Source of the DNA: Prauserella aidingensis
Lineage (GTDB): Bacteria; Actinomycetota; Actinomycetes; Mycobacteriales; Pseudonocardiaceae
DNA length: 64,000 nucleotides
Assembly: GCF_024171865.1 (NCBI RefSeq)
Contig: NZ_JAMTCN010000004.1
Location: 248,001 to 312,000, forward strand
Direction: 5' to 3'
In this document: piece by piece, positions 1 through 64,000 of the stretch
Numbering within the stretch: position 1 is the stretch's first letter
Layout of the letters: every line of letters starts with the position of its first letter
Program-made: the position numbers and the translations under genes
Notes under the pieces: model-generated
What the model was told of the DNA's origin: nothing
Seen by the model: only the letters and a program-made list of their open reading frames with translations
The model's database searches: none

Positions 1-125
1 GCGGTGTTCGTGTCGGGTGCGCTGGTCGGGTCGGGTGTGCCGGTCGGGGTGTCGTCGCGTGCGCCGCGGTCGGGCGTGCGGGCGCTCGGCGGGCTGTGGG
101 ACGCCTGCGCCCGCGCCCGCCCGGC

Positions 126-1457
126 TCACGCCGCGGCGATCGACTCGCCGAGGATGCCGAGCGCTTCGGTGGTCTCCTCGTCGGTGAGCGTCATGGGCGG
201 GGCGAGGCGGAGCACGTTGCCGTGCAGGCCGCCCTTGCCGATGAGCAGGCCACGCGCCTTGGTCTCCTCCAGGACACGGCCCGCCGCGGCGGCGTCGGGC
301 TCCTCGCCACCGGGCCGCACCAGTTCGACGCCGATCATGAGGCCCTTGCCCCGGACGTCGCCGACCAGGTCGTGGCGGCCCTGGATCTCCCGCAGGCCCG
401 CCATCAGCGTGGCGCCCTGTTTGGCGGCGTTGCCCTGCAGGTCGTGGTCGAGCACGTAGTCCAGCGTCGCCTGCGCCCCCGCGGTGGCCACGGGGTTGCC
501 GCCGAACGTCGAGATCGAGTTCGCCCCGAGGCAGTCCATGATCTCGCCCCGCGCGACGACACCGCCGATGGCGAGACCGTTGCCCAGGCCCTTGGCGAAC
601 GTCATGACGTCGGGCGTGACGCCGTGCGCGTCGATGCCCCAGAAGTGCTCGCCGGTGCGGCCCCAACCGGTCTGGACCTCGTCGGAGATCAGCAGGATGC
701 CGTGTTCGTCGAGCACCTCCTTGAACGCGCCGAACATGCCGTCGGGCGGCGTGGAGAACCCGCCGACGCCCTGGATGGGCTCGGCGATGAGGGCGGCCAC
801 GTCGCCGGAGGTGGTGGTGCGCAGCACGTCGCGCAGGTCGTCGGTGCAGGCGCGGATGTAGCCTGCGTCGTCGAGTCCGGAGAACGGGCCGCGATACCGG
901 TAGCCGCCGTGCACGTAGCTGACCTTCACCGGCGACAGCGAGCTGGCCGACCAGCCGCGGTTGCCGGTGATGCCGACCGTGCCGAACGCCCTGCCGTGGT
1001 AGGAGTTCCGCAGGGCCAGGATCTGGTTGCTGCGCCGGTACTGCGTGGCGAGCATGAGCGCGGTCTCGTTGGCCTCGGTCCCGGAGTTGGTGAAGAACAC
1101 CTTCGCGTCGGGGATTCCGGAGAGCTCGGCGATGCGCTCGGCGAGTTCGACCTGCTTGCGGATCAGGTACAGCGTCGAGGTGTGCAGCACGCCCGTGTCG
1201 AGCTGCCGCCGCACCGCGTCGGAGATCTCGGCGACGTCGTAGCCGATCGCGTTGGTGAGGATGCCCGCGAAGAAGTCGAGGTAGGTCCGGCCGTCGCCGT
1301 CGGTGACCCGCCTGCCGCCTGCGCTCGCGATCTCGATCGGCTCGTCGTAGTAGAGCGACATCCAGTCCGGCAGCACGGCGCGGTGCCGGTCCAGCAACGG
1401 GCGGTCCGACTGGGGGCGCTCGGGCGGGTGGCTCTGCGGCACGTCCGGTTCCGTCAT
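126..1457 (-). CDS. Class III (PLP-dependent) aminotransferase, omega-amino acid type
   Basis: A 443-residue pyridoxal-phosphate enzyme of the class III (omega-amino acid:pyruvate/2-oxoglutarate) aminotransferases. Visible landmarks are the N-terminal GRTYLDFFAG segment, the cofactor phosphate loop NSGTEANE near residue 126, the SDEVQTGWGRTG motif near 258 and the Schiff-base lysine in TFAKGLGNG (Lys289). The ATG at 1457 starts MTEPDVPQ; an upstream extension would run into the divergent gene's promoter, so it is not used. The gene is divergent from the PucR regulator and belongs by context with the permease, carbamoyl hydrolase and dihydropyrimidinase downstream. That makes beta-alanine or a similar omega-amino acid the most likely amino donor, releasing malonate semialdehyde. 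Family sure, donor inferred. Confidence 0.88.
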   Translation of the reverse strand: MTEPDVPQSHPPERPQSDRPLLDRHRAVLPDWMSLYYDEPIEIASAGGRRVTDGDGRTYLDFFAGILTNAIGYDVAEISDAVRRQLDTGVLHTSTLYLIRKQVELAERIAELSGIPDAKVFFTNSGTEANETALMLATQYRRSNQILALRNSYHGRAFGTVGITGNRGWSASSLSPVKVSYVHGGYRYRGPFSGLDDAGYIRACTDDLRDVLRTTTSGDVAALIAEPIQGVGGFSTPPDGMFGAFKEVLDEHGILLISDEVQTGWGRTGEHFWGIDAHGVTPDVMTFAKGLGNGLAIGGVVARGEIMDCLGANSISTFGGNPVATAGAQATLDYVLDHDLQGNAAKQGATLMAGLREIQGRHDLVGDVRGKGLMIGVELVRPGGEEPDAAAAGRVLEETKARGLLIGKGGLHGNVLRLAPPMTLTDEETTEALGILGESIAAA

Positions 1458-1502
1458 GACTTCGAGTCTCGGGGCGCCACCGGTTCCGGGGCCACACACA
1501 AT

Positions 1503-1548
1503 CTGTACGGACTCCCCTCGCGGCCCGTACAGTCTGCCGTTCCGGCAG
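1503..1548. promoter_or_regulatory. Divergent promoter region with two inverted repeats
   Basis: The 109-bp gap between the aminotransferase and the pucR-type gene holds CTGTACGG (1503-1510) and its exact inverse CCGTACAG (1525-1532) with a 14-nt spacer. CTGCC-N5-GGCAG (1534-1548) follows. The position between divergent genes suggests operators for the PucR protein, including autoregulation. No footprinted consensus was available for comparison, so the binding protein is inferred. Confidence 0.45.
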
Positions 1549-1566
1549 GTCCCTCGTGGAGGTGAC

Positions 1567-3222
1567 ATGTATCCGACGGTCGGCGACGTACTCGCACTGC
1601 CCGTGATGCGACAGGGCGGCCCGCATGTGGTGGCGGGCGCCGACGGCCTCGACGCTCCGGTGCGGTGGGTCCACGTCGCCGAGATCGCCGAGATCGCGCC
1701 GCTGCTGAAGGGCGGCGAGCTGGTGCTCACCACCGGGGTCGCGTTACCGGACGACGACGCGGCGCTGGCCCGCTACGTCGACGACCTGGCCGCCGTGGGC
1801 GTGGTGGGTGTGGTCGTCGAACTCGTGCGGCACTGGCACGACCGGCTGCCCCAGGCGCTGGTCACCGCGGCGGACAAGCACCGGCTGCCGTTGGTGACGC
1901 TCTCGCGGGAGACGCGGTACGTCACCGTCACCGAGGCGGTCAACGGGCTCATCGTCGACGCCCAGGTCGACGAACTGCGTGCGGCGGCACAGGTGCACGA
2001 GACGTTCACGGAGCTGACCGTTGCGGGTGCGGAACCGCACGTGGTGCTGCGCGAGGTGGCACGGCTGACCGGGCACGCCGTCGTGCTGGAGACGCTCGCC
2101 TACGAGGTCCTGGCCTACGACGCCGCGGGCACCGACCCCGCCGAACTGCTGTCCGACTGGCAGGCCCGGTCACGACGGGTGCGGACGGGCGAGCGCACGG
2201 GATACGACCGTGCCTCGGGCAGGCTGGTGGCCGTCGTCGGCGCGCGCGGTCGCGACTGGGGGCGGCTGGTGCTGTTGTGCGGGCAGCAGCCGCCGCACCG
2301 GCACGTCGTGGTGGCCGAACGCGCGGCGTCGGCGCTCGCGGTGCACCACCTGCTCGCGGCCGGGGGCGACAGCCTGGAGCGGCAGGCCCACCGCGACGTG
2401 CTCCGGCAGCTGCTCGCCGCGCCGTCGACGGTCACGCCGCTGGCCGAGCTGGTCGCCCGTGCCGAAGCGCTGCACGTGCCGCTGGCGGGCCATCGGCTGA
2501 TCGGCGCCGCGATCCGGCCCCGGCTGTCGGACCTGCCCGGTCCGCCGACGGCCGCCTCCACCGGACCGCTGCTGCGGGACCTCGCCGAGGCCACGGCCCT
2601 CGCGACCCGTCGTGCCCGGGTCGCCGCGCTGGTCGCCGACCTCGACGGCGTCGGGGTGCACGTGCTGCTGTCCCTGTCGCCCCGGGCCGACACGGACGCG
2701 GTGCTGCGCCGCCTCGCCGGTGAGGTGCGACAGGCGAAACAGGCGGTGCCGCTCGTGCTGGCCGTCGGCACCGCGGTGGAGACGGCCGCCGACGCGGGCC
2801 GCAGTCTCGCCGAAGCGGGGCACGTCGCTTCGGCCGCTCTGCACCGTGACGGGCGGCCGCCCGCCGGGTACCACCGGCTCGACGACGTGCGCCTGCACGG
2901 TCTGCTGCACCTGTTGTCCGACGACGACCGGCTCGCCGCGTTCGCCCGGCGCGAGCTCGGCCCCCTGCTGGCCAAGGACGCCGCGTCCGGGAGCCGCCTC
3001 GTCGAGGCGCTGCGCCGGTTCTGCGACCACGGCGGCAACAAGTCGGCGGCGGCCGCGGCGTCCCACACCTCACGCACGGCGTACTACCAGCAGCTGGCAC
3101 GGATCGAGCAGGCGCTCGACGTCTCGCTCGAGGACCCGGAGTCACTCGTCTCGTTGCACGTGGCCCTCCTGATCCACGACGTCCTGGTCCTATCGGGGGA
3201 CAACGACCACTCGACGGGGTAA
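1567..3222 (+). CDS. PucR family transcriptional regulator
   Basis: A 551-residue cytoplasmic regulator. The N-terminal PucR (purine catabolism regulator-like) domain covers roughly residues 1-130, beginning MYPTVGDVLALPV. A GGDEF-like or effector-linker region follows. The C-terminal PucR-type helix-turn-helix covers roughly the last 70 residues and includes the family signature FCDHGGNKSAAAAASHTSR. I chose the ATG at 1567 over an upstream in-frame start because MYPTVGDVL is the usual family N-terminus and GTGGAGGTGAC lies just before it. Members control purine, pyrimidine, hydantoin and amino-acid catabolic genes. Here it sits divergent from the aminotransferase and upstream of the hydantoinase-type operon, which it probably controls. 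Confidence 0.9.
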   Translation: MYPTVGDVLALPVMRQGGPHVVAGADGLDAPVRWVHVAEIAEIAPLLKGGELVLTTGVALPDDDAALARYVDDLAAVGVVGVVVELVRHWHDRLPQALVTAADKHRLPLVTLSRETRYVTVTEAVNGLIVDAQVDELRAAAQVHETFTELTVAGAEPHVVLREVARLTGHAVVLETLAYEVLAYDAAGTDPAELLSDWQARSRRVRTGERTGYDRASGRLVAVVGARGRDWGRLVLLCGQQPPHRHVVVAERAASALAVHHLLAAGGDSLERQAHRDVLRQLLAAPSTVTPLAELVARAEALHVPLAGHRLIGAAIRPRLSDLPGPPTAASTGPLLRDLAEATALATRRARVAALVADLDGVGVHVLLSLSPRADTDAVLRRLAGEVRQAKQAVPLVLAVGTAVETAADAGRSLAEAGHVASAALHRDGRPPAGYHRLDDVRLHGLLHLLSDDDRLAAFARRELGPLLAKDAASGSRLVEALRRFCDHGGNKSAAAAASHTSRTAYYQQLARIEQALDVSLEDPESLVSLHVALLIHDVLVLSGDNDHSTG

Positions 3223-3258
3223 CACAGTCGAGCCGCCGAACCTGCCGATAGTCGGGGC

Positions 3259-3660
3259 ATGCGTCAGTTCAGCGCCCGCTTGCCCCGAACCGTCACGGCC
3301 GCCGCATGCACGCTCGCGGTACTCACCCTGGGCGGCCAGGCGGCCGCCGCGCCGCCGGAGTCGTCCCTGGCCCTGTCGTTGCGGCACAGTGACGGCACGG
3401 TCGCCTTCACGCAGCTGCTGTGCGACCCGGCAGGCGGTTCGCATCCCACGAGCGCCCAGGCCTGCGCAGCACTCGACGAGGCGGGAGGCGAGCCCGCGGC
3501 CCTCGACTCCACCCGGCCCGGCACCGCGTGCCCCATGATCCACGCACCCGTCCGCGCCTCCGCGCACGGACACTGGCAGGGCGAACCGGTGCACTTCACG
3601 ACGACGTACAACAACGGCTGCCTCGCCGACGTCGAGTCCGGCGGCGTGTTCGGCTTCTGA
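3259..3660 (+). CDS. Secreted subtilisin inhibitor-like (SSI family) protease inhibitor
   Basis: A 133-residue secreted protein with a signal peptide of about 31 residues: Arg-containing start, hydrophobic core, and AAAA before the likely cleavage site. The mature part matches the Streptomyces subtilisin inhibitor fold. It has four cysteines at 55, 69, 91 and 121 (the two SSI disulfides), the GG-SHP motif, the WQG segment near 106-108 and the C-terminal GGVFGF. The reactive-site loop reads CPM-IHAP, so the P1 residue is Met93, as in classical SSI, which favours subtilisin-like targets. A subtilase is encoded about 10 kb downstream (13804-15003). The gene starts 36 bp after the PucR gene and looks like an unrelated insertion between regulator and permease. 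Confidence 0.9.
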   Translation: MRQFSARLPRTVTAAACTLAVLTLGGQAAAAPPESSLALSLRHSDGTVAFTQLLCDPAGGSHPTSAQACAALDEAGGEPAALDSTRPGTACPMIHAPVRASAHGHWQGEPVHFTTTYNNGCLADVESGGVFGF

Positions 3661-3725
3661 GGCCGGTGACCGGCGGCGTGTCCCCGTGACGCCGGCACCC
3701 ACCGCCGCCGGTGCCGGTCGGACCC

Positions 3726-3798
3726 GATATTCTGTTTCGGCACGGTTTCGGCCGTGCTGTTGCGCGTGTTTCCGCGCTTCGCGCAATCGACATTCTGT
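3726..3798. promoter_or_regulatory. Permease promoter region: direct repeat and inverted repeat
   Basis: The 208-bp gap before the permease contains the 10-mer GATATTCTGT (3726-3735), repeated as GACATTCTGT (3789-3798), 9 of 10 identical and 63 nt apart. Between them is an inverted repeat TTGCGCG (3760-3766) / CGCGCAA (3780-3786). This is the only A/T-richer stretch nearby and probably carries the operon promoter and regulator sites. PucR is the obvious candidate, but that is inference. Confidence 0.35.
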
Positions 3799-3868
3799 CG
3801 CCGCGACCACACATCTTTGAACACTCTGCCAATCCCTGCCGTCGTGCCACGGCGCGCACGATGCGCCA

Positions 3869-5470
3869 ATGGCGCCGACGACCGCACAACTCCGCCACCC
3901 GGACGGCCGGGTGGAACTCCGCGATCCGTCGTCACTTCACGGAAGCCGGTTCTTCAACGACGAACTAGCCCCGGTACCCGTCGAGCGACGAACCTGGACC
4001 ACGTACAACTACTTCGCGCTGTGGAACGGAATGGCGTTCAACCTTCCGTCCTATCTGCTCGCCTCCGGCCTGATCGCCATCGGCATGAACTGGGTGCAGG
4101 CATTCATGACGATCGCGATCGGCAACGTGATCGTCCTGCTGCCGATGTTGCTCAACAGCCACGCGGGAACGAAGTACGGCATTCCGTTTCCCGTGTTCGC
4201 CCGCGCCTTTTTCGGCATTCGCGGTGCGAACCTCGCCGCCTTGGCGCGCGGGCTCGTGGCCTGTGGCTGGTTCGGGATCCAGACCTGGGTCGGCGGGCAG
4301 GCCGTCTTCGTGATCCTGGGGAAACTGCTCGGTGACGGCTGGACGGGCGCGACCGAGTTCTACGACCAGCCGTGGACCCTGTGGCTGTGTTTCGCGGCGT
4401 TCTGGGCGCTGCAGATGGCCATCATCTGGCGCGGCATGGAGGCCATCAAACGGCTCGAGAGCTGGGCCGCACCGCTGGTCACCGTCGGTTTCGTCATCCT
4501 GCTGATCTGGATCCTGATCAAGGCGGGCGGCTTCGGCCCGATCTTCTCGCAGGAGTCGCAGCTCGGCTGGGGTACGGAGTTCTGGTCGGTGTTCGCCCCG
4601 TCCCTGACCGGCATGATCGCGTTCTGGGCCACGCTGTCGCTGAACATGCCGGACTTCACGCGCTTCGGCCAGGGCCAGCGCAAGCAGGCCTGGGGCCAGG
4701 TACTCGGGCTGCCGACGACGATGTCGTTCATCGCGATCATGTCGATCATGATCACGTCCGGCGGTATGGTGGTCTACGGCGAGGCCATCTGGGACCCGGT
4801 CGAACTGGCCAGCCGCTTCGACTCCCCGATCGTCGTGATCGCCGCGCTGCTCGGCATCGTGCTCGCCACCATCACCACCAACCTCGCGGCGAACACGGTC
4901 AGCCCGTCCTACGACTTCTCCAACGCGTTCCCGCGCCGCATCAGCTTCCGCATGGGCGGGCTCATCACCGGCGTCATCGGCGTCGTGATCCAGCCGTGGC
5001 GGCTCATCTCGGATCCGAGCATCTACATCTACGCGTGGCTGGGTTTCTACGGCGGGGTGCTCGCGACCATCGCCGGCGTCCTCGCCGCGGGGTACTGGGT
5101 CCAGGCCCGCCGGACACTGTCGCTGACCGATCTGTTCGCCGACGGGAGCGGGCGCTACTGGTTCACGCACGGCTGGAACTGGCGGGCACTCGTGGCCACG
5201 GTCGTCGGGGCGGTGTTCGCCGTCGGCGGCGCGTACTCCGCGCCGGGCGAGGGACCGTTCCCCGCCGACGGTCTCATTCCGATTCTGCAACCCCTCTACG
5301 ACTACAGCTGGGTCGTGGGCCTCGTCGCCGCGTTCCTGGCATTCCTCGCCCTCTCGCTGCCCGGTCGCAGCGGGTCGGTCGATCCCCAGTCGCACAACCC
5401 GATTCCGGAGGAGGAGACAGGTGAACGAAGTGGTGAGGGCCGCCCTGGTCCAGCAGCGGTGGACCGGTGA
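3869..5470 (+). CDS. NCS1 family nucleobase/hydantoin permease
   Basis: A 533-residue integral membrane transporter with about 12 hydrophobic segments, of the nucleobase:cation symporter-1 family (the group of the hydantoin transporter Mhp1 and of cytosine, uracil and allantoin permeases). The N-terminal signature PVPVERRTWTTYNYFALW (residues about 36-53) and the following WNGMAFN and PVFARAFFG segments are characteristic. The last about 35 residues form an acidic cytoplasmic tail. The end overlaps the next gene by 50 bp (5421-5470), implying co-translation. With a dihydropyrimidinase and an N-carbamoyl hydrolase directly downstream, the substrate is probably a hydantoin, dihydropyrimidine or pyrimidine base. 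No clear Shine-Dalgarno precedes the ATG at 3869, so the start is less certain than the family. Confidence 0.9.
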   Translation: MAPTTAQLRHPDGRVELRDPSSLHGSRFFNDELAPVPVERRTWTTYNYFALWNGMAFNLPSYLLASGLIAIGMNWVQAFMTIAIGNVIVLLPMLLNSHAGTKYGIPFPVFARAFFGIRGANLAALARGLVACGWFGIQTWVGGQAVFVILGKLLGDGWTGATEFYDQPWTLWLCFAAFWALQMAIIWRGMEAIKRLESWAAPLVTVGFVILLIWILIKAGGFGPIFSQESQLGWGTEFWSVFAPSLTGMIAFWATLSLNMPDFTRFGQGQRKQAWGQVLGLPTTMSFIAIMSIMITSGGMVVYGEAIWDPVELASRFDSPIVVIAALLGIVLATITTNLAANTVSPSYDFSNAFPRRISFRMGGLITGVIGVVIQPWRLISDPSIYIYAWLGFYGGVLATIAGVLAAGYWVQARRTLSLTDLFADGSGRYWFTHGWNWRALVATVVGAVFAVGGAYSAPGEGPFPADGLIPILQPLYDYSWVVGLVAAFLAFLALSLPGRSGSVDPQSHNPIPEEETGERSGEGRPGPAAVDR

Positions 5471-6263
5471 CAAGGATTCGATGATCCAGGCGTCCGTCGA
5501 CGCCATCGCCTCGGCGGCCTCGCAGGGCGCACAGGTCGTGTGCCTGCAGGAACTGTTCTACGGGCCGTACTTCTGTCAGGTGCAGGACACGGAGTACTAC
5601 TCCTACACCGAGGCCGTTCCCGACGGTCCGACGACCCGGCTGATGCAGGAGGTCGCCGAGCGGCACGGCATCGTCGTGGTCGCACCGATGTACGAGCAGG
5701 AGCAGCCCGGCCTGCTGTACAACACGGCCGCGGTGATCGACGCCGACGGCACCTATCTGGGCAAGTACCGCAAGAACCACATCCCACAGGTGAAGGGTTT
5801 CTGGGAGAAGTTCTACTTCCGTCCCGGCAACACCGGTTACCCCGTGTTCGACACGGCGGTCGGCCGGATCGGCGTGTACATCTGCTACGACCGGCACTTC
5901 CCGGAAGGCTGGCGGGCGCTGGGCCTCGCGGGCGCGAAGATCGTGTTCAATCCGTCCGCCACGAGCCGCGGCCTGTCGCAGTACCTGTGGCATCTCGAAC
6001 AGCCCGCCGCGGCCGTGGCCAACGAGTACTACGTCGGCGCGATCAACCGGGTCGGCGTGGAACCGTTGGGCGACAACGATTTCTACGGCCAGACCTACTT
6101 CGCCGACCCGCGGGGCCAACTGGTCGGGGACGCGGCGTCGGACACCGAGGACGAGGTCGTCGTGCGGGACCTGGACATGAGCAAGCTCGCCGAGGTCCGC
6201 AACCTGTGGGCGTTCTACCGCGACCGCAGGCCCGACTCGTACGACTCGCTGGTGAAACCCTGA
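5421..6263 (+). CDS. Nitrilase-superfamily N-carbamoyl amidohydrolase (beta-ureidopropionase type)
   Basis: A 280-residue carbon-nitrogen hydrolase that removes carbamoyl groups, releasing CO2 and ammonia from N-carbamoyl-beta-alanine or N-carbamoyl-amino acids. The catalytic triad of the superfamily is visible: Glu44 in CLQELF, Lys118 in KYRKNHIP and Cys155 in VYICYDRHFPEGWR. Its KGFWEKFYF and SATSRGLSQYLWHLEQPA segments resemble beta-ureidopropionases and putrescine-type carbamoylases. The start is GTG at 5421 behind a strong GGAGGAG, inside the 3' end of the permease gene. Its product step follows dihydropyrimidinase, encoded 13 bp downstream. Beta-alanine would then feed the aminotransferase at 126-1457. 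The exact stereospecificity cannot be read from sequence. Confidence 0.88.
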   Translation: MNEVVRAALVQQRWTGDKDSMIQASVDAIASAASQGAQVVCLQELFYGPYFCQVQDTEYYSYTEAVPDGPTTRLMQEVAERHGIVVVAPMYEQEQPGLLYNTAAVIDADGTYLGKYRKNHIPQVKGFWEKFYFRPGNTGYPVFDTAVGRIGVYICYDRHFPEGWRALGLAGAKIVFNPSATSRGLSQYLWHLEQPAAAVANEYYVGAINRVGVEPLGDNDFYGQTYFADPRGQLVGDAASDTEDEVVVRDLDMSKLAEVRNLWAFYRDRRPDSYDSLVKP

Positions 6264-6276
6264 GGAGGCCGATCCG

Positions 6277-7674
6277 ATGCGCACTCTCATCAAGAACGGC
6301 ACCGTGCTCAGCACGACCGGGGCCGTGACCGCCGACGTACTCGTCGACGGCGAGACGATCGCCGCCGTGACCGCCCCCGGCATGCTGGCCGAACAGAACG
6401 TCGGGTTCGACGCCGAGTTCGACGCCAGGGGCAAGTACGTCATGCCCGGCGGGATCGACGCCCACACGCACATGGAAATGCCGTTCGGCGGCACGTTCTC
6501 GGCCGACACGTTCGAAACGGGAACCCGCGCCGCGGCGTGGGGCGGAACCACGACGATCATCGACTTCGCCGTCCAGCCCAAGGGCAACTCGCTGTTGTCC
6601 ACACTGGACACCTGGCACGAGAAGGCCGACGGCGACTGCGCGATCGACTACGGCTTCCACATGATCGTCTCCGACGTCAACGACGCCACGCTCAAGGAGA
6701 TGGAGTCCTGCGTGGCGGCGGGCGTGAGCAGTTTCAAGATGTTCATGGCCTATCCCGGCGTCTTCTACTCAACCGACGGCGAGATCCTGCGCGCGATGAA
6801 CAAGGCCGCCGACATCGGCGGCACGATCGCGATGCACGCCGAGAACGGCATCGCCATCGACGAGCTCGTCGCCCAGGCGCTCGCCCAGGGCCGGAGCGAG
6901 CCGTACCAGCACGGTGTCAACCGGCCGCCGGAACTGGAAGGCGAGGCGACGTCGCGGGCGATCACGCTGGCCAAGGTCACCGGTTCGCCGCTGTACATCG
7001 TGCACCTGTCGGCCGCGCAGGCATTGTCGGCCGTGGCCGAGGCACGAGACGAGGGCCAGAACGTCTTCGCGGAGACGTGTCCGCAGTACCTGTATCTGTC
7101 CATCGAAGACCTCGGCAAGCCGGACTTCGAGGGCGCGAAGTACGTGGCCTCTCCCCCGCTGCGCGAGAAGCACCACCAGCCCGACCTGTGGCGGGGACTG
7201 CGCACCAACGACCTCTCGGTGGTCTCCACCGATCACTGCCCGTTCTGCTTCAAGGATCAGAAGGAGCTCGGCCGCGGCGACTTCACCAAGATCCCGAACG
7301 GCATGCCCGGCGTGGAACACCGGATCGACCTGCTGCACCAGGGCGTGGTGGCAGGCGAGATCTCGCTCGCCCGCTGGGTCGAGGCCTGCTCGACGACGCC
7401 GGCGCGCATGTTCGGGCTGTACCCCCGCAAGGGGGTGATCGCGCCGGGCGCCGACGCCGACATCGTCATCTACGACCCGGCGGCCGAGCAGACGATCTCG
7501 GCCGAGACGCATCACATGAACGTGGACTACTCCGCGTACGAGGGCATGACGATCACCGGCCGGTGCGAGACCGTGCTCTCCCGCGGCAGCGTGGTCGTCG
7601 ATCGTGGCACCTACCACGGCCGCCCCGGCCACGGCCGGTTCCTCGAACGTGACCTGTGCCAGTACCTGAACTGA
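6277..7674 (+). CDS. hydA: Dihydropyrimidinase / D-hydantoinase
   Basis: A 465-residue cyclic amidohydrolase that opens dihydrouracil, dihydrothymine or 5-substituted hydantoins to N-carbamoyl products. All metal ligands of the family are present: His63 and His65 (DAHTHMEMPFGG), the carboxylated lysine Lys154 (SSFKMFMAYPG), His187 (AMHAENG), His243 (YIVHLSA) and Asp319 (VSTDHCPF). The ATG at 6277 has GAGGAGG eight bases upstream and follows the carbamoyl hydrolase by 13 bp, so the two are one operon. Length and motif spacing are those of a full, active enzyme. Whether the physiological substrate is a pyrimidine or a hydantoin depends on the missing first enzyme; no dihydropyrimidine dehydrogenase is encoded in the window. 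Confidence 0.93.
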   Translation: MRTLIKNGTVLSTTGAVTADVLVDGETIAAVTAPGMLAEQNVGFDAEFDARGKYVMPGGIDAHTHMEMPFGGTFSADTFETGTRAAAWGGTTTIIDFAVQPKGNSLLSTLDTWHEKADGDCAIDYGFHMIVSDVNDATLKEMESCVAAGVSSFKMFMAYPGVFYSTDGEILRAMNKAADIGGTIAMHAENGIAIDELVAQALAQGRSEPYQHGVNRPPELEGEATSRAITLAKVTGSPLYIVHLSAAQALSAVAEARDEGQNVFAETCPQYLYLSIEDLGKPDFEGAKYVASPPLREKHHQPDLWRGLRTNDLSVVSTDHCPFCFKDQKELGRGDFTKIPNGMPGVEHRIDLLHQGVVAGEISLARWVEACSTTPARMFGLYPRKGVIAPGADADIVIYDPAAEQTISAETHHMNVDYSAYEGMTITGRCETVLSRGSVVVDRGTYHGRPGHGRFLERDLCQYLN

Positions 7675-7685
7675 GAGGAGCGGGT

Positions 7686-8684
7686 GTGGAGTTCGGAGTG
7701 GTGCTGCAGACCGACCCGCCCGCGCGGGACGTCGTGCGGCTGGCGAGCCTGGCCGAGGACGAGGGATTCCGCTACGGGTGGACGTTCGACTCGGTGGTGC
7801 TGTGGCAGGAACCGTTCGTCATCTATTCGCAGATCCTGGCCGCGACGTCGTCGATGACGGTCGGGCCGATGGTGACCAGTCCCGGCACCCGCGACTGGTC
7901 GGTCCTGGCCTCGTCGTTCGCGACGCTCAACGAGATGTACGGCAACCGGACGGTGTGCGGCATCGGCCGTGGGGATTCGGCCCACCGCGTCATCGGCAAG
8001 CCTCCGTCCACATTGGCCACGCTGCGGGACTGTATGGCCACCGTGAAGGATCTGGCCGAGGGTCGGGAAACGACCTTGCACGACACCGCGGTGCGCATCC
8101 CGTGGGTATCGGGCGGCAGGCTCGAGATGTGGATGGCCGGGTACGGGCCGAAGGCGCTGCAGACCGTCGGGCAGCACGCCGACGGCTTCATCCTGCAGTG
8201 TGCCGACCCGGCCATCGCGCGGTGGACGATCGGTGCCGTCCGCGACGCGGCGAGCGCGGCGGGCCGCGACCCGGAGGGCATCAGGATCTGTGTCGCGGCA
8301 CCGGCGTACGTCGGTGACAACGTGGCGCATCAGCGGGAACAGCTGCGCTGGTTCGGCGGCATGGTCGGTAACCACGTCGCCGACCTCGTCGCCCGCTACG
8401 GCGACTCCGGCCCCGTGCCGCGCGAGTTGACCGAGTACATCGCGGCGCGGGAGGGCTACGACTACGCCCACCACGGCCGGGCGGGCAACCCGTCGACCGA
8501 TTTCGTCCCCGACGAGATCGTCGATCGATTCTGCCTGACCGGTCCCGCCGAGGCCCATGTGCAACGGCTGGAGGAACTCGCCGAGCTGGGGGTCGACCAG
8601 TTCGCCGTCTACCTCATGCACGACCGGAGGGAGGAGACGCTGCGGTCCTACGGCCGCGACGTCATCGGCAAGCTCGCAGCCTGA
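7686..8684 (+). CDS. LLM-class (F420- or FMN-dependent) oxidoreductase, TIGR03842-like
   Basis: A 332-residue luciferase-like monooxygenase-fold oxidoreductase of the kind usually called F420-dependent in actinomycetes. Visible features are the N-terminal strand VEFGVVLQTDPPARDVV, the MVTSPGTRDW and GIGRGDSAHRVIGKPP segments and the WMAGYGPKALQTVGQHADG segment typical of the family. I use the GTG at 7686, just after TGAGAGGAGCGG and 11 nt past the hydantoinase stop. A longer start would overlap that gene with no ribosome site. As the last gene of the pyrimidine/hydantoin operon it may supply the missing ring reduction or oxidation step, or act on a by-product. Cofactor and reaction are inferred; only the family is seen. 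Confidence 0.82.
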   Translation: MEFGVVLQTDPPARDVVRLASLAEDEGFRYGWTFDSVVLWQEPFVIYSQILAATSSMTVGPMVTSPGTRDWSVLASSFATLNEMYGNRTVCGIGRGDSAHRVIGKPPSTLATLRDCMATVKDLAEGRETTLHDTAVRIPWVSGGRLEMWMAGYGPKALQTVGQHADGFILQCADPAIARWTIGAVRDAASAAGRDPEGIRICVAAPAYVGDNVAHQREQLRWFGGMVGNHVADLVARYGDSGPVPRELTEYIAAREGYDYAHHGRAGNPSTDFVPDEIVDRFCLTGPAEAHVQRLEELAELGVDQFAVYLMHDRREETLRSYGRDVIGKLAA

Positions 8685-8696
8685 TCCGGCGTTTCC

Positions 8697-8740
8697 CGAG
8701 TGTCGTTCCGACAGCGGCCCCGCTGTCGGAACGACACTCG
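8697..8740. terminator. Perfect 21-bp hairpin terminator between convergent genes
   Basis: Arms 8697-8717 and 8720-8740 are exact inverse complements around a CC loop, 12 bp after the LLM gene stop and before the convergent siderophore-interacting protein gene. No T-tract follows, as is common in high-GC actinomycetes. It probably ends transcription from both sides. Confidence 0.85.
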
Positions 8741-8857
8741 ATCACCGACGTCGACCGACGGTGACGTCCGCCGTGGACACGGTCGTCGCCGTGCGGCCCG
8801 CCGGCGCAGCCGACTCGGCCAGGACCGCAGAACGGGCCGCCGCGGGGTCCGCCGTCG

Positions 8858-9667
8858 TCAGCCCGCGGCGGCCTCCTCGGCCGCGCGCTCGGCGGCCTTC
8901 TCCTCACGCCATGTCTCGTCGTCGGCACCGCGCCGCCAGTATCCGGAGATCGACACCCGATCGCGGTCGATGCCGTGCTCGCGCAGCAGGTACCGGCGCA
9001 GGTCCCGCACGAAGCCCGCCTCGCCGTGCACGAAGGCGTGGACGTCGCCTGCCGGGAACTCGAGCTCGCGCACCGCGGCGGCGAGGTCGTCGGAGCGGGA
9101 GCGGTGCAGCCAGCGCACCTGCGCGTCGGCCTTGGTGACGAGCGGCAGGTGGTCGTTCTCGTCCTCGACCAGCACGAACACCCGGGCGTCGGCACCGTCC
9201 GGCATCGCCTCGAGCGCGTTCGCGATGGCGGGCAGCGCGCTCTCGTCTCCGACGAGCAGGTGCCAGTCGGCGTCGGCCGACGGCGCGTAACCACCGCCGG
9301 GGCCGACCAGCAGGACCTCGTCCCCCTCGGTCAGCCGCGCGGCCCACGGGCCCGCCAGCCCGCGGTCGCCGTGGTGGACGAAGTCGAGGACGAGTTCGCG
9401 CGCCTCCGGGTCGAATCCCCGCACGGTGTAGGTCCGCATCCGGGGCCGGTGCTCGGCCGGCAGATCCGCCAGGTCGAGCGGATGCGGGTACGTCACGCCG
9501 TCGGGGGCGAACAGCACCTTGACGTAGCTGTCGGTGCACGTGTTCGGCTCGAACGCGGCCAGTCCCTCGCCGCCGCAGACCACGCGAATCAGGTGTGGCG
9601 TGAGGCGTTCGGTGCGGCGCACCTCCGCCCGCATCACCGGCCTGCTGCGACCTCGCTTGTCGGCCAT
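8858..9667 (-). CDS. Siderophore-interacting protein (FAD-dependent ferric-siderophore reductase)
   Basis: A 269-residue cytoplasmic flavoprotein of the SIP/ViuB family, which reduces ferric siderophores to release iron. The ferredoxin-reductase-like N-terminal domain has the flavin motif RTYTVR (78-83). The C-terminal NAD(P)H-type domain has LLVGDESALPAI and ends in the family motif VSISGYWRRG. The ATG at 9667 is preferred over an upstream GTG because that GTG overlaps the ribosome-binding GAGGAG. The promoter carries an iron box 36 bp upstream, so the gene should be repressed by an IdeR/DtxR regulator when iron is sufficient. It is monocistronic; no siderophore biosynthesis or uptake genes are adjacent. 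Confidence 0.92.
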   Translation of the reverse strand: MADKRGRSRPVMRAEVRRTERLTPHLIRVVCGGEGLAAFEPNTCTDSYVKVLFAPDGVTYPHPLDLADLPAEHRPRMRTYTVRGFDPEARELVLDFVHHGDRGLAGPWAARLTEGDEVLLVGPGGGYAPSADADWHLLVGDESALPAIANALEAMPDGADARVFVLVEDENDHLPLVTKADAQVRWLHRSRSDDLAAAVRELEFPAGDVHAFVHGEAGFVRDLRRYLLREHGIDRDRVSISGYWRRGADDETWREEKAAERAAEEAAAG

Positions 9668-9702
9668 CCGTGCGCTCCTCACCTACGTCGTTCCCCTCCG
9701 AA

Positions 9703-9718
9703 GTAAGGCTACCCTTAC
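9703..9718. promoter_or_regulatory. Candidate IdeR/DtxR iron box
   Basis: GTAAGG-CTAC-CCTTAC is an inverted repeat that fits the core of the actinobacterial iron box (TTAGGTTAGSCTAACCTAA type), and it sits where the promoter of the siderophore-interacting protein gene should be. The fit is seen in sequence; binding by IdeR is inferred. Confidence 0.72.
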
Positions 9719-9855
9719 GCCCGTTCGGCCGCACGTGCGCATACCGCCGGCCGGAACGGTGCCGGCCCACGCCCGCACGTCCCGCCTCACAGCCGTCGGA
9801 CCCGACCGTGCGAACACTCTTGACACCCTGCCAACAAGCGGCGAACGTGAGCTCC

Positions 9856-11538
9856 ATGACGCGGTTCGACTACGATGTCCTGGTCGTCGGCTCCGGCTTC
9901 GGCGGCAGCGTGAGTGCGCTCAGGCTGACCGAGAAGGGCTACTCGGTCGGCGTCCTCGAAAGGGGCAGGCGGTTCGCCGATCACGAGCTGCCCACGACGT
10001 CGTGGCGCCTGCGGGACTACGTGTTCGCCCCCGCCCTGGGCTGCACGGGCATCCTGCGCATCACCCCGCTCAAGGAAGCGATGATCCTCTCCGGCGCGGG
10101 CGTCGGTGGCGGGTCGCTGGTCTACGCCAACACGCTCTACCAGCCCCCGGACGCCTTCTATGCCGACCCGCAGTGGGCTCACATCACCGATTGGAAGGCC
10201 GAGCTCGAGCCGTACTACGACCAGGCCAAGCGCATGCTCGGTGTCGCGAACTACCCGTGCACGACCCCCGCCGACGAGGTGATGCGTTCGGTGGCCGAGG
10301 ACATGGGCGTCGGCGACACCTTCGGTCCGGCCCCGGTGGGCGTGTTCTTCGGCGACGAGACCACGGCCCGCGGCACGACCGTGCCCGATCCGTACTTCGG
10401 CGGTGCGGGACCGCAGCGCCGCACCTGCACCCACTGCGGCGAGTGCATGACCGGCTGCCGCCACAACGCCAAGAACACGACCGTCAAGAACTACCTGTAC
10501 CTGGCCGAACGGGCGGGCGCGCAGGTGCACCCACTGACCACCGTCACCGAGGTGCGGCCCCTTCCCGGTGGTGGTTACGCCGTCGAGACGACCACCACCG
10601 GCAAGCCCTGGCGGAAACGCACGTGGCATGCCGAGCAGGTCGTCTTCTCCGCCGCCGCCGTCGGCACTCAGCGGCTGCTGCACGCGATGCGCGACCGTGG
10701 CGTCCTGCCACGGCTGTCGGACAGGCTGGGTGTGCTGGCACGCACGAACTCCGAGGCGATCCTCGCCGCCCGGTCGGTGCGGCCCGACACGGAGTACCAC
10801 CGCGGCGTCGCGATCACGTCGTCGATCCACCCGGACGCGGTCACGCACGTCGAGCCGGTGCGCTACGGCAAGGGCAGCAACCTGCTCGCCCTCCTCGGTG
10901 CCGTGCTCGTCGACCCGAAACCCGGCAGGCCACGCTGGCTGCTGGGCCTCAAGGAGATGTGGCGCAGGCGGCGCGAACTGCCGAAGCTCCACAACCCGAA
11001 ACGCTGGTCGGAACAGACGATCGCGCTGCTGGTGATGCAGACGCTCGACAACTCGGTCACCACCTACACCAAGCGGGGCAGGCTCACGACGAAGCAGGGC
11101 ATCGGCGAGCCCAATCCGACGTGGATCCCGGCGGGACACGAGGTCACGCGGCGCGTCGCGGACAAGATCGACGGGCTGCCCGGCGGTGGCTGGAACGATC
11201 TCGCCAACGTGCCACTGACCGGTCACTTCATCGGCGGCTGCGCCATCGGCGACTCACCCGCGACCGGCGTCGTCGACCCGTACCAGCGGCTGTACGGCCA
11301 CGAGGGACTGCACGTCGTGGACGGCTCGGCGATCTCGGCGAACCTCGGCGTCAACCCGTCGCTGACCATCACCGCGCAGGCCGAACGGGCGATGGCGCTG
11401 TGGCCGAACAAGGGCGACGCCGATCCGCGGCCCGCGCTGGGCACCGAGTACCGCCGGGTGCGCGCGGTGCCGCCGAAGAACCCGGTCGTCCCCGAGGCCG
11501 CACCCGGCGCGCTGCGACTGCCCCTGTCACCGGCATGA
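9856..11538 (+). CDS. choD: ChoD-like GMC family oxidoreductase (putative cholesterol/sterol oxidase)
   Basis: A 560-residue FAD oxidoreductase that closely follows the mycobacterial ChoD pattern as I recall it. The N-terminal nucleotide fold is DVLVVGSGFGGSVSALRLTE (about residues 7-26). Then come the GAGVGGGSLVYANTLY segment, the conserved GSNLLALL and NSVTTYTKRGRL blocks, and the C-terminal active-site region ISANLGVNPSLTI. Four cysteines at 191, 194, 197 and 201 (CTHCGECMTGC) form a ferredoxin-like cluster motif, unlike class I secreted cholesterol oxidases. No signal peptide is visible at the chosen ATG. A TetR gene follows 28 bp downstream and may control it. Sterol as substrate is the traditional annotation and has been questioned for ChoD; the natural substrate is uncertain. 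Confidence 0.85.
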   Translation: MTRFDYDVLVVGSGFGGSVSALRLTEKGYSVGVLERGRRFADHELPTTSWRLRDYVFAPALGCTGILRITPLKEAMILSGAGVGGGSLVYANTLYQPPDAFYADPQWAHITDWKAELEPYYDQAKRMLGVANYPCTTPADEVMRSVAEDMGVGDTFGPAPVGVFFGDETTARGTTVPDPYFGGAGPQRRTCTHCGECMTGCRHNAKNTTVKNYLYLAERAGAQVHPLTTVTEVRPLPGGGYAVETTTTGKPWRKRTWHAEQVVFSAAAVGTQRLLHAMRDRGVLPRLSDRLGVLARTNSEAILAARSVRPDTEYHRGVAITSSIHPDAVTHVEPVRYGKGSNLLALLGAVLVDPKPGRPRWLLGLKEMWRRRRELPKLHNPKRWSEQTIALLVMQTLDNSVTTYTKRGRLTTKQGIGEPNPTWIPAGHEVTRRVADKIDGLPGGGWNDLANVPLTGHFIGGCAIGDSPATGVVDPYQRLYGHEGLHVVDGSAISANLGVNPSLTITAQAERAMALWPNKGDADPRPALGTEYRRVRAVPPKNPVVPEAAPGALRLPLSPA

Positions 11539-11566
11539 TCCCGGAGCTCGTGCGAGACTGCCCCGC

Positions 11567-12193
11567 ATGACAGCCGGATCCGCGCCGAAGTGGCGCAGGC
11601 TCGAGCCGGACGAGCGCAGGGAACAGATCTTCGCCTGCGCCGCAGAGCTGTTCGGCGAACGTCCGTACGCCGCCGTGTCCACGGCCGACATCGCGGCACG
11701 CGCCGGCGTCGCCCGCGGGCTGATCAACCACTACTTCGGCACGAAACGCGAGCTGTACCTCGCCGTGGTGCGGCGGGCGCTGACCCTGCCGCCGTCCGCG
11801 GTGACCACACTGCCCGACGGTTCGCTGGCCGAACGCACCGACGCGGCCGTCGACTGGTTCCTCGACATGGTGAGCAAGCAGCAGAAGACGTGGCTCGCCG
11901 CGATCACCCCGGAGGGCATCGGCCGGGACGAGGAGGTCGAACGCATCCTCGACGAGGCCGACCGCGACGCCGCGGGCCTCGTGCTGGAGGCCATGGGATT
12001 CTCCCGTGACGACGACCGCTGGGAGCAGTTGATCGCGGTGATCCGCACCTACGCGGGCATGGTCAAGGCCGCCAGCCGCGAATGGCTCGACCGCGAGACG
12101 CTCAACCGCAGTCAGGTGCACACCGTGCTCTCGCAGGTGCTCCGCACCCTCGTCGCCGACGTCATCCCCCGCGCCCGCACCCAGTCCTCGTGA
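11567..12193 (+). CDS. TetR family transcriptional regulator
   Basis: A 208-residue one-domain-plus-ligand-pocket repressor. The N-terminal helix-turn-helix (about residues 20-65) reads AAVSTADIAARAGVARGLINHYFGTKRELY, given here in pieces: STADIAARAGVARGLINHYF and the following TKRELY are the signature. The C-terminal 140 residues are the variable ligand-binding helices. It follows the ChoD-like gene by 28 bp on the same strand and is probably co-transcribed with it. It is therefore a likely local repressor responding to a lipid or sterol-type ligand; the ligand is inference. Confidence 0.88.
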   Translation: MTAGSAPKWRRLEPDERREQIFACAAELFGERPYAAVSTADIAARAGVARGLINHYFGTKRELYLAVVRRALTLPPSAVTTLPDGSLAERTDAAVDWFLDMVSKQQKTWLAAITPEGIGRDEEVERILDEADRDAAGLVLEAMGFSRDDDRWEQLIAVIRTYAGMVKAASREWLDRETLNRSQVHTVLSQVLRTLVADVIPRARTQSS

Positions 12194-12226
12194 CCGTGAC
12201 CGGACACGACGTGCCGGGCGACGGGT

Positions 12227-12889
12227 TCAGCGGTAGGTCACGTAGCCGGCCGCCGGGCCGTCGAAATGGCCGTGTTCGTTGAACGAGACCAGCGTCAGAC
12301 CGGAGCGGCCGGTGGCGAGCTTGCTGATCCCGGCGTTCACCGCGACGCGGCTGAGCGTCACCAAGTGCGTCTCGGGAGTGCCGAGCAGCAGGCCGCACAG
12401 CGTCGCGATCACGCCGCCGGAGGTGAACACGACGGCCTGCTCGCCCTTGCCGAGCGCGCCGGCCACGTCGGCCGCGGCGGCCTCCACCCGGTCACGGAAC
12501 GCCGGCCACGGCTCGGCCGCGTCACTGCTCTCGCCCGCGGCCGCCCACGCGGCGAGCGCCGACTCCAGCACGCGCTGGAAACCACGCGGATCGGCCGCGT
12601 CCTGCGGCCTGCCGTCCCCGTGTGCGCCGACGACGTCGGAGTCGGCGTACTCGTCCCACCGCGGATCCTCTGTCGCCGTGACGCCCGGCGCACACTCGGC
12701 CAGCGCCAGTTCCGCGGTGGCGCGCTGCCGGGCGAGCGAACCACACCACGCGTGGTCGACCCGTACCTGCCTGCGCGCCAGCTCGGCACCCACCAGCCGT
12801 GCCTGCTCCCGGCCCAGTTCGGACAGCCGGTCGTAGTCCGCGGCGCCGAACGACGCCTGTCCGTGCCGCACGAGGTGGATCGTGCCCAT
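12227..12889 (-). CDS. Histidine phosphatase (phosphoglycerate mutase-like) family protein
   Basis: A 220-residue histidine-acid phosphatase. The catalytic RHG motif stands at the N-terminus (IHLVRHGQASF, His about 9). The second catalytic histidine region is expected near the VVFTSGGVIATL segment, where the usual SHG is replaced by TSGG. That change would weaken or alter activity and is worth noting. The start codon overlaps the stop of the preceding SDR gene by one base (TGATG at 12889), so the pair is translationally coupled. The substrate cannot be deduced. Confidence 0.8.
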   Translation of the reverse strand: MGTIHLVRHGQASFGAADYDRLSELGREQARLVGAELARRQVRVDHAWCGSLARQRATAELALAECAPGVTATEDPRWDEYADSDVVGAHGDGRPQDAADPRGFQRVLESALAAWAAAGESSDAAEPWPAFRDRVEAAAADVAGALGKGEQAVVFTSGGVIATLCGLLLGTPETHLVTLSRVAVNAGISKLATGRSGLTLVSFNEHGHFDGPAAGYVTYR

Positions 12890-13644
12890 CAGACGAGCTT
12901 CCGGAAGACGCCGACGGGCAGCGCCTTCAACAGCACCGACAACGGCGTCCACGGCCACGCGGGCACGTAGGCGGTTCCGCGCTCGGACTCGATGGCCTTG
13001 ACCAACGAGTCGGCGCCGCGGTCCGCGCCGGCGACCAACGGCGTGCGGCCGCCGGAGCGTGATGTCATCTCGGATTCGATGAAGCCCGGCAGCACGGTGC
13101 TGACGCCGATCGGCGTGCCGTGCACGTCGGCACGGATGCCGTCGGCGAGCGCCGCCACCCCGGCCTTCGACGCACCGTAGGCGGTCATGTTCCGCGGCAT
13201 ACCGCGGATCGCGCTGAACGACGACACGACGACGAGGTGTCCCGCGTTCTGCTCCCGGAACAGTTCCATCGCCGCCTCGCACTGCGCGAGGCCGGCGACC
13301 AGGTTGGTCTCGACCGTCTGCCGGTTCGCGGCGAAGTACCCGGTGCCGACCGGCTGCCCCTTGCCGAGACCGGCGTTGACGATGATGCGGTCCAGTCCAC
13401 CGAGCTCGTCGGCGAACGACCGGAAGACGGTGAACACGTCGTCGTGGGCGTTCACGTCGAGGCCGGCCGTGGCCACGCGGATACCGGGGTGCCGTTCGGT
13501 CAGCTCGGCGGCCAGCGTGTCGAGCCGCTCGGTGCGGCGGGCGCACAGCGCGAGGTCACGGCCCGCGGCGGCGAACCGCCGCGCCATCCCCTCGCCGAGT
13601 CCGGAGCTGGCGCCGGTGATCAGGATCCTCTTCCGGGTGGTCAT
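12889..13644 (-). CDS. Short-chain dehydrogenase/reductase (SDR)
   Basis: A 251-residue NAD(P)-dependent oxidoreductase with the classical SDR fold. It has the TGASSGLGEG cofactor loop (about residues 10-19), IIVNAGLGKG, the catalytic Ser block VVSSFSAI and the YGASK motif, followed by the PGFIESEMTS segment. The C-terminal hydrophobic segment WPWTPLSVLLKALPVGVF resembles SDRs of lipid metabolism. The ATG at 13644 is used because an upstream extension has no recognisable family sequence. It is coupled to the phosphatase gene downstream. The substrate is unknown. Confidence 0.87.
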   Translation of the reverse strand: MTTRKRILITGASSGLGEGMARRFAAAGRDLALCARRTERLDTLAAELTERHPGIRVATAGLDVNAHDDVFTVFRSFADELGGLDRIIVNAGLGKGQPVGTGYFAANRQTVETNLVAGLAQCEAAMELFREQNAGHLVVVSSFSAIRGMPRNMTAYGASKAGVAALADGIRADVHGTPIGVSTVLPGFIESEMTSRSGGRTPLVAGADRGADSLVKAIESERGTAYVPAWPWTPLSVLLKALPVGVFRKLV

Positions 13645-13729
13645 GACCCGACTCTGCCACGTCGACACCGGCGAGCGGGGTGTCGGTCGTGCCACACCGC
13701 AGCGAGTGCCCCGGCCCGGTCACCGACGA

Positions 13730-13765
13730 CCGGTGGCCCGGCGCCGCCTGGCGCCGGGCCACCGG
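13730..13765 (-). terminator. Perfect 16-bp hairpin terminator after the subtilase gene
   Basis: Arms 13730-13745 and 13750-13765 are exact inverse complements with a GCCT loop, 39 bp beyond the subtilase stop codon on the minus strand. It is a strong GC hairpin without a T-tract, and it separates the subtilase from the SDR/phosphatase pair. Confidence 0.8.
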
Positions 13766-13803
13766 TGGAACGCCCCGCTCAGCGGGTACGGATCAGCCGT
13801 CGA

Positions 13804-15003
13804 TCACTCCTGACCCGTGTTCAGCAGCAGGTTCGGCGTGGCGCCGGTCGGGTTGGTGATGACGTCCGGCGTCGCCGACGTCGTCAGCGCCTCGGACACC
13901 TCCGCCGGGGTGGCCTCCGGGTTGTCGGCCAGGTACAGCGCCGCGGCACCGGCGACGTGCGGAGCCGCCATCGACGTACCGGACAGTGCCGTCTCCCCGC
14001 CGCCCATCTGGGCCGACACGATGTCGACGCCCGGAGCGTAGATGTCGACGACCTCGCCGTAGTTGGAGAAGTCGGCCTGCTCGTCCTGGTCGCCCGAGGC
14101 CGCCACGGTGATGGCGTCCTGCACCCGCGCCGGGGAGCTGCCACTCGCGTCGGAGCTCTCGTTGCCCGCGGCGACGGAGAACGTCACGCCGGCGTCGATG
14201 GCACCCTGCACCGCGGTGTCGAGGGCCTGGTCGGCGGTGCCACCCAGGCTCATGTTCGCCACGGCCGGGCCCGAGGCGTTCTCGGCGACCCATTCGACAC
14301 CGGAGATGACGCCGTCGGTCGTGCCCGAGCCGTTCTCGTCGAGCACCCGCACCGGCACGATGTCCGCGCCCTTGGCGACGCCGTAGTCGGTGCCCGCCAC
14401 CGTGCCGGCGACGTGCGTGCCGTGGCCCTGTTCGTCGTCGGCGTCGGTGTCACCGTCGATGAAGTCCTGGCCGGGCTGCACGCGGCTGCCGAAGTCGGGG
14501 TGCGAGGAGTCGACACCGGTGTCGATGATGTACGCGGTGACGTTGTCGGCCTGCGTGGTGTAGGTGTACGAGTCGTCCAGCGGCAGCGCCGCCTGGTCGA
14601 TCCGGTCCAGCCCCCAGGACGGCGTCGGCGACTGCGTCTCGGTCGCCTGCACCCGCTGGTTCTGCACGACGTAGTCGACCGACGGGTCGGCCGCCAACCG
14701 CTTCGCCTCCGCCTCGTCGGCCGCGACGGTGAAGCCGTCCAGCACCGTGTCGTAGGTCGTCGACACGTTCGCGCCGTACTCACCGGCCAGCTCCGTCGCC
14801 GCCGTCGAGACCGACGCCGTCCGCATGTCGTCGTTCAGGACGACGATGTAGCTGCCGTCGACCGCGTTGGGCGTGTTCGCCGAGAGGATCTTCCCCTCCG
14901 GCGCCGCAGCAGCGGACCCCAGGCCGGCCGCGACCAGTCCGGTCACACCGGCGGCCACGACGCCCGCGTTCAGGCTCCGCCTCAGCTTGCGAGAGTTACC
15001 CAT
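13804..15003 (-). CDS. Secreted subtilisin-family (S8) serine protease with I9 propeptide
   Basis: A 399-residue preproprotease. A signal peptide spans about residues 1-34, with a twin-basic start and AAAA before the mature part. An inhibitor I9 propeptide follows (about 50-120, SYIVVLND to VQNQRVQA). The S8 domain carries the catalytic triad Asp161 (IIDTGVDSSHPDF), His197 (GHGTHVAGTVAG) and Ser344 (SGTSMAAPHVAG), with the oxyanion Asn281 in VAAGNES. Its size and domain order match actinomycete aqualysin/proteinase K-type enzymes. It is exported and should be self-activated by propeptide cleavage. The gene is divergent from an XRE-type gene and ends at a perfect hairpin. The SSI-type inhibitor at 3259-3660 keeps a P1 Met suited to this class and may control it. 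Confidence 0.95.
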   Translation of the reverse strand: MGNSRKLRRSLNAGVVAAGVTGLVAAGLGSAAAAPEGKILSANTPNAVDGSYIVVLNDDMRTASVSTAATELAGEYGANVSTTYDTVLDGFTVAADEAEAKRLAADPSVDYVVQNQRVQATETQSPTPSWGLDRIDQAALPLDDSYTYTTQADNVTAYIIDTGVDSSHPDFGSRVQPGQDFIDGDTDADDEQGHGTHVAGTVAGTDYGVAKGADIVPVRVLDENGSGTTDGVISGVEWVAENASGPAVANMSLGGTADQALDTAVQGAIDAGVTFSVAAGNESSDASGSSPARVQDAITVAASGDQDEQADFSNYGEVVDIYAPGVDIVSAQMGGGETALSGTSMAAPHVAGAAALYLADNPEATPAEVSEALTTSATPDVITNPTGATPNLLLNTGQE

Positions 15004-15226
15004 TCGGATTCCTTCCGTTATCCCGGCAGGTTCGGGACTCATGCAAGCGGCGCGGGAAGCCGGGTGGCAATGATTCACAGTTACCAGTTGTGGACCGACC
15101 ACCGTAACGAGCGATACTCCTAATGGTCTAAATGTCACTGTGTGCATCCAGACCCTCACGCGTTACAGGATCCTGCTAGCGTTGTCCATATCGTTATGGG
15201 CTCGGCATCGGGAGGCGATCCGGCAC

Positions 15227-16156
15227 GTGGGTAACACCGCGTTCTCGGCGGCACTGCGCTCCGCCATCGCCACCAGCGGACTCGGTCTGGACCGCATCCA
15301 GGCTCGCCTCCAGGACCACGGCATCACGATCAGCGTCACCGCGTTGAGCTACTGGCAGTCCGGGAAACGACAGCCCGAACGCCAGAGTTCGATCTCGGCG
15401 GTACGCGCCCTCGAGGAAATCCTCGACGTCCCGGCGGGAACCCTGCTCGGCCTGCTGCCCCCGCCTCGCCCGCGCGGCAGCACCTCCCGGCGCCGGCTCG
15501 AGGACCGGGCGCAACGTCCACTCAGCCTCGACGACCCGCCCGCGGTCGCCCTCGTCGGCCTGTACGACCACTGCATGGTCGCGACCGAGTCGGCGCCCGT
15601 CGCGCCCGTCGGTGGCGACGCCTCCGGCGGCGGCGACCGCACTCGCCCGGCGCCGGACGTGGTCACCACCAGCACCGTGACGGCCAAGGCGATCTTCCGC
15701 GCCCGCGCCGACGGCCAGGACCGGTGGTTGCTGGCCTACCGGCAGGACGGCGCAGCAGGCGAGGCCGGCCCGCCGGAGCTCACGGCGTTGCGGAACTGCA
15801 CCGTGGGCCGCGTCGAGGTGGACCCGGCCGCGAACCTCACCCTCGCGGAACTGATCTTCAGCCGGGCGATCGACACCGGTGAGACCCACCTCGTCGAGTA
15901 TTCGCTGTCCTATCGCCACGATCCTCGAGCCGACACGAGGAAGGCACACTTCCGCGAGTTCCGGGAGACGATTCCCGAGTATCTGCTCGAGGTCGATTTC
16001 GACCCGGCGTGCCCGCCCGGGCAGTGCTGGCGGTACTCCTACCGCAGCCACGGCGGCACGGCCGATTCCGAGGACGTCCTGCTCGACGAGCAGGGCCGCG
16101 CACACGCCGTCGCCGTCGACTTCGGACCCGGCGTCTTCGGCATCGGCTGGCTGTAG
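15227..16156 (+). CDS. XRE-like DNA-binding protein with an unassigned C-terminal domain
   Basis: About 309 residues. The N-terminal 75 residues form a helix-turn-helix of XRE type (GLDRIQARLQDHGITISV then TALSYWQSGKRQPE). A Pro/Arg linker and a roughly 200-residue C-terminal part follow that I do not recognise; it contains WRYSYRSHGG and ends VDFGPGVFGIGWL. The start is the GTG at 15227, with GGAGG 11 nt upstream; longer reading has no homologous-looking sequence. It is divergent from the secreted subtilase across a 223-bp, relatively A/T-rich promoter region, so it may regulate that gene or itself. Ligand and target are unknown. Confidence 0.7.
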   Translation: MGNTAFSAALRSAIATSGLGLDRIQARLQDHGITISVTALSYWQSGKRQPERQSSISAVRALEEILDVPAGTLLGLLPPPRPRGSTSRRRLEDRAQRPLSLDDPPAVALVGLYDHCMVATESAPVAPVGGDASGGGDRTRPAPDVVTTSTVTAKAIFRARADGQDRWLLAYRQDGAAGEAGPPELTALRNCTVGRVEVDPAANLTLAELIFSRAIDTGETHLVEYSLSYRHDPRADTRKAHFREFRETIPEYLLEVDFDPACPPGQCWRYSYRSHGGTADSEDVLLDEQGRAHAVAVDFGPGVFGIGWL

Positions 16157-16363
16157 CGACGTTCGTCGGTGCGGTCACCGCGTGTGGCCGCCGGAGTGTG
16201 ATCGCCGCACCCGACCATCGTCCCCACCGCCGCGCCGGTTACCGCCGCGGATATCCGATTCTTCCGCCGTCGCCCGGTTTTGCGGGGAACTTCCGTCGGT
16301 ACCGACGCCCACCGTCGCGACGCCACCGCGAAACGGCCGTGCAGGGCCGTGCCGGAACGCACA

Positions 16364-16411
16364 CACGGGCGGTCGTGCCGGAACGACGTGGTTCCGGCAC
16401 GACCGCCCGTG
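16364..16411. terminator. Perfect 21-bp hairpin terminator between convergent genes
   Basis: Arms 16364-16384 and 16391-16411 are exact inverse complements around GACGTG. They lie just before the stop of the convergent acyl-CoA synthetase gene (16433) and about 200 bp after the XRE gene. The rest of the 16157-16432 gap shows no coding pattern. Confidence 0.83.
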
Positions 16412-16432
16412 GAAGGACGCTTCGTCAGCGCC

Positions 16433-18058
16433 TCAGCCGAGCTTGTCGCGCAACAGCTTGCCGGTCGCGTTGCGCGGCAGTGCCTCGACGAACTCGACAT
16501 CGCGCGGCACCTTGTACCGGGCGAGGTTGTCCTTGACGAACGCGCGCACCGCGTCGGCGTCCAGTGTGGACCCGTTCGCGCGTGCGACGACCGCCTTGAG
16601 CCGTTGGCCGAACTCGTCGTCGGGCACGCCCACGACGCCCGCCTCGAGGATCTCGGGGTGCTCGACGAGCAGGTTCTCGACCTCGATCGGATACACGTTC
16701 TCGCCGCCGGAGACGATCATCTCGTCGTCCCGGCCGTCGATGAACAGCAGGCCCTCCTCGTCGAAATGGCCGACGTCGCCGCTGGCGAGCAGCCCGTCGA
16801 TGATCTCCTTGTTCCGGCCGTCGGTGTAGCCCTCGAACGCGAGCCCGCTGCCGACGAACACGCGGCCGGTGACGTGCGGTTCGGTGATCCGCGTGCCCCG
16901 CTCGTCGTAGAGCGCCACCCGGCAGCCGACCGGTGGCCGCCCGACCGTGCCCGGCGCCTTGGCCCAGTCCTCGGGCGTCGCGACGGCTGCGACGGCGACC
17001 TCGGTGGAGCCGTACAGGTTGTGGATCACGGGACCGAAGATCTCCGTGGCGCGGTTGCCGATGTCCGGCGGCAGCGCGGAACCGGCGAGGAAAATGATCC
17101 GCAGGGCGGAGGTGTCGTACTTGCCGATGATCTCCGGTCCGAGGTCGATGATCCGCTGCAACATGGTCGGCACGAGCACCAGTGCGGTGCAGCCGTACTT
17201 CTCGACCCCGCGCAGCGCCTCTTCCGGATCGAACTTGCGCCGCACCACGACCGTGTTGCCGAGCGCGAGCGACAGGATGAACTGGGAGATCCCGGTGCCG
17301 TGGAACAGGGGCGCGCCCATGTAGGTCGCCTCGCCGACCCGCAGCGGGATGCGGTCGAGGAACTGCGCCGAGTCGAGTCCGGAGATCTTCGGCCGCGGCG
17401 CACCCTTCGGGGTCCCCGTGGTGCCGCTGGTGAGCAGCACGAGTCCGCCCGGCTTGGGCGGCGCCTCGGGCGCCGTGTCGCCGGCCCCGTCGATCAGCTC
17501 GTCGAGCGTCGTGACGCCGCCGGTCGCCGCGGGGTCGTCGACCCAGCCGAGGTAGCGGTCCACACCCTCGATACCGCTGAGCAGGTCGGTGAACTCCTCG
17601 TCGTAGACGAGCACCCGCACCTTCTCCCGTGCGGCGACGTCGGTCAGCTGCGGACGGGCGAAACCGGTGTTCATCAGCAACAGCGCCGCGCCGAGCTTGT
17701 TGGCCGCCAGCATGGTCAGCACGAGGCCACGGTGGTCACGGCAGAGCGCGGCGATGCTCGACCCGGCACCGACACCGCGGGCGGCCCACGCGCGCGCCAG
17801 CGCGTTCGACTTCCGCTCCAGCTCGTCGAAGGTCAGCGGGCCGCGCTCGTCGACCAGGCCGGTGTCCATCGGATTCCGGCGCGCCGCGATGCGGACCGCG
17901 CCCGCGATCGGGCCGTACGTGCTCGTGAGCACCAGCGAACGCACGCCCTCGTGCAACCGGGGAAACGGCAGCAGGCCCGCCCGCCACATGACCCCGACAC
18001 TGCGCGCCTTCTCCGTCACGCGCGTGACCAGCTCTGATACCACCGGCAGCGTCTTCAT
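16433..18058 (-). CDS. Long/medium-chain fatty acyl-CoA or acyl-AMP synthetase (FadD-like)
   Basis: A 541-residue adenylate-forming enzyme. The ATP-binding motif LLTSGTTGTPKG is at 208-219. The YGSTEV motif follows, then the GDVGHFDEEG and DGRDDEMIVSGGENVYP hinge block. The C-terminal catalytic lysine lies in RNATGKLLRDKLG. The N-terminal about 60 residues, with VMWRAGLL, resemble mycobacterial FadD12-type proteins. The start ATG at 18058 has GAGGAGG upstream. It is a single-gene unit with an inverted repeat at its promoter, suggesting control by a TetR-type lipid regulator. Chain length is not predictable. Confidence 0.88.
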   Translation of the reverse strand: MKTLPVVSELVTRVTEKARSVGVMWRAGLLPFPRLHEGVRSLVLTSTYGPIAGAVRIAARRNPMDTGLVDERGPLTFDELERKSNALARAWAARGVGAGSSIAALCRDHRGLVLTMLAANKLGAALLLMNTGFARPQLTDVAAREKVRVLVYDEEFTDLLSGIEGVDRYLGWVDDPAATGGVTTLDELIDGAGDTAPEAPPKPGGLVLLTSGTTGTPKGAPRPKISGLDSAQFLDRIPLRVGEATYMGAPLFHGTGISQFILSLALGNTVVVRRKFDPEEALRGVEKYGCTALVLVPTMLQRIIDLGPEIIGKYDTSALRIIFLAGSALPPDIGNRATEIFGPVIHNLYGSTEVAVAAVATPEDWAKAPGTVGRPPVGCRVALYDERGTRITEPHVTGRVFVGSGLAFEGYTDGRNKEIIDGLLASGDVGHFDEEGLLFIDGRDDEMIVSGGENVYPIEVENLLVEHPEILEAGVVGVPDDEFGQRLKAVVARANGSTLDADAVRAFVKDNLARYKVPRDVEFVEALPRNATGKLLRDKLG

Positions 18059-18089
18059 CCGGGCACCTCCTCGGGCTCGTGCGCCATAA

Positions 18090-18105
18090 CCTACCGGTTA
18101 GTAGG
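18090..18105. promoter_or_regulatory. Inverted repeat at the fadD-like promoter
   Basis: CCTAC-N6-GTAGG lies 32 bp upstream of the FadD-like start codon. It also contains an ACCGGTTAG core of the type bound by TetR regulators of lipid genes. It is a candidate operator; the regulator is not identified. Confidence 0.5.
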
Positions 18106-18222
18106 GCAATTGGAGCAACCCTCGTACCGGTGAACGCGGCCGGGGAGTAACGGACGTCTCATCGCCGTCGACGACGGCAACCGCGGGGCGGCGTGTCGGT
18201 GGCGGGGAGCAGAATCGGCCGC

Positions 18223-19911
18223 GTGCATGTGATCGTCACCCGGGATTCCACCGGCCGCTTCTCGGTACGCATCCCGGACGGCGAGCAGGACGCGGATGCG
18301 GCCGCCACGATCGACGGGCTGCCGGCAACGCTGTCGGCCGACGAGTTCGCCACCGTCGCGCGGCGGTGGGAATCGCGGCGTCCGCGGTGGGTGCTGCCGT
18401 CGGTGGAGCGCGACTATCCGGCGCTGGTCGGCGCCGGGGTCCGGCTGCGGCGGTGTCACGATCTGTCCCTCGTCGAAGGGCTGCTCCTGGCGTTCGCGGG
18501 CGAGCACGATCGCTCGCGCACTCTCGCCGCCGCGCACGCGCGGGTGCGCGGCCTCGCTCCTCCGGTCGAGACGGCCCACGTGGCCGCACCGGACGAACAA
18601 CCCGCCCTGTTCGACCCGCAGAGCTCGGGACTGCCCGCCGACGTCGACCCGGCCGAGGCCGCCGAGGTGGTGCTGGCCGATCAGCGGATTCGGCTGGACC
18701 GGCTCGACGAGTCGGGCCGGCTCCGGCTGCTGGTGGCGGCCGAGTCGGCGAGCGCACTGGCGGCCGCCGAGATGTCGGCCGACGGGCTGCCGTGGCGCAG
18801 CGACCGCCACGAGGCGTTGTTGGCCGAGCTGCTCGGACCGCGGGTCCCCGCCGGTTCGCGGCCCGCCGCTCTCGCCGCGCTGGCGCAGCGGATCGACGAG
18901 GCGTTCAGCAGGCCGGTGAACCCCGACCATCCGGAGAGCATCGTGCGCGGGTTCGGCAGGGCCGGGATCTCCGTGCCGTCGGCGCGGGCGCACGTGCTGC
19001 GGCGGATCGACCACCCCGCGGTCGCCCCGCTGCTGGAGTACAAGGAGCTGGCACGACTCCACGCGGCGCACGGGTGGGCGTGGCTGGACCAGTGGGTCCG
19101 GGGTGACCGGTTCCGCCCGGTGTACGTCGTCGGCGGCGTCGTGTCGGGCCGCTGGGCGAGCCGCGGCGGTGCGGCTCTGCAGATCCCGCGGGTACTGCGC
19201 GGCTGCGTGACCGCCGACGACGGTTGGAAACTGGTCGTGGCGGACGCCGCGCAGCTCGAACCGCGGATCCTGGCGGCGCTCTCCGGCGACCGGCGGCTGG
19301 CCGAGGTCTCCCGGTCGGAGGACCTGTACTCGAGCCTGGCCGCCGAGCTGCATCCCGGCGCGGCGGAGGAGCACCGGCCCGCCGCGAAGATCGCGATGCT
19401 GTCGGCGATGTACGGCGGCACCGCGGGCGAGGCGGCGGCCACGCTCGGCCTGCTGCGACGCCGATTTCCCGACGCGGTGTCCTATGTGGAGCACGCAGCC
19501 ACGGTGGGCGAACGCGGCAAGGCCGTCCGCTCCCGGCTGGGCCGCACCTCTCCCCCGCCGTCCGAGGCGTGGCGCGAGCTCACCGGTGGCGACGGAGCCG
19601 AGGACGCGGCACGGCGGGCCTCCCGCGACTGGGGCAGGTTCACGCGTAACTTCGCCGTGCAGGCCAGCGCGGCCGATTGGACGGCGGTGCTGCTCGCCAC
19701 GCTCCGCACCCGGCTGCCGGAGCCGGCCCGCCTGGTGTTCTTCGTGCACGACGAGGTGCTCGTGCACACACCCGCCGAGCTCGCCGACGCCGTGGTCACG
19801 TGCCTCGAGGAGTCGGTCGCGGAGACGACCCGGCTGGTGTTCGGCGCGGCGTGCCCGGTGCGGTTCCCCATGCCCGCCACCATCGTCGACTCCTACGCCG
19901 ACGCGAAGTGA
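18223..19911 (+). CDS. Family A DNA polymerase-like protein (actinobacterial 'bifunctional 3'-5' exonuclease/DNA polymerase')
   Basis: About 562 residues, shorter than PolA (about 900) and without a 5'-nuclease domain. The polymerase palm motifs are recognisable. Motif A is VVADAAQLEPRILA (about 337-350), with the metal-binding Asp but Ala-Ala-Gln-Leu-Glu-Pro in place of the usual Tyr-Ser-Gln-Ile-Glu-Leu. Motif B is HRPAAKIAMLSAMYGG, and motif C is VHDEVLVH (near 508). The N-terminal 200 residues lack clear DEDD exonuclease motifs, so proofreading is doubtful. The GTG at 18223 starts VHVIVTRD; a GTG ten codons upstream is an alternative. It is a stand-alone gene. A repair or tolerance role is likely but unproven. 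Confidence 0.82.
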   Translation: MHVIVTRDSTGRFSVRIPDGEQDADAAATIDGLPATLSADEFATVARRWESRRPRWVLPSVERDYPALVGAGVRLRRCHDLSLVEGLLLAFAGEHDRSRTLAAAHARVRGLAPPVETAHVAAPDEQPALFDPQSSGLPADVDPAEAAEVVLADQRIRLDRLDESGRLRLLVAAESASALAAAEMSADGLPWRSDRHEALLAELLGPRVPAGSRPAALAALAQRIDEAFSRPVNPDHPESIVRGFGRAGISVPSARAHVLRRIDHPAVAPLLEYKELARLHAAHGWAWLDQWVRGDRFRPVYVVGGVVSGRWASRGGAALQIPRVLRGCVTADDGWKLVVADAAQLEPRILAALSGDRRLAEVSRSEDLYSSLAAELHPGAAEEHRPAAKIAMLSAMYGGTAGEAAATLGLLRRRFPDAVSYVEHAATVGERGKAVRSRLGRTSPPPSEAWRELTGGDGAEDAARRASRDWGRFTRNFAVQASAADWTAVLLATLRTRLPEPARLVFFVHDEVLVHTPAELADAVVTCLEESVAETTRLVFGAACPVRFPMPATIVDSYADAK

Positions 19912-19931
19912 GGGACGATCCGGTCGGGAAC

Positions 19932-19956
19932 GCCGGCGGATCACACCGCCGCCGGC
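19932..19956. terminator. Short GC hairpin between convergent genes
   Basis: GCCGGCGG (19932-19939) and CCGCCGGC (19949-19956) form an 8-bp stem in the 54-bp gap between the polymerase gene and the convergent beta-propeller gene. Confidence 0.55.
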
Positions 19957-19965
19957 TCGGCGCGC

Positions 19966-20961
19966 TCAGATCAGTGCGGTGACGTCGGGTTCCGAGCCGG
20001 TCGAGAGGGTGCCGGTCGCCTCGAACGTCTCGAGGTCGAGGATCGCGACCGTGTCGATGTCCAGCAGGGTCACGAACGCCGTCGGCTCCGTGGGGTGGAA
20101 CGAGATGCCCGCGGGGATGCCGTCGAAGGTGACGGACCGTTCCTCCCGCAGCTCGGCGTCGTACCGGGTGACGGTGCGGTTCTCGATGTCGGTGGTCAGC
20201 AGCCTGTCCTGACCCGGGACGACGTAGACGCGCAGTGGATCGCCAGGCACGTCCTGCCGCTTCCGTTCCTTCAACGTCCGCGCGTCGAGCGCGACGAGTT
20301 GCTTGTCCCGGCGCGCGCCGACGTACAGCACCTGCTCGTCCCCGCTGAGGGCGCAGCTCTCCGGCAGCCGTCCCGGTGATGCGATCACGGGTGGCTCGGC
20401 GGCGTCGTGCGGGTCGACCCGGCTCACGGTGTGCGAGAGCAGGCCGGTGACGTAGGCCAGGGATCCGTCGCGGTTCGTGACCACCATGTGGGTCTTGATC
20501 CCCCCGGTGTGCACGGCCGCCGACGGGGCCTCCGCGTGCGCCGGGTCGTCGACCCGCAGCAGCACCGCCTTCTCCTCACTCAGCACGTGGAGCCGGCTCT
20601 GAGCGTCGATCGCGATGCCGTGCAGGCGGTTGAACGGGCTGAGGTCGATGGTCCGGACGAGTTCCCGCGCCGCGAGATCGACGACGAACACGCTCGTCCC
20701 GCCGGTGCCCACGTCACCGGACATCCGCACGCCGTAGTGTCCGATGTAGGCCAGCCGACGCGCACGGTCGACGACCATCTCGTGCGGATACTCACCGAGC
20801 TCGATCCGCTCGAGCAGGGTGCCGCCTGCGACGTCGTGGAAGGACACGGCGTGGCCGCTCTTCTCCACCACGACCAACGTCCCTTCGACGCCGCGCCCCG
20901 CGCCGCCGCCCGCCTCGTCCGTCGCCTGTCGCGCCACGTCGATCCGCCTCTTCCTCGTCAC
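19966..20961 (-). CDS. YncE/YVTN-type beta-propeller protein
   Basis: About 331 residues made of repeated beta-propeller blades. The repeats show as GTLVVVEKSGHAVSFHDV, GTSVFVVDLAARELVRTIDL, QVLYVGARRDKQLVALDART and AFVTLLDIDTVAILDLETFE. No signal peptide or membrane segment is visible, so it is probably cytoplasmic, unlike many YncE proteins. The start is the GTG at 20961. It lies on the same strand as, and 113 bp downstream of, the XRE-cupin regulator that ends the methylated-amine operon, and could be read through from it. No catalytic residues can be assigned; a sensor or scaffold role is possible. Confidence 0.7.
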   Translation of the reverse strand: MTRKRRIDVARQATDEAGGGAGRGVEGTLVVVEKSGHAVSFHDVAGGTLLERIELGEYPHEMVVDRARRLAYIGHYGVRMSGDVGTGGTSVFVVDLAARELVRTIDLSPFNRLHGIAIDAQSRLHVLSEEKAVLLRVDDPAHAEAPSAAVHTGGIKTHMVVTNRDGSLAYVTGLLSHTVSRVDPHDAAEPPVIASPGRLPESCALSGDEQVLYVGARRDKQLVALDARTLKERKRQDVPGDPLRVYVVPGQDRLLTTDIENRTVTRYDAELREERSVTFDGIPAGISFHPTEPTAFVTLLDIDTVAILDLETFEATGTLSTGSEPDVTALI

Positions 20962-21074
20962 CCGACTGTCGCCGCCAGGCTATGGGAGGGCGCAGGGCCG
21001 ATCAACGACGCCTCGGATCGCCCCGGCGGACCCGGCTCCGCGCGCGCCGCGGTCCGCGGCGGCCCGATCGGGGA

Positions 21075-21722
21075 TCACACCGTCGAATCGGGGAAGGCGA
21101 TCACGGACAGGAACCGGATCGGGAAGCTGATCAGCTCCACGGGGCCGTGTGGCGCCTCACCATCGATCTGCAGCGAGTCGCCGGCGGTCATCCGGTAGAC
21201 CGACCGGCCGTGTCCGTAGGCCATCTCGCCGTCCAGCAGGTAGATGAACTCGGTCCCGGGGTGTTCGAAGAGCGGGTGGACCTCGCTCTGGGCGTCGAGC
21301 GTGACCAGCAGGCACTCCAGTCGTTTGTGCTCACCCCGGAGCATGCCCAGAAGCTCGTACTCGTGACCGACCTGCGTGCCGTTGCGGACGATGCGGGTCC
21401 CCTGTCCCGCGGGAACGAAGGAGGCCGGCCGCTCGGTCTCCGCGCCCCGGAACAGGGACGTCACCGGGACGTCGAACGTGGCGGCCAGCCGCGCCAGGGT
21501 CGCCAGGCTGCACGAGGTCTGCGCGTTCTCGATCTTCGAGAGCATCGCCTTGGAGATGCCGATCTGATCCGCCATGAAACCCACGGACACGCCGTGCTGG
21601 GCACGCAGTCGCCGGACATTGCGCGCGATCGCCTCCTCCAGCGCGACCTCTTCCACGGTCTCGCTCTCGTGGCGGTTCCGTGCCGTACCCGAGACGTTGC
21701 GGAGCAGGTTCTCGTCGGACAT
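21075..21722 (-). CDS. XRE-type regulator with C-terminal cupin sensor domain
   Basis: A 215-residue regulator. The helix-turn-helix spans about residues 28-90 (ARNVRRLRAQHGVSVGFMAD, QIGISKAMLSKIENAQ). A C-terminal double-stranded beta-helix cupin spans about 115-210 (EHPGTEFIYLLDGEMAYGHG, MTAGDSLQIDGEAPHGP). Proteins of this build usually sense a small metabolite and control adjacent catabolic genes, often amine or amino-acid degradation. It is the last gene of the operon that begins at 28496, with 25 bp separating it from the M20 gene. It is therefore the best local candidate for binding the split palindromes upstream of the two methylated-amine operons. That binding is inference. Confidence 0.9.
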   Translation of the reverse strand: MSDENLLRNVSGTARNRHESETVEEVALEEAIARNVRRLRAQHGVSVGFMADQIGISKAMLSKIENAQTSCSLATLARLAATFDVPVTSLFRGAETERPASFVPAGQGTRIVRNGTQVGHEYELLGMLRGEHKRLECLLVTLDAQSEVHPLFEHPGTEFIYLLDGEMAYGHGRSVYRMTAGDSLQIDGEAPHGPVELISFPIRFLSVIAFPDSTV

Positions 21723-21747
21723 GCGTCCACCATAACGGCGCACCGTT

Positions 21748-23013
21748 TCACACGAGTGGACAGCCGCCCGTCGTGTCGGTGTCCGGGGCGGTCGGCACCG
21801 TGGGAGGGTCGGCCGCCAACAGTTCCAGACCATCGGCGAGCGCCGCGGCTCCGGCCTCGGCATCGGCGTCCTCGCAGAGCTCCTCCGGAGCGTGCGAGAC
21901 CCCGGTCGGGTTGCGGGTGAACAGCATCGCGGTCGGCACTCGGCCGGCAAGCACACCCGCGTCGTGACCGGCACCGGTCGGCAGCTGCGGTGCGTCGCCC
22001 AGGTGTGCCGACAGCCGGTCGCGCAGCGCAGCGTCGAAGTCGACGGTGCCGCTGAGCGATTCCTCGGTGAGCGTCGCCGTGCAGCCCTCGTCGGTGGCCA
22101 GCTCGGCCGCTTCCTCGCCGATCCGCGCGACCAACGATGCGGTGACGGTGTCGTCGGGATGCCGGACATCCAGCCAGACGTCCACCGTGGATGCGATAAC
22201 GTTGGTGCCACCGGGCACGGGTTGCAGCCGCCCGACGGTCGCGCGGGCGCCCGGCTCGGCGCGCGCCAGATCGCGCACAGCCGCGATCAGCCGCCCGGCG
22301 GCCACCATCGGGTCACGGCGATCGGCCATCAAGGTCGTACCGGCGTGGTTGCCCTCGCCCTGTATCGAGATCCGCCAGCGCCCGTGCCCCAGGATCGACG
22401 TCGCCACACCGACCGGACGGCCGAGGTCGACGAGCCCACGTCCCTGTTCGACGTGCAGCTCCACGAACGCCTTCATCCGCGCGATCGCGTCGGGGTCGGG
22501 CCCCATGCGTTCCGGGTCGAGTCCGCTGCGGGCGGCGACCTCGGCGTACGTGAGGCCGTCGGTGTCCTTCAGCGCCAGGGCCCGTTCCGGGGTGATCGCA
22601 CCGGTCGCCAGGCGGGATCCGAGGCACGCGACGCCGAACCGCGAGCCCTCCTCCTCGCCGAACACGGCGATGGCACGCGTCCCGCCGACGCCGCGTGCGG
22701 CCAGCTGATCGAAGGCCACGAGCGCCGAGGCGATGCCGAGCGGCCCGTCGTAGGCGCCGCCACCGGGCACCGAGTCCAGATGCGACCCGGTGACGGCCGC
22801 CCCGTCCCGGCTTCCGGAGGGCGCGTGCCACGCCCAGATGGTGCCGTTGTGGTCGGTACGGACATCGAGTCCACGCCGGGCCGCGTGGCCGCGGAACCAC
22901 TCCCGCAGTGTGTGTTCGGCATCGGAGTGGACGGGACGGGAGTACCCGCCGCGCGCGGGATCGCGGCCGATGTCGGCGATCTCGTCCAGCAGCCCTGCGA
23001 CGGTGTCGGTCAT
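21748..23013 (-). CDS. M20-family Zn-dependent amidohydrolase (allantoate / N-carbamoyl-L-amino acid hydrolase type)
   Basis: A 421-residue metal-dependent hydrolase of the peptidase M20/M40 group that includes allantoate amidohydrolase, L-N-carbamoylase and bacterial beta-ureidopropionase. Binuclear metal ligands are visible: His78 (TGSHLDSVP), Asp89 (AYDGPLG), the Glu cluster at 120-122 (FGEEEGSRFG), His187 (ELHVEQG) and a final His in VSHAPEE. The dimerisation lid segment GHGRWRISIQGEGNHAGTT is conserved. The start overlaps the stop of the flavoprotein gene (ATGA at 23010-23013). Its place in a methylamine-type operon is unusual: it may process an N-carbamoyl or amide precursor such as N-carbamoylsarcosine, or clear a side product. 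Substrate unknown. Confidence 0.87.
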   Translation of the reverse strand: MTDTVAGLLDEIADIGRDPARGGYSRPVHSDAEHTLREWFRGHAARRGLDVRTDHNGTIWAWHAPSGSRDGAAVTGSHLDSVPGGGAYDGPLGIASALVAFDQLAARGVGGTRAIAVFGEEEGSRFGVACLGSRLATGAITPERALALKDTDGLTYAEVAARSGLDPERMGPDPDAIARMKAFVELHVEQGRGLVDLGRPVGVATSILGHGRWRISIQGEGNHAGTTLMADRRDPMVAAGRLIAAVRDLARAEPGARATVGRLQPVPGGTNVIASTVDVWLDVRHPDDTVTASLVARIGEEAAELATDEGCTATLTEESLSGTVDFDAALRDRLSAHLGDAPQLPTGAGHDAGVLAGRVPTAMLFTRNPTGVSHAPEELCEDADAEAGAAALADGLELLAADPPTVPTAPDTDTTGGCPLV

Positions 23014-24185
23014 CGCATCTCCCCCGCGCCGACGTAGGGATGCGGGCTGCGCAGGAGCGCGCCGGTCTCGAAGCGCTCCAACCGGAAGTCGCTCGCCGGG
23101 ATGTCCGGGTCGGTGCTGTCGCCCTCGAGCACCAGGTCCGCGACGAGGTCGCCGACGGCGGGACTGATCTTGAAGCCGTGGCCGGCGAAACCGGCGCACA
23201 GCGTCAGCCCGGCGACGTCGCCGACGGGCGCGATCACCGGATTCCAGTCCGGAGGTACGTCGTAGACACCGGCGTAGGTGTGCGTCACCGACGGCTCCGG
23301 GAATCCCGGGAACCGGTGCATGACTTTCTCGGCGTAGGCCAGGACGCTGCTCTCCGCGGCGACATTGGAGTAGTTGTCCGGGTCGACGAACTTCTTCTCC
23401 GCGTCGTCGTGGTCGCTGTTGCCGACCAGGAACTGCCCGGCCCCCTCGACACGGCAGTACTGCAGACTCACGAGGTCGGACACCACCGGCAGGTCGGGCA
23501 GCAGCTCGCCGGCGTCGACGACGAGCAACTCGGACCGGTAGGCGTCGATCGGGAAGTGGATTCCCAGGTCCGCCACCAGTTTCGCCGACCACCAACCCGC
23601 CGCGACGATCACCTGATCGGCTTCCACGGTCTCCCCTGACGCCAGTTCGACACCGGTGACCCTCCCGCCCGCGGTGACGATCCGCGCGACCGGTGTCTGC
23701 TGCCGCACCTGCGCGCCCTTCGCACGCGCCAGCTGTCCGAAGTGGAGCGCCAGCTGGGTGGCGTCGGCGAATCCGCCGCGGGGTTCGTACGCGGCCGCTG
23801 CGACGTCGTCGACGTGCATCATCGGCCACATCGCGGCCAGCGTGTCGACGTCGATCATCTCCGCCTCGACGCCGAGTCCCTGGTGGGTGGCGATGTTGGC
23901 GCGCAGCGGCTCCGCGTTCTCCTCGCCCACGAGGACCGTGTATCCGCACTGCCGGAACCCCACAGCGTCACCGAATTCCTCGAACACGGGAAGACTGCGC
24001 CACGCCATCGCGGCAAGGGACGGCACGCCGTAGTGGGCACGCACGATGCCGCTGGACTTGCCCGTGCCACCCTCGGCCAGCGTGCCGCGTTCTAGCACCA
24101 GCACCTCGCCGGCACCGCGCTCGGTCAGCGCACGGGCGATCGAGAGCCCGATCAACCCGCCGCCGACGACGATCGTCCTGCTCAT
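23010..24185 (-). CDS. FAD-dependent oxidoreductase, DAO family (candidate N-methylglutamate or sarcosine oxidase/dehydrogenase)
   Basis: A 391-residue flavoprotein related to glycine oxidase and the sarcosine oxidase beta subunit. It has the N-terminal dinucleotide fold TIVVGGGLIGLSIARALTER (residues 4-23), SSGIVRAHYG, a central DATQLALHF segment and the C-terminal FAGHGFKISPAVGDLV typical of the family. The ATG at 24185 is preferred to a GTG two codons upstream because AAGGAG is then five bases away. The gene follows the MgsC-type gene by 28 bp and overlaps the M20 gene. In the N-methylglutamate pathway the final oxidation of N-methylglutamate to glutamate plus formaldehyde is normally done by a four-subunit complex; this single chain is the only candidate here. 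Alternative: a sarcosine-type oxidase. Confidence 0.85.
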   Translation of the reverse strand: MSRTIVVGGGLIGLSIARALTERGAGEVLVLERGTLAEGGTGKSSGIVRAHYGVPSLAAMAWRSLPVFEEFGDAVGFRQCGYTVLVGEENAEPLRANIATHQGLGVEAEMIDVDTLAAMWPMMHVDDVAAAAYEPRGGFADATQLALHFGQLARAKGAQVRQQTPVARIVTAGGRVTGVELASGETVEADQVIVAAGWWSAKLVADLGIHFPIDAYRSELLVVDAGELLPDLPVVSDLVSLQYCRVEGAGQFLVGNSDHDDAEKKFVDPDNYSNVAAESSVLAYAEKVMHRFPGFPEPSVTHTYAGVYDVPPDWNPVIAPVGDVAGLTLCAGFAGHGFKISPAVGDLVADLVLEGDSTDPDIPASDFRLERFETGALLRSPHPYVGAGEMR

Positions 24186-24213
24186 GCTCACTCCTTCGCC
24201 CCGCCGGACGGTC

Positions 24214-25536
24214 TCAGCTTCCGGGAATCCACGACGTACCGGCGAGTGGAACCCGCGCCATGGCGGCGGATTCGATCGTCAGCGCGACGAGGTCCTCCGG
24301 CTCCAGGTGCCGTAGGTGTGCCTTGCCGCAGGCCCGCGCGATGGTCTGCGCCTCCATCGTCAGCACCCGCAGGTAGTTGGCGAGTCGCGCGCCACCGGCG
24401 ACCGGGTCGAACCGAGCGGCCAGTTCCGGGTCCTGCGTCGTGATGCCCGCGGGGTCGCAACCGTCCTGGAAGTCGTCGTAACACCCTGCGGCGGATCCGA
24501 TCTTCTCGTACTCGGCCGCGTAGGCCGGGTCGTTGTCGCCGAGTGCGATCAGCGCGGCGGTGCCGATGGCGACGGCGTCCGCGCCCAGTGCCATCACCTT
24601 GGCGACATCGGCCCCGGTGCGGATGCCGCCGGAGGCGATCAGCTGCACACCCTTCTCGCCCGCGCGGTGCACGCCGAGTTCCTGCAGGGCCTGCGCGGCC
24701 TGGGGAATCGCGGCGAGTGTCGGGATGCCGACGTGCTCGATGAACACCTCCTGCGTCGCCGCGGTGCCGCCCTGCATGCCGTCGACGACGACCACGTCGG
24801 CGCCCGCGTGCACGGCGAGTTTGGTGTCGTAGTAGGTCCGGCTCGCGCCGACCTTCACGTAGATCGGCTTCTCGTGGTCGGTGATCTCCCGCAACTCGTT
24901 GATCTTGATCGTGAGGTCGTCGGGGCCGGTCCAGTCCGGGTGTCGCGACGCGCTGCGCTGGTCGATCCCTTCGGGCAGTGTGCGCATGCCGGCCACGCGC
25001 TCGGAGATCTTCTGGCCCAGCAGCATCCCGCCGCCGCCCGGCTTCGCACCCTGACCGAGAACGACCTCGACGGCGTCGGCCTTGCGCAGGTCGTCGGGAT
25101 TCATGCCGTAGCGGCTCGGCAGGTACTGGTAGACGAGATGCTTCGACTGGCCCCGTTCCTCGGGTGTCATGCCGCCGTCGCCGGTGGTGGTCGAGGTCCC
25201 GACCTCCGACGCACCGCGTCCCAGCGCCTCCTTGGCGGCGCCGGACAGCGCGCCGAACGACATGCCCGCGATGGTCACCGGCACGTCCAGGTGCAGCGGG
25301 TACCGGGCACCTCGCGTGCCCAACGCGACGTCGGTGTCGCAGCGTTCCCGGTAGCCCTCGAGCGGATAGCGGGACATCGACGCTCCGAGGAACAGCAGGT
25401 CGTCGAAGTGCGGCACCGAGCGCTTGGCGCCCCAGCCACGGATGTCGTAGACGCCCGTGTCGGCGGCGCGCCGGATCTCCGCGATCGCGGCGCGGTCGAA
25501 GGTGGCCGACTCGCGCAGTCCCCACGTGTTGGTCAC
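24214..25536 (-). CDS. mgsC: FMN-binding glutamate synthase-like protein (N-methylglutamate synthase subunit C / GlxD type)
   Basis: A 440-residue protein equivalent to the central FMN domain of glutamate synthase. The motifs are PVTIAGMSFGALSG, STTTGDGGMTPEERGQ, GQGAKPGGGGMLLG, KINELREITDHEKPIYVKVG, GGIRTGADVAKVMALGADAV and GITTQDPELAARF. The canonical three-cysteine 3Fe-4S motif of GltB is not complete: only two cysteines eight residues apart (CYDDFQDGC) precede DPAGIT. Together with the two upstream genes it forms the three-subunit synthase that moves the methylamine nitrogen from gamma-glutamylmethylamide onto glutamate, giving N-methylglutamate. The GTG start has GAGGAGG upstream, 11 bp after the subunit B stop. 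Family sure; methylamine specificity inferred from neighbours. Confidence 0.87.
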   Translation of the reverse strand: MTNTWGLRESATFDRAAIAEIRRAADTGVYDIRGWGAKRSVPHFDDLLFLGASMSRYPLEGYRERCDTDVALGTRGARYPLHLDVPVTIAGMSFGALSGAAKEALGRGASEVGTSTTTGDGGMTPEERGQSKHLVYQYLPSRYGMNPDDLRKADAVEVVLGQGAKPGGGGMLLGQKISERVAGMRTLPEGIDQRSASRHPDWTGPDDLTIKINELREITDHEKPIYVKVGASRTYYDTKLAVHAGADVVVVDGMQGGTAATQEVFIEHVGIPTLAAIPQAAQALQELGVHRAGEKGVQLIASGGIRTGADVAKVMALGADAVAIGTAALIALGDNDPAYAAEYEKIGSAAGCYDDFQDGCDPAGITTQDPELAARFDPVAGGARLANYLRVLTMEAQTIARACGKAHLRHLEPEDLVALTIESAAMARVPLAGTSWIPGS

Positions 25537-25547
25537 GGCGATCCTCC

Positions 25548-26231
25548 TCAGTAGGTGTTGTGGGCCCGGAAGTGGTAGAGCCTGCGCGCCGAGCCGTAGC
25601 GCGTGTACTCGGCCGGGTCGTCCTCGTAGCCTGCGGCCTTCAGCAGGCCGGCGAGCTCCTCGACGTGCTCGGGGCGCATCTCTTTGGCCACGCAGTCGGC
25701 GCCGAGCGCGCCGACGTCGCCGCGGACGTAGAGGCGGGCCTCGTAGATCGAGTCGCCCAGTCCGTCGCCGGCGTTGCCGCGTACGACCAGTCGGCCCGCC
25801 TGTGCCATGAACGCGGAGTTGTGGCCGACGTCGCCGCCCACCACGATGTCGACGCCCTTCATCGAGATGCCGCAGCGGGCGGCGGCGTCGCCGTGCACCA
25901 CCAGCAGACCGCCGTGGGCCGTGGCCGCCGCGCTCTGTGAGGCGTTGCCCGCCACCACGACGGTTCCGCTCATCATGTTCTCCGCGACACCGGTCCCCGC
26001 GTTGCCACTGATGACGATCTCCGCCTGTTGGTTCATACCCGCGGCGTAGTAGCCGACGTGCCCGTCGACCGTGATCTTCACCGGCGCGTTCACCCCGACC
26101 GCGATGTTGTGCGTGCCGCTCGGGCCGGTGACGACGTACTCGCCGCTGACACCGTCGGCGTGCAGCGCGGCGTTGACGTCCCGCAGCGGCGTGGTGGTCA
26201 GGTCGAACGTCGTGGCAGTCAGCGTGTCCAC
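25548..26231 (-). CDS. mgsB: GXGXG-domain protein (N-methylglutamate synthase subunit B / GlxC type)
   Basis: A 227-residue right-handed beta-helix protein equivalent to the C-terminal GXGXG domain of the glutamate synthase large subunit. Repeats of the type GNAGTGVAENMMSGTVVVAG, GDAAARCGISMKGVDIVVGG and GNAGDGLGDSIYEARLYVRG are evenly spaced. In the split synthase this subunit is structural, holding amidotransferase and FMN subunits. The start is the GTG at 26231, inside the 3' end of the amidotransferase gene (13-nt overlap), with a strong GGAGGT nine bases upstream. Longer starts would have no ribosome site. Confidence 0.88.
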   Translation of the reverse strand: MDTLTATTFDLTTTPLRDVNAALHADGVSGEYVVTGPSGTHNIAVGVNAPVKITVDGHVGYYAAGMNQQAEIVISGNAGTGVAENMMSGTVVVAGNASQSAAATAHGGLLVVHGDAAARCGISMKGVDIVVGGDVGHNSAFMAQAGRLVVRGNAGDGLGDSIYEARLYVRGDVGALGADCVAKEMRPEHVEELAGLLKAAGYEDDPAEYTRYGSARRLYHFRAHNTY

Positions 26232-27115
26232 GCGTAGATCACCTCCGGTTCGGGTTCCCAGATGCGGGCGGCTTCGACGCCGGGCAGGTGCGCGAGGGCG
26301 CGGTACTCGCTCGCCATCGCGACCCAGTCGGCGGTCTCGGCGATGACCGCCGGTTTGCAGGCGATGGCGTCGCGCACCACCGCGAAGGAGTCGTGATGGG
26401 ACACCAGCAGCGTGTAGAAGCCGTCGAACGTGGCGCACAGTTCTTTGAGCGCCGTCTCGACGTCACGGCCCTCCGCCAGTCGCTGCGCGACGAACCGCGC
26501 GCCGACCTCGGTGTCGTTGAGGCTGTCGAACTCCACGCCGGCCGCGACGAGCTCGCGGCGGATGGTGGCGTGGTTGGCGAACGAGCCGTTGTGCACGAGG
26601 CACTGGTCCGGGCCGACGGCGTACGGATGGCAACCGGCGGCGTCGACCGCGGATTCGGTCGCCATCCGGGTGTGCCCGACGCCCTGCCAGCCCTGTGCGC
26701 CCGGCAGTCCCCAGCTGTCGGCGAGGGTGTGCGGGTGGCCGACGCCCTTGAGCACGGCCAGGTCGGTACCGAAGCCGGCGACCAGCGCGTCCGGGTGCGC
26801 GGCGCGCGCGGCGGCGAGCAGCTGCTCACTGCCGGCGGGCGACGTCAGCAGCAACGTCTCGGCCAGCACGCGGCCCTGCACCGGTGCTCCCAGGGCCGCG
26901 GACACAGCGGCCGCCGCGTCGTCGGCCCCGGCGTCGACGCCGAGCAGCGACACCGCGCCGTGCCCGCCGGGGGTCCACACCGGGTCGCCGTAGACGGCGA
27001 CGCCCGCCGAGTCCGCCCCGCGGTCCTCCATTTCACACAGCATCCCGGTGAGCAGCCGGCCCAGTTCGGGGTGCAGTTCCGGGGTCCGCAGATGCAGTCC
27101 CACGATTCCGCACAT
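26219..27115 (-). CDS. mgsA: Class II glutamine amidotransferase (N-methylglutamate synthase subunit A / GlxB type)
   Basis: A 298-residue Ntn-type amidotransferase with the nucleophile Cys2 directly after the initiator (MCGIVGLHLR), so Met removal should activate it. Other family marks are EDRGADSAGVAVYGD, GHTRMATESAVDAAGCHP and CLVHNGSFANHATIRREL. In the methylamine pathway it is the subunit that accepts gamma-glutamylmethylamide rather than glutamine. It has an excellent Shine-Dalgarno (AAAGGAGG) and follows the synthetase gene by 28 bp. Without the gmaS-like gene beside it, ordinary glutamate synthase function would be the alternative. Confidence 0.9.
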   Translation of the reverse strand: MCGIVGLHLRTPELHPELGRLLTGMLCEMEDRGADSAGVAVYGDPVWTPGGHGAVSLLGVDAGADDAAAAVSAALGAPVQGRVLAETLLLTSPAGSEQLLAAARAAHPDALVAGFGTDLAVLKGVGHPHTLADSWGLPGAQGWQGVGHTRMATESAVDAAGCHPYAVGPDQCLVHNGSFANHATIRRELVAAGVEFDSLNDTEVGARFVAQRLAEGRDVETALKELCATFDGFYTLLVSHHDSFAVVRDAIACKPAVIAETADWVAMASEYRALAHLPGVEAARIWEPEPEVIYAWTR

Positions 27116-27143
27116 GTGTCGCCTCCTTTCGACGTCGCCGACG

Positions 27144-28496
27144 TCAGAACGCGGTCAGGTACTGATCGATCTCCCACTGCGAGATCGCGTGGTGCCAGGC
27201 GAAGTACTCGCCGCGCTTGAGCTTGACGAAGTACTCCGACACGGGTGTGTCGTTGCCCGCGACACCTCCGGCGGGGACGGCCGCGTCGAGGACGCCGCTG
27301 ATCACCGGGTCGGCTTCGAGCTGGTCCACGGCGTGCAGCAGCGTGAGCGGCAACTCGTCGATGTGCTCGGGGCACGTGCCCAGTTCGCCGGGGTCGCCGC
27401 TGCGCTTGATGCCCTCCAGCCCGGCGCCGAGCGCGGCCGCGATGGCGAGGTAGGGATTGGCCGACCCGTCGCCGCCACGCAGTTCGACCCGATTGGCGTC
27501 GGGGATGCGCACGTAGTGCGTGCGGTCGTTGCCGCCGTAGGTAGCTTTGCGCGGCGCCCACGAGGCACCCGACGTCGTGGCCGTGGCTCCGGTGCGCTTG
27601 TAGGAGTTGACGGTCGGTGCGATCAGCGCCTGCAGCGCCGGCGCGTGGCCGAGCAGGCCCGAGACGAACGAGTACGCCGCGGGTGACAGTCCGGTGCCGC
27701 GTCGGTCCGGTTCGGCGCCGGGGAAGACCGGATCGCCGGCGCTGGTCAGTGACAGGTGGAAATGCAGCCCCGAGCCGGTGCGGTCGGCGAACGGTTTCGG
27801 CATGAACGTCGCGATCATGCCGCGTTCCTGCGCGAACATCGACAGCAGATAGCGCAGTGTGATGACCCGATCGGCCGTGGTCACCGCGTCGGCGTACTCG
27901 AAGTTCTGCTCGAACTGACCGTTGCCGTCCTCGTGGTCGTTGGCGTAGTTCGACCAGCCGAGCGTGTTCATGGCGGTGGAGACCTCGGTGAGGAAGTCGT
28001 ACATCCGCGTCAGGCCGCGGACGTCGTAGCAGGGTTGGTCGGCGTTGTCGTGGTCGTCGGCGGTGACGAGACGGCCCGTGGCGTCCTTCTTGAGCAGGAA
28101 GTACTCGACCTCGGCGCCGGCGTGTGGTTCGAACCCGGCGTCGCCGGCCTGCCGGACGAGGGCTTTGAGGATGTTGCGCGGGGCGTACGGCCACGGTTCG
28201 CCCTCGACGTGCGGGTCGCAGTGGACGATGGCGAGTCCGTCCTTGAGGAACGGCACGGGAGTGAACGACGAGACGTCCGGGACCGCGACCAGGTCGGGAT
28301 CCTTGGGCTCCTGCCCCATGGCGCCGACCGCGTAGCCGGCGAAGCCGACGCCGTCGGTGGCGAGTTCGTCGACGGCCTCGACGGGCACGAGCTTGGCACA
28401 CGGCTTGCCGCGCAGGTCGACGAACAACGCCAGGATGAACGTCGTGCCGTGCTCGACGGCCAGTTCGGCCAGACCCTTCTCGGTGGTGACGGTCAT
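27144..28496 (-). CDS. glnT: Type III glutamine synthetase (GlnT) / gamma-glutamylmethylamide synthetase
   Basis: A 450-residue glutamine synthetase-fold enzyme of the GlnT type, the type to which gamma-glutamylmethylamide synthetase (GmaS) belongs. Visible landmarks are FVDLRGKPCAKLVP, AGAEVEYFLLKK, NYANDHEDGNGQFEQNFEYA, the metal and ATP segment GSGLHFHLSL, PTVNSYKRTG and the RIPDANRVELRGGDGSANPY block. It would join glutamate and methylamine (or ammonia) using ATP. It is the first gene of a seven-gene operon with the three synthase subunits and the flavoprotein, which supports the GmaS reading over ammonia assimilation. AGGAG stands seven bases before the ATG, and its promoter carries the split palindrome. 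Substrate specificity still needs assay. Confidence 0.88.
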   Translation of the reverse strand: MTVTTEKGLAELAVEHGTTFILALFVDLRGKPCAKLVPVEAVDELATDGVGFAGYAVGAMGQEPKDPDLVAVPDVSSFTPVPFLKDGLAIVHCDPHVEGEPWPYAPRNILKALVRQAGDAGFEPHAGAEVEYFLLKKDATGRLVTADDHDNADQPCYDVRGLTRMYDFLTEVSTAMNTLGWSNYANDHEDGNGQFEQNFEYADAVTTADRVITLRYLLSMFAQERGMIATFMPKPFADRTGSGLHFHLSLTSAGDPVFPGAEPDRRGTGLSPAAYSFVSGLLGHAPALQALIAPTVNSYKRTGATATTSGASWAPRKATYGGNDRTHYVRIPDANRVELRGGDGSANPYLAIAAALGAGLEGIKRSGDPGELGTCPEHIDELPLTLLHAVDQLEADPVISGVLDAAVPAGGVAGNDTPVSEYFVKLKRGEYFAWHHAISQWEIDQYLTAF

Positions 28497-28508
28497 CGGG
28501 CGGCTCCT

Positions 28509-28556
28509 ACATGTCTACTTCAAGGAATCATCATCTAATGACAGTAGACATGTCCA
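28509..28556 (-). promoter_or_regulatory. Promoter and split-palindrome operator of the gmaS/mgs operon
   Basis: ACATGTCTACT (28509-28519) and its exact inverse AGTAGACATGT (28543-28553) are 11-bp arms separated by 23 nt. On the minus strand a possible -35 TGGACA (28556-28551) overlaps the far arm, and GATGAT (28532-28527) lies 18 nt on as -10. The near arm sits between the start point and the ribosome site. The same arms with the same 23-nt spacer recur upstream of the N-demethylase operon. A repressor binding both arms would block this promoter. Confidence 0.78.
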
Positions 28557-28613
28557 GTATTGCGACCAGATGACATCGCCGTCAGCGTCGCGTTGCGCGA
28601 GCCGTCCGAGACA

Positions 28614-28652
28614 CAGGTGAGGCCCGGCCACCGCGTGACCGGGCCTCACCTG
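28614..28652 (-). terminator. 14-bp hairpin terminator after the ammonium transporter gene
   Basis: CAGGTGAGGCCCGG (28614-28627) and its exact inverse (28639-28652) lie 17 bp past the amt stop on the minus strand, isolating it from the gmaS promoter. Confidence 0.8.
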
Positions 28653-28668
28653 CTGGGCTGGACGAGGG

Positions 28669-30090
28669 TCAGACACGCACCTCGTCGGGGTCGTCCTCGG
28701 GCGACGCGTCCCCCTCCGGTGCCGTGCCCTGAGTTGCCGTGCCCTCCGGCGCCGTGTCCGTTGGGGGCGACGGGGCGTCCACCGGCTCCGGTGCGGGCGT
28801 GCTCACCGCTCCGCCGGTGATCGCGCCGTTGCCACCCGGCAGCGCACCACGCCCGGCCGCCGGCATCAGGTCGTAGGCGGACTCGGCATGGACGGCCACG
28901 TCGAGCCCTTCGGCCTCGGTCTCCTCGTCCACCCGGATGCCGATGAGCTTGTCGAGTCCCTTCGCCACGAGGTACGTCATGACGAACGAGTAGCCGCACG
29001 TCGCAACGATGCCGACCAGCTCACGCCAGACGATGTCCGGATCGCCGCCGAACAGGACCCCGGTGACCCCGCCGGGCGCCGCACCCGAGGCGAACAGGAT
29101 CACGCAGAGCGTGCCGAAGATGCCGCCGAGTCCGTGAACGGCGAAGGCGTCGAGACTCTCGTCGATGCCGAGCTTGTTCTTCAGCCCGATCAGCAGGCAC
29201 ACGCCCGCACCGGCGACGAGACCGAGCAGCAGCGCACCGATCGGGCTCATGACGTCCGCGGCCGGGGTGATGCCGACCAGTCCCGCGATCAGGCCGGTCA
29301 CGATGCCCAGTCCGGTGATCCGCTTCTCGCGAATCTGCTCGACGAGCGCGAAGCCGATCATGCCGGTGCACGCCGAGAGCAACGTCGTCAGGACGACGTA
29401 CTGCGCCAGGAAATCGGCCGCCCCGGCCGTGCCGCCGTTGAAACCGAACCAGCCGAAGAACAGGATGCCGCCACCGATGACGACGAGCGGCAGACTGTGT
29501 GGTCGCTCCCCGGAACGCCGCTTGCCGAGGGCGACGGCGAGCGCGAGCGCGGCAACGCCGGAATTCATGTGGACGGCCGTGCCACCGGCGTAGTCGTGCA
29601 CGCCGAGCTTGCTCATCCAGCCCTCGTCGATACCGAAGATCCAGTGTGCGACCGGGAAGTACACCACCGTCAACCACACCACGGAGAACGCGATCCATCC
29701 GCTGAACTTCATCCGGCCCGCCGCACCGGAGGACACGATCGCGATCGTGATGGCTGCGAACAGGATGAAGAACGCTGCGTTGAAGGCACCCTCGGCTCCA
29801 CCCGTACCTCCGTCGGCCTGGAAGTCGCCGAGTCCGAGGAAGTCACTGGGATCACCGATCAAGCCCCAGCCGCCGACGGACGGCCCGGACACCAGTCCGT
29901 AGCCGTACGCCACGTACAGCACGGCGGTGACGGCGAGCGTGCTCAGCACCATCACCATGATGTTGAGGGCGTTCTTCGCCCCCAGCATGCCGCCGTAGAA
30001 CAGCGCGAGTCCGGGGAACATCAACGACACCAGCCCGAAGGCTGCGAGCAGCCAGGCCAGGTCGCCGTTCGCGGCGAGGACAGGTTCCAT
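28669..30090 (-). CDS. amt: Ammonium/methylammonium transporter (Amt family)
   Basis: A 473-residue Amt/MEP/Rh channel with about 11 membrane segments. The twin pore histidines are in AGGTAVHMNSG and in AFAVHGLGGIFG. Other signatures are FFGWFGFNGGTAG and MFPGLALFYGGM at the N-terminus. The last about 75 residues form a Pro/Gly/Glu-rich cytoplasmic tail, longer than usual. It lies between the two methylated-amine operons, 182 bp after the demethylase operon end and on the same strand. Methylammonium is a known Amt substrate, so uptake of methylamine or recapture of ammonia both fit. No glnB/glnD genes follow, unlike the usual actinomycete amtB-glnK-glnD arrangement, so this is probably a second, specialised Amt. 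Confidence 0.94.
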   Translation of the reverse strand: MEPVLAANGDLAWLLAAFGLVSLMFPGLALFYGGMLGAKNALNIMVMVLSTLAVTAVLYVAYGYGLVSGPSVGGWGLIGDPSDFLGLGDFQADGGTGGAEGAFNAAFFILFAAITIAIVSSGAAGRMKFSGWIAFSVVWLTVVYFPVAHWIFGIDEGWMSKLGVHDYAGGTAVHMNSGVAALALAVALGKRRSGERPHSLPLVVIGGGILFFGWFGFNGGTAGAADFLAQYVVLTTLLSACTGMIGFALVEQIREKRITGLGIVTGLIAGLVGITPAADVMSPIGALLLGLVAGAGVCLLIGLKNKLGIDESLDAFAVHGLGGIFGTLCVILFASGAAPGGVTGVLFGGDPDIVWRELVGIVATCGYSFVMTYLVAKGLDKLIGIRVDEETEAEGLDVAVHAESAYDLMPAAGRGALPGGNGAITGGAVSTPAPEPVDAPSPPTDTAPEGTATQGTAPEGDASPEDDPDEVRV

Positions 30091-30229
30091 GAGAGTTCTC
30101 CTCGAGGTGACAGAGTTGTGGCGGCGGTCGTGGTGACGGCAGCGAGGCCGGCGCGACGTCGGGCACCTGCCGGTTGGCCGCAGTTTCCTTTGTGGACACT
30201 TCGTCCGTGTTGCGGTTCCGCGCTCCGGC

Positions 30230-30251
30230 GTGACGGGCAGGTAACGGTTAC
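30230..30251. promoter_or_regulatory. GlnR-like half-sites upstream of amt
   Basis: Read on the minus strand, GTAAC (30251-30247) overlaps the outer end of GTTAC-N6-GTCAC (30245-30230), a spacing that fits the actinobacterial GlnR box (gTnAC-n6-GaAAC), although the second half departs from consensus. It lies about 140-160 bp upstream of the amt start. The 30091-30272 gap holds no gene. Candidate nitrogen control only. Confidence 0.38.
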
Positions 30252-30272
30252 GGGCTTCGTGTTGCGGCCGGG

Positions 30273-31391
30273 TCAGCCCGCGCGGAGATAGGCGACGACG
30301 TCTCCGGAGAAGTCGAGGAATCCCTTATAGGCGGCGATGTCCTCGGGCAGTTCCTCGACGATGTCGGCCAGCTGCGCGCACCACTCCGGCACGGCCTTCA
30401 GTTCCTCGAGCGAGGCCATGAACGTGCGAATGTTGAACGTCACCGCGCCGGTCGTCGGCAGCCGCACGAAGTGTTCGAGCTCGATGCGCAGCTGGACGTT
30501 CGGGATCGCGTCTCCCGCGGCCTGCCGCAACGCCATGTCCCTGCCCCACGAGGGCAGCGATTCGAGGGCGATGTCGTACTTGCGGGTGGGCGAGGCCGCG
30601 AGGTTCCAGTTCAGCCTGCGGTAGACCCGGTCGGCGGGCAGTCGCCGCAGGAACTGCTCGGCCCGCGCGACGATGCCCTCGCGGCGCATCCGCGGCACCG
30701 GGCCGTGGATCTCGTACATGTCCATCCCGACGTCGAACGACACAGACCACGCCGCCGCGAAACAGACCGCGCCGGCGTCGAAGTACAGCCGGCCGTCGCG
30801 CTCGGTGACGAGCAGCATGTCGTCGGGGACCTCGCGGCTGAGGAACTCCAACGGTCCGTGCGGGATCGAGTCCCACTCGCCGAGGACGAACCGCTGGTCG
30901 GTGCCGAGCAGGTCGTTACGCCAGTGGAACGCATCGGGGTTGCCGTCGACGCCTTCGTCGAGGTGCATCACCTCCGGGTGGGTGATGGCGAGGTCACGCA
31001 GGTAGTAGAGCAACAGGTCCCAGCACGCCGGTTCCATACCGCGGCGGATCTTGGTGCGGTGCGGATCGGCGTCGTGGGTGATGCGCTTCTCGGTCATGAT
31101 CGTCAGGTAGTCGGCCCCGCCGAGATCGACCAGGTGACGTCCCCATTCGCCGGCGCGAGTGGGACGCGGTACGCGGGCCGGGTCGACGTTCACCGAGTAG
31201 CGGAAGGCCCCGAGGTCCTCCGGGAACGGCCAGGGCAACGGGCCGACGTGGTCGACCGGCTGCGCCCGAAAGGCCTCGACCTCCGGTGTGCGCAGCGGGC
31301 GGATGCCCACGGCGGCCATCTCCTCGTCGGTGTAGCGGGGCGACCGCGCGGCGGCGATCGCAGTGTCGGTCACGGCGTCTGCTCGGCTCAC
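30273..31391 (-). CDS. Heme-dependent oxidative N-demethylase alpha subunit (DUF3445), copy 1
   Basis: About 372 residues of the DUF3445 family, whose characterised member is the heme-binding PAS-like alpha subunit of dimethylamine demethylase (HODM/dimethylamine monooxygenase). Family blocks shared with copy 2 are RYSVNVDPARVPRP near the N-terminus, SFDVGMDMYEIHGPVPR, YRRLNWNL, LRIELEHFVRLPTTGAV and NIRTFMASLEEL. It would bind heme b and oxidise an N-methyl group to formaldehyde using O2 and electrons from the adjacent reductase. GTG at 31391 is chosen because it forms a GTGA overlap with the reductase stop and sits six bases after GAGGT; ATG one codon upstream is possible. Last gene of its operon. 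The exact amine is inferred. Confidence 0.85.
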   Translation of the reverse strand: MSRADAVTDTAIAAARSPRYTDEEMAAVGIRPLRTPEVEAFRAQPVDHVGPLPWPFPEDLGAFRYSVNVDPARVPRPTRAGEWGRHLVDLGGADYLTIMTEKRITHDADPHRTKIRRGMEPACWDLLLYYLRDLAITHPEVMHLDEGVDGNPDAFHWRNDLLGTDQRFVLGEWDSIPHGPLEFLSREVPDDMLLVTERDGRLYFDAGAVCFAAAWSVSFDVGMDMYEIHGPVPRMRREGIVARAEQFLRRLPADRVYRRLNWNLAASPTRKYDIALESLPSWGRDMALRQAAGDAIPNVQLRIELEHFVRLPTTGAVTFNIRTFMASLEELKAVPEWCAQLADIVEELPEDIAAYKGFLDFSGDVVAYLRAG

Positions 31392-32410
31392 CATTGCACC
31401 TCGATCTCGCTTCGGTCGACACCGCGCGAGACGCAGCACAGCATGCTGTCCCCGGCGGTTTTCTCCTCGTCGGACAACGCCAGGTCGCGATGCACGACGA
31501 CGCCGTCGGCGGCGCGCACCGGGATGCGGCACTCGCCGCACACGCCCTGGCGGCACAGGTTCGGCACGGGCAGTCCGTGCTCGAGCAGCCGGGTCAGCAG
31601 CGACACCCCGGCGGGAACGTCGATGCGCTCGCCGCTGGACGCGACAACGGCGGTGAACGGCGATCCCGGGTCCTGTTCGGGCGCGGTGAAGCGCTCCAGG
31701 TGGACCCGCGCGTCCGGCCACCCGGAGCCGGCGGCGACCTCGAGGTACGTCTCGAGCATCGGACCGGGACCGCAGGCGTAGGCGTGCGTGCCGAGCGGCT
31801 GGTCCGCGAACCGTTCGCGCAGGACACGCACCGTGTCGTCGACGGTCGTGGCCTCGTGCAGCCCGAACCCGGCGCGCTCGGCGAGTTCACGCAGGTCGTC
31901 GAGATGGGCGGCCGCGCCCGGCCGGTAGGAGTAGACGACGTCGGCACGCCGGCCCGCACGGGCGAGCGCCCGCGCGTGGGAGAGCACCGGCGTGATGCCG
32001 ATGCCGCCGGCGACGAGTAGCGCTCCGTGCTGGTCGAGCACGGGCGGGAACATCGACCGCGGGCCCTCCACCTCGAGGAGGTCACCTGCGGCGGCCCGGT
32101 CGTGGAGCCAGTCGGAACCGCCGCCCTCGCCGCGCCGCAGCACGGAGATTCCGTAGGAGCGCGGATTCATGCCGTCGTCGACGAGCGAGTAGGCGTTGCG
32201 GTGCTCGCCCGCGGTGACGATCAGGTGGCTGCCCGGTTGGTAGGCGGTCAGCGGCTGCCCGTCGACGGGGACGAACCGGAAGTGCGTGATCGCGTCGGTC
32301 AGCGGCCGCACCTCGTGCACGCGCACTGTGCGACGTCCGGTCTCGTAGGCCGGGTGCAGGTGGAATCGGTGACCGGCGAGTTCGCCGGCGATCGGATCGG
32401 TCAGTGTCAC
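31388..32410 (-). CDS. Flavin/2Fe-2S reductase subunit (PDR/VanB type) of N-demethylase, copy 1
   Basis: A 340-residue phthalate dioxygenase reductase-like protein. The FMN-binding domain has HRNAYSLVDD (R-x-Y-S-x near 71-75), the NAD(P)H domain has LLVAGGIGITPVLSHARALA and YACGPGPMLETYL, and the C-terminal plant-type ferredoxin domain has CRQGVCGEC with the fourth ligand in SMLCCVSR. It passes electrons from NAD(P)H through FMN and the 2Fe-2S cluster to the heme subunit encoded next. It starts with GTG behind GGGAGGT and overlaps the alpha-subunit gene by four bases. Gene order and coupling match the dimethylamine monooxygenase arrangement. Confidence 0.88.
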   Translation of the reverse strand: MTLTDPIAGELAGHRFHLHPAYETGRRTVRVHEVRPLTDAITHFRFVPVDGQPLTAYQPGSHLIVTAGEHRNAYSLVDDGMNPRSYGISVLRRGEGGGSDWLHDRAAAGDLLEVEGPRSMFPPVLDQHGALLVAGGIGITPVLSHARALARAGRRADVVYSYRPGAAAHLDDLRELAERAGFGLHEATTVDDTVRVLRERFADQPLGTHAYACGPGPMLETYLEVAAGSGWPDARVHLERFTAPEQDPGSPFTAVVASSGERIDVPAGVSLLTRLLEHGLPVPNLCRQGVCGECRIPVRAADGVVVHRDLALSDEEKTAGDSMLCCVSRGVDRSEIEVQW

Positions 32411-32428
32411 CGTGGACCTCCCGGGGGG

Positions 32429-32959
32429 TCAGAGGGTCATCGCGTGGGCATCGGAGGCGAGGAAGCAACCCAGCGACCACGCCAGGTGCGGGTGGATCTC
32501 GAGCAGCCGGCCGCAGCCCGGGCAGGTCACCTCGTCACCCGGTCCGCCTGCCACGCGGTGCGGCGCGCGGCAGTGCGCGCAGTGGATCGGCGCGTCGCCG
32601 GTGTCGACGACGAAAGCGGCGATCTCGCCGGGCAACGCGCCGGCGTCGTGGGCGGCCGTGCTCGCCGTCAGCACGTCGTACTGACCGCCGACGAGCAGGA
32701 GCCTGCAGCCCGTCCGTGCCGCGGCGAGCACCTCGCCGAAGGTCGCGCGGTCGGTGTCGGCGGACATGGAGTCGAGGACGGCGAGCACGGTCGGCGCCGC
32801 CGCCTCCGCCTCCTCGACCCACGCCCGCGCGACCTCGCGGGTACGCGCGTGGCCGCCGATCGCGACGACCACGTACGACGTCCCGGCCGGGTCGACGGGC
32901 GGTGGCTCGGCCGGCCATTCCGGGAGCGAGTAGAACGGCGGCGGGATGTCGGTGTTCAT
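32429..32959 (-). CDS. dmmA: DmmA-like small subunit with C-terminal zinc-ribbon, copy 1
   Basis: A 176-residue protein resembling the DmmA subunit of dimethylamine monooxygenase. The N-terminal part has a Rossmann-like pattern (SYVVVAIGGHARTREVARAW). The C-terminal 50 residues contain C-x2-C (CAHC) and C-x2-C-G (CPGCGRLLEIHPHLAWSLGC), probably binding zinc or iron. Its paralogue at 35027-35560 keeps the four-cysteine pattern and the G-x-FL ending. The ATG overlaps the stop of alpha copy 2 (ATGA at 32956-32959) and the reductase begins 18 bp downstream. Role in the complex (electron transfer, assembly or product handling) cannot be told from sequence. Confidence 0.72.
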   Translation of the reverse strand: MNTDIPPPFYSLPEWPAEPPPVDPAGTSYVVVAIGGHARTREVARAWVEEAEAAAPTVLAVLDSMSADTDRATFGEVLAAARTGCRLLLVGGQYDVLTASTAAHDAGALPGEIAAFVVDTGDAPIHCAHCRAPHRVAGGPGDEVTCPGCGRLLEIHPHLAWSLGCFLASDAHAMTL

Positions 32960-34065
32960 GTCGGCCCCGCAGTCCCGAGCCATTCCGCGGCCCGCTCGCG
33001 GTAGGTGATCAGGCCCTTGTAGTCGGCCATGTCGTCGGGCAGTTCGGCGAGTACGGACGCCGTCCGCTCGCGCCACGGCTCGACCGTCGCGATCTGTTCC
33101 AGCGGCAGCATGTGGGTGCGGATCAGGAACATCACCGCGCCGGAGTCGGGCAGTCTGATCAGGTGCTGCACCTCGACACGCAGGTGCACGAGCGCGCCGA
33201 ACAGCTCGTCGTCGACGGCCGACACCATCGCGCGCTCCGGTCCCCAGCCCGGATAGGTCTCGGTGGAGACGTCGAGGCGCCGGCCCACGGTGAGCGTCCA
33301 GTTGGTGCGCCGATACGGCTGGTGCGGCTGCAGTCGCATCAGGAAATCGTGCGCGCGGGTGATGATGCGTTCGCTGTGGATGCGCGGCACCGGCCCGTGG
33401 ATTTCCAGGAAGCTCATGCCGAGGTCGAAACCGAAACTCCAGTCGGCGGCGAACGTGACCACGCCGGCGTCGGCGTAGAGCTGCTCGCGTTGGTCGAGCA
33501 GGACGATGTCCTCCTGCACCTGCGAGCCGATGTACGCCAGCGGATCGCTTGCCGGCAGCGATGCGTCGTCGCCGTAGCGGAAATCGACGTCGTCCCCGAG
33601 CACCGCGTTGCGCCACCGGTAGCCCTCGCCGAGCCGGTCCAGCGTGAACCACTCCGGGTACGCGGCCGACAGCTCCCGCATCAGGGTGAGCATCGCGTCC
33701 CACGCCGCGGGCCGCATGTGCGGCGACACGGCCTGGCGACTGGGGTCGCGACGCAGGATTGCGGCACGCTCGGCGAGTTCGGTCCGGTACTCGACGTCGA
33801 CGTCGACGACCGCCTCGCCCCACTGTCCCTGCGCGGTCGGCACGGGCACGCCCGCGGGCTGGACATTGGTCGAGTACCGGTAGGTGTCGTCGGTGAACGG
33901 AAAGGGGAACCGGGCGGTCAACTCGTCGAGCCGGTCGGCCTGCGTCCGCGGCACCCCGGACATCTCCGCGGGACTCGTCGCGTATTCCGGTCTCGTGGAG
34001 CCCGGTGTGCCGGTGCTCGGTGTGCCGGGGCTCGGGGATGTTGCGGAACTCGGCGCGATACTCAC
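32956..34065 (-). CDS. Heme-dependent oxidative N-demethylase alpha subunit (DUF3445), copy 2
   Basis: About 369 residues, clearly paralogous to copy 1 but diverged. Shared blocks are RYSTNVQPAGVPVPTAQGQW, SFGFDLGMSFLEIHGPVPR, YRRTNWTL, LRVEVQHLIRLPDSGAV and LIRTHMLPLEQI. An extra Ser/Pro/Thr-rich N-terminal tail of about 40 residues is not seen in copy 1. The start is GTG at 34065 with GGAGGT six bases upstream and a GTGA overlap with its reductase gene. The two alpha subunits differ around the predicted heme pocket neighbourhood, so they may act on different N-methyl substrates or successive methyl groups. That is inference. Confidence 0.84.
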   Translation of the reverse strand: MSIAPSSATSPSPGTPSTGTPGSTRPEYATSPAEMSGVPRTQADRLDELTARFPFPFTDDTYRYSTNVQPAGVPVPTAQGQWGEAVVDVDVEYRTELAERAAILRRDPSRQAVSPHMRPAAWDAMLTLMRELSAAYPEWFTLDRLGEGYRWRNAVLGDDVDFRYGDDASLPASDPLAYIGSQVQEDIVLLDQREQLYADAGVVTFAADWSFGFDLGMSFLEIHGPVPRIHSERIITRAHDFLMRLQPHQPYRRTNWTLTVGRRLDVSTETYPGWGPERAMVSAVDDELFGALVHLRVEVQHLIRLPDSGAVMFLIRTHMLPLEQIATVEPWRERTASVLAELPDDMADYKGLITYRERAAEWLGTAGPT

Positions 34066-35030
34066 AGGGACACCTCCAGGGTGGGTCCGTCGGCACGCGA
34101 GACACACGCCATCACGGCGTCTCCCGCGGCCTTCTCGTCGTCGCTGAGGTACAGATCGCGATGCAGCGGTGTGCCGCCGCCGACCGTCAGCCGGCATTCG
34201 CCGCACACGCCCTGCCGGCACATGTTGGGGACGTCGAGGCCGGTCCGTTCGAGCGTTTCGAGCAGGCTGACCCCGCTGGGGACGGTGAGCTCCCGCCTGT
34301 TCCCGGCGTGGGTCACGGTGACGGTGAACGGTTCGCCGGGGGCGAGCGCGTCGGCGCCGAACCGCTCGGAGTGCAGCCGGGAGTCCGGCCAGCCCGCCGC
34401 GGCCGCGGCGGCGAGGGTCGCGTCCATCATCGGGCCGGGCCCGCAGACGTAGAGGTGTGTCCCGATCGGCTGCTCCGCCAGGACCGTGTCGAGTCGGCGC
34501 GTGAACGCCTCCCGTTCGGTACAGGTCTCCAGTCCCGGCCCGGGAAGGCCGCCTGCCAGGTCCTCGATGTCGTCGAGATGCGCTCCGCGACCGGGGCGGA
34601 AGGTGTAGAGCACCTGCACCTCACGGCCCCACCTGCGGGCCGCACGCAGGTGGGACAGGATCGGCGTCACGCCGATGCCGCCCGCGATCAGCAGGTGCCG
34701 GCGCGCGCGGGCGACGGGTGGGAATGCGCTGCGCGGCAGGAGCGCGCCGACCTTGGTGCCCGGGGTGAGCTCGCGGTGGATCCACTCCGAACCGCCGTTG
34801 CCGCCCGCGCCGGCGGGTACGTGCAGGACCGAGATCCGGTACGCCGCCGGGTCGACGCCGTCGCCGGTGAGGCTGTAGGCGTTGCGCCGGCCGCAGCCGA
34901 GTTCGAGCACGACGTGACTGCCGGGGACGTAGCCGGGCAACGGTGCCCCGTCAGCGGCTTCCAGCGTCACCGACCGGATGCCGGGAACCTCCTCGGCGAT
35001 GTCGGTGATGACGAGTTCCAACGCGGTCAT
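34062..35030 (-). CDS. Flavin/2Fe-2S reductase subunit (PDR/VanB type) of N-demethylase, copy 2
   Basis: A 322-residue paralogue of the reductase at 31388-32410. It has the flavin motif RRNAYSLTGDG, the nucleotide domain LLIAGGIGVTPILSHLRAAR with YVCGPGPMMDATL, and the C-terminal 2Fe-2S domain CRQGVCGECRLTV with the last cysteine in AVMACVSRA. It is a little shorter at the N-terminus than copy 1. The ATG at 35030 follows GGAGGTGTC and overlaps the DmmA-like gene stop by four bases. It should reduce the alpha subunit encoded immediately downstream. Confidence 0.88.
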   Translation of the reverse strand: MTALELVITDIAEEVPGIRSVTLEAADGAPLPGYVPGSHVVLELGCGRRNAYSLTGDGVDPAAYRISVLHVPAGAGGNGGSEWIHRELTPGTKVGALLPRSAFPPVARARRHLLIAGGIGVTPILSHLRAARRWGREVQVLYTFRPGRGAHLDDIEDLAGGLPGPGLETCTEREAFTRRLDTVLAEQPIGTHLYVCGPGPMMDATLAAAAAAGWPDSRLHSERFGADALAPGEPFTVTVTHAGNRRELTVPSGVSLLETLERTGLDVPNMCRQGVCGECRLTVGGGTPLHRDLYLSDDEKAAGDAVMACVSRADGPTLEVSL

Positions 35031-35560
35031 GACACCTCCGTTCCGGGAATGCGTTCGGCGTCGTGCTGGAAGCCGAGGAACCGACCGGTGTTGCGCGAAA
35101 CGTGGTAGTAGACGAGCAACTCCCGGCCGCACCCGCGGCAGGCCACGACGTCGTCCACAGCAGCCTCGACGTTCGTGACGGCCGAACAGTGGCTGCAGTA
35201 CAGCGAAATCGGTCCGTGCCCGGTCGGGCGCAGCTCCAGTTCGTCGTCCTCCACACCGGCCGTCACCGCGGCCGCCCGCAGCTGCAGGCAGTCCCCGACC
35301 GGAGCGGCGATCCGAATGCGGACACCGACGTGCGGGGCCGCGAGCGCCGCGTCGAGTCCGACATCGGCGGCGGTATCGGCGAGGACGACCTCGGCCGGGA
35401 CGTCCGCAGCGTCCTCCCACGCGGCGACCTGTGCGCGGCCCGCTGTTCCGACACCGACCAGCAGGTGTCGGTTCCCGCCCTCGCGCGGCGACGCCGCTGC
35501 GGTGCGGCTGCGCCTGCCGCGTGCCCAGGCGGGGACGCTGGTGTGCTCCAGACTGCTCAT
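35027..35560 (-). CDS. dmmA: DmmA-like small subunit with C-terminal zinc-ribbon, copy 2
   Basis: A 177-residue paralogue of 32429-32959. The N-terminal Rossmann-like stretch is HLLVGVGTAGRAQVAAWEDA. The C-terminal metal-binding part has CSHC and CRGCGRELLVYYHVSRNTG, followed by RFLGFQHD. The overall four-cysteine spacing and the G-RFLG/GCFLA ending agree with copy 1, but the histidine after the second pair is placed as YYHVS. It follows the cupin gene by 11 bp and is coupled to the reductase gene. Function within the complex is not established from sequence. Confidence 0.7.
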   Translation of the reverse strand: MSSLEHTSVPAWARGRRSRTAAASPREGGNRHLLVGVGTAGRAQVAAWEDAADVPAEVVLADTAADVGLDAALAAPHVGVRIRIAAPVGDCLQLRAAAVTAGVEDDELELRPTGHGPISLYCSHCSAVTNVEAAVDDVVACRGCGRELLVYYHVSRNTGRFLGFQHDAERIPGTEVS

Positions 35561-35571
35561 GGCAGACCCGA

Positions 35572-35943
35572 TCAGAGCAACGACGCGTCGCGGTAGCCGA
35601 CGTAGAACGCGAGCGCGTAGCTGGGAGTACTGAACTCGATCACCGACCCCTTGGGGAAGAAGATCGCGTCCTTGGGGCCCGCCACCAGCTTCTGACCCGT
35701 GTCCTTGTCGACCAACAAGAACTCGCCCTCGAGAACGACCTTCATCTCGTCGTACTCGTAGGTGTAGATCAACGGCTCGTCGGCGCTCTTGAGCTCGAAG
35801 TACCCGGCGCACATCGGACTGCCGTCGGGGTTCTCGTACACGTCGCCGATGAAGCCCTCGGTGCCAGGGAACTCCTCGGTCGACATTCGCGGGAGACCCT
35901 TCCAGGCCTCGGTGCTGACACGGAAAGGAACCTGTTCGGCCAC
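35572..35943 (-). CDS. Small cupin protein (EutQ-like fold), first gene of the N-demethylase operon
   Basis: A 123-residue single-domain cupin with the two usual motifs: TYEYDEMKVVLEGEFLLVDK (about 60-79) and GPKDAIFFPKGSVIEF (about 90-105). The classic metal-binding HxH of motif 1 is replaced by Tyr-Asp-Glu, so metal binding is uncertain. The protein resembles cupins found beside ethanolamine and amine catabolic genes. It starts with GTG directly downstream of the split-palindrome promoter. It might bind an aldehyde or amine intermediate, or act as an accessory factor of the demethylase; no activity can be assigned. Confidence 0.75.
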   Translation of the reverse strand: MAEQVPFRVSTEAWKGLPRMSTEEFPGTEGFIGDVYENPDGSPMCAGYFELKSADEPLIYTYEYDEMKVVLEGEFLLVDKDTGQKLVAGPKDAIFFPKGSVIEFSTPSYALAFYVGYRDASLL

Positions 35944-35950
35944 GATGAAG

Positions 35951-35988
35951 TCCTACTCCTAGGAAACGTTGTTGCCTATCAGTAGACC
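35951..35988 (-). promoter_or_regulatory. Split-palindrome operator of the N-demethylase operon
   Basis: TCCTACT (35951-35957) and AGTAGACC (35981-35988) are inverted arms separated by exactly 23 nt, 8 bp upstream of the cupin start. Read on the minus strand, both this site and the one upstream of the gmaS operon begin GTCTACTG and end AGTAGR, and both have TTCCT at spacer positions 16-20. The agreement in arms, spacing and internal block indicates one regulator for both operons. Confidence 0.72.
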
Positions 35989-36049
35989 CATCGCTGCGCG
36001 ATCGCGGGTTGCCGAACGGTAAAGGATTGTTTCGACGGCATCACCGCAG

Positions 36050-36091
36050 CTGACGCGCGTCCGTCGCCCGGATCCATGGACGCGGAGTCAG
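36050..36091 (-). terminator. Imperfect hairpin after the 15-gene operon
   Basis: CTGAC/GTCAG outer arms (36050-36054, 36087-36091) enclose an exact CGCGTCC (36056-36062) / GGACGCG (36078-36084) stem, about 70 bp past the amidohydrolase stop. It probably terminates the long operon ahead of the demethylase promoter. Confidence 0.45.
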
Positions 36092-36159
36092 GTGACGAAG
36101 GCTAGAAACCGGGCGAAACGGCCGGAGGGTCACGCGGGCGGCGCAGACCCCACCGGCGG

Positions 36160-37077
36160 TCACAACACGGCGAGGCCGGTGTCGAAGCCGTAGCGTTCCG
36201 CGGCGTTGTCCACCAGGATCCGCCGCCGCACTTGCGCGTCCGGAACCCAGTCATCGAGCCGGGCTCGCACCAGCGCACTCTCGGGAACCGGTAGCCGTAG
36301 CCCCACATGTGGCCAGTCGCTGCCCCACAACAGATTCCGCGGACCCGCCTCGGCGAAGGCCCGAACGCGCTGCGCGACGGCGTCCTCGTGCCGTCGCCAC
36401 TTCTCGGCGAAGCCGGGCTCGTCCGCGCTCGGAGCTCCCGGCACGAGTCTGTCCAGTCCGGACAGTGTCACCCAGATCTCGCCGTCGGTGAGCAGCTCGA
36501 GCAACAGCTGCACCGCGGGATCATCCAGCCCGGCATCGGACGGCACGTATCCGAGATGGTCGATGACCACAGGGACCGGGCAACGCCGAACGGCGTCGCC
36601 GAGCCACTCGACGTGCCTGCGTACGTCGGTCCACACCTCGACGTGCCATCCCAGTGGCGCAACCTTCCGTCCCACCTCCACCAACGACTCCACCGGAACG
36701 CCGCCCGGGTAGCCGTCCTGAACCCGCGTGCCCCGCACGCCCGCGGCGTGCATCCGCGCGAGGTCGGCGTCGGACCAGCTCGGGTCGACACACGCCACGC
36801 CGCGCAGGCTGTCGGGCCGAGTCCGCAGCGCTGCAAGCAGACAACGGTGGTCCCGACCGTAGGCGCTTGGCTGGACGAGCACGCCACGGCCGCACCGAAC
36901 CGCGTCGAGGTGGCTCAGATAGTCGTCGACGTCCGCCTGCGGCGGACGGTACGCCGCACCGGTCACCGCGGATGTCGGCCCGGCCCCGTCCGCGGTGAAC
37001 ACGTGGCAGTGCGTGTCGGTGGCGCGCGAGTCGATCGCCTCGGCGTTCGTTCCGCCGAGGCCCTGGCCGGCAGTCAT
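36160..37077 (-). CDS. Amidohydrolase-superfamily TIM-barrel hydrolase (COG3618 type)
   Basis: A 305-residue metal-dependent hydrolase of the Amidohydro_2 group, related to 2-pyrone-4,6-dicarboxylate lactonase and sugar-lactone hydrolases. The N-terminal metal motif is TDTHCHVF (about 20-27), the mid-barrel histidines are WHVEVW and VVIDHLGYVP, and the C-terminal catalytic Asp is in LLWGSDWPHVG. It is the last gene of the long operon, with an ATGA overlap with the lactonase-like gene. A lactone or cyclic intermediate is a plausible substrate, which would fit a ring-acid pathway. Confidence 0.82.
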   Translation of the reverse strand: MTAGQGLGGTNAEAIDSRATDTHCHVFTADGAGPTSAVTGAAYRPPQADVDDYLSHLDAVRCGRGVLVQPSAYGRDHRCLLAALRTRPDSLRGVACVDPSWSDADLARMHAAGVRGTRVQDGYPGGVPVESLVEVGRKVAPLGWHVEVWTDVRRHVEWLGDAVRRCPVPVVIDHLGYVPSDAGLDDPAVQLLLELLTDGEIWVTLSGLDRLVPGAPSADEPGFAEKWRRHEDAVAQRVRAFAEAGPRNLLWGSDWPHVGLRLPVPESALVRARLDDWVPDAQVRRRILVDNAAERYGFDTGLAVL

Positions 37078-37940
37078 CCGCGTCGTCCCCTCGTCGTGTG
37101 TGCGTGGTCCAGCCTGCCGATGACGCCGGCGACGCCGACCAGATCGTCCCGATACGGTTCGATCCGGTCCAGTACCGCGGCGTCGTGCCCGGTCAGCACC
37201 TGGTCGACCTCGCCTCGGTCGACCAGGTCCCGGACGGTTTGCAGACCGTCGTAGAGCCCCGGCAGGTCGGTGACCGCCATGAACGGCATGTCGCGGTCGA
37301 GTTCCTCGGTGAAGTGCACGGTGTCCGAGGCCAGCAGCACCACGCCCTCGGTCGTGCGCACCGTGACCATGCACTGTCCGGGGGTGTGTCCGCCGACCTC
37401 GGTCACGGTGACACCGGGCGCCACCTCGACCGACCCGGACAGCCGGCGGACTCGGCCCTCCTGCTCCGCCTCCACGAGCGCCGCCACCTCGTCGTCCTCG
37501 GCGAACAGGCCGATCAGCGGTTTGCTCGCCACCTCCGAGGTCCAGAAGTCGAGCTCGGCTCCGCTGATCGCCACGGTCGAGCGCGGAAACAGGCCGACGT
37601 TGCCAATGTGGTCGTAGTGCGCGTGCGTGACGACCACAAGGTGTTCGCCGTCGGTGTCGACACCCAGGTCGCCGTACACCCTCGCCGGTTCCGCCAACAC
37701 GGTCCGTCCGCGCGCCTCGGCAGGCCCTCGTGCGAAACCGGTGTCGACCAGAACGGTTCTCGCCTCGTTCCTCAGGACCCACAGGTAGTAGTCGACGACG
37801 AACGGCCCGTCCGGTTCGCCGTACTGCCCGTAGTTGAGGAACACCTCGCTCCGCCGCGTCCGCCGGGTTCCGTGCCGGACGACGATCACCTCGTACACGT
37901 CGTCCTGGCGTGGCGCGGTCGTGTCGTCCGCCCCGCTCAC
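37074..37940 (-). CDS. Metallo-beta-lactamase-fold hydrolase (N-acyl homoserine lactonase family)
   Basis: A 288-residue MBL-fold hydrolase with the metal motif THAHYDHIG (H-x-H-x-D-H), later ligands in VGGHTPGQC and LLASDTVHF, and the terminal GHDAAVLD. It resembles AiiA-type lactonases, although many relatives hydrolyse other lactones or esters. The GTG at 37940 follows the CMD-like gene by four bases. Its neighbours (amidohydrolase, CMD-like protein) suggest lactone hydrolysis in catabolism rather than quorum quenching. Substrate inferred. Confidence 0.83.
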   Translation of the reverse strand: MSGADDTTAPRQDDVYEVIVVRHGTRRTRRSEVFLNYGQYGEPDGPFVVDYYLWVLRNEARTVLVDTGFARGPAEARGRTVLAEPARVYGDLGVDTDGEHLVVVTHAHYDHIGNVGLFPRSTVAISGAELDFWTSEVASKPLIGLFAEDDEVAALVEAEQEGRVRRLSGSVEVAPGVTVTEVGGHTPGQCMVTVRTTEGVVLLASDTVHFTEELDRDMPFMAVTDLPGLYDGLQTVRDLVDRGEVDQVLTGHDAAVLDRIEPYRDDLVGVAGVIGRLDHAHTTRGRRG

Positions 37941-37944
37941 GTCG

Positions 37945-38361
37945 TCACGACCCGGCGCCGCTGCCGCCCTCGTGCACCTCGACGTCGGGTTCGATGCCGT
38001 CGGCACCCACGACCTCGCGCCAGGCGTCGAAGCCGGTCTGGAATGCAACGATGCCCGCTTCGGGCAGCGCGATCTCGATGGCTTCGAGAATCTCCTGAGC
38101 GCTCACGCCGAGGTCGAGCGCGACCCGGATGTGACTCTGGATGTGCCCCTTGGACGCACGCATGACCGTGAGGCTGACGATGAAGATCAGTTCCTTGGTC
38201 TTGCGGTCCAACGTGCGCTGGTCCAGATAGGCCGCGCCGACCAGTCCGTTGGCGGCCTGCAGCACGGGAAAGTCGTGCTTTGCCATCACCTTGTGGTAGT
38301 CGAGGACGTAGCCGCGTTTGCGAGCCATGTCGTCGATGTAGTCTTGTGCCGCGTCGGTCAT
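37945..38361 (-). CDS. Carboxymuconolactone decarboxylase-like (CMD/AhpD fold) protein
   Basis: A 138-residue CMD-family protein. The family helix KELIFIVSLTVMRASKGHIQSHI (read in pieces: KELIFIVSL and ASKGHIQSHIRVAL) keeps the His but has no C-x2-C, so it is not a peroxidase of AhpD type and is closer to gamma-CMD. Coupled by ATGA overlap to the dehydrogenase gene upstream and four bases from the MBL gene. Decarboxylation or isomerisation of a lactone intermediate is a reasonable guess only. Confidence 0.8.
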   Translation of the reverse strand: MTDAAQDYIDDMARKRGYVLDYHKVMAKHDFPVLQAANGLVGAAYLDQRTLDRKTKELIFIVSLTVMRASKGHIQSHIRVALDLGVSAQEILEAIEIALPEAGIVAFQTGFDAWREVVGADGIEPDVEVHEGGSGAGS

Positions 38362-39341
38362 CTGGTCACCTCACTGTCGTCGTCGACCCTGTCGTCGTCG
38401 ACACCGTCTGCTGTGGATGTGCTGTCTGCTGTGGACCGGCCCGTCCCATCGCCGGGTCTGCCCAGCGGCGCATTGTTGACCGTCTCGTAGTAGCGGGCGA
38501 GTTCGGTGTGGTCGAGACCCGCACCGCCGAGCTGTTCGCGTGCCGCGAGCGCCGTCTCGAACGCCGCCGCCGTCACCGGCGCCGTTGCGCCCAGCTCGTC
38601 CGCCAGAGCCCTCGCCATGCCCAGGTCCTTGATCATCAGGTCCATGGCGAAGCCCGAGTCGTAGGTACCGGTGAGCACGTGGCGGGGGTACTTGACCTCG
38701 GATGCCTGGGACCGCCCTGTCGAGGAGTTCAGGACCTCGACCATGACCGCCGGATCGATACCGAAGGACGTCGCCACCGTGAGCACCTCCGCGGCCGCCG
38801 CGACGTTGGTCGCGGAGACCAGGTTGTTCAATGCCTTCGCGGCGTGCCCGGCACCGCTGGGGCCGACCGCGTGCACCGTCGATCCCAACGGCTCGAGGTG
38901 CTGCCGTGCCCGGGCGACGTCGGCTTCGGCCCCTCCGACCATGATGGACAGTTCCCCGGTGAGCGCCTTGGCCACACCACCCGACACCGGTGCGTCGACG
39001 TAGCCGATCCCCGCCGCACGCGCCCGTTGCGCAACGTCCCGCGTGCTCGCCGGTTCGGAGGAACTCATGTCGATCACCAGCGCCCCCGGGGGAAGCGCGG
39101 CCAGCAGTCCGTCGGTGAGCAGCACCGATTCCACCACCCGGCTGTCCGGCAGCATGAGGATCACGGCGTCGATCCCGTCGGGCAGCTGCGTGAGCGAGGG
39201 CACCACCTCGGCGCCGAGCTCACCCGCCAACGCCGACGACACTGCAGTGTCCACATCGAACAGCATCGTCGGGTATCGCGCTGCGTACCGCTGCGCCATG
39301 GGCGAGCCCATGCGACCGAGTCCCACGAACAACGTCGTCAT
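38358..39341 (-). CDS. NAD(P)-dependent 3-hydroxyisobutyrate dehydrogenase-like oxidoreductase
   Basis: A 327-residue beta-hydroxyacid dehydrogenase. It has the nucleotide-binding start LFVGLGRMGSPMA (about 4-16), the substrate-binding signature VDAPVSGGVAKA, the catalytic lysine block GAGHAAKALNNL and the C-terminal DLMIKDLGMA. The last 40 residues are an acidic Ser/Thr/Asp tail not usual in the family. The gene overlaps both neighbours by four bases. It would oxidise a short branched or beta-hydroxy acid released from the CoA pathway, or reduce a semialdehyde. Confidence 0.85.
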   Translation of the reverse strand: MTTLFVGLGRMGSPMAQRYAARYPTMLFDVDTAVSSALAGELGAEVVPSLTQLPDGIDAVILMLPDSRVVESVLLTDGLLAALPPGALVIDMSSSEPASTRDVAQRARAAGIGYVDAPVSGGVAKALTGELSIMVGGAEADVARARQHLEPLGSTVHAVGPSGAGHAAKALNNLVSATNVAAAAEVLTVATSFGIDPAVMVEVLNSSTGRSQASEVKYPRHVLTGTYDSGFAMDLMIKDLGMARALADELGATAPVTAAAFETALAAREQLGGAGLDHTELARYYETVNNAPLGRPGDGTGRSTADSTSTADGVDDDRVDDDSEVTR

Positions 39342-41017
39342 GATTCTCCGTACCGCTCCCGCAGTTGCACCTTGCGCACCTTTCCGCTCGCCGTCTTCGG
39401 CAGTGCCTGCACGTACTCGAGCCGTTCGGGCAGAAAGTGCTTGGACAGACCGTTCTCGAGCAGGAAGTCGCACACCTCCGCCAGCGAGGGCCGTGCGTCT
39501 CCGCTGGGTACGACGACGGCACACGCGCGTTCGCCGAGGCGTTCGTCGGGCACGCCGACGACCGTGGCCTCGAGGATGTCGGGGTGCTGGAACAACGCGC
39601 TCTCGACGCCGGTGACGGGGATGTTCTCGCCGCCGCGGATGACGATGTCCTTGGTCCTGCCCTCGAGCTCGACGTACCCGTCGGCGGTCAACCGCACGGT
39701 GTCGCCGGTACGGAACCAGCCGTCGGTGTCGATCTCCGCACGGGTCACCTCGGGCAGGTTCAGATACCCGAGGAACAGCCCGGGGCCACGGATGCACAGC
39801 GGGCCTGCCGTGTCACCGGACACGTCCGCCGCCGCAGCGTCGACGTTCTCGAGTGTGCCGACCTTGATCTCGGTTCCCGGAACCGGGACGCCGTCCGTGG
39901 TATGTGCTTCCGCCGGCAGGTGCGGGGCGCAGGAGACACCGATTCCGAGCTCGGTCATCCCCCACGCCGGGCACACGTAACACCCGAACAGCGCACCCGC
40001 CACCGACGGCAACGTGCGGGGCACCGGCGCTCCCGCCAGCACCACGGTCCGCAGTGGACAGTTCTCGTCATGTGCCAGATCGGTCTGCATCAGGTCCTGC
40101 AGGAAGGTCGGCGCCGAGAACATGGCCGTGACCCCTTCCTCACGGATCACCTGCGCTGCCCGATCGGGCGCCCACCGGTCCAGGTAGACCGCGGTGCCCC
40201 GCAGGTAGGTCGTCAACAGCACACCCCAGAGGAAACCGGTGTGGTGCCCGACCGGCGAGCCGACGAGGTTGACGAACGGTTCGGCCAGTGCGTCGGGCCC
40301 CGCGTGCGCGGCCCAGTTGCGCATCACCGCCTGCAGGGTCTGCCCCGTGTTCATCACGCCCTTCGGCTCACCCGTCGTGCCCGAGGTGAAGCCGACGTGG
40401 GCGAGCACGCGCGGGTCGGGCTCCGGAAGATCCACGTCGGGCGCATCGAGCAGCGAGTCCAACGGCGTGACCCCGTCCTGGCGCGGACCGGCGAGCACGA
40501 TGTGCTCGAGTCCCGAAAGCCGGCCGCGCAACCCCTGCACGAGCTCCAGGGGGCGGGCGCTGCCGAAGGACTCCGGCACCACCACGACGCGGGCGCCCGA
40601 CCTGCGGAGAATCACCTCGACATCGCGTTCGCCGTATGCGACCGGGATGCCGCTGTAGACCGCGCCGAGCTCGTTGATCGCGAAGATCAGCGCGGCGAAG
40701 TCGGCACGGTTCGGCAGCATCACGGCCACCGAGTCACCGGCGCGGACGCCCAGTGCGTACAGCCCACAGGCGTAGCGGTGGGCCCGCTCGTCGAGCTCGG
40801 CGTAGGTCACCGATGCCGGTCGTTGTCCCGTCGACGTCCGGTCGACGGCTGCGGCGCGGTCCGGTACCTCCGCCGCGGCCGACGCCAGGAGGTGCCGCAG
40901 GGTCGTCGGCACCCAGGCGCCGGACTCCTCGTACTGCCGCACGAGTTCCGGGGTCAACCTGCTGTCGGGGCGTAATCCGGGATGCGCCGTGGGGGCGGTG
41001 TCCATCAGCGTGTTCAT
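39338..41017 (-). CDS. Acyl-CoA synthetase (cyclohexanecarboxylate-CoA ligase-like)
   Basis: A 559-residue AMP-forming ligase. The ATP motif is TSGTTGEPKG (211-220), preceded by AHVGF. Also present are WGMTELG, DGWFRTGDTVRL, GRTKDIVIRGGENIPV and the catalytic lysine in PKTASGKVRKV at the C-terminus. The overall pattern (RLTPELVRQYEESGAWVPTT start, GHHTGFLWG) resembles AliA-type cyclohexanecarboxylate ligases and related long ligases. It would activate the incoming acid to the CoA ester, the first step of the operon's pathway. ATGA overlaps on both sides. Substrate inferred from neighbours. Confidence 0.85.
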   Translation of the reverse strand: MNTLMDTAPTAHPGLRPDSRLTPELVRQYEESGAWVPTTLRHLLASAAAEVPDRAAAVDRTSTGQRPASVTYAELDERAHRYACGLYALGVRAGDSVAVMLPNRADFAALIFAINELGAVYSGIPVAYGERDVEVILRRSGARVVVVPESFGSARPLELVQGLRGRLSGLEHIVLAGPRQDGVTPLDSLLDAPDVDLPEPDPRVLAHVGFTSGTTGEPKGVMNTGQTLQAVMRNWAAHAGPDALAEPFVNLVGSPVGHHTGFLWGVLLTTYLRGTAVYLDRWAPDRAAQVIREEGVTAMFSAPTFLQDLMQTDLAHDENCPLRTVVLAGAPVPRTLPSVAGALFGCYVCPAWGMTELGIGVSCAPHLPAEAHTTDGVPVPGTEIKVGTLENVDAAAADVSGDTAGPLCIRGPGLFLGYLNLPEVTRAEIDTDGWFRTGDTVRLTADGYVELEGRTKDIVIRGGENIPVTGVESALFQHPDILEATVVGVPDERLGERACAVVVPSGDARPSLAEVCDFLLENGLSKHFLPERLEYVQALPKTASGKVRKVQLRERYGES

Positions 41018-42054
41018 GGCGTGTGCTCCTCGTGGACGTCGGTGTGATCCGTGGGAGAAAAGGGCGGGTCGGGACGGCCTGCCGGGCACGTCAGCACGAC
41101 GTTGCCGGTGAGGCCGCCCTCCTCGACGTCGGCGAGCGCGCGAGCCGCGTCGCCGAGTGGGTACGTGCGCTCGATCGGGACGGTGAGGCTGCCGTCGAGC
41201 TGCAGCCGCAGCAAGTGCTCGACGGCGGCGCGCATGGCGGCGGGTTCGCGATCGCGGTAGTCGCTGACCTGCAGTCCCAGCACGGAGATGTTCTTCACCA
41301 GAAGGTGACCGGCCTTGACGATGGGCAGCTCCCCTGAGGCGAAGCCGATGACGACGAGCCTGCCCTCCCACGCGGTGGCGCGCAGCGCCTGCGTGAACAC
41401 GTCGCCGCCCACGGTTTCCAGCACCACGTCGGCGCCGCGCCCGCCGGTCACGGCGAGAACGTCGTCACGCAGGGACGGACCCGCGGTCACCACGTGATCG
41501 GCTCCGTGGCCGCTCGCCATGCGGGCCCGCCGCTCGTCCCGTGCCACGGCGACGACCGTCGCTCCCCACGCCTTCGCGAGCTGGATGCCCACCGAGCCGA
41601 CACCGCCACCCGCTCCGGTGACGAGCACCGTCTCGCCCGAGCGCAGGTTCGCACGCCTGCTCAGCGCGAAGTAGGCGGTCAACGCGTTCAGACCGCACGC
41701 GGCGGCCGCCACGAGCGACACACCGTCCGGCACGGTCACGACCCGATCCTCGGGCACGGCCACGACCTCGGCATAGCCGCCGTGTTCCAGCTGGGCGGCC
41801 ACCCGGTCTCCCGGCCTCTGCCGCACGACTCCCTCGCCGACGCTGCGGACCGTGCCCGCGATCTCCTTCCCGGGGACGAACGGGCACTCGGGCAGGAACT
41901 GGTACCGGCCGCCGACGACCAGCACGTCGGGAAAGTTCACCCCGGCCGCCTCGACGTCGATGAGGACCTCGCCCGGCCCCGCGACGGGTTCGGGCAGTTC
42001 CGTCGTGGCCACCGAGTCCGGAGGGCCGAAATCCTTCACGACCGCCGCTCTCAT
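41014..42054 (-). CDS. Zinc-independent MDR / NADPH:quinone oxidoreductase family protein
   Basis: A 346-residue medium-chain dehydrogenase/reductase of the quinone oxidoreductase group. It has VNFPDVLVVGGRYQ, FVPGKEIAGTV, LVTGAGGGVGSVGIQLAKAW (about 150-170) and FASGELPIVKAGHLLVKNIS. There are no structural-zinc cysteines. Enzymes of this group often reduce enoyl-CoA or enone double bonds. Coupled to the ligase and to the CaiB-family gene. Confidence 0.85.
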   Translation of the reverse strand: MRAAVVKDFGPPDSVATTELPEPVAGPGEVLIDVEAAGVNFPDVLVVGGRYQFLPECPFVPGKEIAGTVRSVGEGVVRQRPGDRVAAQLEHGGYAEVVAVPEDRVVTVPDGVSLVAAAACGLNALTAYFALSRRANLRSGETVLVTGAGGGVGSVGIQLAKAWGATVVAVARDERRARMASGHGADHVVTAGPSLRDDVLAVTGGRGADVVLETVGGDVFTQALRATAWEGRLVVIGFASGELPIVKAGHLLVKNISVLGLQVSDYRDREPAAMRAAVEHLLRLQLDGSLTVPIERTYPLGDAARALADVEEGGLTGNVVLTCPAGRPDPPFSPTDHTDVHEEHTP

Positions 42055-43190
42055 ACCGCACTCCCCTGCCCGCGGCCGAACGTCGGCGCGTCGAGTCCCG
42101 TCCACAGCGGAGGGGCCGCGCGGGCGCCGGGTGGGTGCCGCAGCGTGTCGTCGACGGGCACCGGCAGGCCGCCGACGTCGAAGCCGTCGCCCGTCACGCG
42201 ATAGGCCTCGCGGGTGCCCAGCCTCTGTGCCTGCGCGGCCTCCTCGAACGTCGCGACCACACAGCAGCAGGCGTCCTCGCCGTCGAACACGCCGCGCCAG
42301 TGCTCCGCGGTCCGCGCCGCGATGCGTTCGGTGACGGCGGCGATGACCTCGTCCTCACGCCCACGGTCTGCGCGCAGATGCTCGGGAAGGTTGATCAGGT
42401 CGCAGAAGCGCTGCCAGAACCGTTCTTCGAGTGGAGCGGCGGCGACGTGGCGCCCGTCGGAGGTGCGGTAGATCCGGTAGCGCGGGCTGCCGCCGGTGAG
42501 CAGGTCGCGCCCGGCGACGGGCCAGCGGCCGCTGCCCTCGTGGGTGGCCAGGTACCCGTAGGCCAGGGTGCCGATGTTGGCGGTCATGGACACGTCGAGG
42601 TGGCATCCCTCGCCCGTGGCGTCGCGGCGGAACAGCGCCAACAGGATGTTCATCACAGCCGGATAGGTGCCTCCCGCGATGTCGGCGAGCACCGTCGGCG
42701 GCAGGTGCGGGTCGCCGCGATCGTCCACGACGGACCCGAGCAGTCCTGTCTCGGCGAGGTAGTTGAGGTCGTGTCCCGCTCGCGGGGCGTCGGGCCCCGT
42801 CTGGCCGTATCCGGTGATCGAGCAGTAGACGACGCCGGGGTTGACCGAGCGGAAATCCTCGTACCCCAGACCCAGCCGGTCCATCACACCCGGCCGGAAT
42901 TGTTCGACGACGATGTCGGTTTCGGCGGCCAGTTCCAGCACGCGCTCGCGCACCTCGGGGGCCTTGAGGTCCGCGGCGACGCTGCGCTTGCCGCGGTTGA
43001 GCAGTGCGTAGTTCGCCGAGTCGGCTCCGAGTCGTGGTTCGTAGCTGCGCATCTCGTCGCCGTGTGGCGGGCGTTCCAGGCGCAGGACGTCGGCGCCGGC
43101 CTCGGCGAGCAGCAGTGTCGCCAGTGGGCCCGGAAGCAGGGTGGAGAAGTCGAGCACCGTGCGTCCGGACAGGGGCGGCAGGGCCGTCAT
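42051..43190 (-). CDS. CaiB/BaiF family protein, alpha-methylacyl-CoA racemase-like
   Basis: A 379-residue class III CoA-transferase fold. The active-site region reads GHDLNYLAETGLLG, with a downstream LADIAGGTYPAV. This His-Asp-x-Asn-Tyr plus Asp arrangement is that of alpha-methylacyl-CoA racemases rather than of CoA-transferases, whose key Asp sits in a GYD context. It therefore probably epimerises an alpha-substituted acyl-CoA before dehydrogenation. It ends four bases into the ligase-side neighbour and overlaps the dehydrogenase gene upstream by ATGA. A CoA-transferase is the alternative. Confidence 0.82.
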   Translation of the reverse strand: MTALPPLSGRTVLDFSTLLPGPLATLLLAEAGADVLRLERPPHGDEMRSYEPRLGADSANYALLNRGKRSVAADLKAPEVRERVLELAAETDIVVEQFRPGVMDRLGLGYEDFRSVNPGVVYCSITGYGQTGPDAPRAGHDLNYLAETGLLGSVVDDRGDPHLPPTVLADIAGGTYPAVMNILLALFRRDATGEGCHLDVSMTANIGTLAYGYLATHEGSGRWPVAGRDLLTGGSPRYRIYRTSDGRHVAAAPLEERFWQRFCDLINLPEHLRADRGREDEVIAAVTERIAARTAEHWRGVFDGEDACCCVVATFEEAAQAQRLGTREAYRVTGDGFDVGGLPVPVDDTLRHPPGARAAPPLWTGLDAPTFGRGQGSAV

Positions 43191-44197
43191 GCGCCACCTC
43201 CGGCCAGTGCGTCGGCAGCCACCCGTAGCGATGCCGTTGCGTCCACGGCGGCGCGCAGCGAGACCGCGTCCCGCAACAGGCCCTCGACGCCGTACTCAGC
43301 CATGTAGCCGTAGCCGCCGTGCGACTGCACCGCGGCCGCCGCGACGTCGATGGCTGCCTCGAAGGCGGGCGCCACCGCTGCTGCCGCCTCCGCGGGTCTG
43401 TCGATGTCGGCGGCGACCGATGTCGCGAGCAGACCGCGGACGGTGGTCTCCTGCGCCGACAGCGAGGCACGCACGGTGGGCAGTGCGGTCAGTGGCGCAC
43501 CGAACTGCTCGCGGACGTCGCTGTAGGTGTGCGCGGCCTGGGCCGCGGACTCGGCGATCCCGGCAGCCATCGCCGCGGCGCCGACGTCGAGGAACGATCG
43601 CGCCCGCGCGACGGCCGGACCACGCACGACGACGTCGTCGGTCAGTGCGACGTCCACTGCGCACCCGACGGTGAGCGCGCCGTCGAGCCCGGTACGCCGG
43701 ACGGGAGGGCCGAACGCGACGTTCTCCGGCGGCACCGCGAGGGCCGTGTCGCCCGAGAGCAGCACCACGAGCGGGTCACGGCCTGCCGGATCGATCCGGT
43801 CGAGCGTCGCCGCCAGCCGGTCACCGGGGCCGTCGGCGTCCACCGGCGCCACCGCGACGGGCGCGCCCCCGTGGATGCGGTCGACTCCGTCCCGCGCCGA
43901 CGGCACCATGGCCGCCGCGTGGGCCTGCACCGACGCCCACGCCAGGGCCGGCCACGTCCCCGCCAGGCGAGCCAGCGCGACGAGCGTCGTCCGCAGATCG
44001 GCGCCACCACCGCCGCGCTCGGCCTCGACGCCGAGCGTCCACAGTCCCTGCGCCGCCAACGTCTCCCGTGCCCGGTCGACGTCGTCCGGCTGCTCGTCAC
44101 CGGCGCGGTGCAACCGCTCGGCGGTCAGGTCGTCGACGAGGTCGAGTACGGCCCGCTGGTCGTCGTCGAGCGGCGGACCCCACCACGGCCGCCTCAC
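43187..44197 (-). CDS. Short, divergent acyl-CoA dehydrogenase
   Basis: A 336-residue acyl-CoA dehydrogenase-like flavoprotein, about 40-50 residues shorter than usual. The C-terminal domain is recognisable (YSDVREQFGAPLTALPTV, AAVQSHGGYGYMAEYGVE, GLLRDAVSLR). The N-terminal domain is rich in Ala/Asp and keeps LGVEAERGGGGADL. The segment where most members have the middle beta-domain signature is degenerate, so FAD binding or activity may depend on a partner. Start GTG at 44197 in a GTGA overlap. Confidence 0.8.
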   Translation of the reverse strand: MRRPWWGPPLDDDQRAVLDLVDDLTAERLHRAGDEQPDDVDRARETLAAQGLWTLGVEAERGGGGADLRTTLVALARLAGTWPALAWASVQAHAAAMVPSARDGVDRIHGGAPVAVAPVDADGPGDRLAATLDRIDPAGRDPLVVLLSGDTALAVPPENVAFGPPVRRTGLDGALTVGCAVDVALTDDVVVRGPAVARARSFLDVGAAAMAAGIAESAAQAAHTYSDVREQFGAPLTALPTVRASLSAQETTVRGLLATSVAADIDRPAEAAAAVAPAFEAAIDVAAAAVQSHGGYGYMAEYGVEGLLRDAVSLRAAVDATASLRVAADALAGGGA

Positions 44198-44973
44198 GAC
44201 CAGAACTCCTCGTCGTTCGGCGTGCGCTTGGCGGCGAAGGAGTCGGAGACCTCGTGTGCCTCGCGGGTGTTCAGGTACAGGGTGAGCTGCTGGTCGTGCG
44301 CCATGCGCGCCTGTCCGATCACGCCGCTGTGCCGCGCGGAGAACGCGCCTTTGAGGCCACCGATCGCCATCGGGCTGCGCGTGGCGATCTCGGCGGCCAC
44401 CTCCTGGGCACGCGTGACGGCCTCGCCCGCCGGGACGACCTCGTTCACCAGGCCCATCTCCAGGGCCTGGGCCGCCGAGTACTTGCGGTTGAGGTACCAC
44501 ATCTCCTTCGCGCGCTTGCGCCCGATCGTGTCCTCCAGGTACCAGGTGCCGTACCCGGCGTCGAAGCTGCCGACCATCGGGCCGACCTGCCGGAAGACCG
44601 CGGCCTCCGACGCGATCGTCAGGTCGCACACGTTGTGCAGCACGTTGCCGCCGCCCACCGCGTACCCGTTGACGGCGGCCACGACCGGTTTGGCGATGGT
44701 GTCGATCAACTCGTAGACGTCGATGATCGGCAGCACCTGCGAGTAGTCCAAACCGGACATCTCGTCGTGTTCGCCGCCGATGCAGAAGAACTTCTCGCCC
44801 TCGCCGGTGAGTACCGCCGCGCGCAGCTCGGGGTCGGTGCGGAATCGCTGGAGGACGTCCTTGAGCTCCGACAGCGTGCGGTTCCGGAGTTTGTTGCCCG
44901 CCTCGGGCCTGCGGATCGTGATGGTCATGACGGGACCGGAGGTCTCCGCGGAGATGTCCGTGTAGTCGCTCAT
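44194..44973 (-). CDS. Crotonase-family protein, MenB/BadI-like (ring-opening hydrolase candidate)
   Basis: A 259-residue crotonase-fold enzyme. The oxyanion-hole segments are FFCIGGEHDEMSG and NGYAVGGGNVLHNVCDLTIA. The block VGPMVGSFDAGYGTWYLE followed by IGRKRAKEMWYLNRKYS is the pattern of MenB and of BadI, 2-ketocyclohexanecarboxyl-CoA hydrolase, not of plain enoyl-CoA hydratases, which have Glu-Glu in this region. In this operon, with an AliA-like ligase and dehydrogenases but no menaquinone genes, ring cleavage of a beta-keto cycloalkane CoA ester is the best reading. Specificity is inferred. Confidence 0.84.
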   Translation of the reverse strand: MSDYTDISAETSGPVMTITIRRPEAGNKLRNRTLSELKDVLQRFRTDPELRAAVLTGEGEKFFCIGGEHDEMSGLDYSQVLPIIDVYELIDTIAKPVVAAVNGYAVGGGNVLHNVCDLTIASEAAVFRQVGPMVGSFDAGYGTWYLEDTIGRKRAKEMWYLNRKYSAAQALEMGLVNEVVPAGEAVTRAQEVAAEIATRSPMAIGGLKGAFSARHSGVIGQARMAHDQQLTLYLNTREAHEVSDSFAAKRTPNDEEFWS

Positions 44974-45845
44974 CGGCTGTGTCCTTCCTCGGTCGTTCCC
45001 ACGCGAAATCCCCGTCCGCTCTTGGTGCCCAGGTAGCCGGCGGCCACCATCTGCCGCAGCAACGGCGGCGGCGCGTACTGCGGATCGAGCGTCGCCTCGT
45101 AGGCAGATTCCGTGGCGTGGGTGTGCACGTCGATGCCGATCAGGTCCAGCAGCTCGAGCGGGCCGAGGCGGTGACCGAGTCCGAGCCGGATCGCCACGTC
45201 GATGTCCTCGGCGCTCGCGAGGTCGTCGTCGAACTCGCGCACGACGTCGTTGAGATACGGCATCAGCAGGCGGTTCACCAGGAATCCGGGCCGGTCCTTG
45301 ACCTCCACGGGCGCCTTGCCCAGGTCCTCGGTGAACGACACCAGGTCGGCGGCCACGGACGCGTCCGTCTGCAGTGCACGCACCACCTCGACGACGGCCA
45401 TGACCGGTGCCGGGTTGAAGAAGTGGAGTCCGGCCACCCTTTCCGGCCCCGACACCCGTGCCGCCAGGTCGGTCACCGAGAGCGCGGACGTGTTGGTGGC
45501 AAGCACGGTTTCGTCTCGCACGACCTCGGCGACACGGCCCAGCAGATCCGCCTTGACGTCCATGCGCTCGGTGACGGCCTCGATGACGAGGTCCACGGTC
45601 GCCAGATCGGCGACGTCCGTGGTGCCGGTCAGTCGGCCGAGCACGGCGTCACGCTCGGCTTCGGTGGTCTTGCCGCGGCTCACCCCGTCGTCGAGGAACC
45701 GCCGTACGGCGGCGAATCCGGCGTCGAGACGGTGCCGTTCGGTCTCGAGGACCACGACGTCGCGTCCCGATCCGGCCACGACCTGGGCGATGCCGCCACC
45801 CATCGTTCCGAATCCCAGCACCGCGACCCGCGAAAACACAGTCAT
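44970..45845 (-). CDS. 3-hydroxyacyl-CoA dehydrogenase (HBDH type), copy 1
   Basis: A 291-residue NAD-dependent dehydrogenase. It has the cofactor loop VAVLGFGTMGGGIAQVVAGS (about 6-25), TNTSALSVTDLA, the catalytic histidine region GLHFFNPAPVMAVVEVV and DRPGFLVNRLLMPYLND. The ATG at 45845 has GGAGA six bases upstream; ATG two codons earlier would sit directly on the ribosome site. It overlaps the BadI-like gene by four bases. It would oxidise the beta-hydroxy CoA ester before ring cleavage or thiolysis. Confidence 0.9.
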   Translation of the reverse strand: MTVFSRVAVLGFGTMGGGIAQVVAGSGRDVVVLETERHRLDAGFAAVRRFLDDGVSRGKTTEAERDAVLGRLTGTTDVADLATVDLVIEAVTERMDVKADLLGRVAEVVRDETVLATNTSALSVTDLAARVSGPERVAGLHFFNPAPVMAVVEVVRALQTDASVAADLVSFTEDLGKAPVEVKDRPGFLVNRLLMPYLNDVVREFDDDLASAEDIDVAIRLGLGHRLGPLELLDLIGIDVHTHATESAYEATLDPQYAPPPLLRQMVAAGYLGTKSGRGFRVGTTEEGHSR

Positions 45846-45876
45846 GCTCATTCTCCGTTCCCGGTCCGCCTGTCGC

Positions 45877-46755
45877 TCAGGCGCCGAAGGACTTCGTGCT
45901 GTCGTAGGTGTAGAAGCCGCGGCCGGTCTTCCTGCCGAGATCCCCGGCGGCGATCATGCGGTCCACCAGTGGAGGCGGCGCGAAACGTGGTTCCCGCAGC
46001 TGTTCGTACAGCCGCATCGCGACTGCCTTGTGCACGTCTAGCCCCACCACGTCGAGCAGCGTGAACGGCCCCATCGGGTGGCGCAGTGCGCCCACCACCG
46101 CCTTGTCGATCGACTCGACCGTGCCCGCGCCCGCCTCGAGCGCGCGAATGCAGTTGTTCTCCCACGGGATCAGGAACCGGTTGAGGATGAACCCGGGCCG
46201 ATCCTTCGTGACGACCGTGGTCTTGCCGACGCTGTCGAGGAAGGCCATCGACCGTTTCGTCGCCTCCGGCGAGGTATGCCTGCCCTCGGCCACCTCCACG
46301 AGCTTCATCAGCTGTGCGGGATTGCAGTAGTGCGTGCCGACGACCCGGTCCGGATACCGCGAGCCGGAGGCGATCGCGGTGACCGAGAGCGTCGAGGTGT
46401 TGGTGTGCAGCAGGGTGTCACGCGCGACGACGTCGTCGAGCCGCCCGAACAGCTCCCTCTTCAGCTCGAGGTCCTCGTAGACGGCCTCGACAACCACGTC
46501 CGCACCGGCGAGATCGCCCAGCTCGGTGGTCCCGGACAGGTTGGCGATCGCGGCCTCCGCCTGCTGCTCGGTGAGTTTGCCGAGGGATGCGCTCTTGCGC
46601 AGGAAGCTCGTCGCGTTGTCGAGTCCACGTCGGACGGATTCGTCGTCGACGTCCCGCACGATCGTGCGGTGGCCGCCGCGCGCGGCGGTGACGGCGATGC
46701 CGGATCCCATGGTGCCCGCGCCCAGTACGGCGACGGTGAGAGTGTTCGCTGTCAT
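45877..46755 (-). CDS. 3-hydroxyacyl-CoA dehydrogenase (HBDH type), copy 2
   Basis: A 292-residue paralogue of copy 1. It has VAVLGAGTMGSGIAVTAARG, TNTSTLSVTAIASG, GTHYCNPAQLMKLVEVAEG (with Tyr-Cys in place of Phe-Phe after the catalytic His) and DRPGFILNRFLIPWENN. The altered residues after the catalytic His suggest a different substrate from copy 1. It lies 31 bp before copy 1 and 41 bp after the SDR gene, the largest gaps in the operon, so it may be the boundary between two functional blocks. Confidence 0.9.
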   Translation of the reverse strand: MTANTLTVAVLGAGTMGSGIAVTAARGGHRTIVRDVDDESVRRGLDNATSFLRKSASLGKLTEQQAEAAIANLSGTTELGDLAGADVVVEAVYEDLELKRELFGRLDDVVARDTLLHTNTSTLSVTAIASGSRYPDRVVGTHYCNPAQLMKLVEVAEGRHTSPEATKRSMAFLDSVGKTTVVTKDRPGFILNRFLIPWENNCIRALEAGAGTVESIDKAVVGALRHPMGPFTLLDVVGLDVHKAVAMRLYEQLREPRFAPPPLVDRMIAAGDLGRKTGRGFYTYDSTKSFGA

Positions 46756-46796
46756 CGGTCCTACTTCCTTGTATCGACCGGTTCGGTGGGACGGGG

Positions 46797-47561
46797 TTAG
46801 CGGGCCGTCTGCCCGCCGTCGATGACGATGGCCTCGCCGGTCATGAAGTCCGAGGCCGGTCCGGCGAGCAGGACGAGCCAGGACGCCAGTTCGGGCGCCT
46901 CGCCCATGCGCCGCGCGGGAACCGCCCGGACGACCTTGGCCAGCGCATCGGGGTCGCCGCGCAGATCGGCGTTGAGATCGGTGGCGAAGTAGCCGGGTGC
47001 AAGTGCATTGACCTGCACGCCGTGCGGCGCCCACTCCACGGCCATGGCCTTGGTGAAGGCGACGACGGCGGCCTTCGAGGCGCAGTACGCCGCGTGGTTG
47101 GCGATGCCCTTGAAGGCGAAGTTCGAGGCGACGTTGACGATCTTTCCCGATCCCTGCGCCACGAGGTGTTCGCCCGCCGCGCGGGTGACCAGGTACGTGC
47201 CGCGGAGATTGGTGTCGACGACGCGGTCCCACGTCGCGTGGTCCTGTTCGAGCAGCGGCGTGCTGTCGATCACGCCGGAGTTGTTGACGACGACGTCGAA
47301 GTGACCGAAGTGGTCGACGGTCCGATCCACCAGGTTCCGCACCGCGTCGGCATCGGTCACGTCGGTGGGGACGGCCATGGCCCTGCGTCCTCGGCTCGTC
47401 ACCTCCTCGGCGACCGTGTCGAGCTGATCCTTGCTGCGTGCGGCCAGTGCGACGTCGGCACCGGCGTCGGCCAGCGCCACCGCCATGGCCCTGCCGAGTC
47501 CCCGGCCCGCGCCGGTGACGACGGCGGTCTTGCCGGCGAGGGCCGGCGTTGTCTCGGTCAT
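46797..47561 (-). CDS. Short-chain dehydrogenase (2-hydroxycycloalkanecarboxyl-CoA dehydrogenase candidate)
   Basis: A 254-residue classical SDR. It has the TGAGRGLGRAM cofactor loop (about 16-26), NNSGVIDS, catalytic Ser in VNVASNFAF, the YCASK motif and LAPGYFATDLN. The C-terminal GEAIVIDGGQT is typical. Position beside ligase, acyl-CoA dehydrogenase, hydratase and a BadI-like enzyme makes a BadH-type role possible, but the sequence itself only shows the family. ATGA overlap with the acyl-CoA dehydrogenase gene downstream of the hydratase. Confidence 0.87.
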   Translation of the reverse strand: MTETTPALAGKTAVVTGAGRGLGRAMAVALADAGADVALAARSKDQLDTVAEEVTSRGRRAMAVPTDVTDADAVRNLVDRTVDHFGHFDVVVNNSGVIDSTPLLEQDHATWDRVVDTNLRGTYLVTRAAGEHLVAQGSGKIVNVASNFAFKGIANHAAYCASKAAVVAFTKAMAVEWAPHGVQVNALAPGYFATDLNADLRGDPDALAKVVRAVPARRMGEAPELASWLVLLAGPASDFMTGEAIVIDGGQTAR

Positions 47562-48802
47562 GGCAGCACGTCCTTCAATCGTCCGGCGGTGTCGCGCGCG
47601 ACCAACAGTCGCTGCACCTCGTTCGTTCCGTCGTAGATCTGGGTGACCTTGGCGTCGCGGAGATACCGTTCCACTCCGAACGCGGCGAGGTCACCGTGGC
47701 GGCCCAGCAGTGCGGTGGCCTCGACCGCCACCTGCCAGCCGACGTCGGTGCAGGTCTGCTTCATCAGGCCGACCGAGCCGCCCGCACCGCCACCGGCGTC
47801 GACGTCCCGTGCGGTGGCCAGCAGCATCAGCCGCGCCGACAGGATCCGGCCCCGCATCCCGGCCAGGCGGGCGGCCACGTCCTGCGGGACGGCCGGCCCG
47901 TGGATCCGGTGCAGGCCGGCGAGCGCGTGGGCGTACGCACCGCGGGCCAGACCGACGCCCTGCGCGGCGGCACTGATCCGTGACTTGGTCACCGAGCTCA
48001 CCACGATCGCCCAGCCGCCGCCCTCCTCGCCGAGCCGGTGACTCGTCGGCACGGGGGTGCGGTCGAACGTCAGCTCCGCCGTACTCGAGGAGTGCATGCC
48101 CATTTTGGACAGCGGACGTCCGCGGGTGAGCCCCTGCGACCGGCCGTCGACGGCGAAGGCCGTGATGCCTCGCCTGCCCGCGTCGGGATCGACGGTGGCG
48201 AAACAGATCACCACGTCGGCACGGTCGCCGGTGGTGATGAACATCTTCGACCCGCTGAGCGTGTACCCGTCGTCGGTGCGGGTGGCCAGCGTGCGCAGGG
48301 ACGCCGCGTCGCTGCCGGCAGACGGTTCGGTGACGCCGAGCGATCCGTACCGGCTGCCGTCGACGAGACCCGGCACGTACTCGCGCGCCAGCTCCCTGCT
48401 GCCGGAGTGCAGGATCGGGTACGCCGCGTGCATCTGGGTCATGAACACCAGGCTCGTGGCCCCGCAGCCCGCGGCGATCTCCTCCATCGCGGCGGCGTAG
48501 GCGGCGGTGGTGTCGCCGGTACCGCCGTATTCCTCCGGCACCAGCAGCCCTCCGAGGCCTGCGGCGGCCAGCGCCCGGTAGCTGTCGTGGGCGAAGGTGT
48601 GCTCCGCGTCCCGCAACGCCGCCGTGGGTGCGACGTGTTCGGCCACGACGCGCCGGGTGCGGTCGCGCACCTGCCGTTCACGGTCCCCGAGCAGGCCGTC
48701 GGCGACCGGCTCGTCCAGCGCGCCGTGCAGTGCCAGGTAGGCGTCCGCATCGACGTCGAGGTCGAGGGGCTCGATGCCCGCGATCGGCGTTCGCGCGCTC
48801 AT
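47558..48802 (-). CDS. Acyl-CoA dehydrogenase
   Basis: A 414-residue full-length acyl-CoA dehydrogenase. It has FAD-binding and substrate motifs LGVTEPSAGSDAASLRTLAT, SKMFITTGDRADVVICFA and GMHSSSTAELTFDRTPVP. The C-terminal DAKVTQIYDGTNEVQRLLVA carries the Glu-region signature. It would desaturate the acyl- or cycloalkanoyl-CoA (AliB role) and pass electrons to electron-transfer flavoprotein, which is not encoded in the window. Coupled on both sides by four-base overlaps. Confidence 0.92.
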   Translation of the reverse strand: MSARTPIAGIEPLDLDVDADAYLALHGALDEPVADGLLGDRERQVRDRTRRVVAEHVAPTAALRDAEHTFAHDSYRALAAAGLGGLLVPEEYGGTGDTTAAYAAAMEEIAAGCGATSLVFMTQMHAAYPILHSGSRELAREYVPGLVDGSRYGSLGVTEPSAGSDAASLRTLATRTDDGYTLSGSKMFITTGDRADVVICFATVDPDAGRRGITAFAVDGRSQGLTRGRPLSKMGMHSSSTAELTFDRTPVPTSHRLGEEGGGWAIVVSSVTKSRISAAAQGVGLARGAYAHALAGLHRIHGPAVPQDVAARLAGMRGRILSARLMLLATARDVDAGGGAGGSVGLMKQTCTDVGWQVAVEATALLGRHGDLAAFGVERYLRDAKVTQIYDGTNEVQRLLVARDTAGRLKDVLP

Positions 48803-49599
48803 GGCTGCTCACCTCCGCGGGTCGCGTCGAACGCCGGAGCCCGTTTGCCCAGGAACGCCGCGATGCCCTCCGCAGCTTCCTCCCCGCCGGTGACGACACC
48901 GGCCAGCGCCGACTCCAGTGCCAGTCCCGACTCCAGCGACCCGTCGGCACCCCGGTGGAGCGCCTCCAGCGACGCCCGCACCGCGCGCGGACCACGGGCC
49001 GCGACGCGCAGCGCCAGATCGTGGGCCGCGTCGACGACGCCGCCGACCGGAACGGGTGGCACGGGCGTGAGTCCGAGGCCGTAGGCCCGCTCGGCGGACA
49101 TGCGCTCGCCGGTGAGCATGGTGTAGGCCGCCACGGGCGCGCCGACCCGGCGAGCCAGCCGCTGCGTTCCGCCGTACCCGGGCATCAGGCCGAGGCCCGT
49201 TTCCGGCAGTCCGAGCTCCGCGGTCTCGGCCAGTACCGCGAACGTGCACGCGAGGACGATCTCGAATCCACCGCCCAGCGCCAGACCGTTCACCGCCGCG
49301 ATGACGGGGACCGGCGACCGCTCGATCCGGGCCACGACGGCCTGGCCGCGACCGAGCACGTCGTGCGCCCGGTCCGCACCCAGGCCGGCCAACTCGTGCA
49401 GGTCGGCTCCCGCGCTGAACGCCCGCTCCCCCGTGCCGGTCAGCACGATCGCCCGCACCTCGGTCGCGGCGAGCTCACCGAGCGCGCGGTCCACCGCGGC
49501 CAGGACGTCGGCGTTCAGCGCGTTGTGCTGCCGCGGGCGGTTGATCCGCAGTTGCGCCACAGGGCCCTGCCGCTCGACCACCAGAACGTCGTCGCTCAC
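48799..49599 (-). CDS. Enoyl-CoA hydratase/isomerase family protein
   Basis: A 266-residue crotonase. It has RPRQHNALNADVLAAVDRAL, the oxyanion segments AFSAGADLHELAG and NGLALGGGFEIVLACT, and LPETGLGLMPGYGGTQRLAR, where the catalytic Glu positions of true hydratases are kept. It should hydrate the unsaturated CoA ester produced by the adjacent acyl-CoA dehydrogenase (BadK-type role). Starts with GTG at 49599 in a GTGA overlap with the CoA-transferase gene. Confidence 0.9.
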   Translation of the reverse strand: MSDDVLVVERQGPVAQLRINRPRQHNALNADVLAAVDRALGELAATEVRAIVLTGTGERAFSAGADLHELAGLGADRAHDVLGRGQAVVARIERSPVPVIAAVNGLALGGGFEIVLACTFAVLAETAELGLPETGLGLMPGYGGTQRLARRVGAPVAAYTMLTGERMSAERAYGLGLTPVPPVPVGGVVDAAHDLALRVAARGPRAVRASLEALHRGADGSLESGLALESALAGVVTGGEEAAEGIAAFLGKRAPAFDATRGGEQP

Positions 49600-50852
49600 G
49601 ATCCCACCTGCTCGGCCGTGTCGGAAGAAGCCTGCACGGACCCGTCGTCGAGCAGGCGTGCGATCTCGTCGTCGGCGAACCCTGCCTTGCGGAGGATCTC
49701 GACCGTGTGCTCGCCGAGCTCCGGGAAGCGCTCGTTGCGCGGCCGTGACAGCGACCCCAGCCGGAACGGACTGCGTACGCCGTTCAGCGCACCGTCACCA
49801 CCGGGTGTGGGAAGGACCGATCCCCTCGCGACGACCTGCGGGTCGGAGACCACTTCGGACAGTCGTTGCACGGGCGCCACGGGGACGCCCGCCTCGTGCA
49901 GCACCGACAGCCAGTGCTCGGCGCTCCGCCCCCGGAGAACTCCGGCGACGGCCTCGACGATCTCGGCGCGGCGGCGTCTGCGGCCTGCGTTGTCGGCCAG
50001 GCGTTCATCGGCGGCGAGCTCGGTCAGCCCGGCCGCCGCGCAGAACCGCCGCCAGATGGTGTCGTTGCCGAGTGCGACGACGATCTCCCGGTCGGCCGTG
50101 GCGAACGGCTGGTAGATCGCGATCACCGAATCCGTTCCGCCCGACGGGGCGGGCTCCGCCTCGCCTGCCAGGTACGAGGCGATGCGGGGTGCCATCAGCG
50201 CGAGGTCGGAGTCGAGGAGCGAGACGTCGATGACGTCGCCCGTGCCGGTACGGCGTTGCCGCACCACCGCCGCGGAGATCGCGAGCGCCGCCGACATTCC
50301 CGTCACGATGTCCGACAACGCCGTGGACACCCGTTCCGGCGATCCGCCCGCGGGCCCCGTCACCGACATCAGCCCCGAACGGGCCTGCGCGACCAGGTCG
50401 TACCCGGGCAACTGCGCATCCGGGCCGGTGAGTCCCATTCCTGACATCGCGCAGTAGATCAGGTGCGGGTGCCGGGCCAGCGCGTCGGCAGGGGCGAGAC
50501 CGAACCTCTCGAGTTTGCCGGGGTTCATGCTCTCGATGAACACGTCGGCGTCGGCGATCAGCCGGTGCATGGCCGCGAGTCCGTCCTCGGAACGCAGGTC
50601 GAGCGCGATGCTGCGCTTGTTGCGGTTGGCCGAGGCGAACCACGCCGACGTCCCGTCGAGGAACGGCGGACCCCAGTAGCGGGCGTCGTCGCCTGCCCCC
50701 GCCCGTTCGACCTTGATCACGTCGGCACCCAGGTCGGCCAGGTACATCGACGCTGTCGGTCCTGCGTAGGACGTGGACATGTCCACCACGGTCAGCCCCT
50801 GCAGCGGTGGGGCCGGTGGGCTCGCGGTGCCCGTTCGCCTGGTCCCCGTCAC
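49596..50852 (-). CDS. CaiB/BaiF family CoA-transferase
   Basis: A 418-residue class III CoA-transferase. The active-site segment GYDLVAQARSGLMSVTGPAG carries the nucleophilic Asp of formyl-CoA transferase and its relatives. Other marks are LGADVIKVERAGAGDDAR, NRNKRSIALDL and the PVAPVQRLSEV region. It is the first gene of the operon and could load CoA onto the incoming acid from succinyl-CoA or another donor, an alternative to the ATP-dependent ligase eight genes downstream. The GTG at 50852 follows GAGGTG; earlier starts would lie in the promoter region. Confidence 0.88.
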   Translation of the reverse strand: MTGTRRTGTASPPAPPLQGLTVVDMSTSYAGPTASMYLADLGADVIKVERAGAGDDARYWGPPFLDGTSAWFASANRNKRSIALDLRSEDGLAAMHRLIADADVFIESMNPGKLERFGLAPADALARHPHLIYCAMSGMGLTGPDAQLPGYDLVAQARSGLMSVTGPAGGSPERVSTALSDIVTGMSAALAISAAVVRQRRTGTGDVIDVSLLDSDLALMAPRIASYLAGEAEPAPSGGTDSVIAIYQPFATADREIVVALGNDTIWRRFCAAAGLTELAADERLADNAGRRRRRAEIVEAVAGVLRGRSAEHWLSVLHEAGVPVAPVQRLSEVVSDPQVVARGSVLPTPGGDGALNGVRSPFRLGSLSRPRNERFPELGEHTVEILRKAGFADDEIARLLDDGSVQASSDTAEQVGS

Positions 50853-51274
50853 GTGCTCACCTCGCCGGTCGTCATTGCCTCGGCGGTCGTCACTGCCATG
50901 CCGGGAACATAAGTAGCCCGCACCCCGGGTGTCAATGTTGGACATTTGGAGTCGGCCTGCCCTGCTCGTCGACAGGAACATCCACCGTCTGCACAAATGT
51001 CCACTTCAAGACGGGTTCGAAGCTTCCAGCAAGGCGACCGCCCACTCGGTCATCACGCCCCGATCTCCGATCCGTGCACCGCGGGAGCAGCTGAATCATG
51101 TAACCCTTGACACATAGGGGCTAATGACCGACATTTACGGCGAGCAGCGTCGCTCGCCGGCGGGAACGCCCGCATGGCCGCGACGTGGACATCCGACCGG
51201 GCACGTCACGGTCCGCCGACTCGCCGGCCCCACCGCGTCCGCGGCGTTCGCGTGCCCCAGAAGAAGGAGCAGGC
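50853..51274. promoter_or_regulatory. Divergent control region between the 15-gene operon and the MFS transporter
   Basis: This 422-bp gap has no gene that I can support. It contains the inverted repeat TGGACATTTG (50939-50948) / CAAATGTCCA (50994-51003), separated by 45 nt. It also holds a half-site ATGTCCACTTCAAG (50997-51010), which differs at one base from ATGTCTACTTCAAG in the gmaS operator. Both strands need promoters here. The GntR protein encoded at 52799 is the likeliest regulator. Confidence 0.6.
51107..51135 (+). promoter_or_regulatory. Possible sigma-70 type promoter of the MFS gene
   Basis: TTGACA (51107-51112) is followed after 17 nt by GACATT (51130-51135). The -35 is perfect and the -10 weak. 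It points toward the MFS gene starting at 51275, leaving a leader of about 130 nt. Confidence 0.4.
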
Positions 51275-52627
51275 ATGACCACCCAGACCGGTCACAACGG
51301 GCACGACCACGCCCGAAAACACGCTCAGCGAGGCGCGTTCTTCGGCTTCTTCGTGGACATGTTCGACATCTACCTGCCGATCATCGCGCTCGCTCCCGCG
51401 ATCGGGTACTTCATCTCGCCCGACCTCTCGGACACGGCCACCGCGATCGTCAGCGGCATGATCTTCGCCGCCACACTCATCGGCAGGCCGCTGGGCGCAC
51501 TGTTGTTCGGCCGCTACGCCGACACGAAGGGACGCAAGAACGCCACCGTGGTGGCCGTGTCCGGCTTCGGTGTCCTGACCCTCCTCATCGGACTGTTGCC
51601 GGGCTACGAGACCTGGGGGATGACCTCGGTCGTCGTGTTCGTCGCACTGCGCTTCGTCATCGGGGTGTTCGTGGGCGGCGAGTACACAGCGGCCAGTCCG
51701 CTGGCGATGGAGTACTCGCCGAAGGAACGTCGAGGGCTCAACGGTGGCCTGATCATGACCGGGTTCCCCCTCGCCTACGTGGTGGTCGCCGTGATCACGT
51801 TCGTGATGCTGCAGGTCGCTCCCGCTGGTGACATCAGCTCACCGTACGTCCAGTGGGGATGGCGCATCCCGTTCTTCATCGGGGGCGCTCTGGCGCTCTC
51901 CTTCGTCGTGTACTACCTGCGCAGCGTCCGCGAGTCCGAACTGTTCGAAGGCAGCAGCGGCGGCGCTCCCGTCAAGGAATTGTTCAGCGGGCAGAACCTG
52001 AAGAGCTTCGTCCAGGTGTTCGTCCTCATGACCGGTTTCTGGCTGAGCCTCAACTGTGTCACCGCGATCCTTCCCGGTCAGTTGTCGAGTGTGCTGGGGC
52101 TGGGCGAGACCGAGGTCACCGTGACTCTGATCATCGTCTACCTGGTGGTGGCCGTCGGTTACGTGATCGCTGCCGTCCTCAGCCAGCGTGTGGGGCGCAG
52201 GCCGTTTCTGATCGTGTGGGGTGGGATCGCCGGCATCGGGGGCACCGCCGTGTACGCCCTGCTCCTCGCGACGACGCCGGACAGCCTCGCCGCCGTGATC
52301 GCACTCAGCACGGTGGTCGCGGTGCTCGTCGTCTCCGTGTGGGGGCTGACGACCGTCTACATCAACGAACGTTTCCACACCGGCGTCCGTGCGACCGGAT
52401 TCGGCCTCGGCTACAGCCTGGCCGTCGTGATCCCCTCGTTCTACGCCTTCTTCCAAACAGGACTGTCCAGCATCATGCCCATGCAATGGACCGTGCTGCC
52501 GCTCCTCGTGATCGGTTCCGCACTCATCAGTGTCGGTGGTGCCATGGGTCCTGAGACCAAGGACGTCGACTTCACTGCGGTCGAGGCGAGCGACGACAGT
52601 GCCGTTACCGGCAGTGCAGCACGCTGA
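51275..52627 (+). CDS. MFS transporter, metabolite:H+ symporter type
   Basis: A 450-residue major facilitator with about 12 membrane segments. The loop 2-3 motif GALLFGRYADTKGRKN and the repeat-like LSQRVGRRP in the second half are the MFS signatures. FFVDMFDIYLP and RFVIGVFVGGEYTAASPLAMEY place it near the MHS and sialate/aromatic-acid symporters. It is divergent from the 15-gene operon and probably imports that operon's carboxylic acid. AAGGAG lies four bases before the ATG. It ends at a perfect hairpin before the GntR gene. Confidence 0.92.
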   Translation: MTTQTGHNGHDHARKHAQRGAFFGFFVDMFDIYLPIIALAPAIGYFISPDLSDTATAIVSGMIFAATLIGRPLGALLFGRYADTKGRKNATVVAVSGFGVLTLLIGLLPGYETWGMTSVVVFVALRFVIGVFVGGEYTAASPLAMEYSPKERRGLNGGLIMTGFPLAYVVVAVITFVMLQVAPAGDISSPYVQWGWRIPFFIGGALALSFVVYYLRSVRESELFEGSSGGAPVKELFSGQNLKSFVQVFVLMTGFWLSLNCVTAILPGQLSSVLGLGETEVTVTLIIVYLVVAVGYVIAAVLSQRVGRRPFLIVWGGIAGIGGTAVYALLLATTPDSLAAVIALSTVVAVLVVSVWGLTTVYINERFHTGVRATGFGLGYSLAVVIPSFYAFFQTGLSSIMPMQWTVLPLLVIGSALISVGGAMGPETKDVDFTAVEASDDSAVTGSAAR

Positions 52628-52637
52628 CCGGCCACGG

Positions 52638-52674
52638 GCTCGGGGTCTGCCGATGCGGTCGGCAGACCCCGAGC
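52638..52674 (+). terminator. Perfect 16-bp hairpin terminator after the MFS gene
   Basis: Arms 52638-52653 and 52659-52674 are exact inverse complements with a TGCGG loop, 11 bp past the MFS stop. Confidence 0.85.
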
Positions 52675-52798
52675 GCCTGACACATCCGGCGCGCACCCCG
52701 GCGTCGGGCGAGGGAGGAGCGGTAAAATTCTCACCTTCACGGATCCCGCATGACGAGACCCGTCAGGCGTACAGCGCGTGGAATGAGGTAGGTCCGCA

Positions 52799-53560
52799 GT
52801 GACGAAGTCGGCGAAGACGATCGGCAGCAAAGTGCTGCGTCCGCGGCAGCAGGTCGAAGAGCAGATCAAGGCTGCCATCTTCTCCGGTGCGCTCCGCAGC
52901 GGTGACCGGTTGCCCGGCGAGGTTGAACTGGCACGCCAGTTCGCGGTCAGCCGCACCACGATCCGTGAGGCGCTGCGGTCGCTGTCCACGCAGAACCTCA
53001 TCGTCAAGACGCCTGGGGCGGGCGGCGGAAGTTTCGTGCGTAGCGCGGACCCGTCCGCCCTGCGAAGCGCGGTCGGTGACTCGGTGCACACACTGCTGGC
53101 GCTCGGCAGCATCGCGTTCGAGGAGGTCGCGCTCGTCCGCCAGCACCTCGAAGTGCCGTCCGTACGGTTGGCGGCCACCCACCGAACGGACGAGGATCTC
53201 GGCGAACTACGCGAGATTCTCGACCTTCAGAAGTCCATCTCGGTCGACGACGAGAGCGTCCCGGCGCTCGATGAGCGGTTCCACGGGACGATCGCACGCG
53301 CGTCGGGAAACCGGGTCCTCGCCTCGTTCGTGAGCGCGCTGCACATCGAAACCGAGCCCGTGCACTACCTGGACCTCTCCCCGGAGGTGGGACGTACCAC
53401 CGTCCGGCAGCATCAGCAGATCGTCCGCGCGATCGACGACCGCGATCCGGATGCGGCCGAGACTGCCATGGTCGAACACCTGACCTACCTGCGTGAGCAC
53501 CTCCTCGCCTACCACAACGGCCACGAGGACGAGGGAGCACGCACCGACCGCACCGACTGA
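52799..53560 (+). CDS. GntR family (FadR/FCD) transcriptional regulator, copy 1
   Basis: A 253-residue regulator. The winged helix is at about 15-85 (GDRLPGEVELARQFAVSR, TTIREALRSL), followed by the Gly-rich wing GAGGGSFVR and an FCD ligand domain at about 100-235 with the metal-type residues in DERFHGTIARASGN. Starts with GTG at 52799 behind GAGGTAGG. Gene order (15-gene operon, MFS, GntR) makes it the likely regulator of the divergent control region at 50853-51274. Confidence 0.9.
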   Translation: MTKSAKTIGSKVLRPRQQVEEQIKAAIFSGALRSGDRLPGEVELARQFAVSRTTIREALRSLSTQNLIVKTPGAGGGSFVRSADPSALRSAVGDSVHTLLALGSIAFEEVALVRQHLEVPSVRLAATHRTDEDLGELREILDLQKSISVDDESVPALDERFHGTIARASGNRVLASFVSALHIETEPVHYLDLSPEVGRTTVRQHQQIVRAIDDRDPDAAETAMVEHLTYLREHLLAYHNGHEDEGARTDRTD

Positions 53561-53596
53561 CGGCGAAGCCCACCCCAGCCCCGGACCCGCACAGGC

Positions 53597-54379
53597 TCAG
53601 GCAGGTGGGGTGAAGCGGCCGTCGACGGCGGTCCAGCCTCCGTCGACCATGACCGTGGAGCCGGTGACGTAGCTGGCCGCGTCGGAGGCCAGGAACACCA
53701 CGGCGCCGGCGAGTTCCGACGGCGTCGACCAGCGGCCCATCGCGCTCTTGGTGGCGTAGGCGCGGTACCAGTCGGGGTGGGCCTTGATCTGGTCGGTCAG
53801 CGGAGTTTCGACCACGCCCGGAGCGATCGCGTTGACCCGCACGCCCGCCTCGCCGAACTCTGAGGCCGCGGTCTTCACCAACTGGATGGCACCGGCCTTC
53901 GTGGCCGCGTAGACGGACTGGCCCGGTTCGACGACCTGGGCGCGCACCGACGAGAACACGACGATGCTGCCGGAGCCGCGCTCCACCATCCGCCTGCCGA
54001 ACGCCTGCAGCACGGTGAAGGTTGCTTTCAGGTTCAGCGCCACGACCCGGTCGAACTCCTCCGGCGTGTAGTCGAGGATGCGTTTGCGCACGTTCATCGC
54101 CGCGGTGAGCACGAGGACGTCGACGTCGGCCAGGTCGGCGGCCGCCCGGTGCACGGCGTCGACGTCGGTCACATCCAGTGCCAGCGCGTCGCCACCGATC
54201 TCGTCGGCGGTGGCCTCGGCCGTGGCCGCGTCCTTGTCCGCGCAGACCACGTGGGCGCCCTGCGCGGCGAGAGCCAACCCGGCCTCGCGCCCGATGCCGC
54301 CGGCGCCCACGAGCAGCGCGCGCTTGCCGTCGAGCCGGAACAGGTCGGTGTACGGGTTCTCGGTCATGGGATCACTCAT
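53597..54379 (-). CDS. Short-chain dehydrogenase/reductase (gluconate/polyol dehydrogenase-like)
   Basis: A 260-residue SDR. It has LVGAGGIGREAGLALAAQGA (cofactor loop near 22-28), LTAAMNVRKRI, the Ser block IVVFSSVRAQ, YAATK and APGVVETPLTDQ. The start at 54379 overlaps the ALDH stop by ATGA; an internal ATG four codons on is the alternative. It pairs with the ALDH for oxidation of an alcohol or hydroxy acid through the aldehyde. Substrate unknown. Confidence 0.87.
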   Translation of the reverse strand: MSDPMTENPYTDLFRLDGKRALLVGAGGIGREAGLALAAQGAHVVCADKDAATAEATADEIGGDALALDVTDVDAVHRAAADLADVDVLVLTAAMNVRKRILDYTPEEFDRVVALNLKATFTVLQAFGRRMVERGSGSIVVFSSVRAQVVEPGQSVYAATKAGAIQLVKTAASEFGEAGVRVNAIAPGVVETPLTDQIKAHPDWYRAYATKSAMGRWSTPSELAGAVVFLASDAASYVTGSTVMVDGGWTAVDGRFTPPA

Positions 54380-55839
54380 TCCGGCCGGATGACGGCCATG
54401 CGGGTGACGGTGAGTTCCTCGATGGCGAACCGGGGGCCTTCGCGCCCGATCCCGGAGTCCTTGACGCCGCCGTACGGCATGATGTCGGAACGGAAACCCG
54501 GCACCTCGTTGACGACCACTCCCCCGACGTCGAGTTCCTCGATCGCGCGGACGGCCGTCGCCAGGGATGCCGTGAACACGCTGGCGTGCAGCCCGTAGCG
54601 GGAGCGGTTGACCAGGTCGATCGCCGCAGGCAGATCCGGAACGGACCGGACGGCCACCACAGGGGCGAAGATCTCCTCGCACCAGGCGTTCGCGGACTCG
54701 GGCACGTCGAGCAGCACGGTCGGCTCGACGGTGCGTCCCCGCGTGCCCCCGCCGTGGAGGATCGTCGCGCCCGCGGCCTCCGCCGAGGCGATCCAGTCGA
54801 GCACCCGGCGCGTGGACGCCTCGTCGATGAGGGGCGCGACCCGCGTACCCGGATCGCGCGGATCGCCGACCGTCAGTTCGTCGATGCGTGCGGAGAGCCG
54901 GGAGGTGAACTCGTCGCGCACCGCCTCGCAGACGATCACGCGCTGCACCGCGATGCACGCCTGCCCGTTGAAGTAGAAACCGCCGCGCAGCACGGCGTCG
55001 ACGGCCTTGTCGAGATCGGCGTCGACGTCGACGACGAGTGCCGCGTTGGAGCCAAGTTCCAGCAGCACCTTCCGCGGTGCCGCGTCCCGCGCGATCCGGT
55101 GTCCCACCTCGGCCGAGCCGGTGAACGACACCGCGGCGACCCGCGGATCCGTCACCAACGTGCGGCCCACGTCGGCGTCACCGGTCACGACCTGCACGAT
55201 CTCGGGCGGCACGCCGTGCCGGGTGGCGACGGTCCGGACGATGTCGGCCAGCAGCAGGGTCGCCAGCGGGGTCGTGGGCGCGGGCTTGCAGATGACCGGG
55301 CAGCCGGCGGCGACGGTCGGTGCGATCTTGTGGCTGGCCAGCAGCAACGGCGCGTTGAACCCGGCGATGCCCACGACGAGTCCGATCGGCTTGCGGGTCC
55401 AGAATCCGATCATGCCCGCGCCCGACGCCTGGGCGTCGAGCGGAACCGTCTCCCCGTGGATGTGGGCGACCTCGTCCGCGGAGGCCGACCAGGTGAACAG
55501 GGTGCGTGCGAACTCGACCTCGCAGTCGCCGCGTGTCTTGCCGGTCTCGGCGATGAGCAGCTCGACGAACTCCTCCGACCGGGCCCGCAGCTCGCGTTCG
55601 ACCTCCAGCAACAGCTCCCGGCGGGCCGCCGACGTCAGCTTCCCGACCGGCCGGACGGCGGCGGCCCCTGCCTCCAGCGCGGCCTCGGCGTGTTCGACGG
55701 CTCCGACGGCCGCGTGTCCCACCACGGACCCGTCGTAGGGGAACACCACCGGAGCGGTGTCCGTTCCGGTGACCTGACCGGACCCGATCGGCAGACCGGA
55801 CCTGATCTCGGGCAGGGCGAAACCCGCGTTCGAACCCAT
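54376..55839 (-). CDS. NAD(P)-dependent aldehyde dehydrogenase
   Basis: A 487-residue ALDH. It has VVGIAGFNAPLLLASHKIAP, SFTGSAEVGHRIA, the catalytic Glu in VLLELGSNAALVV and the catalytic Cys in FYFNGQACIAVQRVIV. The C-terminal YGGVKDSGIGREGPRFAIEE is typical of the lactaldehyde/succinate-semialdehyde group. Starts at 55839, 72 bp downstream of a GntR-type palindrome, so control by the divergent GntR gene is likely. Coupled to the SDR gene. Confidence 0.92.
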   Translation of the reverse strand: MGSNAGFALPEIRSGLPIGSGQVTGTDTAPVVFPYDGSVVGHAAVGAVEHAEAALEAGAAAVRPVGKLTSAARRELLLEVERELRARSEEFVELLIAETGKTRGDCEVEFARTLFTWSASADEVAHIHGETVPLDAQASGAGMIGFWTRKPIGLVVGIAGFNAPLLLASHKIAPTVAAGCPVICKPAPTTPLATLLLADIVRTVATRHGVPPEIVQVVTGDADVGRTLVTDPRVAAVSFTGSAEVGHRIARDAAPRKVLLELGSNAALVVDVDADLDKAVDAVLRGGFYFNGQACIAVQRVIVCEAVRDEFTSRLSARIDELTVGDPRDPGTRVAPLIDEASTRRVLDWIASAEAAGATILHGGGTRGRTVEPTVLLDVPESANAWCEEIFAPVVAVRSVPDLPAAIDLVNRSRYGLHASVFTASLATAVRAIEELDVGGVVVNEVPGFRSDIMPYGGVKDSGIGREGPRFAIEELTVTRMAVIRPE

Positions 55840-56167
55840 CAGCGACTCTCCTCATGACCGCGTCGTCACCGGCGCCGCCGACGCGACCGGCACACCTCAG
55901 GGAGGGGCTACTGGTCCGACCAGCAGGCGACGGCTTGACCCTGCCGAACTCCCGAACCTCGGTCAAGAAGTCACCCTGAAAAGCCTGGTCGTCGAAGTCG
56001 ACGCGGCGTGCGAACCATCGTCGAGTCCCGTTCGGCTTGACGCGGACAAGCGCTGTACGCGAAGCTTCCAGCAGCTGTATCCACGCCCCGGGCCCGAGCA
56101 CGACGGCGGGGCACGGGGTTCCGGAGCTCGACGACCGGGGCTCGACCACCGGGGCTCGACACATCCG
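55840..56167. promoter_or_regulatory. Divergent ALDH/GntR control region with a GntR-type palindrome
   Basis: CTGGTC-C-GACCAG (55911-55923) is a perfect palindrome containing TGGTNNNACCA, the operator class used by FadR, PdhR and LldR-type GntR proteins. A second inverted repeat CTTGACC (55934-55940) / GGTCAAG (55961-55967) follows with a 20-nt spacer. The remainder of this 328-bp gap shows no gene. Confidence 0.72.
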
Positions 56168-56884
56168 ATGACTCGACGGAGAGGCGGCGGCGTGGGCCGA
56201 GGTACTGACCCGGACACGGCAAGGGCGCACATTCCGCTGGCCGACGAGGTGGCGGAGATCCTCAGGGAACGGATCCACACCCACCGCTACGCCACGGGTA
56301 CGTGGCTGCGCCAGGAGACGCTGTCCGCGGAGCTGGGTGTCAGCCGCACACCGCTGCGTGAGGCGCTGCGAATCCTGGAACGGGAAGGCCTCGTGCAGAT
56401 CGTCGCAGGCAAGGGCGCGCGCGTCGTCACGGGTGACGTGGACACGCTGCTCGACGCCTACCAGTTGCGGGCCGTCGTCGACGGACTCGCCGCGCGCCTC
56501 GCGGCCGAGCGGTCGTCCGCGGAGCCGGTACGGGACCTCCGCAGGACGATCGACGTCCAACGCGCCGCCCTCGATCCGTGGTCACCACGGGACTACACCC
56601 AGTCCAACGTGGACTTCCACGAGGAGATCATCCACCTCGCCGGCAACGAGTTCGTGCTCAACCAGCTCACGATCCTGCGCGTGACGGCCCAGGTGTTCGC
56701 GCCCGTCGCGTTGATCGGGCCGGACAGCGCACTGCGCGCCGTCGCCGAGCACACCGCGATCACCGACGCCATCGAGGCGGGCGACGGTCCCGAAGCGGAA
56801 CGTGTGGCCAGGGCGCACATCGACACGACCATCCGCAGGCTCGAGGAAACCGTGTCGGCGGCCGCGTCCGCCGACCCCTCCTGA
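56168..56884 (+). CDS. GntR family (FCD) transcriptional regulator, copy 2
   Basis: A 238-residue regulator. The winged helix is at about 25-90 (GTWLRQETLSAELGVSRTPL, REALRILEREGLVQ) and the FCD domain at about 95-225 with VDFHEEIIHLAGNEFVLNQL. It is divergent from the ALDH/SDR pair across a GntR-type palindrome and 50 bp upstream of the isopropylmalate/tartrate dehydrogenase-type gene. It probably controls both. Ligand likely a hydroxy acid, by inference. Confidence 0.9.
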   Translation: MTRRRGGGVGRGTDPDTARAHIPLADEVAEILRERIHTHRYATGTWLRQETLSAELGVSRTPLREALRILEREGLVQIVAGKGARVVTGDVDTLLDAYQLRAVVDGLAARLAAERSSAEPVRDLRRTIDVQRAALDPWSPRDYTQSNVDFHEEIIHLAGNEFVLNQLTILRVTAQVFAPVALIGPDSALRAVAEHTAITDAIEAGDGPEAERVARAHIDTTIRRLEETVSAAASADPS

Positions 56885-56934
56885 ACGCCGCCCGGTTCCG
56901 GCCCAACCCTCGTCGACAAGGAGACCTCCCCCGC

Positions 56935-58074
56935 ATGCGTACCCATCACCTGGCCGTCCTCGGCGGGGACGGCATCGGCCCCGACGTCACCGACGCCGCA
57001 CTGCTCGGCGTCCGGGCCGCCGGCGAGCGGTTCGGCTTCACCGTGCACGCGACGGACTTCGACGGGGGCGCCGAGGCCTACCTGAGGACCGGCACCGCGC
57101 TCGACGACGACACCGTCCTACGCCTGCGCTCCCACGACGCGATCCTGCTCGGCGCGGTCGGCGATCCCCGCGTCCCTCCGGGCGTGCTCGAGCGCGGGCT
57201 GATCGTGGCTCTGCGCGTCGCGCTGCGGCAGTCCGTCAACATCCGCCCGGTCCGGCTGTACCCGGGCGTCACGAGCCCGGTCACCACGGTCACGCCCGAC
57301 AACTGCGATCTGGTGATCCTCCGGGAGAACACCGAAGGTCTGTACACGGGCGGCGGATCGCTCTCGCACGCGGGAACCCGCAATGCCGTGGCCGTCCAGA
57401 ACTCGGTCACCACCGCGCAGGCCACGAGGGACACGGTCGAGTTCGGCTTCCGGCTGGCGTCCGCGCGCCGCAACCGGCTGACCCTGTGTCACAAGACGAA
57501 CATCCTCGTCCACGCCGGACAGCTGTGGCAGGACGTCGTCGACGAGGTGGCGGCCGACTACCCCGACGTCGAGCACGACTACGTGCACGCGGATGCGATG
57601 TGCCAGCACCTGCCCCTCGACCCGGGCCGGTTCGACGTCGTGGTCACCGACAACCTCTTCGGCGACATCATCAGCGACCTGGGCGCCACCGTGCAGGGTG
57701 GACTCGGGTTGGCCGCCAGCGCCAACCACAACCCGACGGGCTCCGCGCCGAGCATGTACGAACCGGTGCACGGTTCGGCCCCCGACATCGCGGGCACGGG
57801 GTGGGCCAACCCGGCGGCGGCCGCCTTGTCGGCGGCGCTGTGCCTGGCGGGGTTGGGCGAACGCGACGCGGCGCTCGCGCTGGAGGCGGCCGCCGCGTCC
57901 GTGCTGGCCGAGCTGCCCGCGCATTCCGGGCCGGAGATGGGCGACGACACCGCCGGGATCGGCCGCCGGATCGCCGACCGGGTCATCGACATCGACCCCG
58001 TGGCCGTCGCCGACCCCGACCGGTCGCTGATGAGCGCGCTCGCCACGCTCGCCCCCGCGCACCGGCCCGGCTGA
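56935..58074 (+). CDS. Tartrate/isopropylmalate-type beta-decarboxylating dehydrogenase
   Basis: A 379-residue member of the isocitrate/isopropylmalate dehydrogenase family. It has VLGGDGIGPDVTDAALLGVR at the start, ILLGAVGDPRVPPG, the substrate block LRENTEGLYTGGG, HKTNILVHAGQLW and the metal-binding VTDNLFGDIISDLGA. The Asp pattern fits NAD use. Context (ALDH, SDR, hydroxy-acid monooxygenase, no leuA/leuC/leuD) favours tartrate, malate-type or alkylmalate substrate rather than leucine synthesis. AAGGAG precedes the ATG at 11 nt. Confidence 0.88.
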   Translation: MRTHHLAVLGGDGIGPDVTDAALLGVRAAGERFGFTVHATDFDGGAEAYLRTGTALDDDTVLRLRSHDAILLGAVGDPRVPPGVLERGLIVALRVALRQSVNIRPVRLYPGVTSPVTTVTPDNCDLVILRENTEGLYTGGGSLSHAGTRNAVAVQNSVTTAQATRDTVEFGFRLASARRNRLTLCHKTNILVHAGQLWQDVVDEVAADYPDVEHDYVHADAMCQHLPLDPGRFDVVVTDNLFGDIISDLGATVQGGLGLAASANHNPTGSAPSMYEPVHGSAPDIAGTGWANPAAAALSAALCLAGLGERDAALALEAAAASVLAELPAHSGPEMGDDTAGIGRRIADRVIDIDPVAVADPDRSLMSALATLAPAHRPG

Positions 58075-58080
58075 CGTCCG

Positions 58081-58107
58081 GTGAACACGGTTGGCAGGCG
58101 TGCTCAC
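58081..58107. terminator. Near-perfect inverted repeat after the dehydrogenase gene
   Basis: GTGAACACG (58081-58089) and CGTGCTCAC (58099-58107) pair at 8 of 9 positions with a 9-nt spacer. It could be a terminator or an operator for the GntR gene that starts at 58216. Confidence 0.45.
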
Positions 58108-58215
58108 GACCGCACCGCCCGGAGCTCCGGGCCGACGTGCCGCGCGCCGCGGTCGCTATCCTCCGCGGATCCACCTTCGGGCGAGGCGCCACGAGACTCG
58201 TGAAAGGCAGCGCAC

Positions 58216-58986
58216 GTGACGGGCAAGGCCGATTCCCCCGACGAACGCGTCTTCCAGCGGGTCATCGACTACGTGCAGCACGGCATCGCCGTCGGGGAGC
58301 TCAAACCCGGCGACCGACTGCCGAGCGAACGGGAACTCGTCGACCGGTTCGGCATCGGCAGGGCCTCGATCCGCGAGGCCCTCCGGGTGCTGGAGAACAT
58401 GGAGCTCGTCCGGTCACAGCCCCGCGACCCGCGCGGCCCCCTGGTTCTGCCCACCTCGGTCGGGCCCATGCGCCGCTCGATCGCCATGCTCACCGCGACG
58501 GGCGGACTCGGACTCGCCGACCTGGTGCAGTTCCGCATGATCGCCGACGCCTCGGCCAACCTGCTCGCCGCCGCGCGGCGTACCGACGAGCAGCTCCTCG
58601 GACTCGAACGGAACATGGCCCGTATGCGCGAGTGCATGAACCTCGGTTACGCCGAGTTCAGCCAGGCCGACATGGAGTTCCACGAACTCGTCGCCGAAGC
58701 CGGCGGCAACAAGCTCGTCCAGGTCTACGGCGACGTCACACGCGAGGCGGTCCTCCGGTTGATCCACAGGACGATCGTCGAAGCCGACGACCAGCCGGCG
58801 TTGATGTTGCAATCCGTCCGACACCATCGCGCCGTCTTCGCCGCCATCGCCGATCAGGACGGGCTGCGCGCGTCACGCCTGGCCAGGGAGAGCCTGTACT
58901 CCTACTACGCGGACCACGTCTCGTCTGCGGATCGGGCGATCATGGCCGACCTGGTTCGCGAGTGCGGCGGCACGGTCCCCTCCTGA
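58216..58986 (+). CDS. GntR family (FCD) transcriptional regulator, copy 3
   Basis: A 256-residue regulator. The winged helix is at about 12-80 (PGDRLPSERELVDRFGIGRA, SIREALRVLENMEL), followed by a slightly longer wing (QPRDPRGPLVLPTS) and an FCD domain with SQADMEFHELVAEAGGNKLV. It is convergent with the lactate 2-monooxygenase gene, 51 bp away, and co-directional with the tartrate-type dehydrogenase. Closest in style to LldR-like regulators, which would suit an alpha-hydroxy acid ligand. Confidence 0.9.
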   Translation: MTGKADSPDERVFQRVIDYVQHGIAVGELKPGDRLPSERELVDRFGIGRASIREALRVLENMELVRSQPRDPRGPLVLPTSVGPMRRSIAMLTATGGLGLADLVQFRMIADASANLLAAARRTDEQLLGLERNMARMRECMNLGYAEFSQADMEFHELVAEAGGNKLVQVYGDVTREAVLRLIHRTIVEADDQPALMLQSVRHHRAVFAAIADQDGLRASRLARESLYSYYADHVSSADRAIMADLVRECGGTVPS

Positions 58987-59037
58987 GCCGTCCCTTCCCG
59001 AGCCGTCACCGGACGACCCGCTCCGCACGCCGGGCCG

Positions 59038-60207
59038 TCAGTGCACGCGTTCCACGCCGGCCGCGCGGAGCCGGTCCAGGGTGGGATAGCCGTCGATCGC
59101 CATCAGCAGATCGGCCTCGGCCAGGAACGAACGCAGGTGGTGCACCACCCCGTCCTCTCCCCCGACCGCGAGGGCGTGCACGTAGGGCCGTCCCGTACCC
59201 ACCGCGGTCGCCCCCATCGCCAGCGCCTTCACCATGTCCGAACCACTCCGCACGCCCGAGTCGAACAGCACGGGGATCTCGTCGGCGGCGGCCTCGACCA
59301 CTCGGGGCAGGGTCTGCAGCGCGGGCAGCCCTCCGTTGGCCTGCCTGCCGCCGTGGTTGGAACAGTAGATGCCGTCCACCCCGAGGTCCTTGGCCTTGCG
59401 CACGTCGTCGGGGTGGCTGATGCCCTTGAGCACGATCGGCAGCGACGTGGCCTCCCGGATCCAGTCGAGGTCGGACCAGGACGTCGCGTAGCCGAAGACA
59501 CTCGCCCACAACGCCGCCGTGGCCAGCGGATCGGCCTCCGGGTCACCACCGAGGCGGGACCGGAAGTGTTCGTCGGTCAGGTAGTTGGCCAGGCAGTACC
59601 CGCGCAGTTGCGGGAAGTTCGCCGTGTTCAGGTCGCGCGGCCGCCACCCGGTGACCCACGTGTCCAGGGTGACGACCAGTGCCGAGTACCCCGCCTGCTC
59701 GGCGCGCCGAATCAGACTCAGTGCCAGGTCTCGATCGTTGGGCGGGTACAGCTGGAACAAGCCCGGTGTGTCACCGAGTTCGGCGGCGATGTCCTCCAGC
59801 GGGTCCTGCGACAGCGTCGACGCGACCATCGGAACCCCGGTGCGCGCGGCGGCACGGGCCGTGGCCAGGTCACCGTGGAAGTCCTGGGAGCAGATCCCCA
59901 GTACGCCGATCGGGCAGAGGAACAGCGGATGCTCCAGCTCGATGCCGAACAGGGTCGTCGACAGGTCCCGCTCGTAGGCGCCCTCCATCATCCGCGGGAC
60001 CAGTCCCCACTTGGAGAACGCCTCCACGTTCGCCTGCTGTGTGCCCTCGTCCCCGGCACCGGACTTCACGTACGACAGGACCCACGGTGGCAGCGCCTCG
60101 GCGGCGCGTTGCTCCATCGTCGCCGCGTCGGCCGGGAACCGGGGCTGCACACCCCGCATCCCGTTCAGGTAGATCTCCAGCTGATAGTCGCCGTAACGCG
60201 GGGACAT
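59038..60207 (-). CDS. Lactate 2-monooxygenase (FMN alpha-hydroxy acid oxidase family)
   Basis: A 389-residue FMN enzyme that closely follows the mycobacterial lactate 2-monooxygenase pattern as I recall it. Blocks are YGDYQLEIYLNGMRGV at the start, ALPPWVLSYVKSGAGDEGTQ, KWGLVPRMM, LDTWVTGWRPRDLNTANFP (a long insertion typical of this enzyme), and the active-site CSNHGGRQANGGLPAL with the catalytic His. Length matches. It converts lactate or a related alpha-hydroxy acid to the shorter carboxylate and CO2. GGAGGT lies six bases before the ATG at 60207. Single gene. Confidence 0.9.
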   Translation of the reverse strand: MSPRYGDYQLEIYLNGMRGVQPRFPADAATMEQRAAEALPPWVLSYVKSGAGDEGTQQANVEAFSKWGLVPRMMEGAYERDLSTTLFGIELEHPLFLCPIGVLGICSQDFHGDLATARAAARTGVPMVASTLSQDPLEDIAAELGDTPGLFQLYPPNDRDLALSLIRRAEQAGYSALVVTLDTWVTGWRPRDLNTANFPQLRGYCLANYLTDEHFRSRLGGDPEADPLATAALWASVFGYATSWSDLDWIREATSLPIVLKGISHPDDVRKAKDLGVDGIYCSNHGGRQANGGLPALQTLPRVVEAAADEIPVLFDSGVRSGSDMVKALAMGATAVGTGRPYVHALAVGGEDGVVHHLRSFLAEADLLMAIDGYPTLDRLRAAGVERVH

Positions 60208-60441
60208 GACCCGACCTCCCGAGCACACCGCCCACGTACGCGGGCGAACGAACCGTCGCAGCCGCGGCCGTGCGGGCCGCGATGCCCACCAAGATCGCCG
60301 GTGCCGTGCCGCCCGTCAACCGGGCCACCCGCGGGACGTCACGATCGTTCGGCGTGGAATCCCGGTGCCGAGGTTCACGCGAAGCAGCTCCGCACGAACC
60401 GCGATACCGGGAATCGGCTCAGCCGAGGACGGGCGCCCGCG

Positions 60442-61266
60442 TCAGGGCTTGTAGCCGACGGCGGCGAGAACGCCGGACAGTTCGGGCTCCTCGCCCACAT
60501 CCTCGGGGGATTCGGGGTGCCATTCCGGGGTGAACACGATGCCGGGGTCGACGAGTTCGAACCCTGCCATCAACCCGCGGATCTCGTCGCGACTCCGCGG
60601 ATGGATCGGTTCACTCGTGTCCTTGCTCAGCTCGGCCGCCCGCACGATGTCGTCGCCCTGCTGCTCGGTCGTGAAACTCGACAGCGCCAAGTAGCTGCCG
60701 GAGGCCAGGACGTTGCGGTAGCGGCTGATCATCGTCGCCGGGTTCCGGTCGACCGGGGAGAAGCAGTGCACGAGCGCCGACATGAGTACCATCACCGGCT
60801 GGCCGAAGTCGAGCAGCCGCCTGGTCGTCGGATGGCCGAGGACCTCGTCGACCCGCTCGGCGTCGGCACCGATCATCTCGGCGCGGTCGTTGCCGTCCAG
60901 CACGATCTCGCTGTGTGCCACGGCTACGCGCTCGTTGTCGACGTAGACCACGCGCGCCGCGGGGTCCACACCCTGCGCGATCTCGTGCACCTGCCCCACC
61001 GTGGGCATACCCGAGCCCAGGTCGAGGAACTGCCGGATCCCCTGCTGCGTGCCGTACCGCACGGCGCGGCGCAACCAGTAGCGGTTCAGCAGTGCCGTAT
61101 CGCGGGCACGGGGCATCGTGGCCAGGATCTCGCTCACGAACTGCCGGTCGATCGCGTAATTGAGCTCGCCACCCAGCACGTAGTCGTACATCCGAGCGGG
61201 ATTCGGCTTGTCCAGCTCGAGATCCTTACCCGCGAACTTCCCGGCCTCACTGCCACCCGCAGTCAT
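60442..61266 (-). CDS. DUF574 SAM-dependent methyltransferase-like protein
   Basis: A 274-residue protein of a family expanded in actinomycetes. The N-terminal DKPNPARMYDYVLGGELNYA and the SAM-fold segment QFLDLGSGMPTVGQVHEIAQ, followed by VVYVDNERVAVAHS, are the hallmarks. A central VMLMSALVHCFSP-type segment (here VMVLMSALVHCF) and the C-terminal LSGVLAAVGYKP complete it. Substrate unknown. Monocistronic. Confidence 0.88.
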   Translation of the reverse strand: MTAGGSEAGKFAGKDLELDKPNPARMYDYVLGGELNYAIDRQFVSEILATMPRARDTALLNRYWLRRAVRYGTQQGIRQFLDLGSGMPTVGQVHEIAQGVDPAARVVYVDNERVAVAHSEIVLDGNDRAEMIGADAERVDEVLGHPTTRRLLDFGQPVMVLMSALVHCFSPVDRNPATMISRYRNVLASGSYLALSSFTTEQQGDDIVRAAELSKDTSEPIHPRSRDEIRGLMAGFELVDPGIVFTPEWHPESPEDVGEEPELSGVLAAVGYKP

Positions 61267-61637
61267 CGCACACCCCAGCCCTTCGAATCCGGCACCTCGT
61301 CGCCGTACATCGTGGGGACGACACCCGGGCCCGTCGGCACCGCACACCCAGAAATCTCCCGCAGCCGTCCCGGAACCACCACCGGCACGGCCGCGGACGC
61401 GCGTGCCCAGGACCGTCAGCCCTGGCCTGCCGTGTTCGCGGAGTACTCCCCTTGACGACGTACGACGTGCCGCGGCGACGTACCACCTGCGAGCCGGGCT
61501 GGTTCTCCACCGACCGCAACGACTCCCCCGGCCGTCACGGCTACGACTCCCGACCCGGCACTCGTGCTCGCCGATCCCCGGAGCGACCGAGCCCTGCGGC
61601 GACGTGTACGGCACGCGAGCAGGGGAAGCCGAGGGGC
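61267..61637. other. 371-bp intergenic region, nothing supported
   Basis: The gap between the divergent DUF574 and DUF6221-type genes. It holds two copies of GACGTAC-type motifs around 61455-61485 and no reading frame with convincing codon use or a homologue I recognise. It must contain the two promoters. Confidence 0.5.
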
Positions 61638-61964
61638 ATGACCGACGATCACAACGAGTTGACGACGTTCGTCCGAACCCGGCTGGACGAGGACGAGCAG
61701 CGACACGCCCGGCACTTGCTGCCGTATCTCGACGAGGCGGAGCGCCGCGGCCGGCTCCGCATCATGCGCACCGACGACGGGCAGGGGTTGCACCTGGCGG
61801 CCGGTCCGCTGGCAGCACAGGAGGAACGCGCCCCGGTGCCGTTCCCCGAAAAAGTGGCCTACCTGCGGCGGGAGATCGCCGACTGCGGCGACCCCGACAC
61901 GCTGAAACTGATCGCATCGGTGTATGCCGGGCACGCCGGCTGGCGGCCCGAATGGCAGCTGTGA
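61638..61964 (+). CDS. Small DUF6221-like protein
   Basis: A 108-residue protein with the pattern of actinomycete DUF6221 proteins: LTTFVRTRLDEDEQRHAR near the N-terminus, LREIADC/YLRREIADC in the middle, and the C-terminal LKLIASVYAGHAGWRPEW. GAGGGG precedes the ATG at 61638. Such genes are common near DUF574 and helix-turn-helix pairs. Function unknown. Confidence 0.7.
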   Translation: MTDDHNELTTFVRTRLDEDEQRHARHLLPYLDEAERRGRLRIMRTDDGQGLHLAAGPLAAQEERAPVPFPEKVAYLRREIADCGDPDTLKLIASVYAGHAGWRPEWQL

Positions 61965-62081
61965 ACGCGGAGGCACCCGCCGTGGGTGGCGTCCCGCTGA
62001 GGTAAGAACCCGCCACGGAGCCGGTATCTCAGCACGAACTCGGCGCCGGCGAGCACCAGAGTCCTCAGTGGACCGCTCGGA

Positions 62082-62345
62082 CTATTCGTCGCCGGGCCAT
62101 TCCCCGCTCGCGCGCTCGTAGCCGGAGGCGCCGGCACGGTCCACAGCCGCCTTGACGGCGCCGAACACGGCACCCTGGAGCGCCGCGGCGAGTACCACCT
62201 GCCATGCGGGATACCGGCGATCCGCGGCCTGCGGCGTGGTGTCCTGCCCGCTGACGCGCTTCCACACCTTCCCGAACAGTGTCGTCGCCAGCATTCCACC
62301 GGCGGCACCGACCGGAATGGTCAATGCCTTGTACAGCAGCTTCAT
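62082..62345 (-). CDS. Small DUF4235 membrane protein
   Basis: An 87-residue protein with two hydrophobic segments (LYKALTIPVGAAGGMLATTL near the N-terminus and WQVVLAAALQGAVFGAVKAA) and the conserved VWKRVSGQD between them, typical of DUF4235. Its start overlaps the DUF3618 gene stop by ATGA. Third gene of a membrane-protein trio found widely in actinobacteria; a stress or envelope role is usually assumed. Confidence 0.82.
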   Translation of the reverse strand: MKLLYKALTIPVGAAGGMLATTLFGKVWKRVSGQDTTPQAADRRYPAWQVVLAAALQGAVFGAVKAAVDRAGASGYERASGEWPGDE

Positions 62346-62668
62346 CGCGTAACCCTCCAGACGATCATGCCTCCGCCCACGAGCACGGCGAGCGCCCCGA
62401 CGACGACCGGTGCCCGTGCGCGCGTCGCCGACGACCACAGTCGATCACCGGTGCCTTTCGCCTGTGCCGCGGCGGCGAGTGACACCGCCCTCAGCCGGCT
62501 CCGCGCCGACGCGGTGTGCTCGGCGGCAAGTCCCTTCGCGCGGGCCGGTACGTCCAATTTGTGCGCAAGCGCCTGCGCCGTCCGCCCGAGTTCCTGACGG
62601 GTGAGCTCGATGTCCATTCGGGCCTGATGCGGATCCCGCGGAAAGGACGACTCCTCGCGTTCGTTCAT
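62342..62668 (-). CDS. DUF3618 protein
   Basis: A 108-residue protein. The N-terminal DIELTRQELGRTAQALAHKL is the DUF3618 signature. A basic middle region follows, then one C-terminal membrane segment (APVVVGALAVLVGGGMIVWR). Coupled by ATGA overlaps to the holin-like gene upstream and DUF4235 downstream. Confidence 0.85.
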   Translation of the reverse strand: MNEREESSFPRDPHQARMDIELTRQELGRTAQALAHKLDVPARAKGLAAEHTASARSRLRAVSLAAAAQAKGTGDRLWSSATRARAPVVVGALAVLVGGGMIVWRVTR

Positions 62669-63081
62669 CGGCGCAACGACTCCTTCGCACTGGCCACGTC
62701 GGCACGCACGCTCTCGACGGCTTCGGTGGGCACCGGCGCGCCCGCCTTCGCCACCGACTTCCGGCCGGCCAACGCCAGCGCACCCGCCGTGAGCAGCAAG
62801 CCGCCGCCGACGACGAGCGCAGCGACCCATCCGGGCACGATCAACGCCAGCGCGAGAATCGCGGCGACGACGAGCGCCCCACCTCCGAACAACGCCGCCA
62901 CGGCGGCCGCCCCACCGAGACCGGCTCCGAGGCCGTAACGCATGCCCTTCCTGCGCATCTCCGCAACCGCAAGGGTCAGCTCGTCCCGGACGAGCCGCTT
63001 CACCTCGGCGGAAAGTTCCTCGACAAGCTCCGCCACCGACCGGTCGTCCGAGCTCGGTTCGCGGTGATCGTCGTAGACCAT
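62665..63081 (-). CDS. Phage holin-like (Phage_holin_3_6/DUF1469) membrane protein
   Basis: A 138-residue protein. An amphipathic N-terminal part (VAELVEELSAEVKRLVRDEL) precedes two membrane segments (LGGAAAVAALFGGGALVVAA and GWVAALVVGGGLLLTAGALA). Despite the family name it is a chromosomal actinobacterial protein; no phage genes are near. First gene of the trio; GGAGG lies five bases before the ATG. Confidence 0.83.
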   Translation of the reverse strand: MVYDDHREPSSDDRSVAELVEELSAEVKRLVRDELTLAVAEMRRKGMRYGLGAGLGGAAAVAALFGGGALVVAAILALALIVPGWVAALVVGGGLLLTAGALALAGRKSVAKAGAPVPTEAVESVRADVASAKESLRR

Positions 63082-63218
63082 GACAACCTCCATCCCCGTC
63101 GCCGGGCCGCCCGCTGACGCCTGCGCCCTGGCTAGCACGACCGGGCCGCGGCGAAACGTTCGCCGGTGGCTGCACCCACGGTCTGCGCTCCGTCGACCTG
63201 CGCTCCGTCGGTCAGCGC

Positions 63219-63803
63219 TCAGCGGCCGTCGAGCTCGTCGACCAACGTGAAGCCGTCGTCGATCCACGCCAGTTCCGTGCGCGCACGGGCGATCAGCCCG
63301 TCGTAGGCGTAGATCTTGTAGCGGACCGCGAGGTCGGCCTCGCGCTCGTCCAGCTTCTCGATGCGCGCCGCCAGGGTGGGATGACTGCGGTCGACCAGGC
63401 TGGCGCGCGTGCGTTCGAGCATCGCGAGGTGTTCTTCCCAGTAGGCCCGTTGCTGGCGGAGCTGCTCACGCACGGCCGCCGGGTCGGCGAAGTCGAAGTA
63501 GGCGGCCTTCAGGTAGGCCGGGTCCCGCTGCCGCTGCGGCACCAGGGGCGATTCCATCCACTCCCGGAACTCGGTCAGCCCCTCGTCGGTGACGTGGTAC
63601 TCCTTCTTCGTCCCCTTCTTCCCCCAGGGGACCTCGACCGAGGTGAGCAGCCCTTCCCGCTCCATCCGGTTGAGCTCGGGGTAGATCTGGGAGTCCGGAG
63701 CGTGCCAGACGTGCGCGACCGACGTACTGAAGCTCTTCGAGATGTCGTACCCGGTCATCGGACGCCCCGTCAGCAGCGCGATCAGCGCCCATCGCAGCGA
63801 CAC
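63219..63803 (-). CDS. PadR family transcriptional regulator
   Basis: A 194-residue regulator. The N-terminal winged helix is at about 1-85 (LRWALIALLTGRPMTGYDIS, SQIYPELNRMEREGLL, KKEYHVTDEGLTEFREWM) and a C-terminal coiled-coil (Vir_act_alpha_C) region has QQRAYWEEHLAMLE. Starts with GTG at 63803 behind GAGGGG. It is divergent from the gene cut by the window end and flanks a palindrome, so it likely represses that gene. Confidence 0.9.
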   Translation of the reverse strand: MSLRWALIALLTGRPMTGYDISKSFSTSVAHVWHAPDSQIYPELNRMEREGLLTSVEVPWGKKGTKKEYHVTDEGLTEFREWMESPLVPQRQRDPAYLKAAYFDFADPAAVREQLRQQRAYWEEHLAMLERTRASLVDRSHPTLAARIEKLDEREADLAVRYKIYAYDGLIARARTELAWIDDGFTLVDELDGR

Positions 63804-63845
63804 GTTCCCCTCCTCTCCGAATCCGTCACGCTATCCACCCTTGCC

Positions 63846-63869
63846 AACTCACTATATCCATAGCTAGTT
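63846..63869. promoter_or_regulatory. Palindromic operator between PadR and the divergent gene
   Basis: AACT-N2-CTAT-N4-ATAG-N2-AGTT is symmetric about 63857/63858, in an A/T-rich island 43 bp upstream of the PadR start. The composition and place fit a PadR operator controlling both divergent genes. Confidence 0.62.
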
Positions 63870-63913
63870 TGTGGCTCGCACGACACATACCTCTCTACAT
63901 AGGGAGTTGGCCA

Positions 63914-64000
63914 ATGACGCTCACCCCTCAGCCGACCGCCGCCGCACCCACCGCAGCGGCGGAGCCCGCGGCCGCGGCGCCCACCACGGCCGCGGCCAAG
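63914..64000 (+). CDS. 5' end of a gene truncated by the window (Ala/Pro/Thr-rich N-terminus)
   Basis: An ATG at 63914 follows AGGGAG and opens 29 codons to the window edge, with Ala/Pro/Thr-rich sequence (MTLTPQPTAAAPTAAAEP). Divergence from PadR makes a PadR-controlled exporter likely, but only the low-complexity N-terminus is visible, so no family is assigned. Confidence 0.6.
   Translation, partial: MTLTPQPTAAAPTAAAEPAAAAPTTAAAK

Follow-up and report, generated by a model that had tools for sequence, protein, structure and literature searches.

A conserved actinobacterial gene block, probably for methylated amines, with a candidate N-formylglutamate ending in Prauserella aidingensis

In a 64,000-nucleotide stretch of the Prauserella aidingensis genome (the window), profile searches and start calls delimited a block of 15 genes, all on the minus strand, at positions 21075-35943 (~15 kb). 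We read this block, with slightly more confidence than doubt, as a nitrogen-scavenging pathway for methylated amines in which a DAO flavoprotein and an M20 amidohydrolase would form the ending, taking N-methylglutamate through N-formylglutamate to glutamate and formate. Methylated amines are widespread nitrogen compounds. The original prediction listed two HODM-type demethylase sets, a GmaS-type synthetase, three Mgs subunits, the DAO flavoprotein, an Amt transporter, a cupin, and an XRE-cupin regulator. All are present as placed on one strand, and every named class was confirmed, but the M20 gene (21748-23013) had been overlooked.

The block was found again in Nocardioides and Gordonia and partially in Mycobacterium; it is thus a conserved module rather than a chance assembly. 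Of 25 named loci in other species, 24 carried the run of EutQ-like cupin, Dmm set 1, and Dmm set 2, 22 had GmaS within reach, and 19 had DAO within reach; no flank gene was conserved along with the block in these loci, which also argues against chance. The cupin (35572-35943; PF06249, 3.4e-15; nearest solved structure EutQ 2pyt, 9.1e-12) is the first gene of the dmm run and was itself kept in 24 of the 25. Two Gordonia loci (L042 and L048) had MgsC with no DAO adjoining. Since none of them recurs with the block in the 25 loci, we set aside as pathway parts the neighboring amidohydrolase (36160), beta-lactamase fold (37074), CMD (37945), and hydroxyisobutyrate-type dehydrogenase (38358) genes, as well as a frame without a Pfam match (19966). 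The block had been described as that of an actinomycete, and it does occur in one but is not peculiar to it; an N-methylglutamate route in Mycobacterium was already proposed in 2015, according to the available portion of that study (PMC5023230).

Each of the two Dmm sets combines a haem alpha subunit (DmmC) with a reductase (DmmB) and a small subunit (DmmA) in the same operon. Set 1 (35560-32956) consists of DmmA1 (35027-35560; PF22289, 6e-12), DmmB1 with a 2Fe-2S domain (34062-35030; PF22290, 4e-22; Fer2, 1e-12), which overlaps DmmA1 by 4 bases, and DmmC1 (32956-34065; PF11927, 5.1e-68; 5lte, 6e-87). Set 2 (32959-30273) consists of DmmA2 (32429-32959), DmmB2 (31388-32410; PF22290, 5.6e-12; Fer2, 1.4e-9), and DmmC2 (30273-31391; PF11927, 3.7e-52; 5lte, 4.4e-57). 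DmmA2 narrowly missed the curated PF22289 cut-off (7.7e-6; 26.2 bits against 27.4) and was assigned by position and kin. Both DmmC copies are haem PAS alpha subunits of PF11927 alignable to the solved HODM 5lte (the HODM structure paper reportedly dates from 2016), and the AF2 model of DmmC2 matched 5lte and 5lth with TM scores of 0.77 to 0.87. An unrooted tree of matches of at least 281 residues placed DmmC1 with proteobacterial DmmC (36 rows; support, 95/83), the proteobacterial rows being from five plasmid loci, and apart from DmmC2, which formed a separate group of 30 rows (100/100) across a long branch of 0.97 changes per column. By orthology, set 1 is the candidate enzyme for conversion of dimethylamine to methylamine, with one methyl group probably leaving as formaldehyde. 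Compared with the DmmABC or DmmDABC systems of Ruegeria pomeroyi, Methylocella silvestris, and Paracoccus aminophilus, homologs of DmmA, DmmB, and DmmC stand in the same order and share the haem alpha subunit; here, however, there are two tandem sets, the EutQ-like cupin precedes them, and no folate-binding DmmD was found in the block, all four GcvT-type matches lying outside it. A separate region (L096), unlinked to the block, holds GcvT, an MTHFR-like match, formate-THF ligase, a DMGDH-like protein, and ETF. The 2015 study, which surveyed the genomes of methylamine-using Gram-positive bacteria, reports no additional dimethylamine monooxygenase candidate in its available portion (PMC5023230); the Dmm sets described here are such candidates and are common to Gordonia and Nocardioides species.

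Judged by its sequence, set 2 is a diverged paralog of set 1. Its most likely place may be one step upstream, where it would supply set 1 with a substrate made from, for example, a tertiary methylamine. A serious, if less than even, possibility is that set 2 is instead redundant or a heteromeric partner of set 1. DmmC2 never occurred without DmmC1 (both in 28 of 28 distinct carriers, with L057 [G081], a duplicate of L041, counted once), and many residues are invariant in both types, including the histidine of the HGPVP stretch. A partner role fits less well with the long separating branch, with the possession of its own reductase and small subunit, and with the plasmid of Candidatus Mycobacterium methanotrophicum, in which the two sets lie about 24 kb apart yet are both kept. 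Ten positions were type specific between 28 DmmC2 rows and 35 DmmC1 and proteobacterial rows, a comparison that left out DmmC2 rows L059 and L073, divergent rows L065, L066, and L070, and the DmmC1 row of L059; six further rows were displayed but unused. A Tdm-type TMAO demethylase was also sought, and the sole DUF1989 match, a 206-residue frame, was rejected as too short for Tdm.

The pathway had been called apparently complete, a description that the findings do not support: MgdABCD, the known last enzyme (four subunits, heterotetrameric sarcosine oxidase type), was not found in the block by profile search, and its mark, SoxD, the one subunit that the genome search covered, was not found in the P. 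aidingensis genome. The single-subunit DAO flavoprotein (23010-24191; PF01266, 3e-61) would for these reasons have to replace it, as a candidate N-methylglutamate dehydrogenase or oxidase acting on the N-methyl group. The replacement appears to be consistent. SoxD was absent from seven of eight genomes with the cluster, ours included, and both Mgd-type genomes searched alongside gave matches; genome G081 has one SoxD, away from the cluster. Among 396 genomes searched, 22 had GmaS kin: DAO adjoined MgsC in all six with kin of at least 69% identity; for the other 16, the stretches read showed no DAO at that place, and 6 of the 16 had Sox/Mgd genes instead. DAO fell short of the thresholds for three models, namely, SoxB, monomeric sarcosine oxidase, and N-methyltryptophan oxidase. 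The nearest folds to its AF2 model were proline dehydrogenase beta and sarcosine oxidase beta; one Arg and one Lys, aligned with their counterparts in the latter, are invariant in 24 kin. The gmaS-mgsABC-mgdABCD pathway of Aminobacter and Paracoccus, as described in the available portions of PMC11446756 and PMC4543880, shares GmaS and MgsABC with the block, as well as Amt and an XRE-type regulator, which accompany it in several plasmid loci; unlike that pathway, the block pairs a single-subunit DAO with an M20 amidohydrolase.

The start of the M20 gene (21748-23013) overlaps the stop of DAO by 4 bases. M20 followed DAO in six of six loci with a DAO at least 70% identical to that of P. aidingensis (its own block, L032, L034 [Nocardioides ferulae], L039, L101, and L127). 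In a more distant DAO group of 23 loci (49 to 52% identity; L069 runs off its stretch), M20 adjoined DAO in only three; because many of these relatives lack M20, we claim a formyl ending for the near group only. In that near lineage, oxidation may run as far as N-formylglutamate, whose hydrolysis would fall to the translationally coupled M20. We know of no direct precedent for an FAD enzyme taking an N-methyl group to N-formyl, a four-electron step. A 61% paralog of the block M20 fills the HutG slot in the hut operon of the same genome (HutH-HutU-M20-HutF-HutI), and a search for HutG (PF05013) in this genome gave no match, with a control search matching in Caulobacter. The two settings share the M20 family and otherwise differ, the hut operon serving histidine degradation and containing no DAO, GmaS, or Dmm. 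The genomic context thus points to M20 as a candidate N-formyl-L-glutamate deformylase releasing glutamate and formate; it would be a functional analogue of HutG, as it belongs to a family other than PF05013. The M20 tree was limited to matches of at least 300 residues and so lacks L032, in which the stretch ends within M20.

A deformylase also neighbors DAO in Burkholderiales. Among plasmid records with a DAO at least 68% identical to that of Cupriavidus, a HutG-type N-formylglutamate deformylase gene lay within 3 kb of DAO in 11 of 11 (nine placed by position and two by annotation), although these records come from one order and are partly near-copies. These glnT-glxABC-DAO-hutG clusters (Cupriavidus metallidurans, Aquabacterium olei, and Paraburkholderia and Burkholderia plasmids) resemble the block in their GmaS/MgsABC and DAO families and in having a deformylase, or here a candidate one, beside DAO. 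They differ in that their deformylase is HutG rather than M20, their DAO is 35 to 37% identical to that of P. aidingensis, and ETF genes adjoin DAO in seven of eight loci read. GmaS, for which nine of the 11 were read, adjoined in 6; the other three had DAO and HutG without GmaS in the stretch read, so the substrate there may be another N-methyl amino acid. Such HutG enzymes belong to the histidine pathway in a Caballeronia plasmid and a Comamonadaceae plasmid, and in Comamonas antarctica one has neither DAO nor hut genes adjoining. Outside the 11 records, a Haladaptatus DAO relative (33% identity) had no deformylase in its annotated stretch. Since the second demethylation would, to judge by the neighbors of DAO (HutG in Burkholderiales and M20 here), give N-formylglutamate and formate, toxic formaldehyde may be released once and not, as the original prediction had it, twice.

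Alternatively, DAO could yield glutamate and free formaldehyde, the latter cleared by a mycothiol-dependent formaldehyde dehydrogenase, with M20 a passenger or an enzyme of N-acyl amino acid salvage. The genome does encode MscR (665 bits; cut-off, 512.9), unlinked to the block, and a mycothiol-dependent formaldehyde dehydrogenase adjoins DAO in L058, of the distant group, and in L083, where DAO is 26% identical, which points to free formaldehyde in those two loci. Four DAO-bearing genomes of the distant group (G007, G034, G081, and G187) had neither M20 (threshold E, 1e-40) nor HutG. However, this ending leaves unexplained both the DAO/M20 overlap and the fact that, in two phyla, one DAO family is accompanied by two unrelated candidate deformylases, and we regard it as rather unlikely for the block.

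For the preferred route by way of N-formylglutamate, the preceding enzymatic steps can be assigned by orthology. Amt, an ammonium transporter family member (28669-30090; PF00909, 2.1e-111; TIGR00836, 388 bits; cut-off, 343), may import the amine. The GmaS-type gamma-glutamylmethylamide synthetase (27144-28496; TIGR03105, 592 bits; cut-off, 469.6; 7cql, 8.7e-110) would join methylamine and glutamate. MgsABC, whose three genes all adjoin gmaS, would convert gamma-glutamylmethylamide and 2-oxoglutarate to N-methylglutamate and glutamate; its subunits are the class II amidotransferase MgsA (26219-27115; PF13522, 3.8e-14; Cys2 present), the GXGXG subunit MgsB (25548-26231; PF01493, 1.7e-8), and the FMN glutamate-synthase-like MgsC (24214-25536; PF01645, 1.8e-84). 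We compared the synthetase with the active-site and methylamine-pocket residues of RhGmaS given in the available portion of PMC7948447, in RhGmaS numbering (a PDB chain offset of 20, derived by hand). It keeps Lys30', Tyr147, Asp177, Glu179, Glu186, Asn188, and Arg312, of which Arg312, Asp177, and Glu186 are catalytic, together with Ala48' (Asp in GS) and Trp300 (Glu in GS), and it has neither the ammonia-binding Asp50' nor the Glu of the Glu-flap. Six of the seven pocket residues are kept, the exception being Gln175, which is Ala here and in every actinobacterial row with a readable motif. By these residues, the active site of the synthetase is of the GmaS type but for a single substitution in the pocket. 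That substitution, the 10 type-specific positions in the second Dmm set, and the acceptance of ethylamine and other amines by RhGmaS, also reported in the available text of PMC7948447, would suit a block that serves another amine and a GmaS-like enzyme that makes a different gamma-glutamylamide. We consider this improbable, as the remaining catalytic and pocket residues are kept, and methylamine is consistent with MgsABC, with Amt, and with where DmmC1 falls in the tree. The predicted sequence from dimethylamine through methylamine and gamma-glutamylmethylamide to N-methylglutamate also fits the co-conservation of these genes.

Nearest among solved kin of M20 is a carbamoylase (3n5f; 5.3e-58; near-full-length alignment), and M20 scored 266.5 bits (cut-off, 204) against the hydantoinase/carbamoylase family model TIGR01879. 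One enzyme of the carbamoylase kind prefers N-formyl over N-carbamoyl amino acids, according to the portion available of PMC7431475. It is very improbable that M20 is an allantoate amidohydrolase linking purine and amine nitrogen in the block, as the name of the NCBIfam model NF006770 would have it (576 bits; cut-off, 372), since the same model scores the hut-operon copy at 609 bits, 22 of the best 30 M20 loci by score adjoin hut genes, and the AllC model gave 194.7, far below its cut-off of 597.75.

A broader proposal, to which we give a little less than even credence, is that the N-methylglutamate pathway exists in two forms. In the second, MgdABCD would give way to a single flavoprotein that oxidizes N-methylglutamate to N-formylglutamate, and a deformylase taken from the histidine pathway (HutG in Burkholderiales and the unrelated M20 in actinomycetes) would release formate, so that methylamine would be used without free formaldehyde; M20 would also be the missing HutG of actinomycete hut operons. 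If true, this would be a formaldehyde-sparing demethylation of N-methylglutamate, would assign a function to an M20 family that currently carries the name allantoate amidohydrolase, and would mean that enzymes of the histidine pathway were recruited to one step on two separate occasions.

The XRE-cupin regulator (21075-21722, with the start uncertain between 21722 and 21863; HTH_3, 1.4e-9; Cupin_2, 8.5e-10) probably controls the operons. A sigma-70 and terminator scan gave signals not above chance, and an Rfam scan at gathering scores gave no match. In a scan of 32 stretches, the palindrome GTCTAC-N5-GTAGAC had 15 exact copies, every one of them upstream of gmaS, and a degenerate operator-like version with two mismatches lies at 28533-28549 on the minus strand, ~54 bases upstream of gmaS in the block.

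The block comprises 15 minus-strand genes (21075 to 35943) that, in transcription order, encode a EutQ-like cupin, DmmA1-B1-C1, DmmA2-B2-C2, an Amt transporter, GmaS, MgsA-B-C, a DAO flavoprotein (23010 to 24191), an M20 amidohydrolase (21748 to 23013), and an XRE-cupin regulator. All genes named in the original prediction were present, but its list lacked the M20 gene. Since four-base overlaps join DmmA1/B1, B1/C1, C1/A2, B2/C2, and DAO/M20, and gaps of ~180 and ~170 bases lie upstream of Amt and gmaS, respectively, the genes probably form three transcription units (dmm, amt, and gmaS through the XRE-cupin gene). Amine transport and regulation may also be provided by block genes. The source genome (5.65 Mb, 80 contigs, 99.95% completeness) contains these two HODM alpha subunits only, and none were found in the five same-genus genomes covered by an order-wide search; the block is thus patchy within the genus. 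Across the order, the alpha-subunit family PF11927 occurred in 30 of 298 genomes, in two copies in four of those 30. Among 4-kb steps of the window, G+C was lowest at 4001 to 8000 (0.669; others, 0.689 to 0.726).

A scan with DmmC2 as the query yielded 25 named loci from Gordonia, Nocardioides, and Mycobacterium, of which 24 contain both Dmm sets along with the EutQ cupin. The exception, a Candidatus Mycobacterium methanotrophicum plasmid (L055), carries set 2, with a DmmC1-type gene at a distance of ~24 kb and GmaS-MgsABC-DAO at another site of that plasmid. In plasmid record NZ_CP097321.1 of this organism (L073 and L074), the pathway lies in scattered pieces between transposase genes. GmaS was found within the fetched stretch at 22/25 loci and DAO at 19/25, with certain stretches ending early, and any gene outside the EutQ-to-XRE-cupin span accompanied the block at 7 of these 25 loci at most. 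The pathway is real and conserved. One genome of the same order as the source organism (G081) has DmmC proteins identical to those of a Gordonia locus (L041); none of the five titles retrieved from the open-access literature searched dealt with growth or use of Gordonia on dimethylamine. Two palindromes are candidate operators by sequence pattern. Exact GTCTAC-N5-GTAGAC occurred 15 times in 32 scanned stretches, always upstream of gmaS. Allowing two mismatches or fewer raised the count to 43 (base-shuffled stretches, mean of 15.6), with 25 copies lying upstream of gmaS; the window has a single copy, with two mismatches. GGAAACA-N7-TGTTTCC, with up to three mismatches, gave 24 matches (shuffles, 10.2), 15 of them upstream of EutQ and none in the window.

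The function of DmmABC/DmmDABC is known from Ruegeria and Paracoccus (PMC5520151 and PMC4543880). In an unrooted DmmC tree (75 rows, 72 different), 30 DmmC2 rows clustered together (100/100), set apart by a branch of 0.97 changes per column. DmmC1 grouped with the proteobacterial rows, five in number (36 rows in all, 95/83); the placement of three divergent, long-branched rows is uncertain. Ten positions, each at least 97% conserved per side, distinguish 28 DmmC2 rows from 35 DmmC1 and proteobacterial rows, among them (DmmC2/DmmC1, in our script's numbering) F219/M230, Q182/E192, Q192/E202, Q300/E311, and H116/G123. Both types share W209/220, H223/234, R252/263, R253/264, N255/266, and W256/267, and a DmmC2 model (pLDDT 88.1) had two PDB matches at an E value of 0.001 or better, both HODM. 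DmmC1 accompanies DmmC2 in 28/28 distinct carriers (the window, L032 to L056, L058, and L059), which were found mostly via the DmmC2 query and counted without L057, a duplicate of L041, and with the distant DmmC1 of the L055 plasmid. This pairing fits, without proving, a role for set 2 as an upstream enzyme that would feed set 1.

The synthetase scored 592 bits against the type III GmaS model (cutoff, 469.6), and its nearest solved relative is RhGmaS. Compared with the RhGmaS residues described in PMC7948447, it retains catalytic Arg312, Asp177, and Glu186, the GmaS marks Ala48′ and Trp300, and six of seven methylamine pocket residues; the seventh, Gln175, is replaced by Ala, as in every actinobacterial row with a readable motif. 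The predicted route from dimethylamine holds as far as N-methylglutamate, but its ending differs, and it is this altered ending that makes the block interesting.

A 2015 proposal of the N-methylglutamate route in Gram-positives, for Mycobacterium, involved mgdA-D homologs (PMC5023230). The analysis covered six plasmid loci of alpha- and gammaproteobacteria that contain GmaS/MgsABC: in four (L085, L086, L088, and L089), Mgd genes of the sarcosine oxidase type occur together with purU, and the other two (L084 and L087) have neither Mgd nor DAO nearby. SoxD, a marker subunit of Mgd, had no match in the source genome, one of seven among eight genomes with a DAO-type cluster from which it was missing, the eighth (G081) having one away from the cluster; both controls picked as Mgd carriers (G337 and G538) gave matches. 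GmaS relatives at 1e-90 occurred in 22 of 396 genomes of the phylum. In all six with GmaS identity of at least 69%, DAO adjoins MgsC. Among the other 16, Sox/Mgd genes were in the stretch in six (L111, a 3-kb contig, shows SoxB only), and block-type DAO was in none, the best other DAO matches being 27 to 29% identical. The DAO protein does not reach the cutoff of any of three family models (SoxB, monomeric sarcosine oxidase, and N-methyltryptophan oxidase), and its predicted structure (pLDDT 87.0) most resembles the beta subunits of proline dehydrogenase and sarcosine oxidase. Two residues that do not vary among 24 relatives, Arg51 and Lys341, align with an Arg and a Lys of sarcosine oxidase beta, whereas proline dehydrogenase has Met in place of Lys341. 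In monomeric sarcosine oxidase, such an Arg/Lys pair holds the substrate carboxylate. DAO may act on N-methylglutamate, and all reactions from this step onward are proposed from gene context and homology. No publication joining N-methylglutamate dehydrogenase with "FAD-dependent oxidoreductase" was found in the open-access literature searched.

The M20 gene suggests that N-methylglutamate would be converted to N-formylglutamate and then to glutamate and formate. No publication mentioning both N-formylglutamate and N-methylglutamate was found in the open-access literature searched. HutG, the PF05013 N-formylglutamate deformylase, had no match in the source genome. Its histidine operon (L124, 6577 to 14000, contig C10) encodes HutH, HutU, M20, HutF, and HutI; the four Hut enzymes exceed their own cutoffs, and the M20 protein, 61% identical to that of the window, exceeds that of "allantoate amidohydrolase." Because the product of HutF is N-formylglutamate, the M20 enzyme of hut operons is probably an N-formylglutamate deformylase. 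This assignment is supported by an L-carbamoylase reported (PMC7431475) to prefer N-formyl over N-carbamoyl amino acids. Across the class, 113 of 296 genomes contain M20 relatives at 1e-100. At the 30 loci with the highest scores, window included, hut genes adjoin M20 in 22, block-type DAO in three (the window, G735, and G505), an XRE-cupin gene only in two, a distant DAO (27 to 28%) in two, and neither in one. In an unrooted M20 tree (37 rows), DAO-linked copies fell within a 17-row group (100/99; two of its rows are identical) that also contains hut copies L124, L132, and L135. At L133 and L134, M20 adjoins a different DAO flavoprotein (27 to 28% identity to that of the window), which suggests that another pathway is built along these lines.

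DAO and a deformylase also co-occur in Burkholderiales. All 11 plasmid records with a DAO at least 68% identical to the Cupriavidus DAO belong to this order, are partly near-copies, and have an N-formylglutamate deformylase gene within 3 kb of DAO (located by match positions in nine and by annotation in Paraburkholderia phymatum and P. phenoliruptrix). No hutH, hutU, hutI, or hutF was listed in six annotated stretches, for which plasmid gene tables are incomplete. GmaS adjoins DAO in 6/11, a count covering nine records, and was not in the stretch for three; MgsABC was seen in five of the six, the sixth (NZ_CP013104.1) being based on match positions alone. HutG of the same kind adjoins HutF in Caballeronia and HutI/HutF in a Comamonadaceae plasmid, and has neither beside it in Comamonas antarctica. 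Three DAO-ETF-HutG clusters (L076, L078, and L081) have adjoining ABC transporter genes, also putA in L078, and no GmaS in the stretch; they perhaps serve another N-methyl amino acid.

An ending in free formaldehyde, cleared by mycothiol-dependent formaldehyde dehydrogenase, is likelier where DAO is 49 to 52% identical to that of the window. M20 adjoins this far-group DAO in only 3/23 loci (L049, L052, and L053; L069 cannot be judged), four of its genomes (G007, G034, G081, and G187) had neither deformylase at the thresholds used, and in G187 the formaldehyde dehydrogenase adjoins DAO. In the near group (identity of 70% or more), M20 follows DAO in 6/6 loci (the window, L032, L034, L039, G505, and G735). 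We therefore propose the formyl branch solely for the near group and Burkholderiales. Two loci with MgsC and no adjoining DAO (L042 and L048) count against an obligate DAO role. On a Streptomyces sp. NBC_01320 plasmid (L083, 13983 to 20595) and in L058 (13536 to 20000), GmaS-MgsABC-DAO is followed by S-(hydroxymethyl)mycothiol dehydrogenase, not a deformylase. Unlinked to the window, a folate one-carbon cluster of the source genome (L096, 8072 to 16292, contig C2) encodes GcvT-like, MTHFR-like, and DMGDH-like proteins, formate-THF ligase, and ETF.
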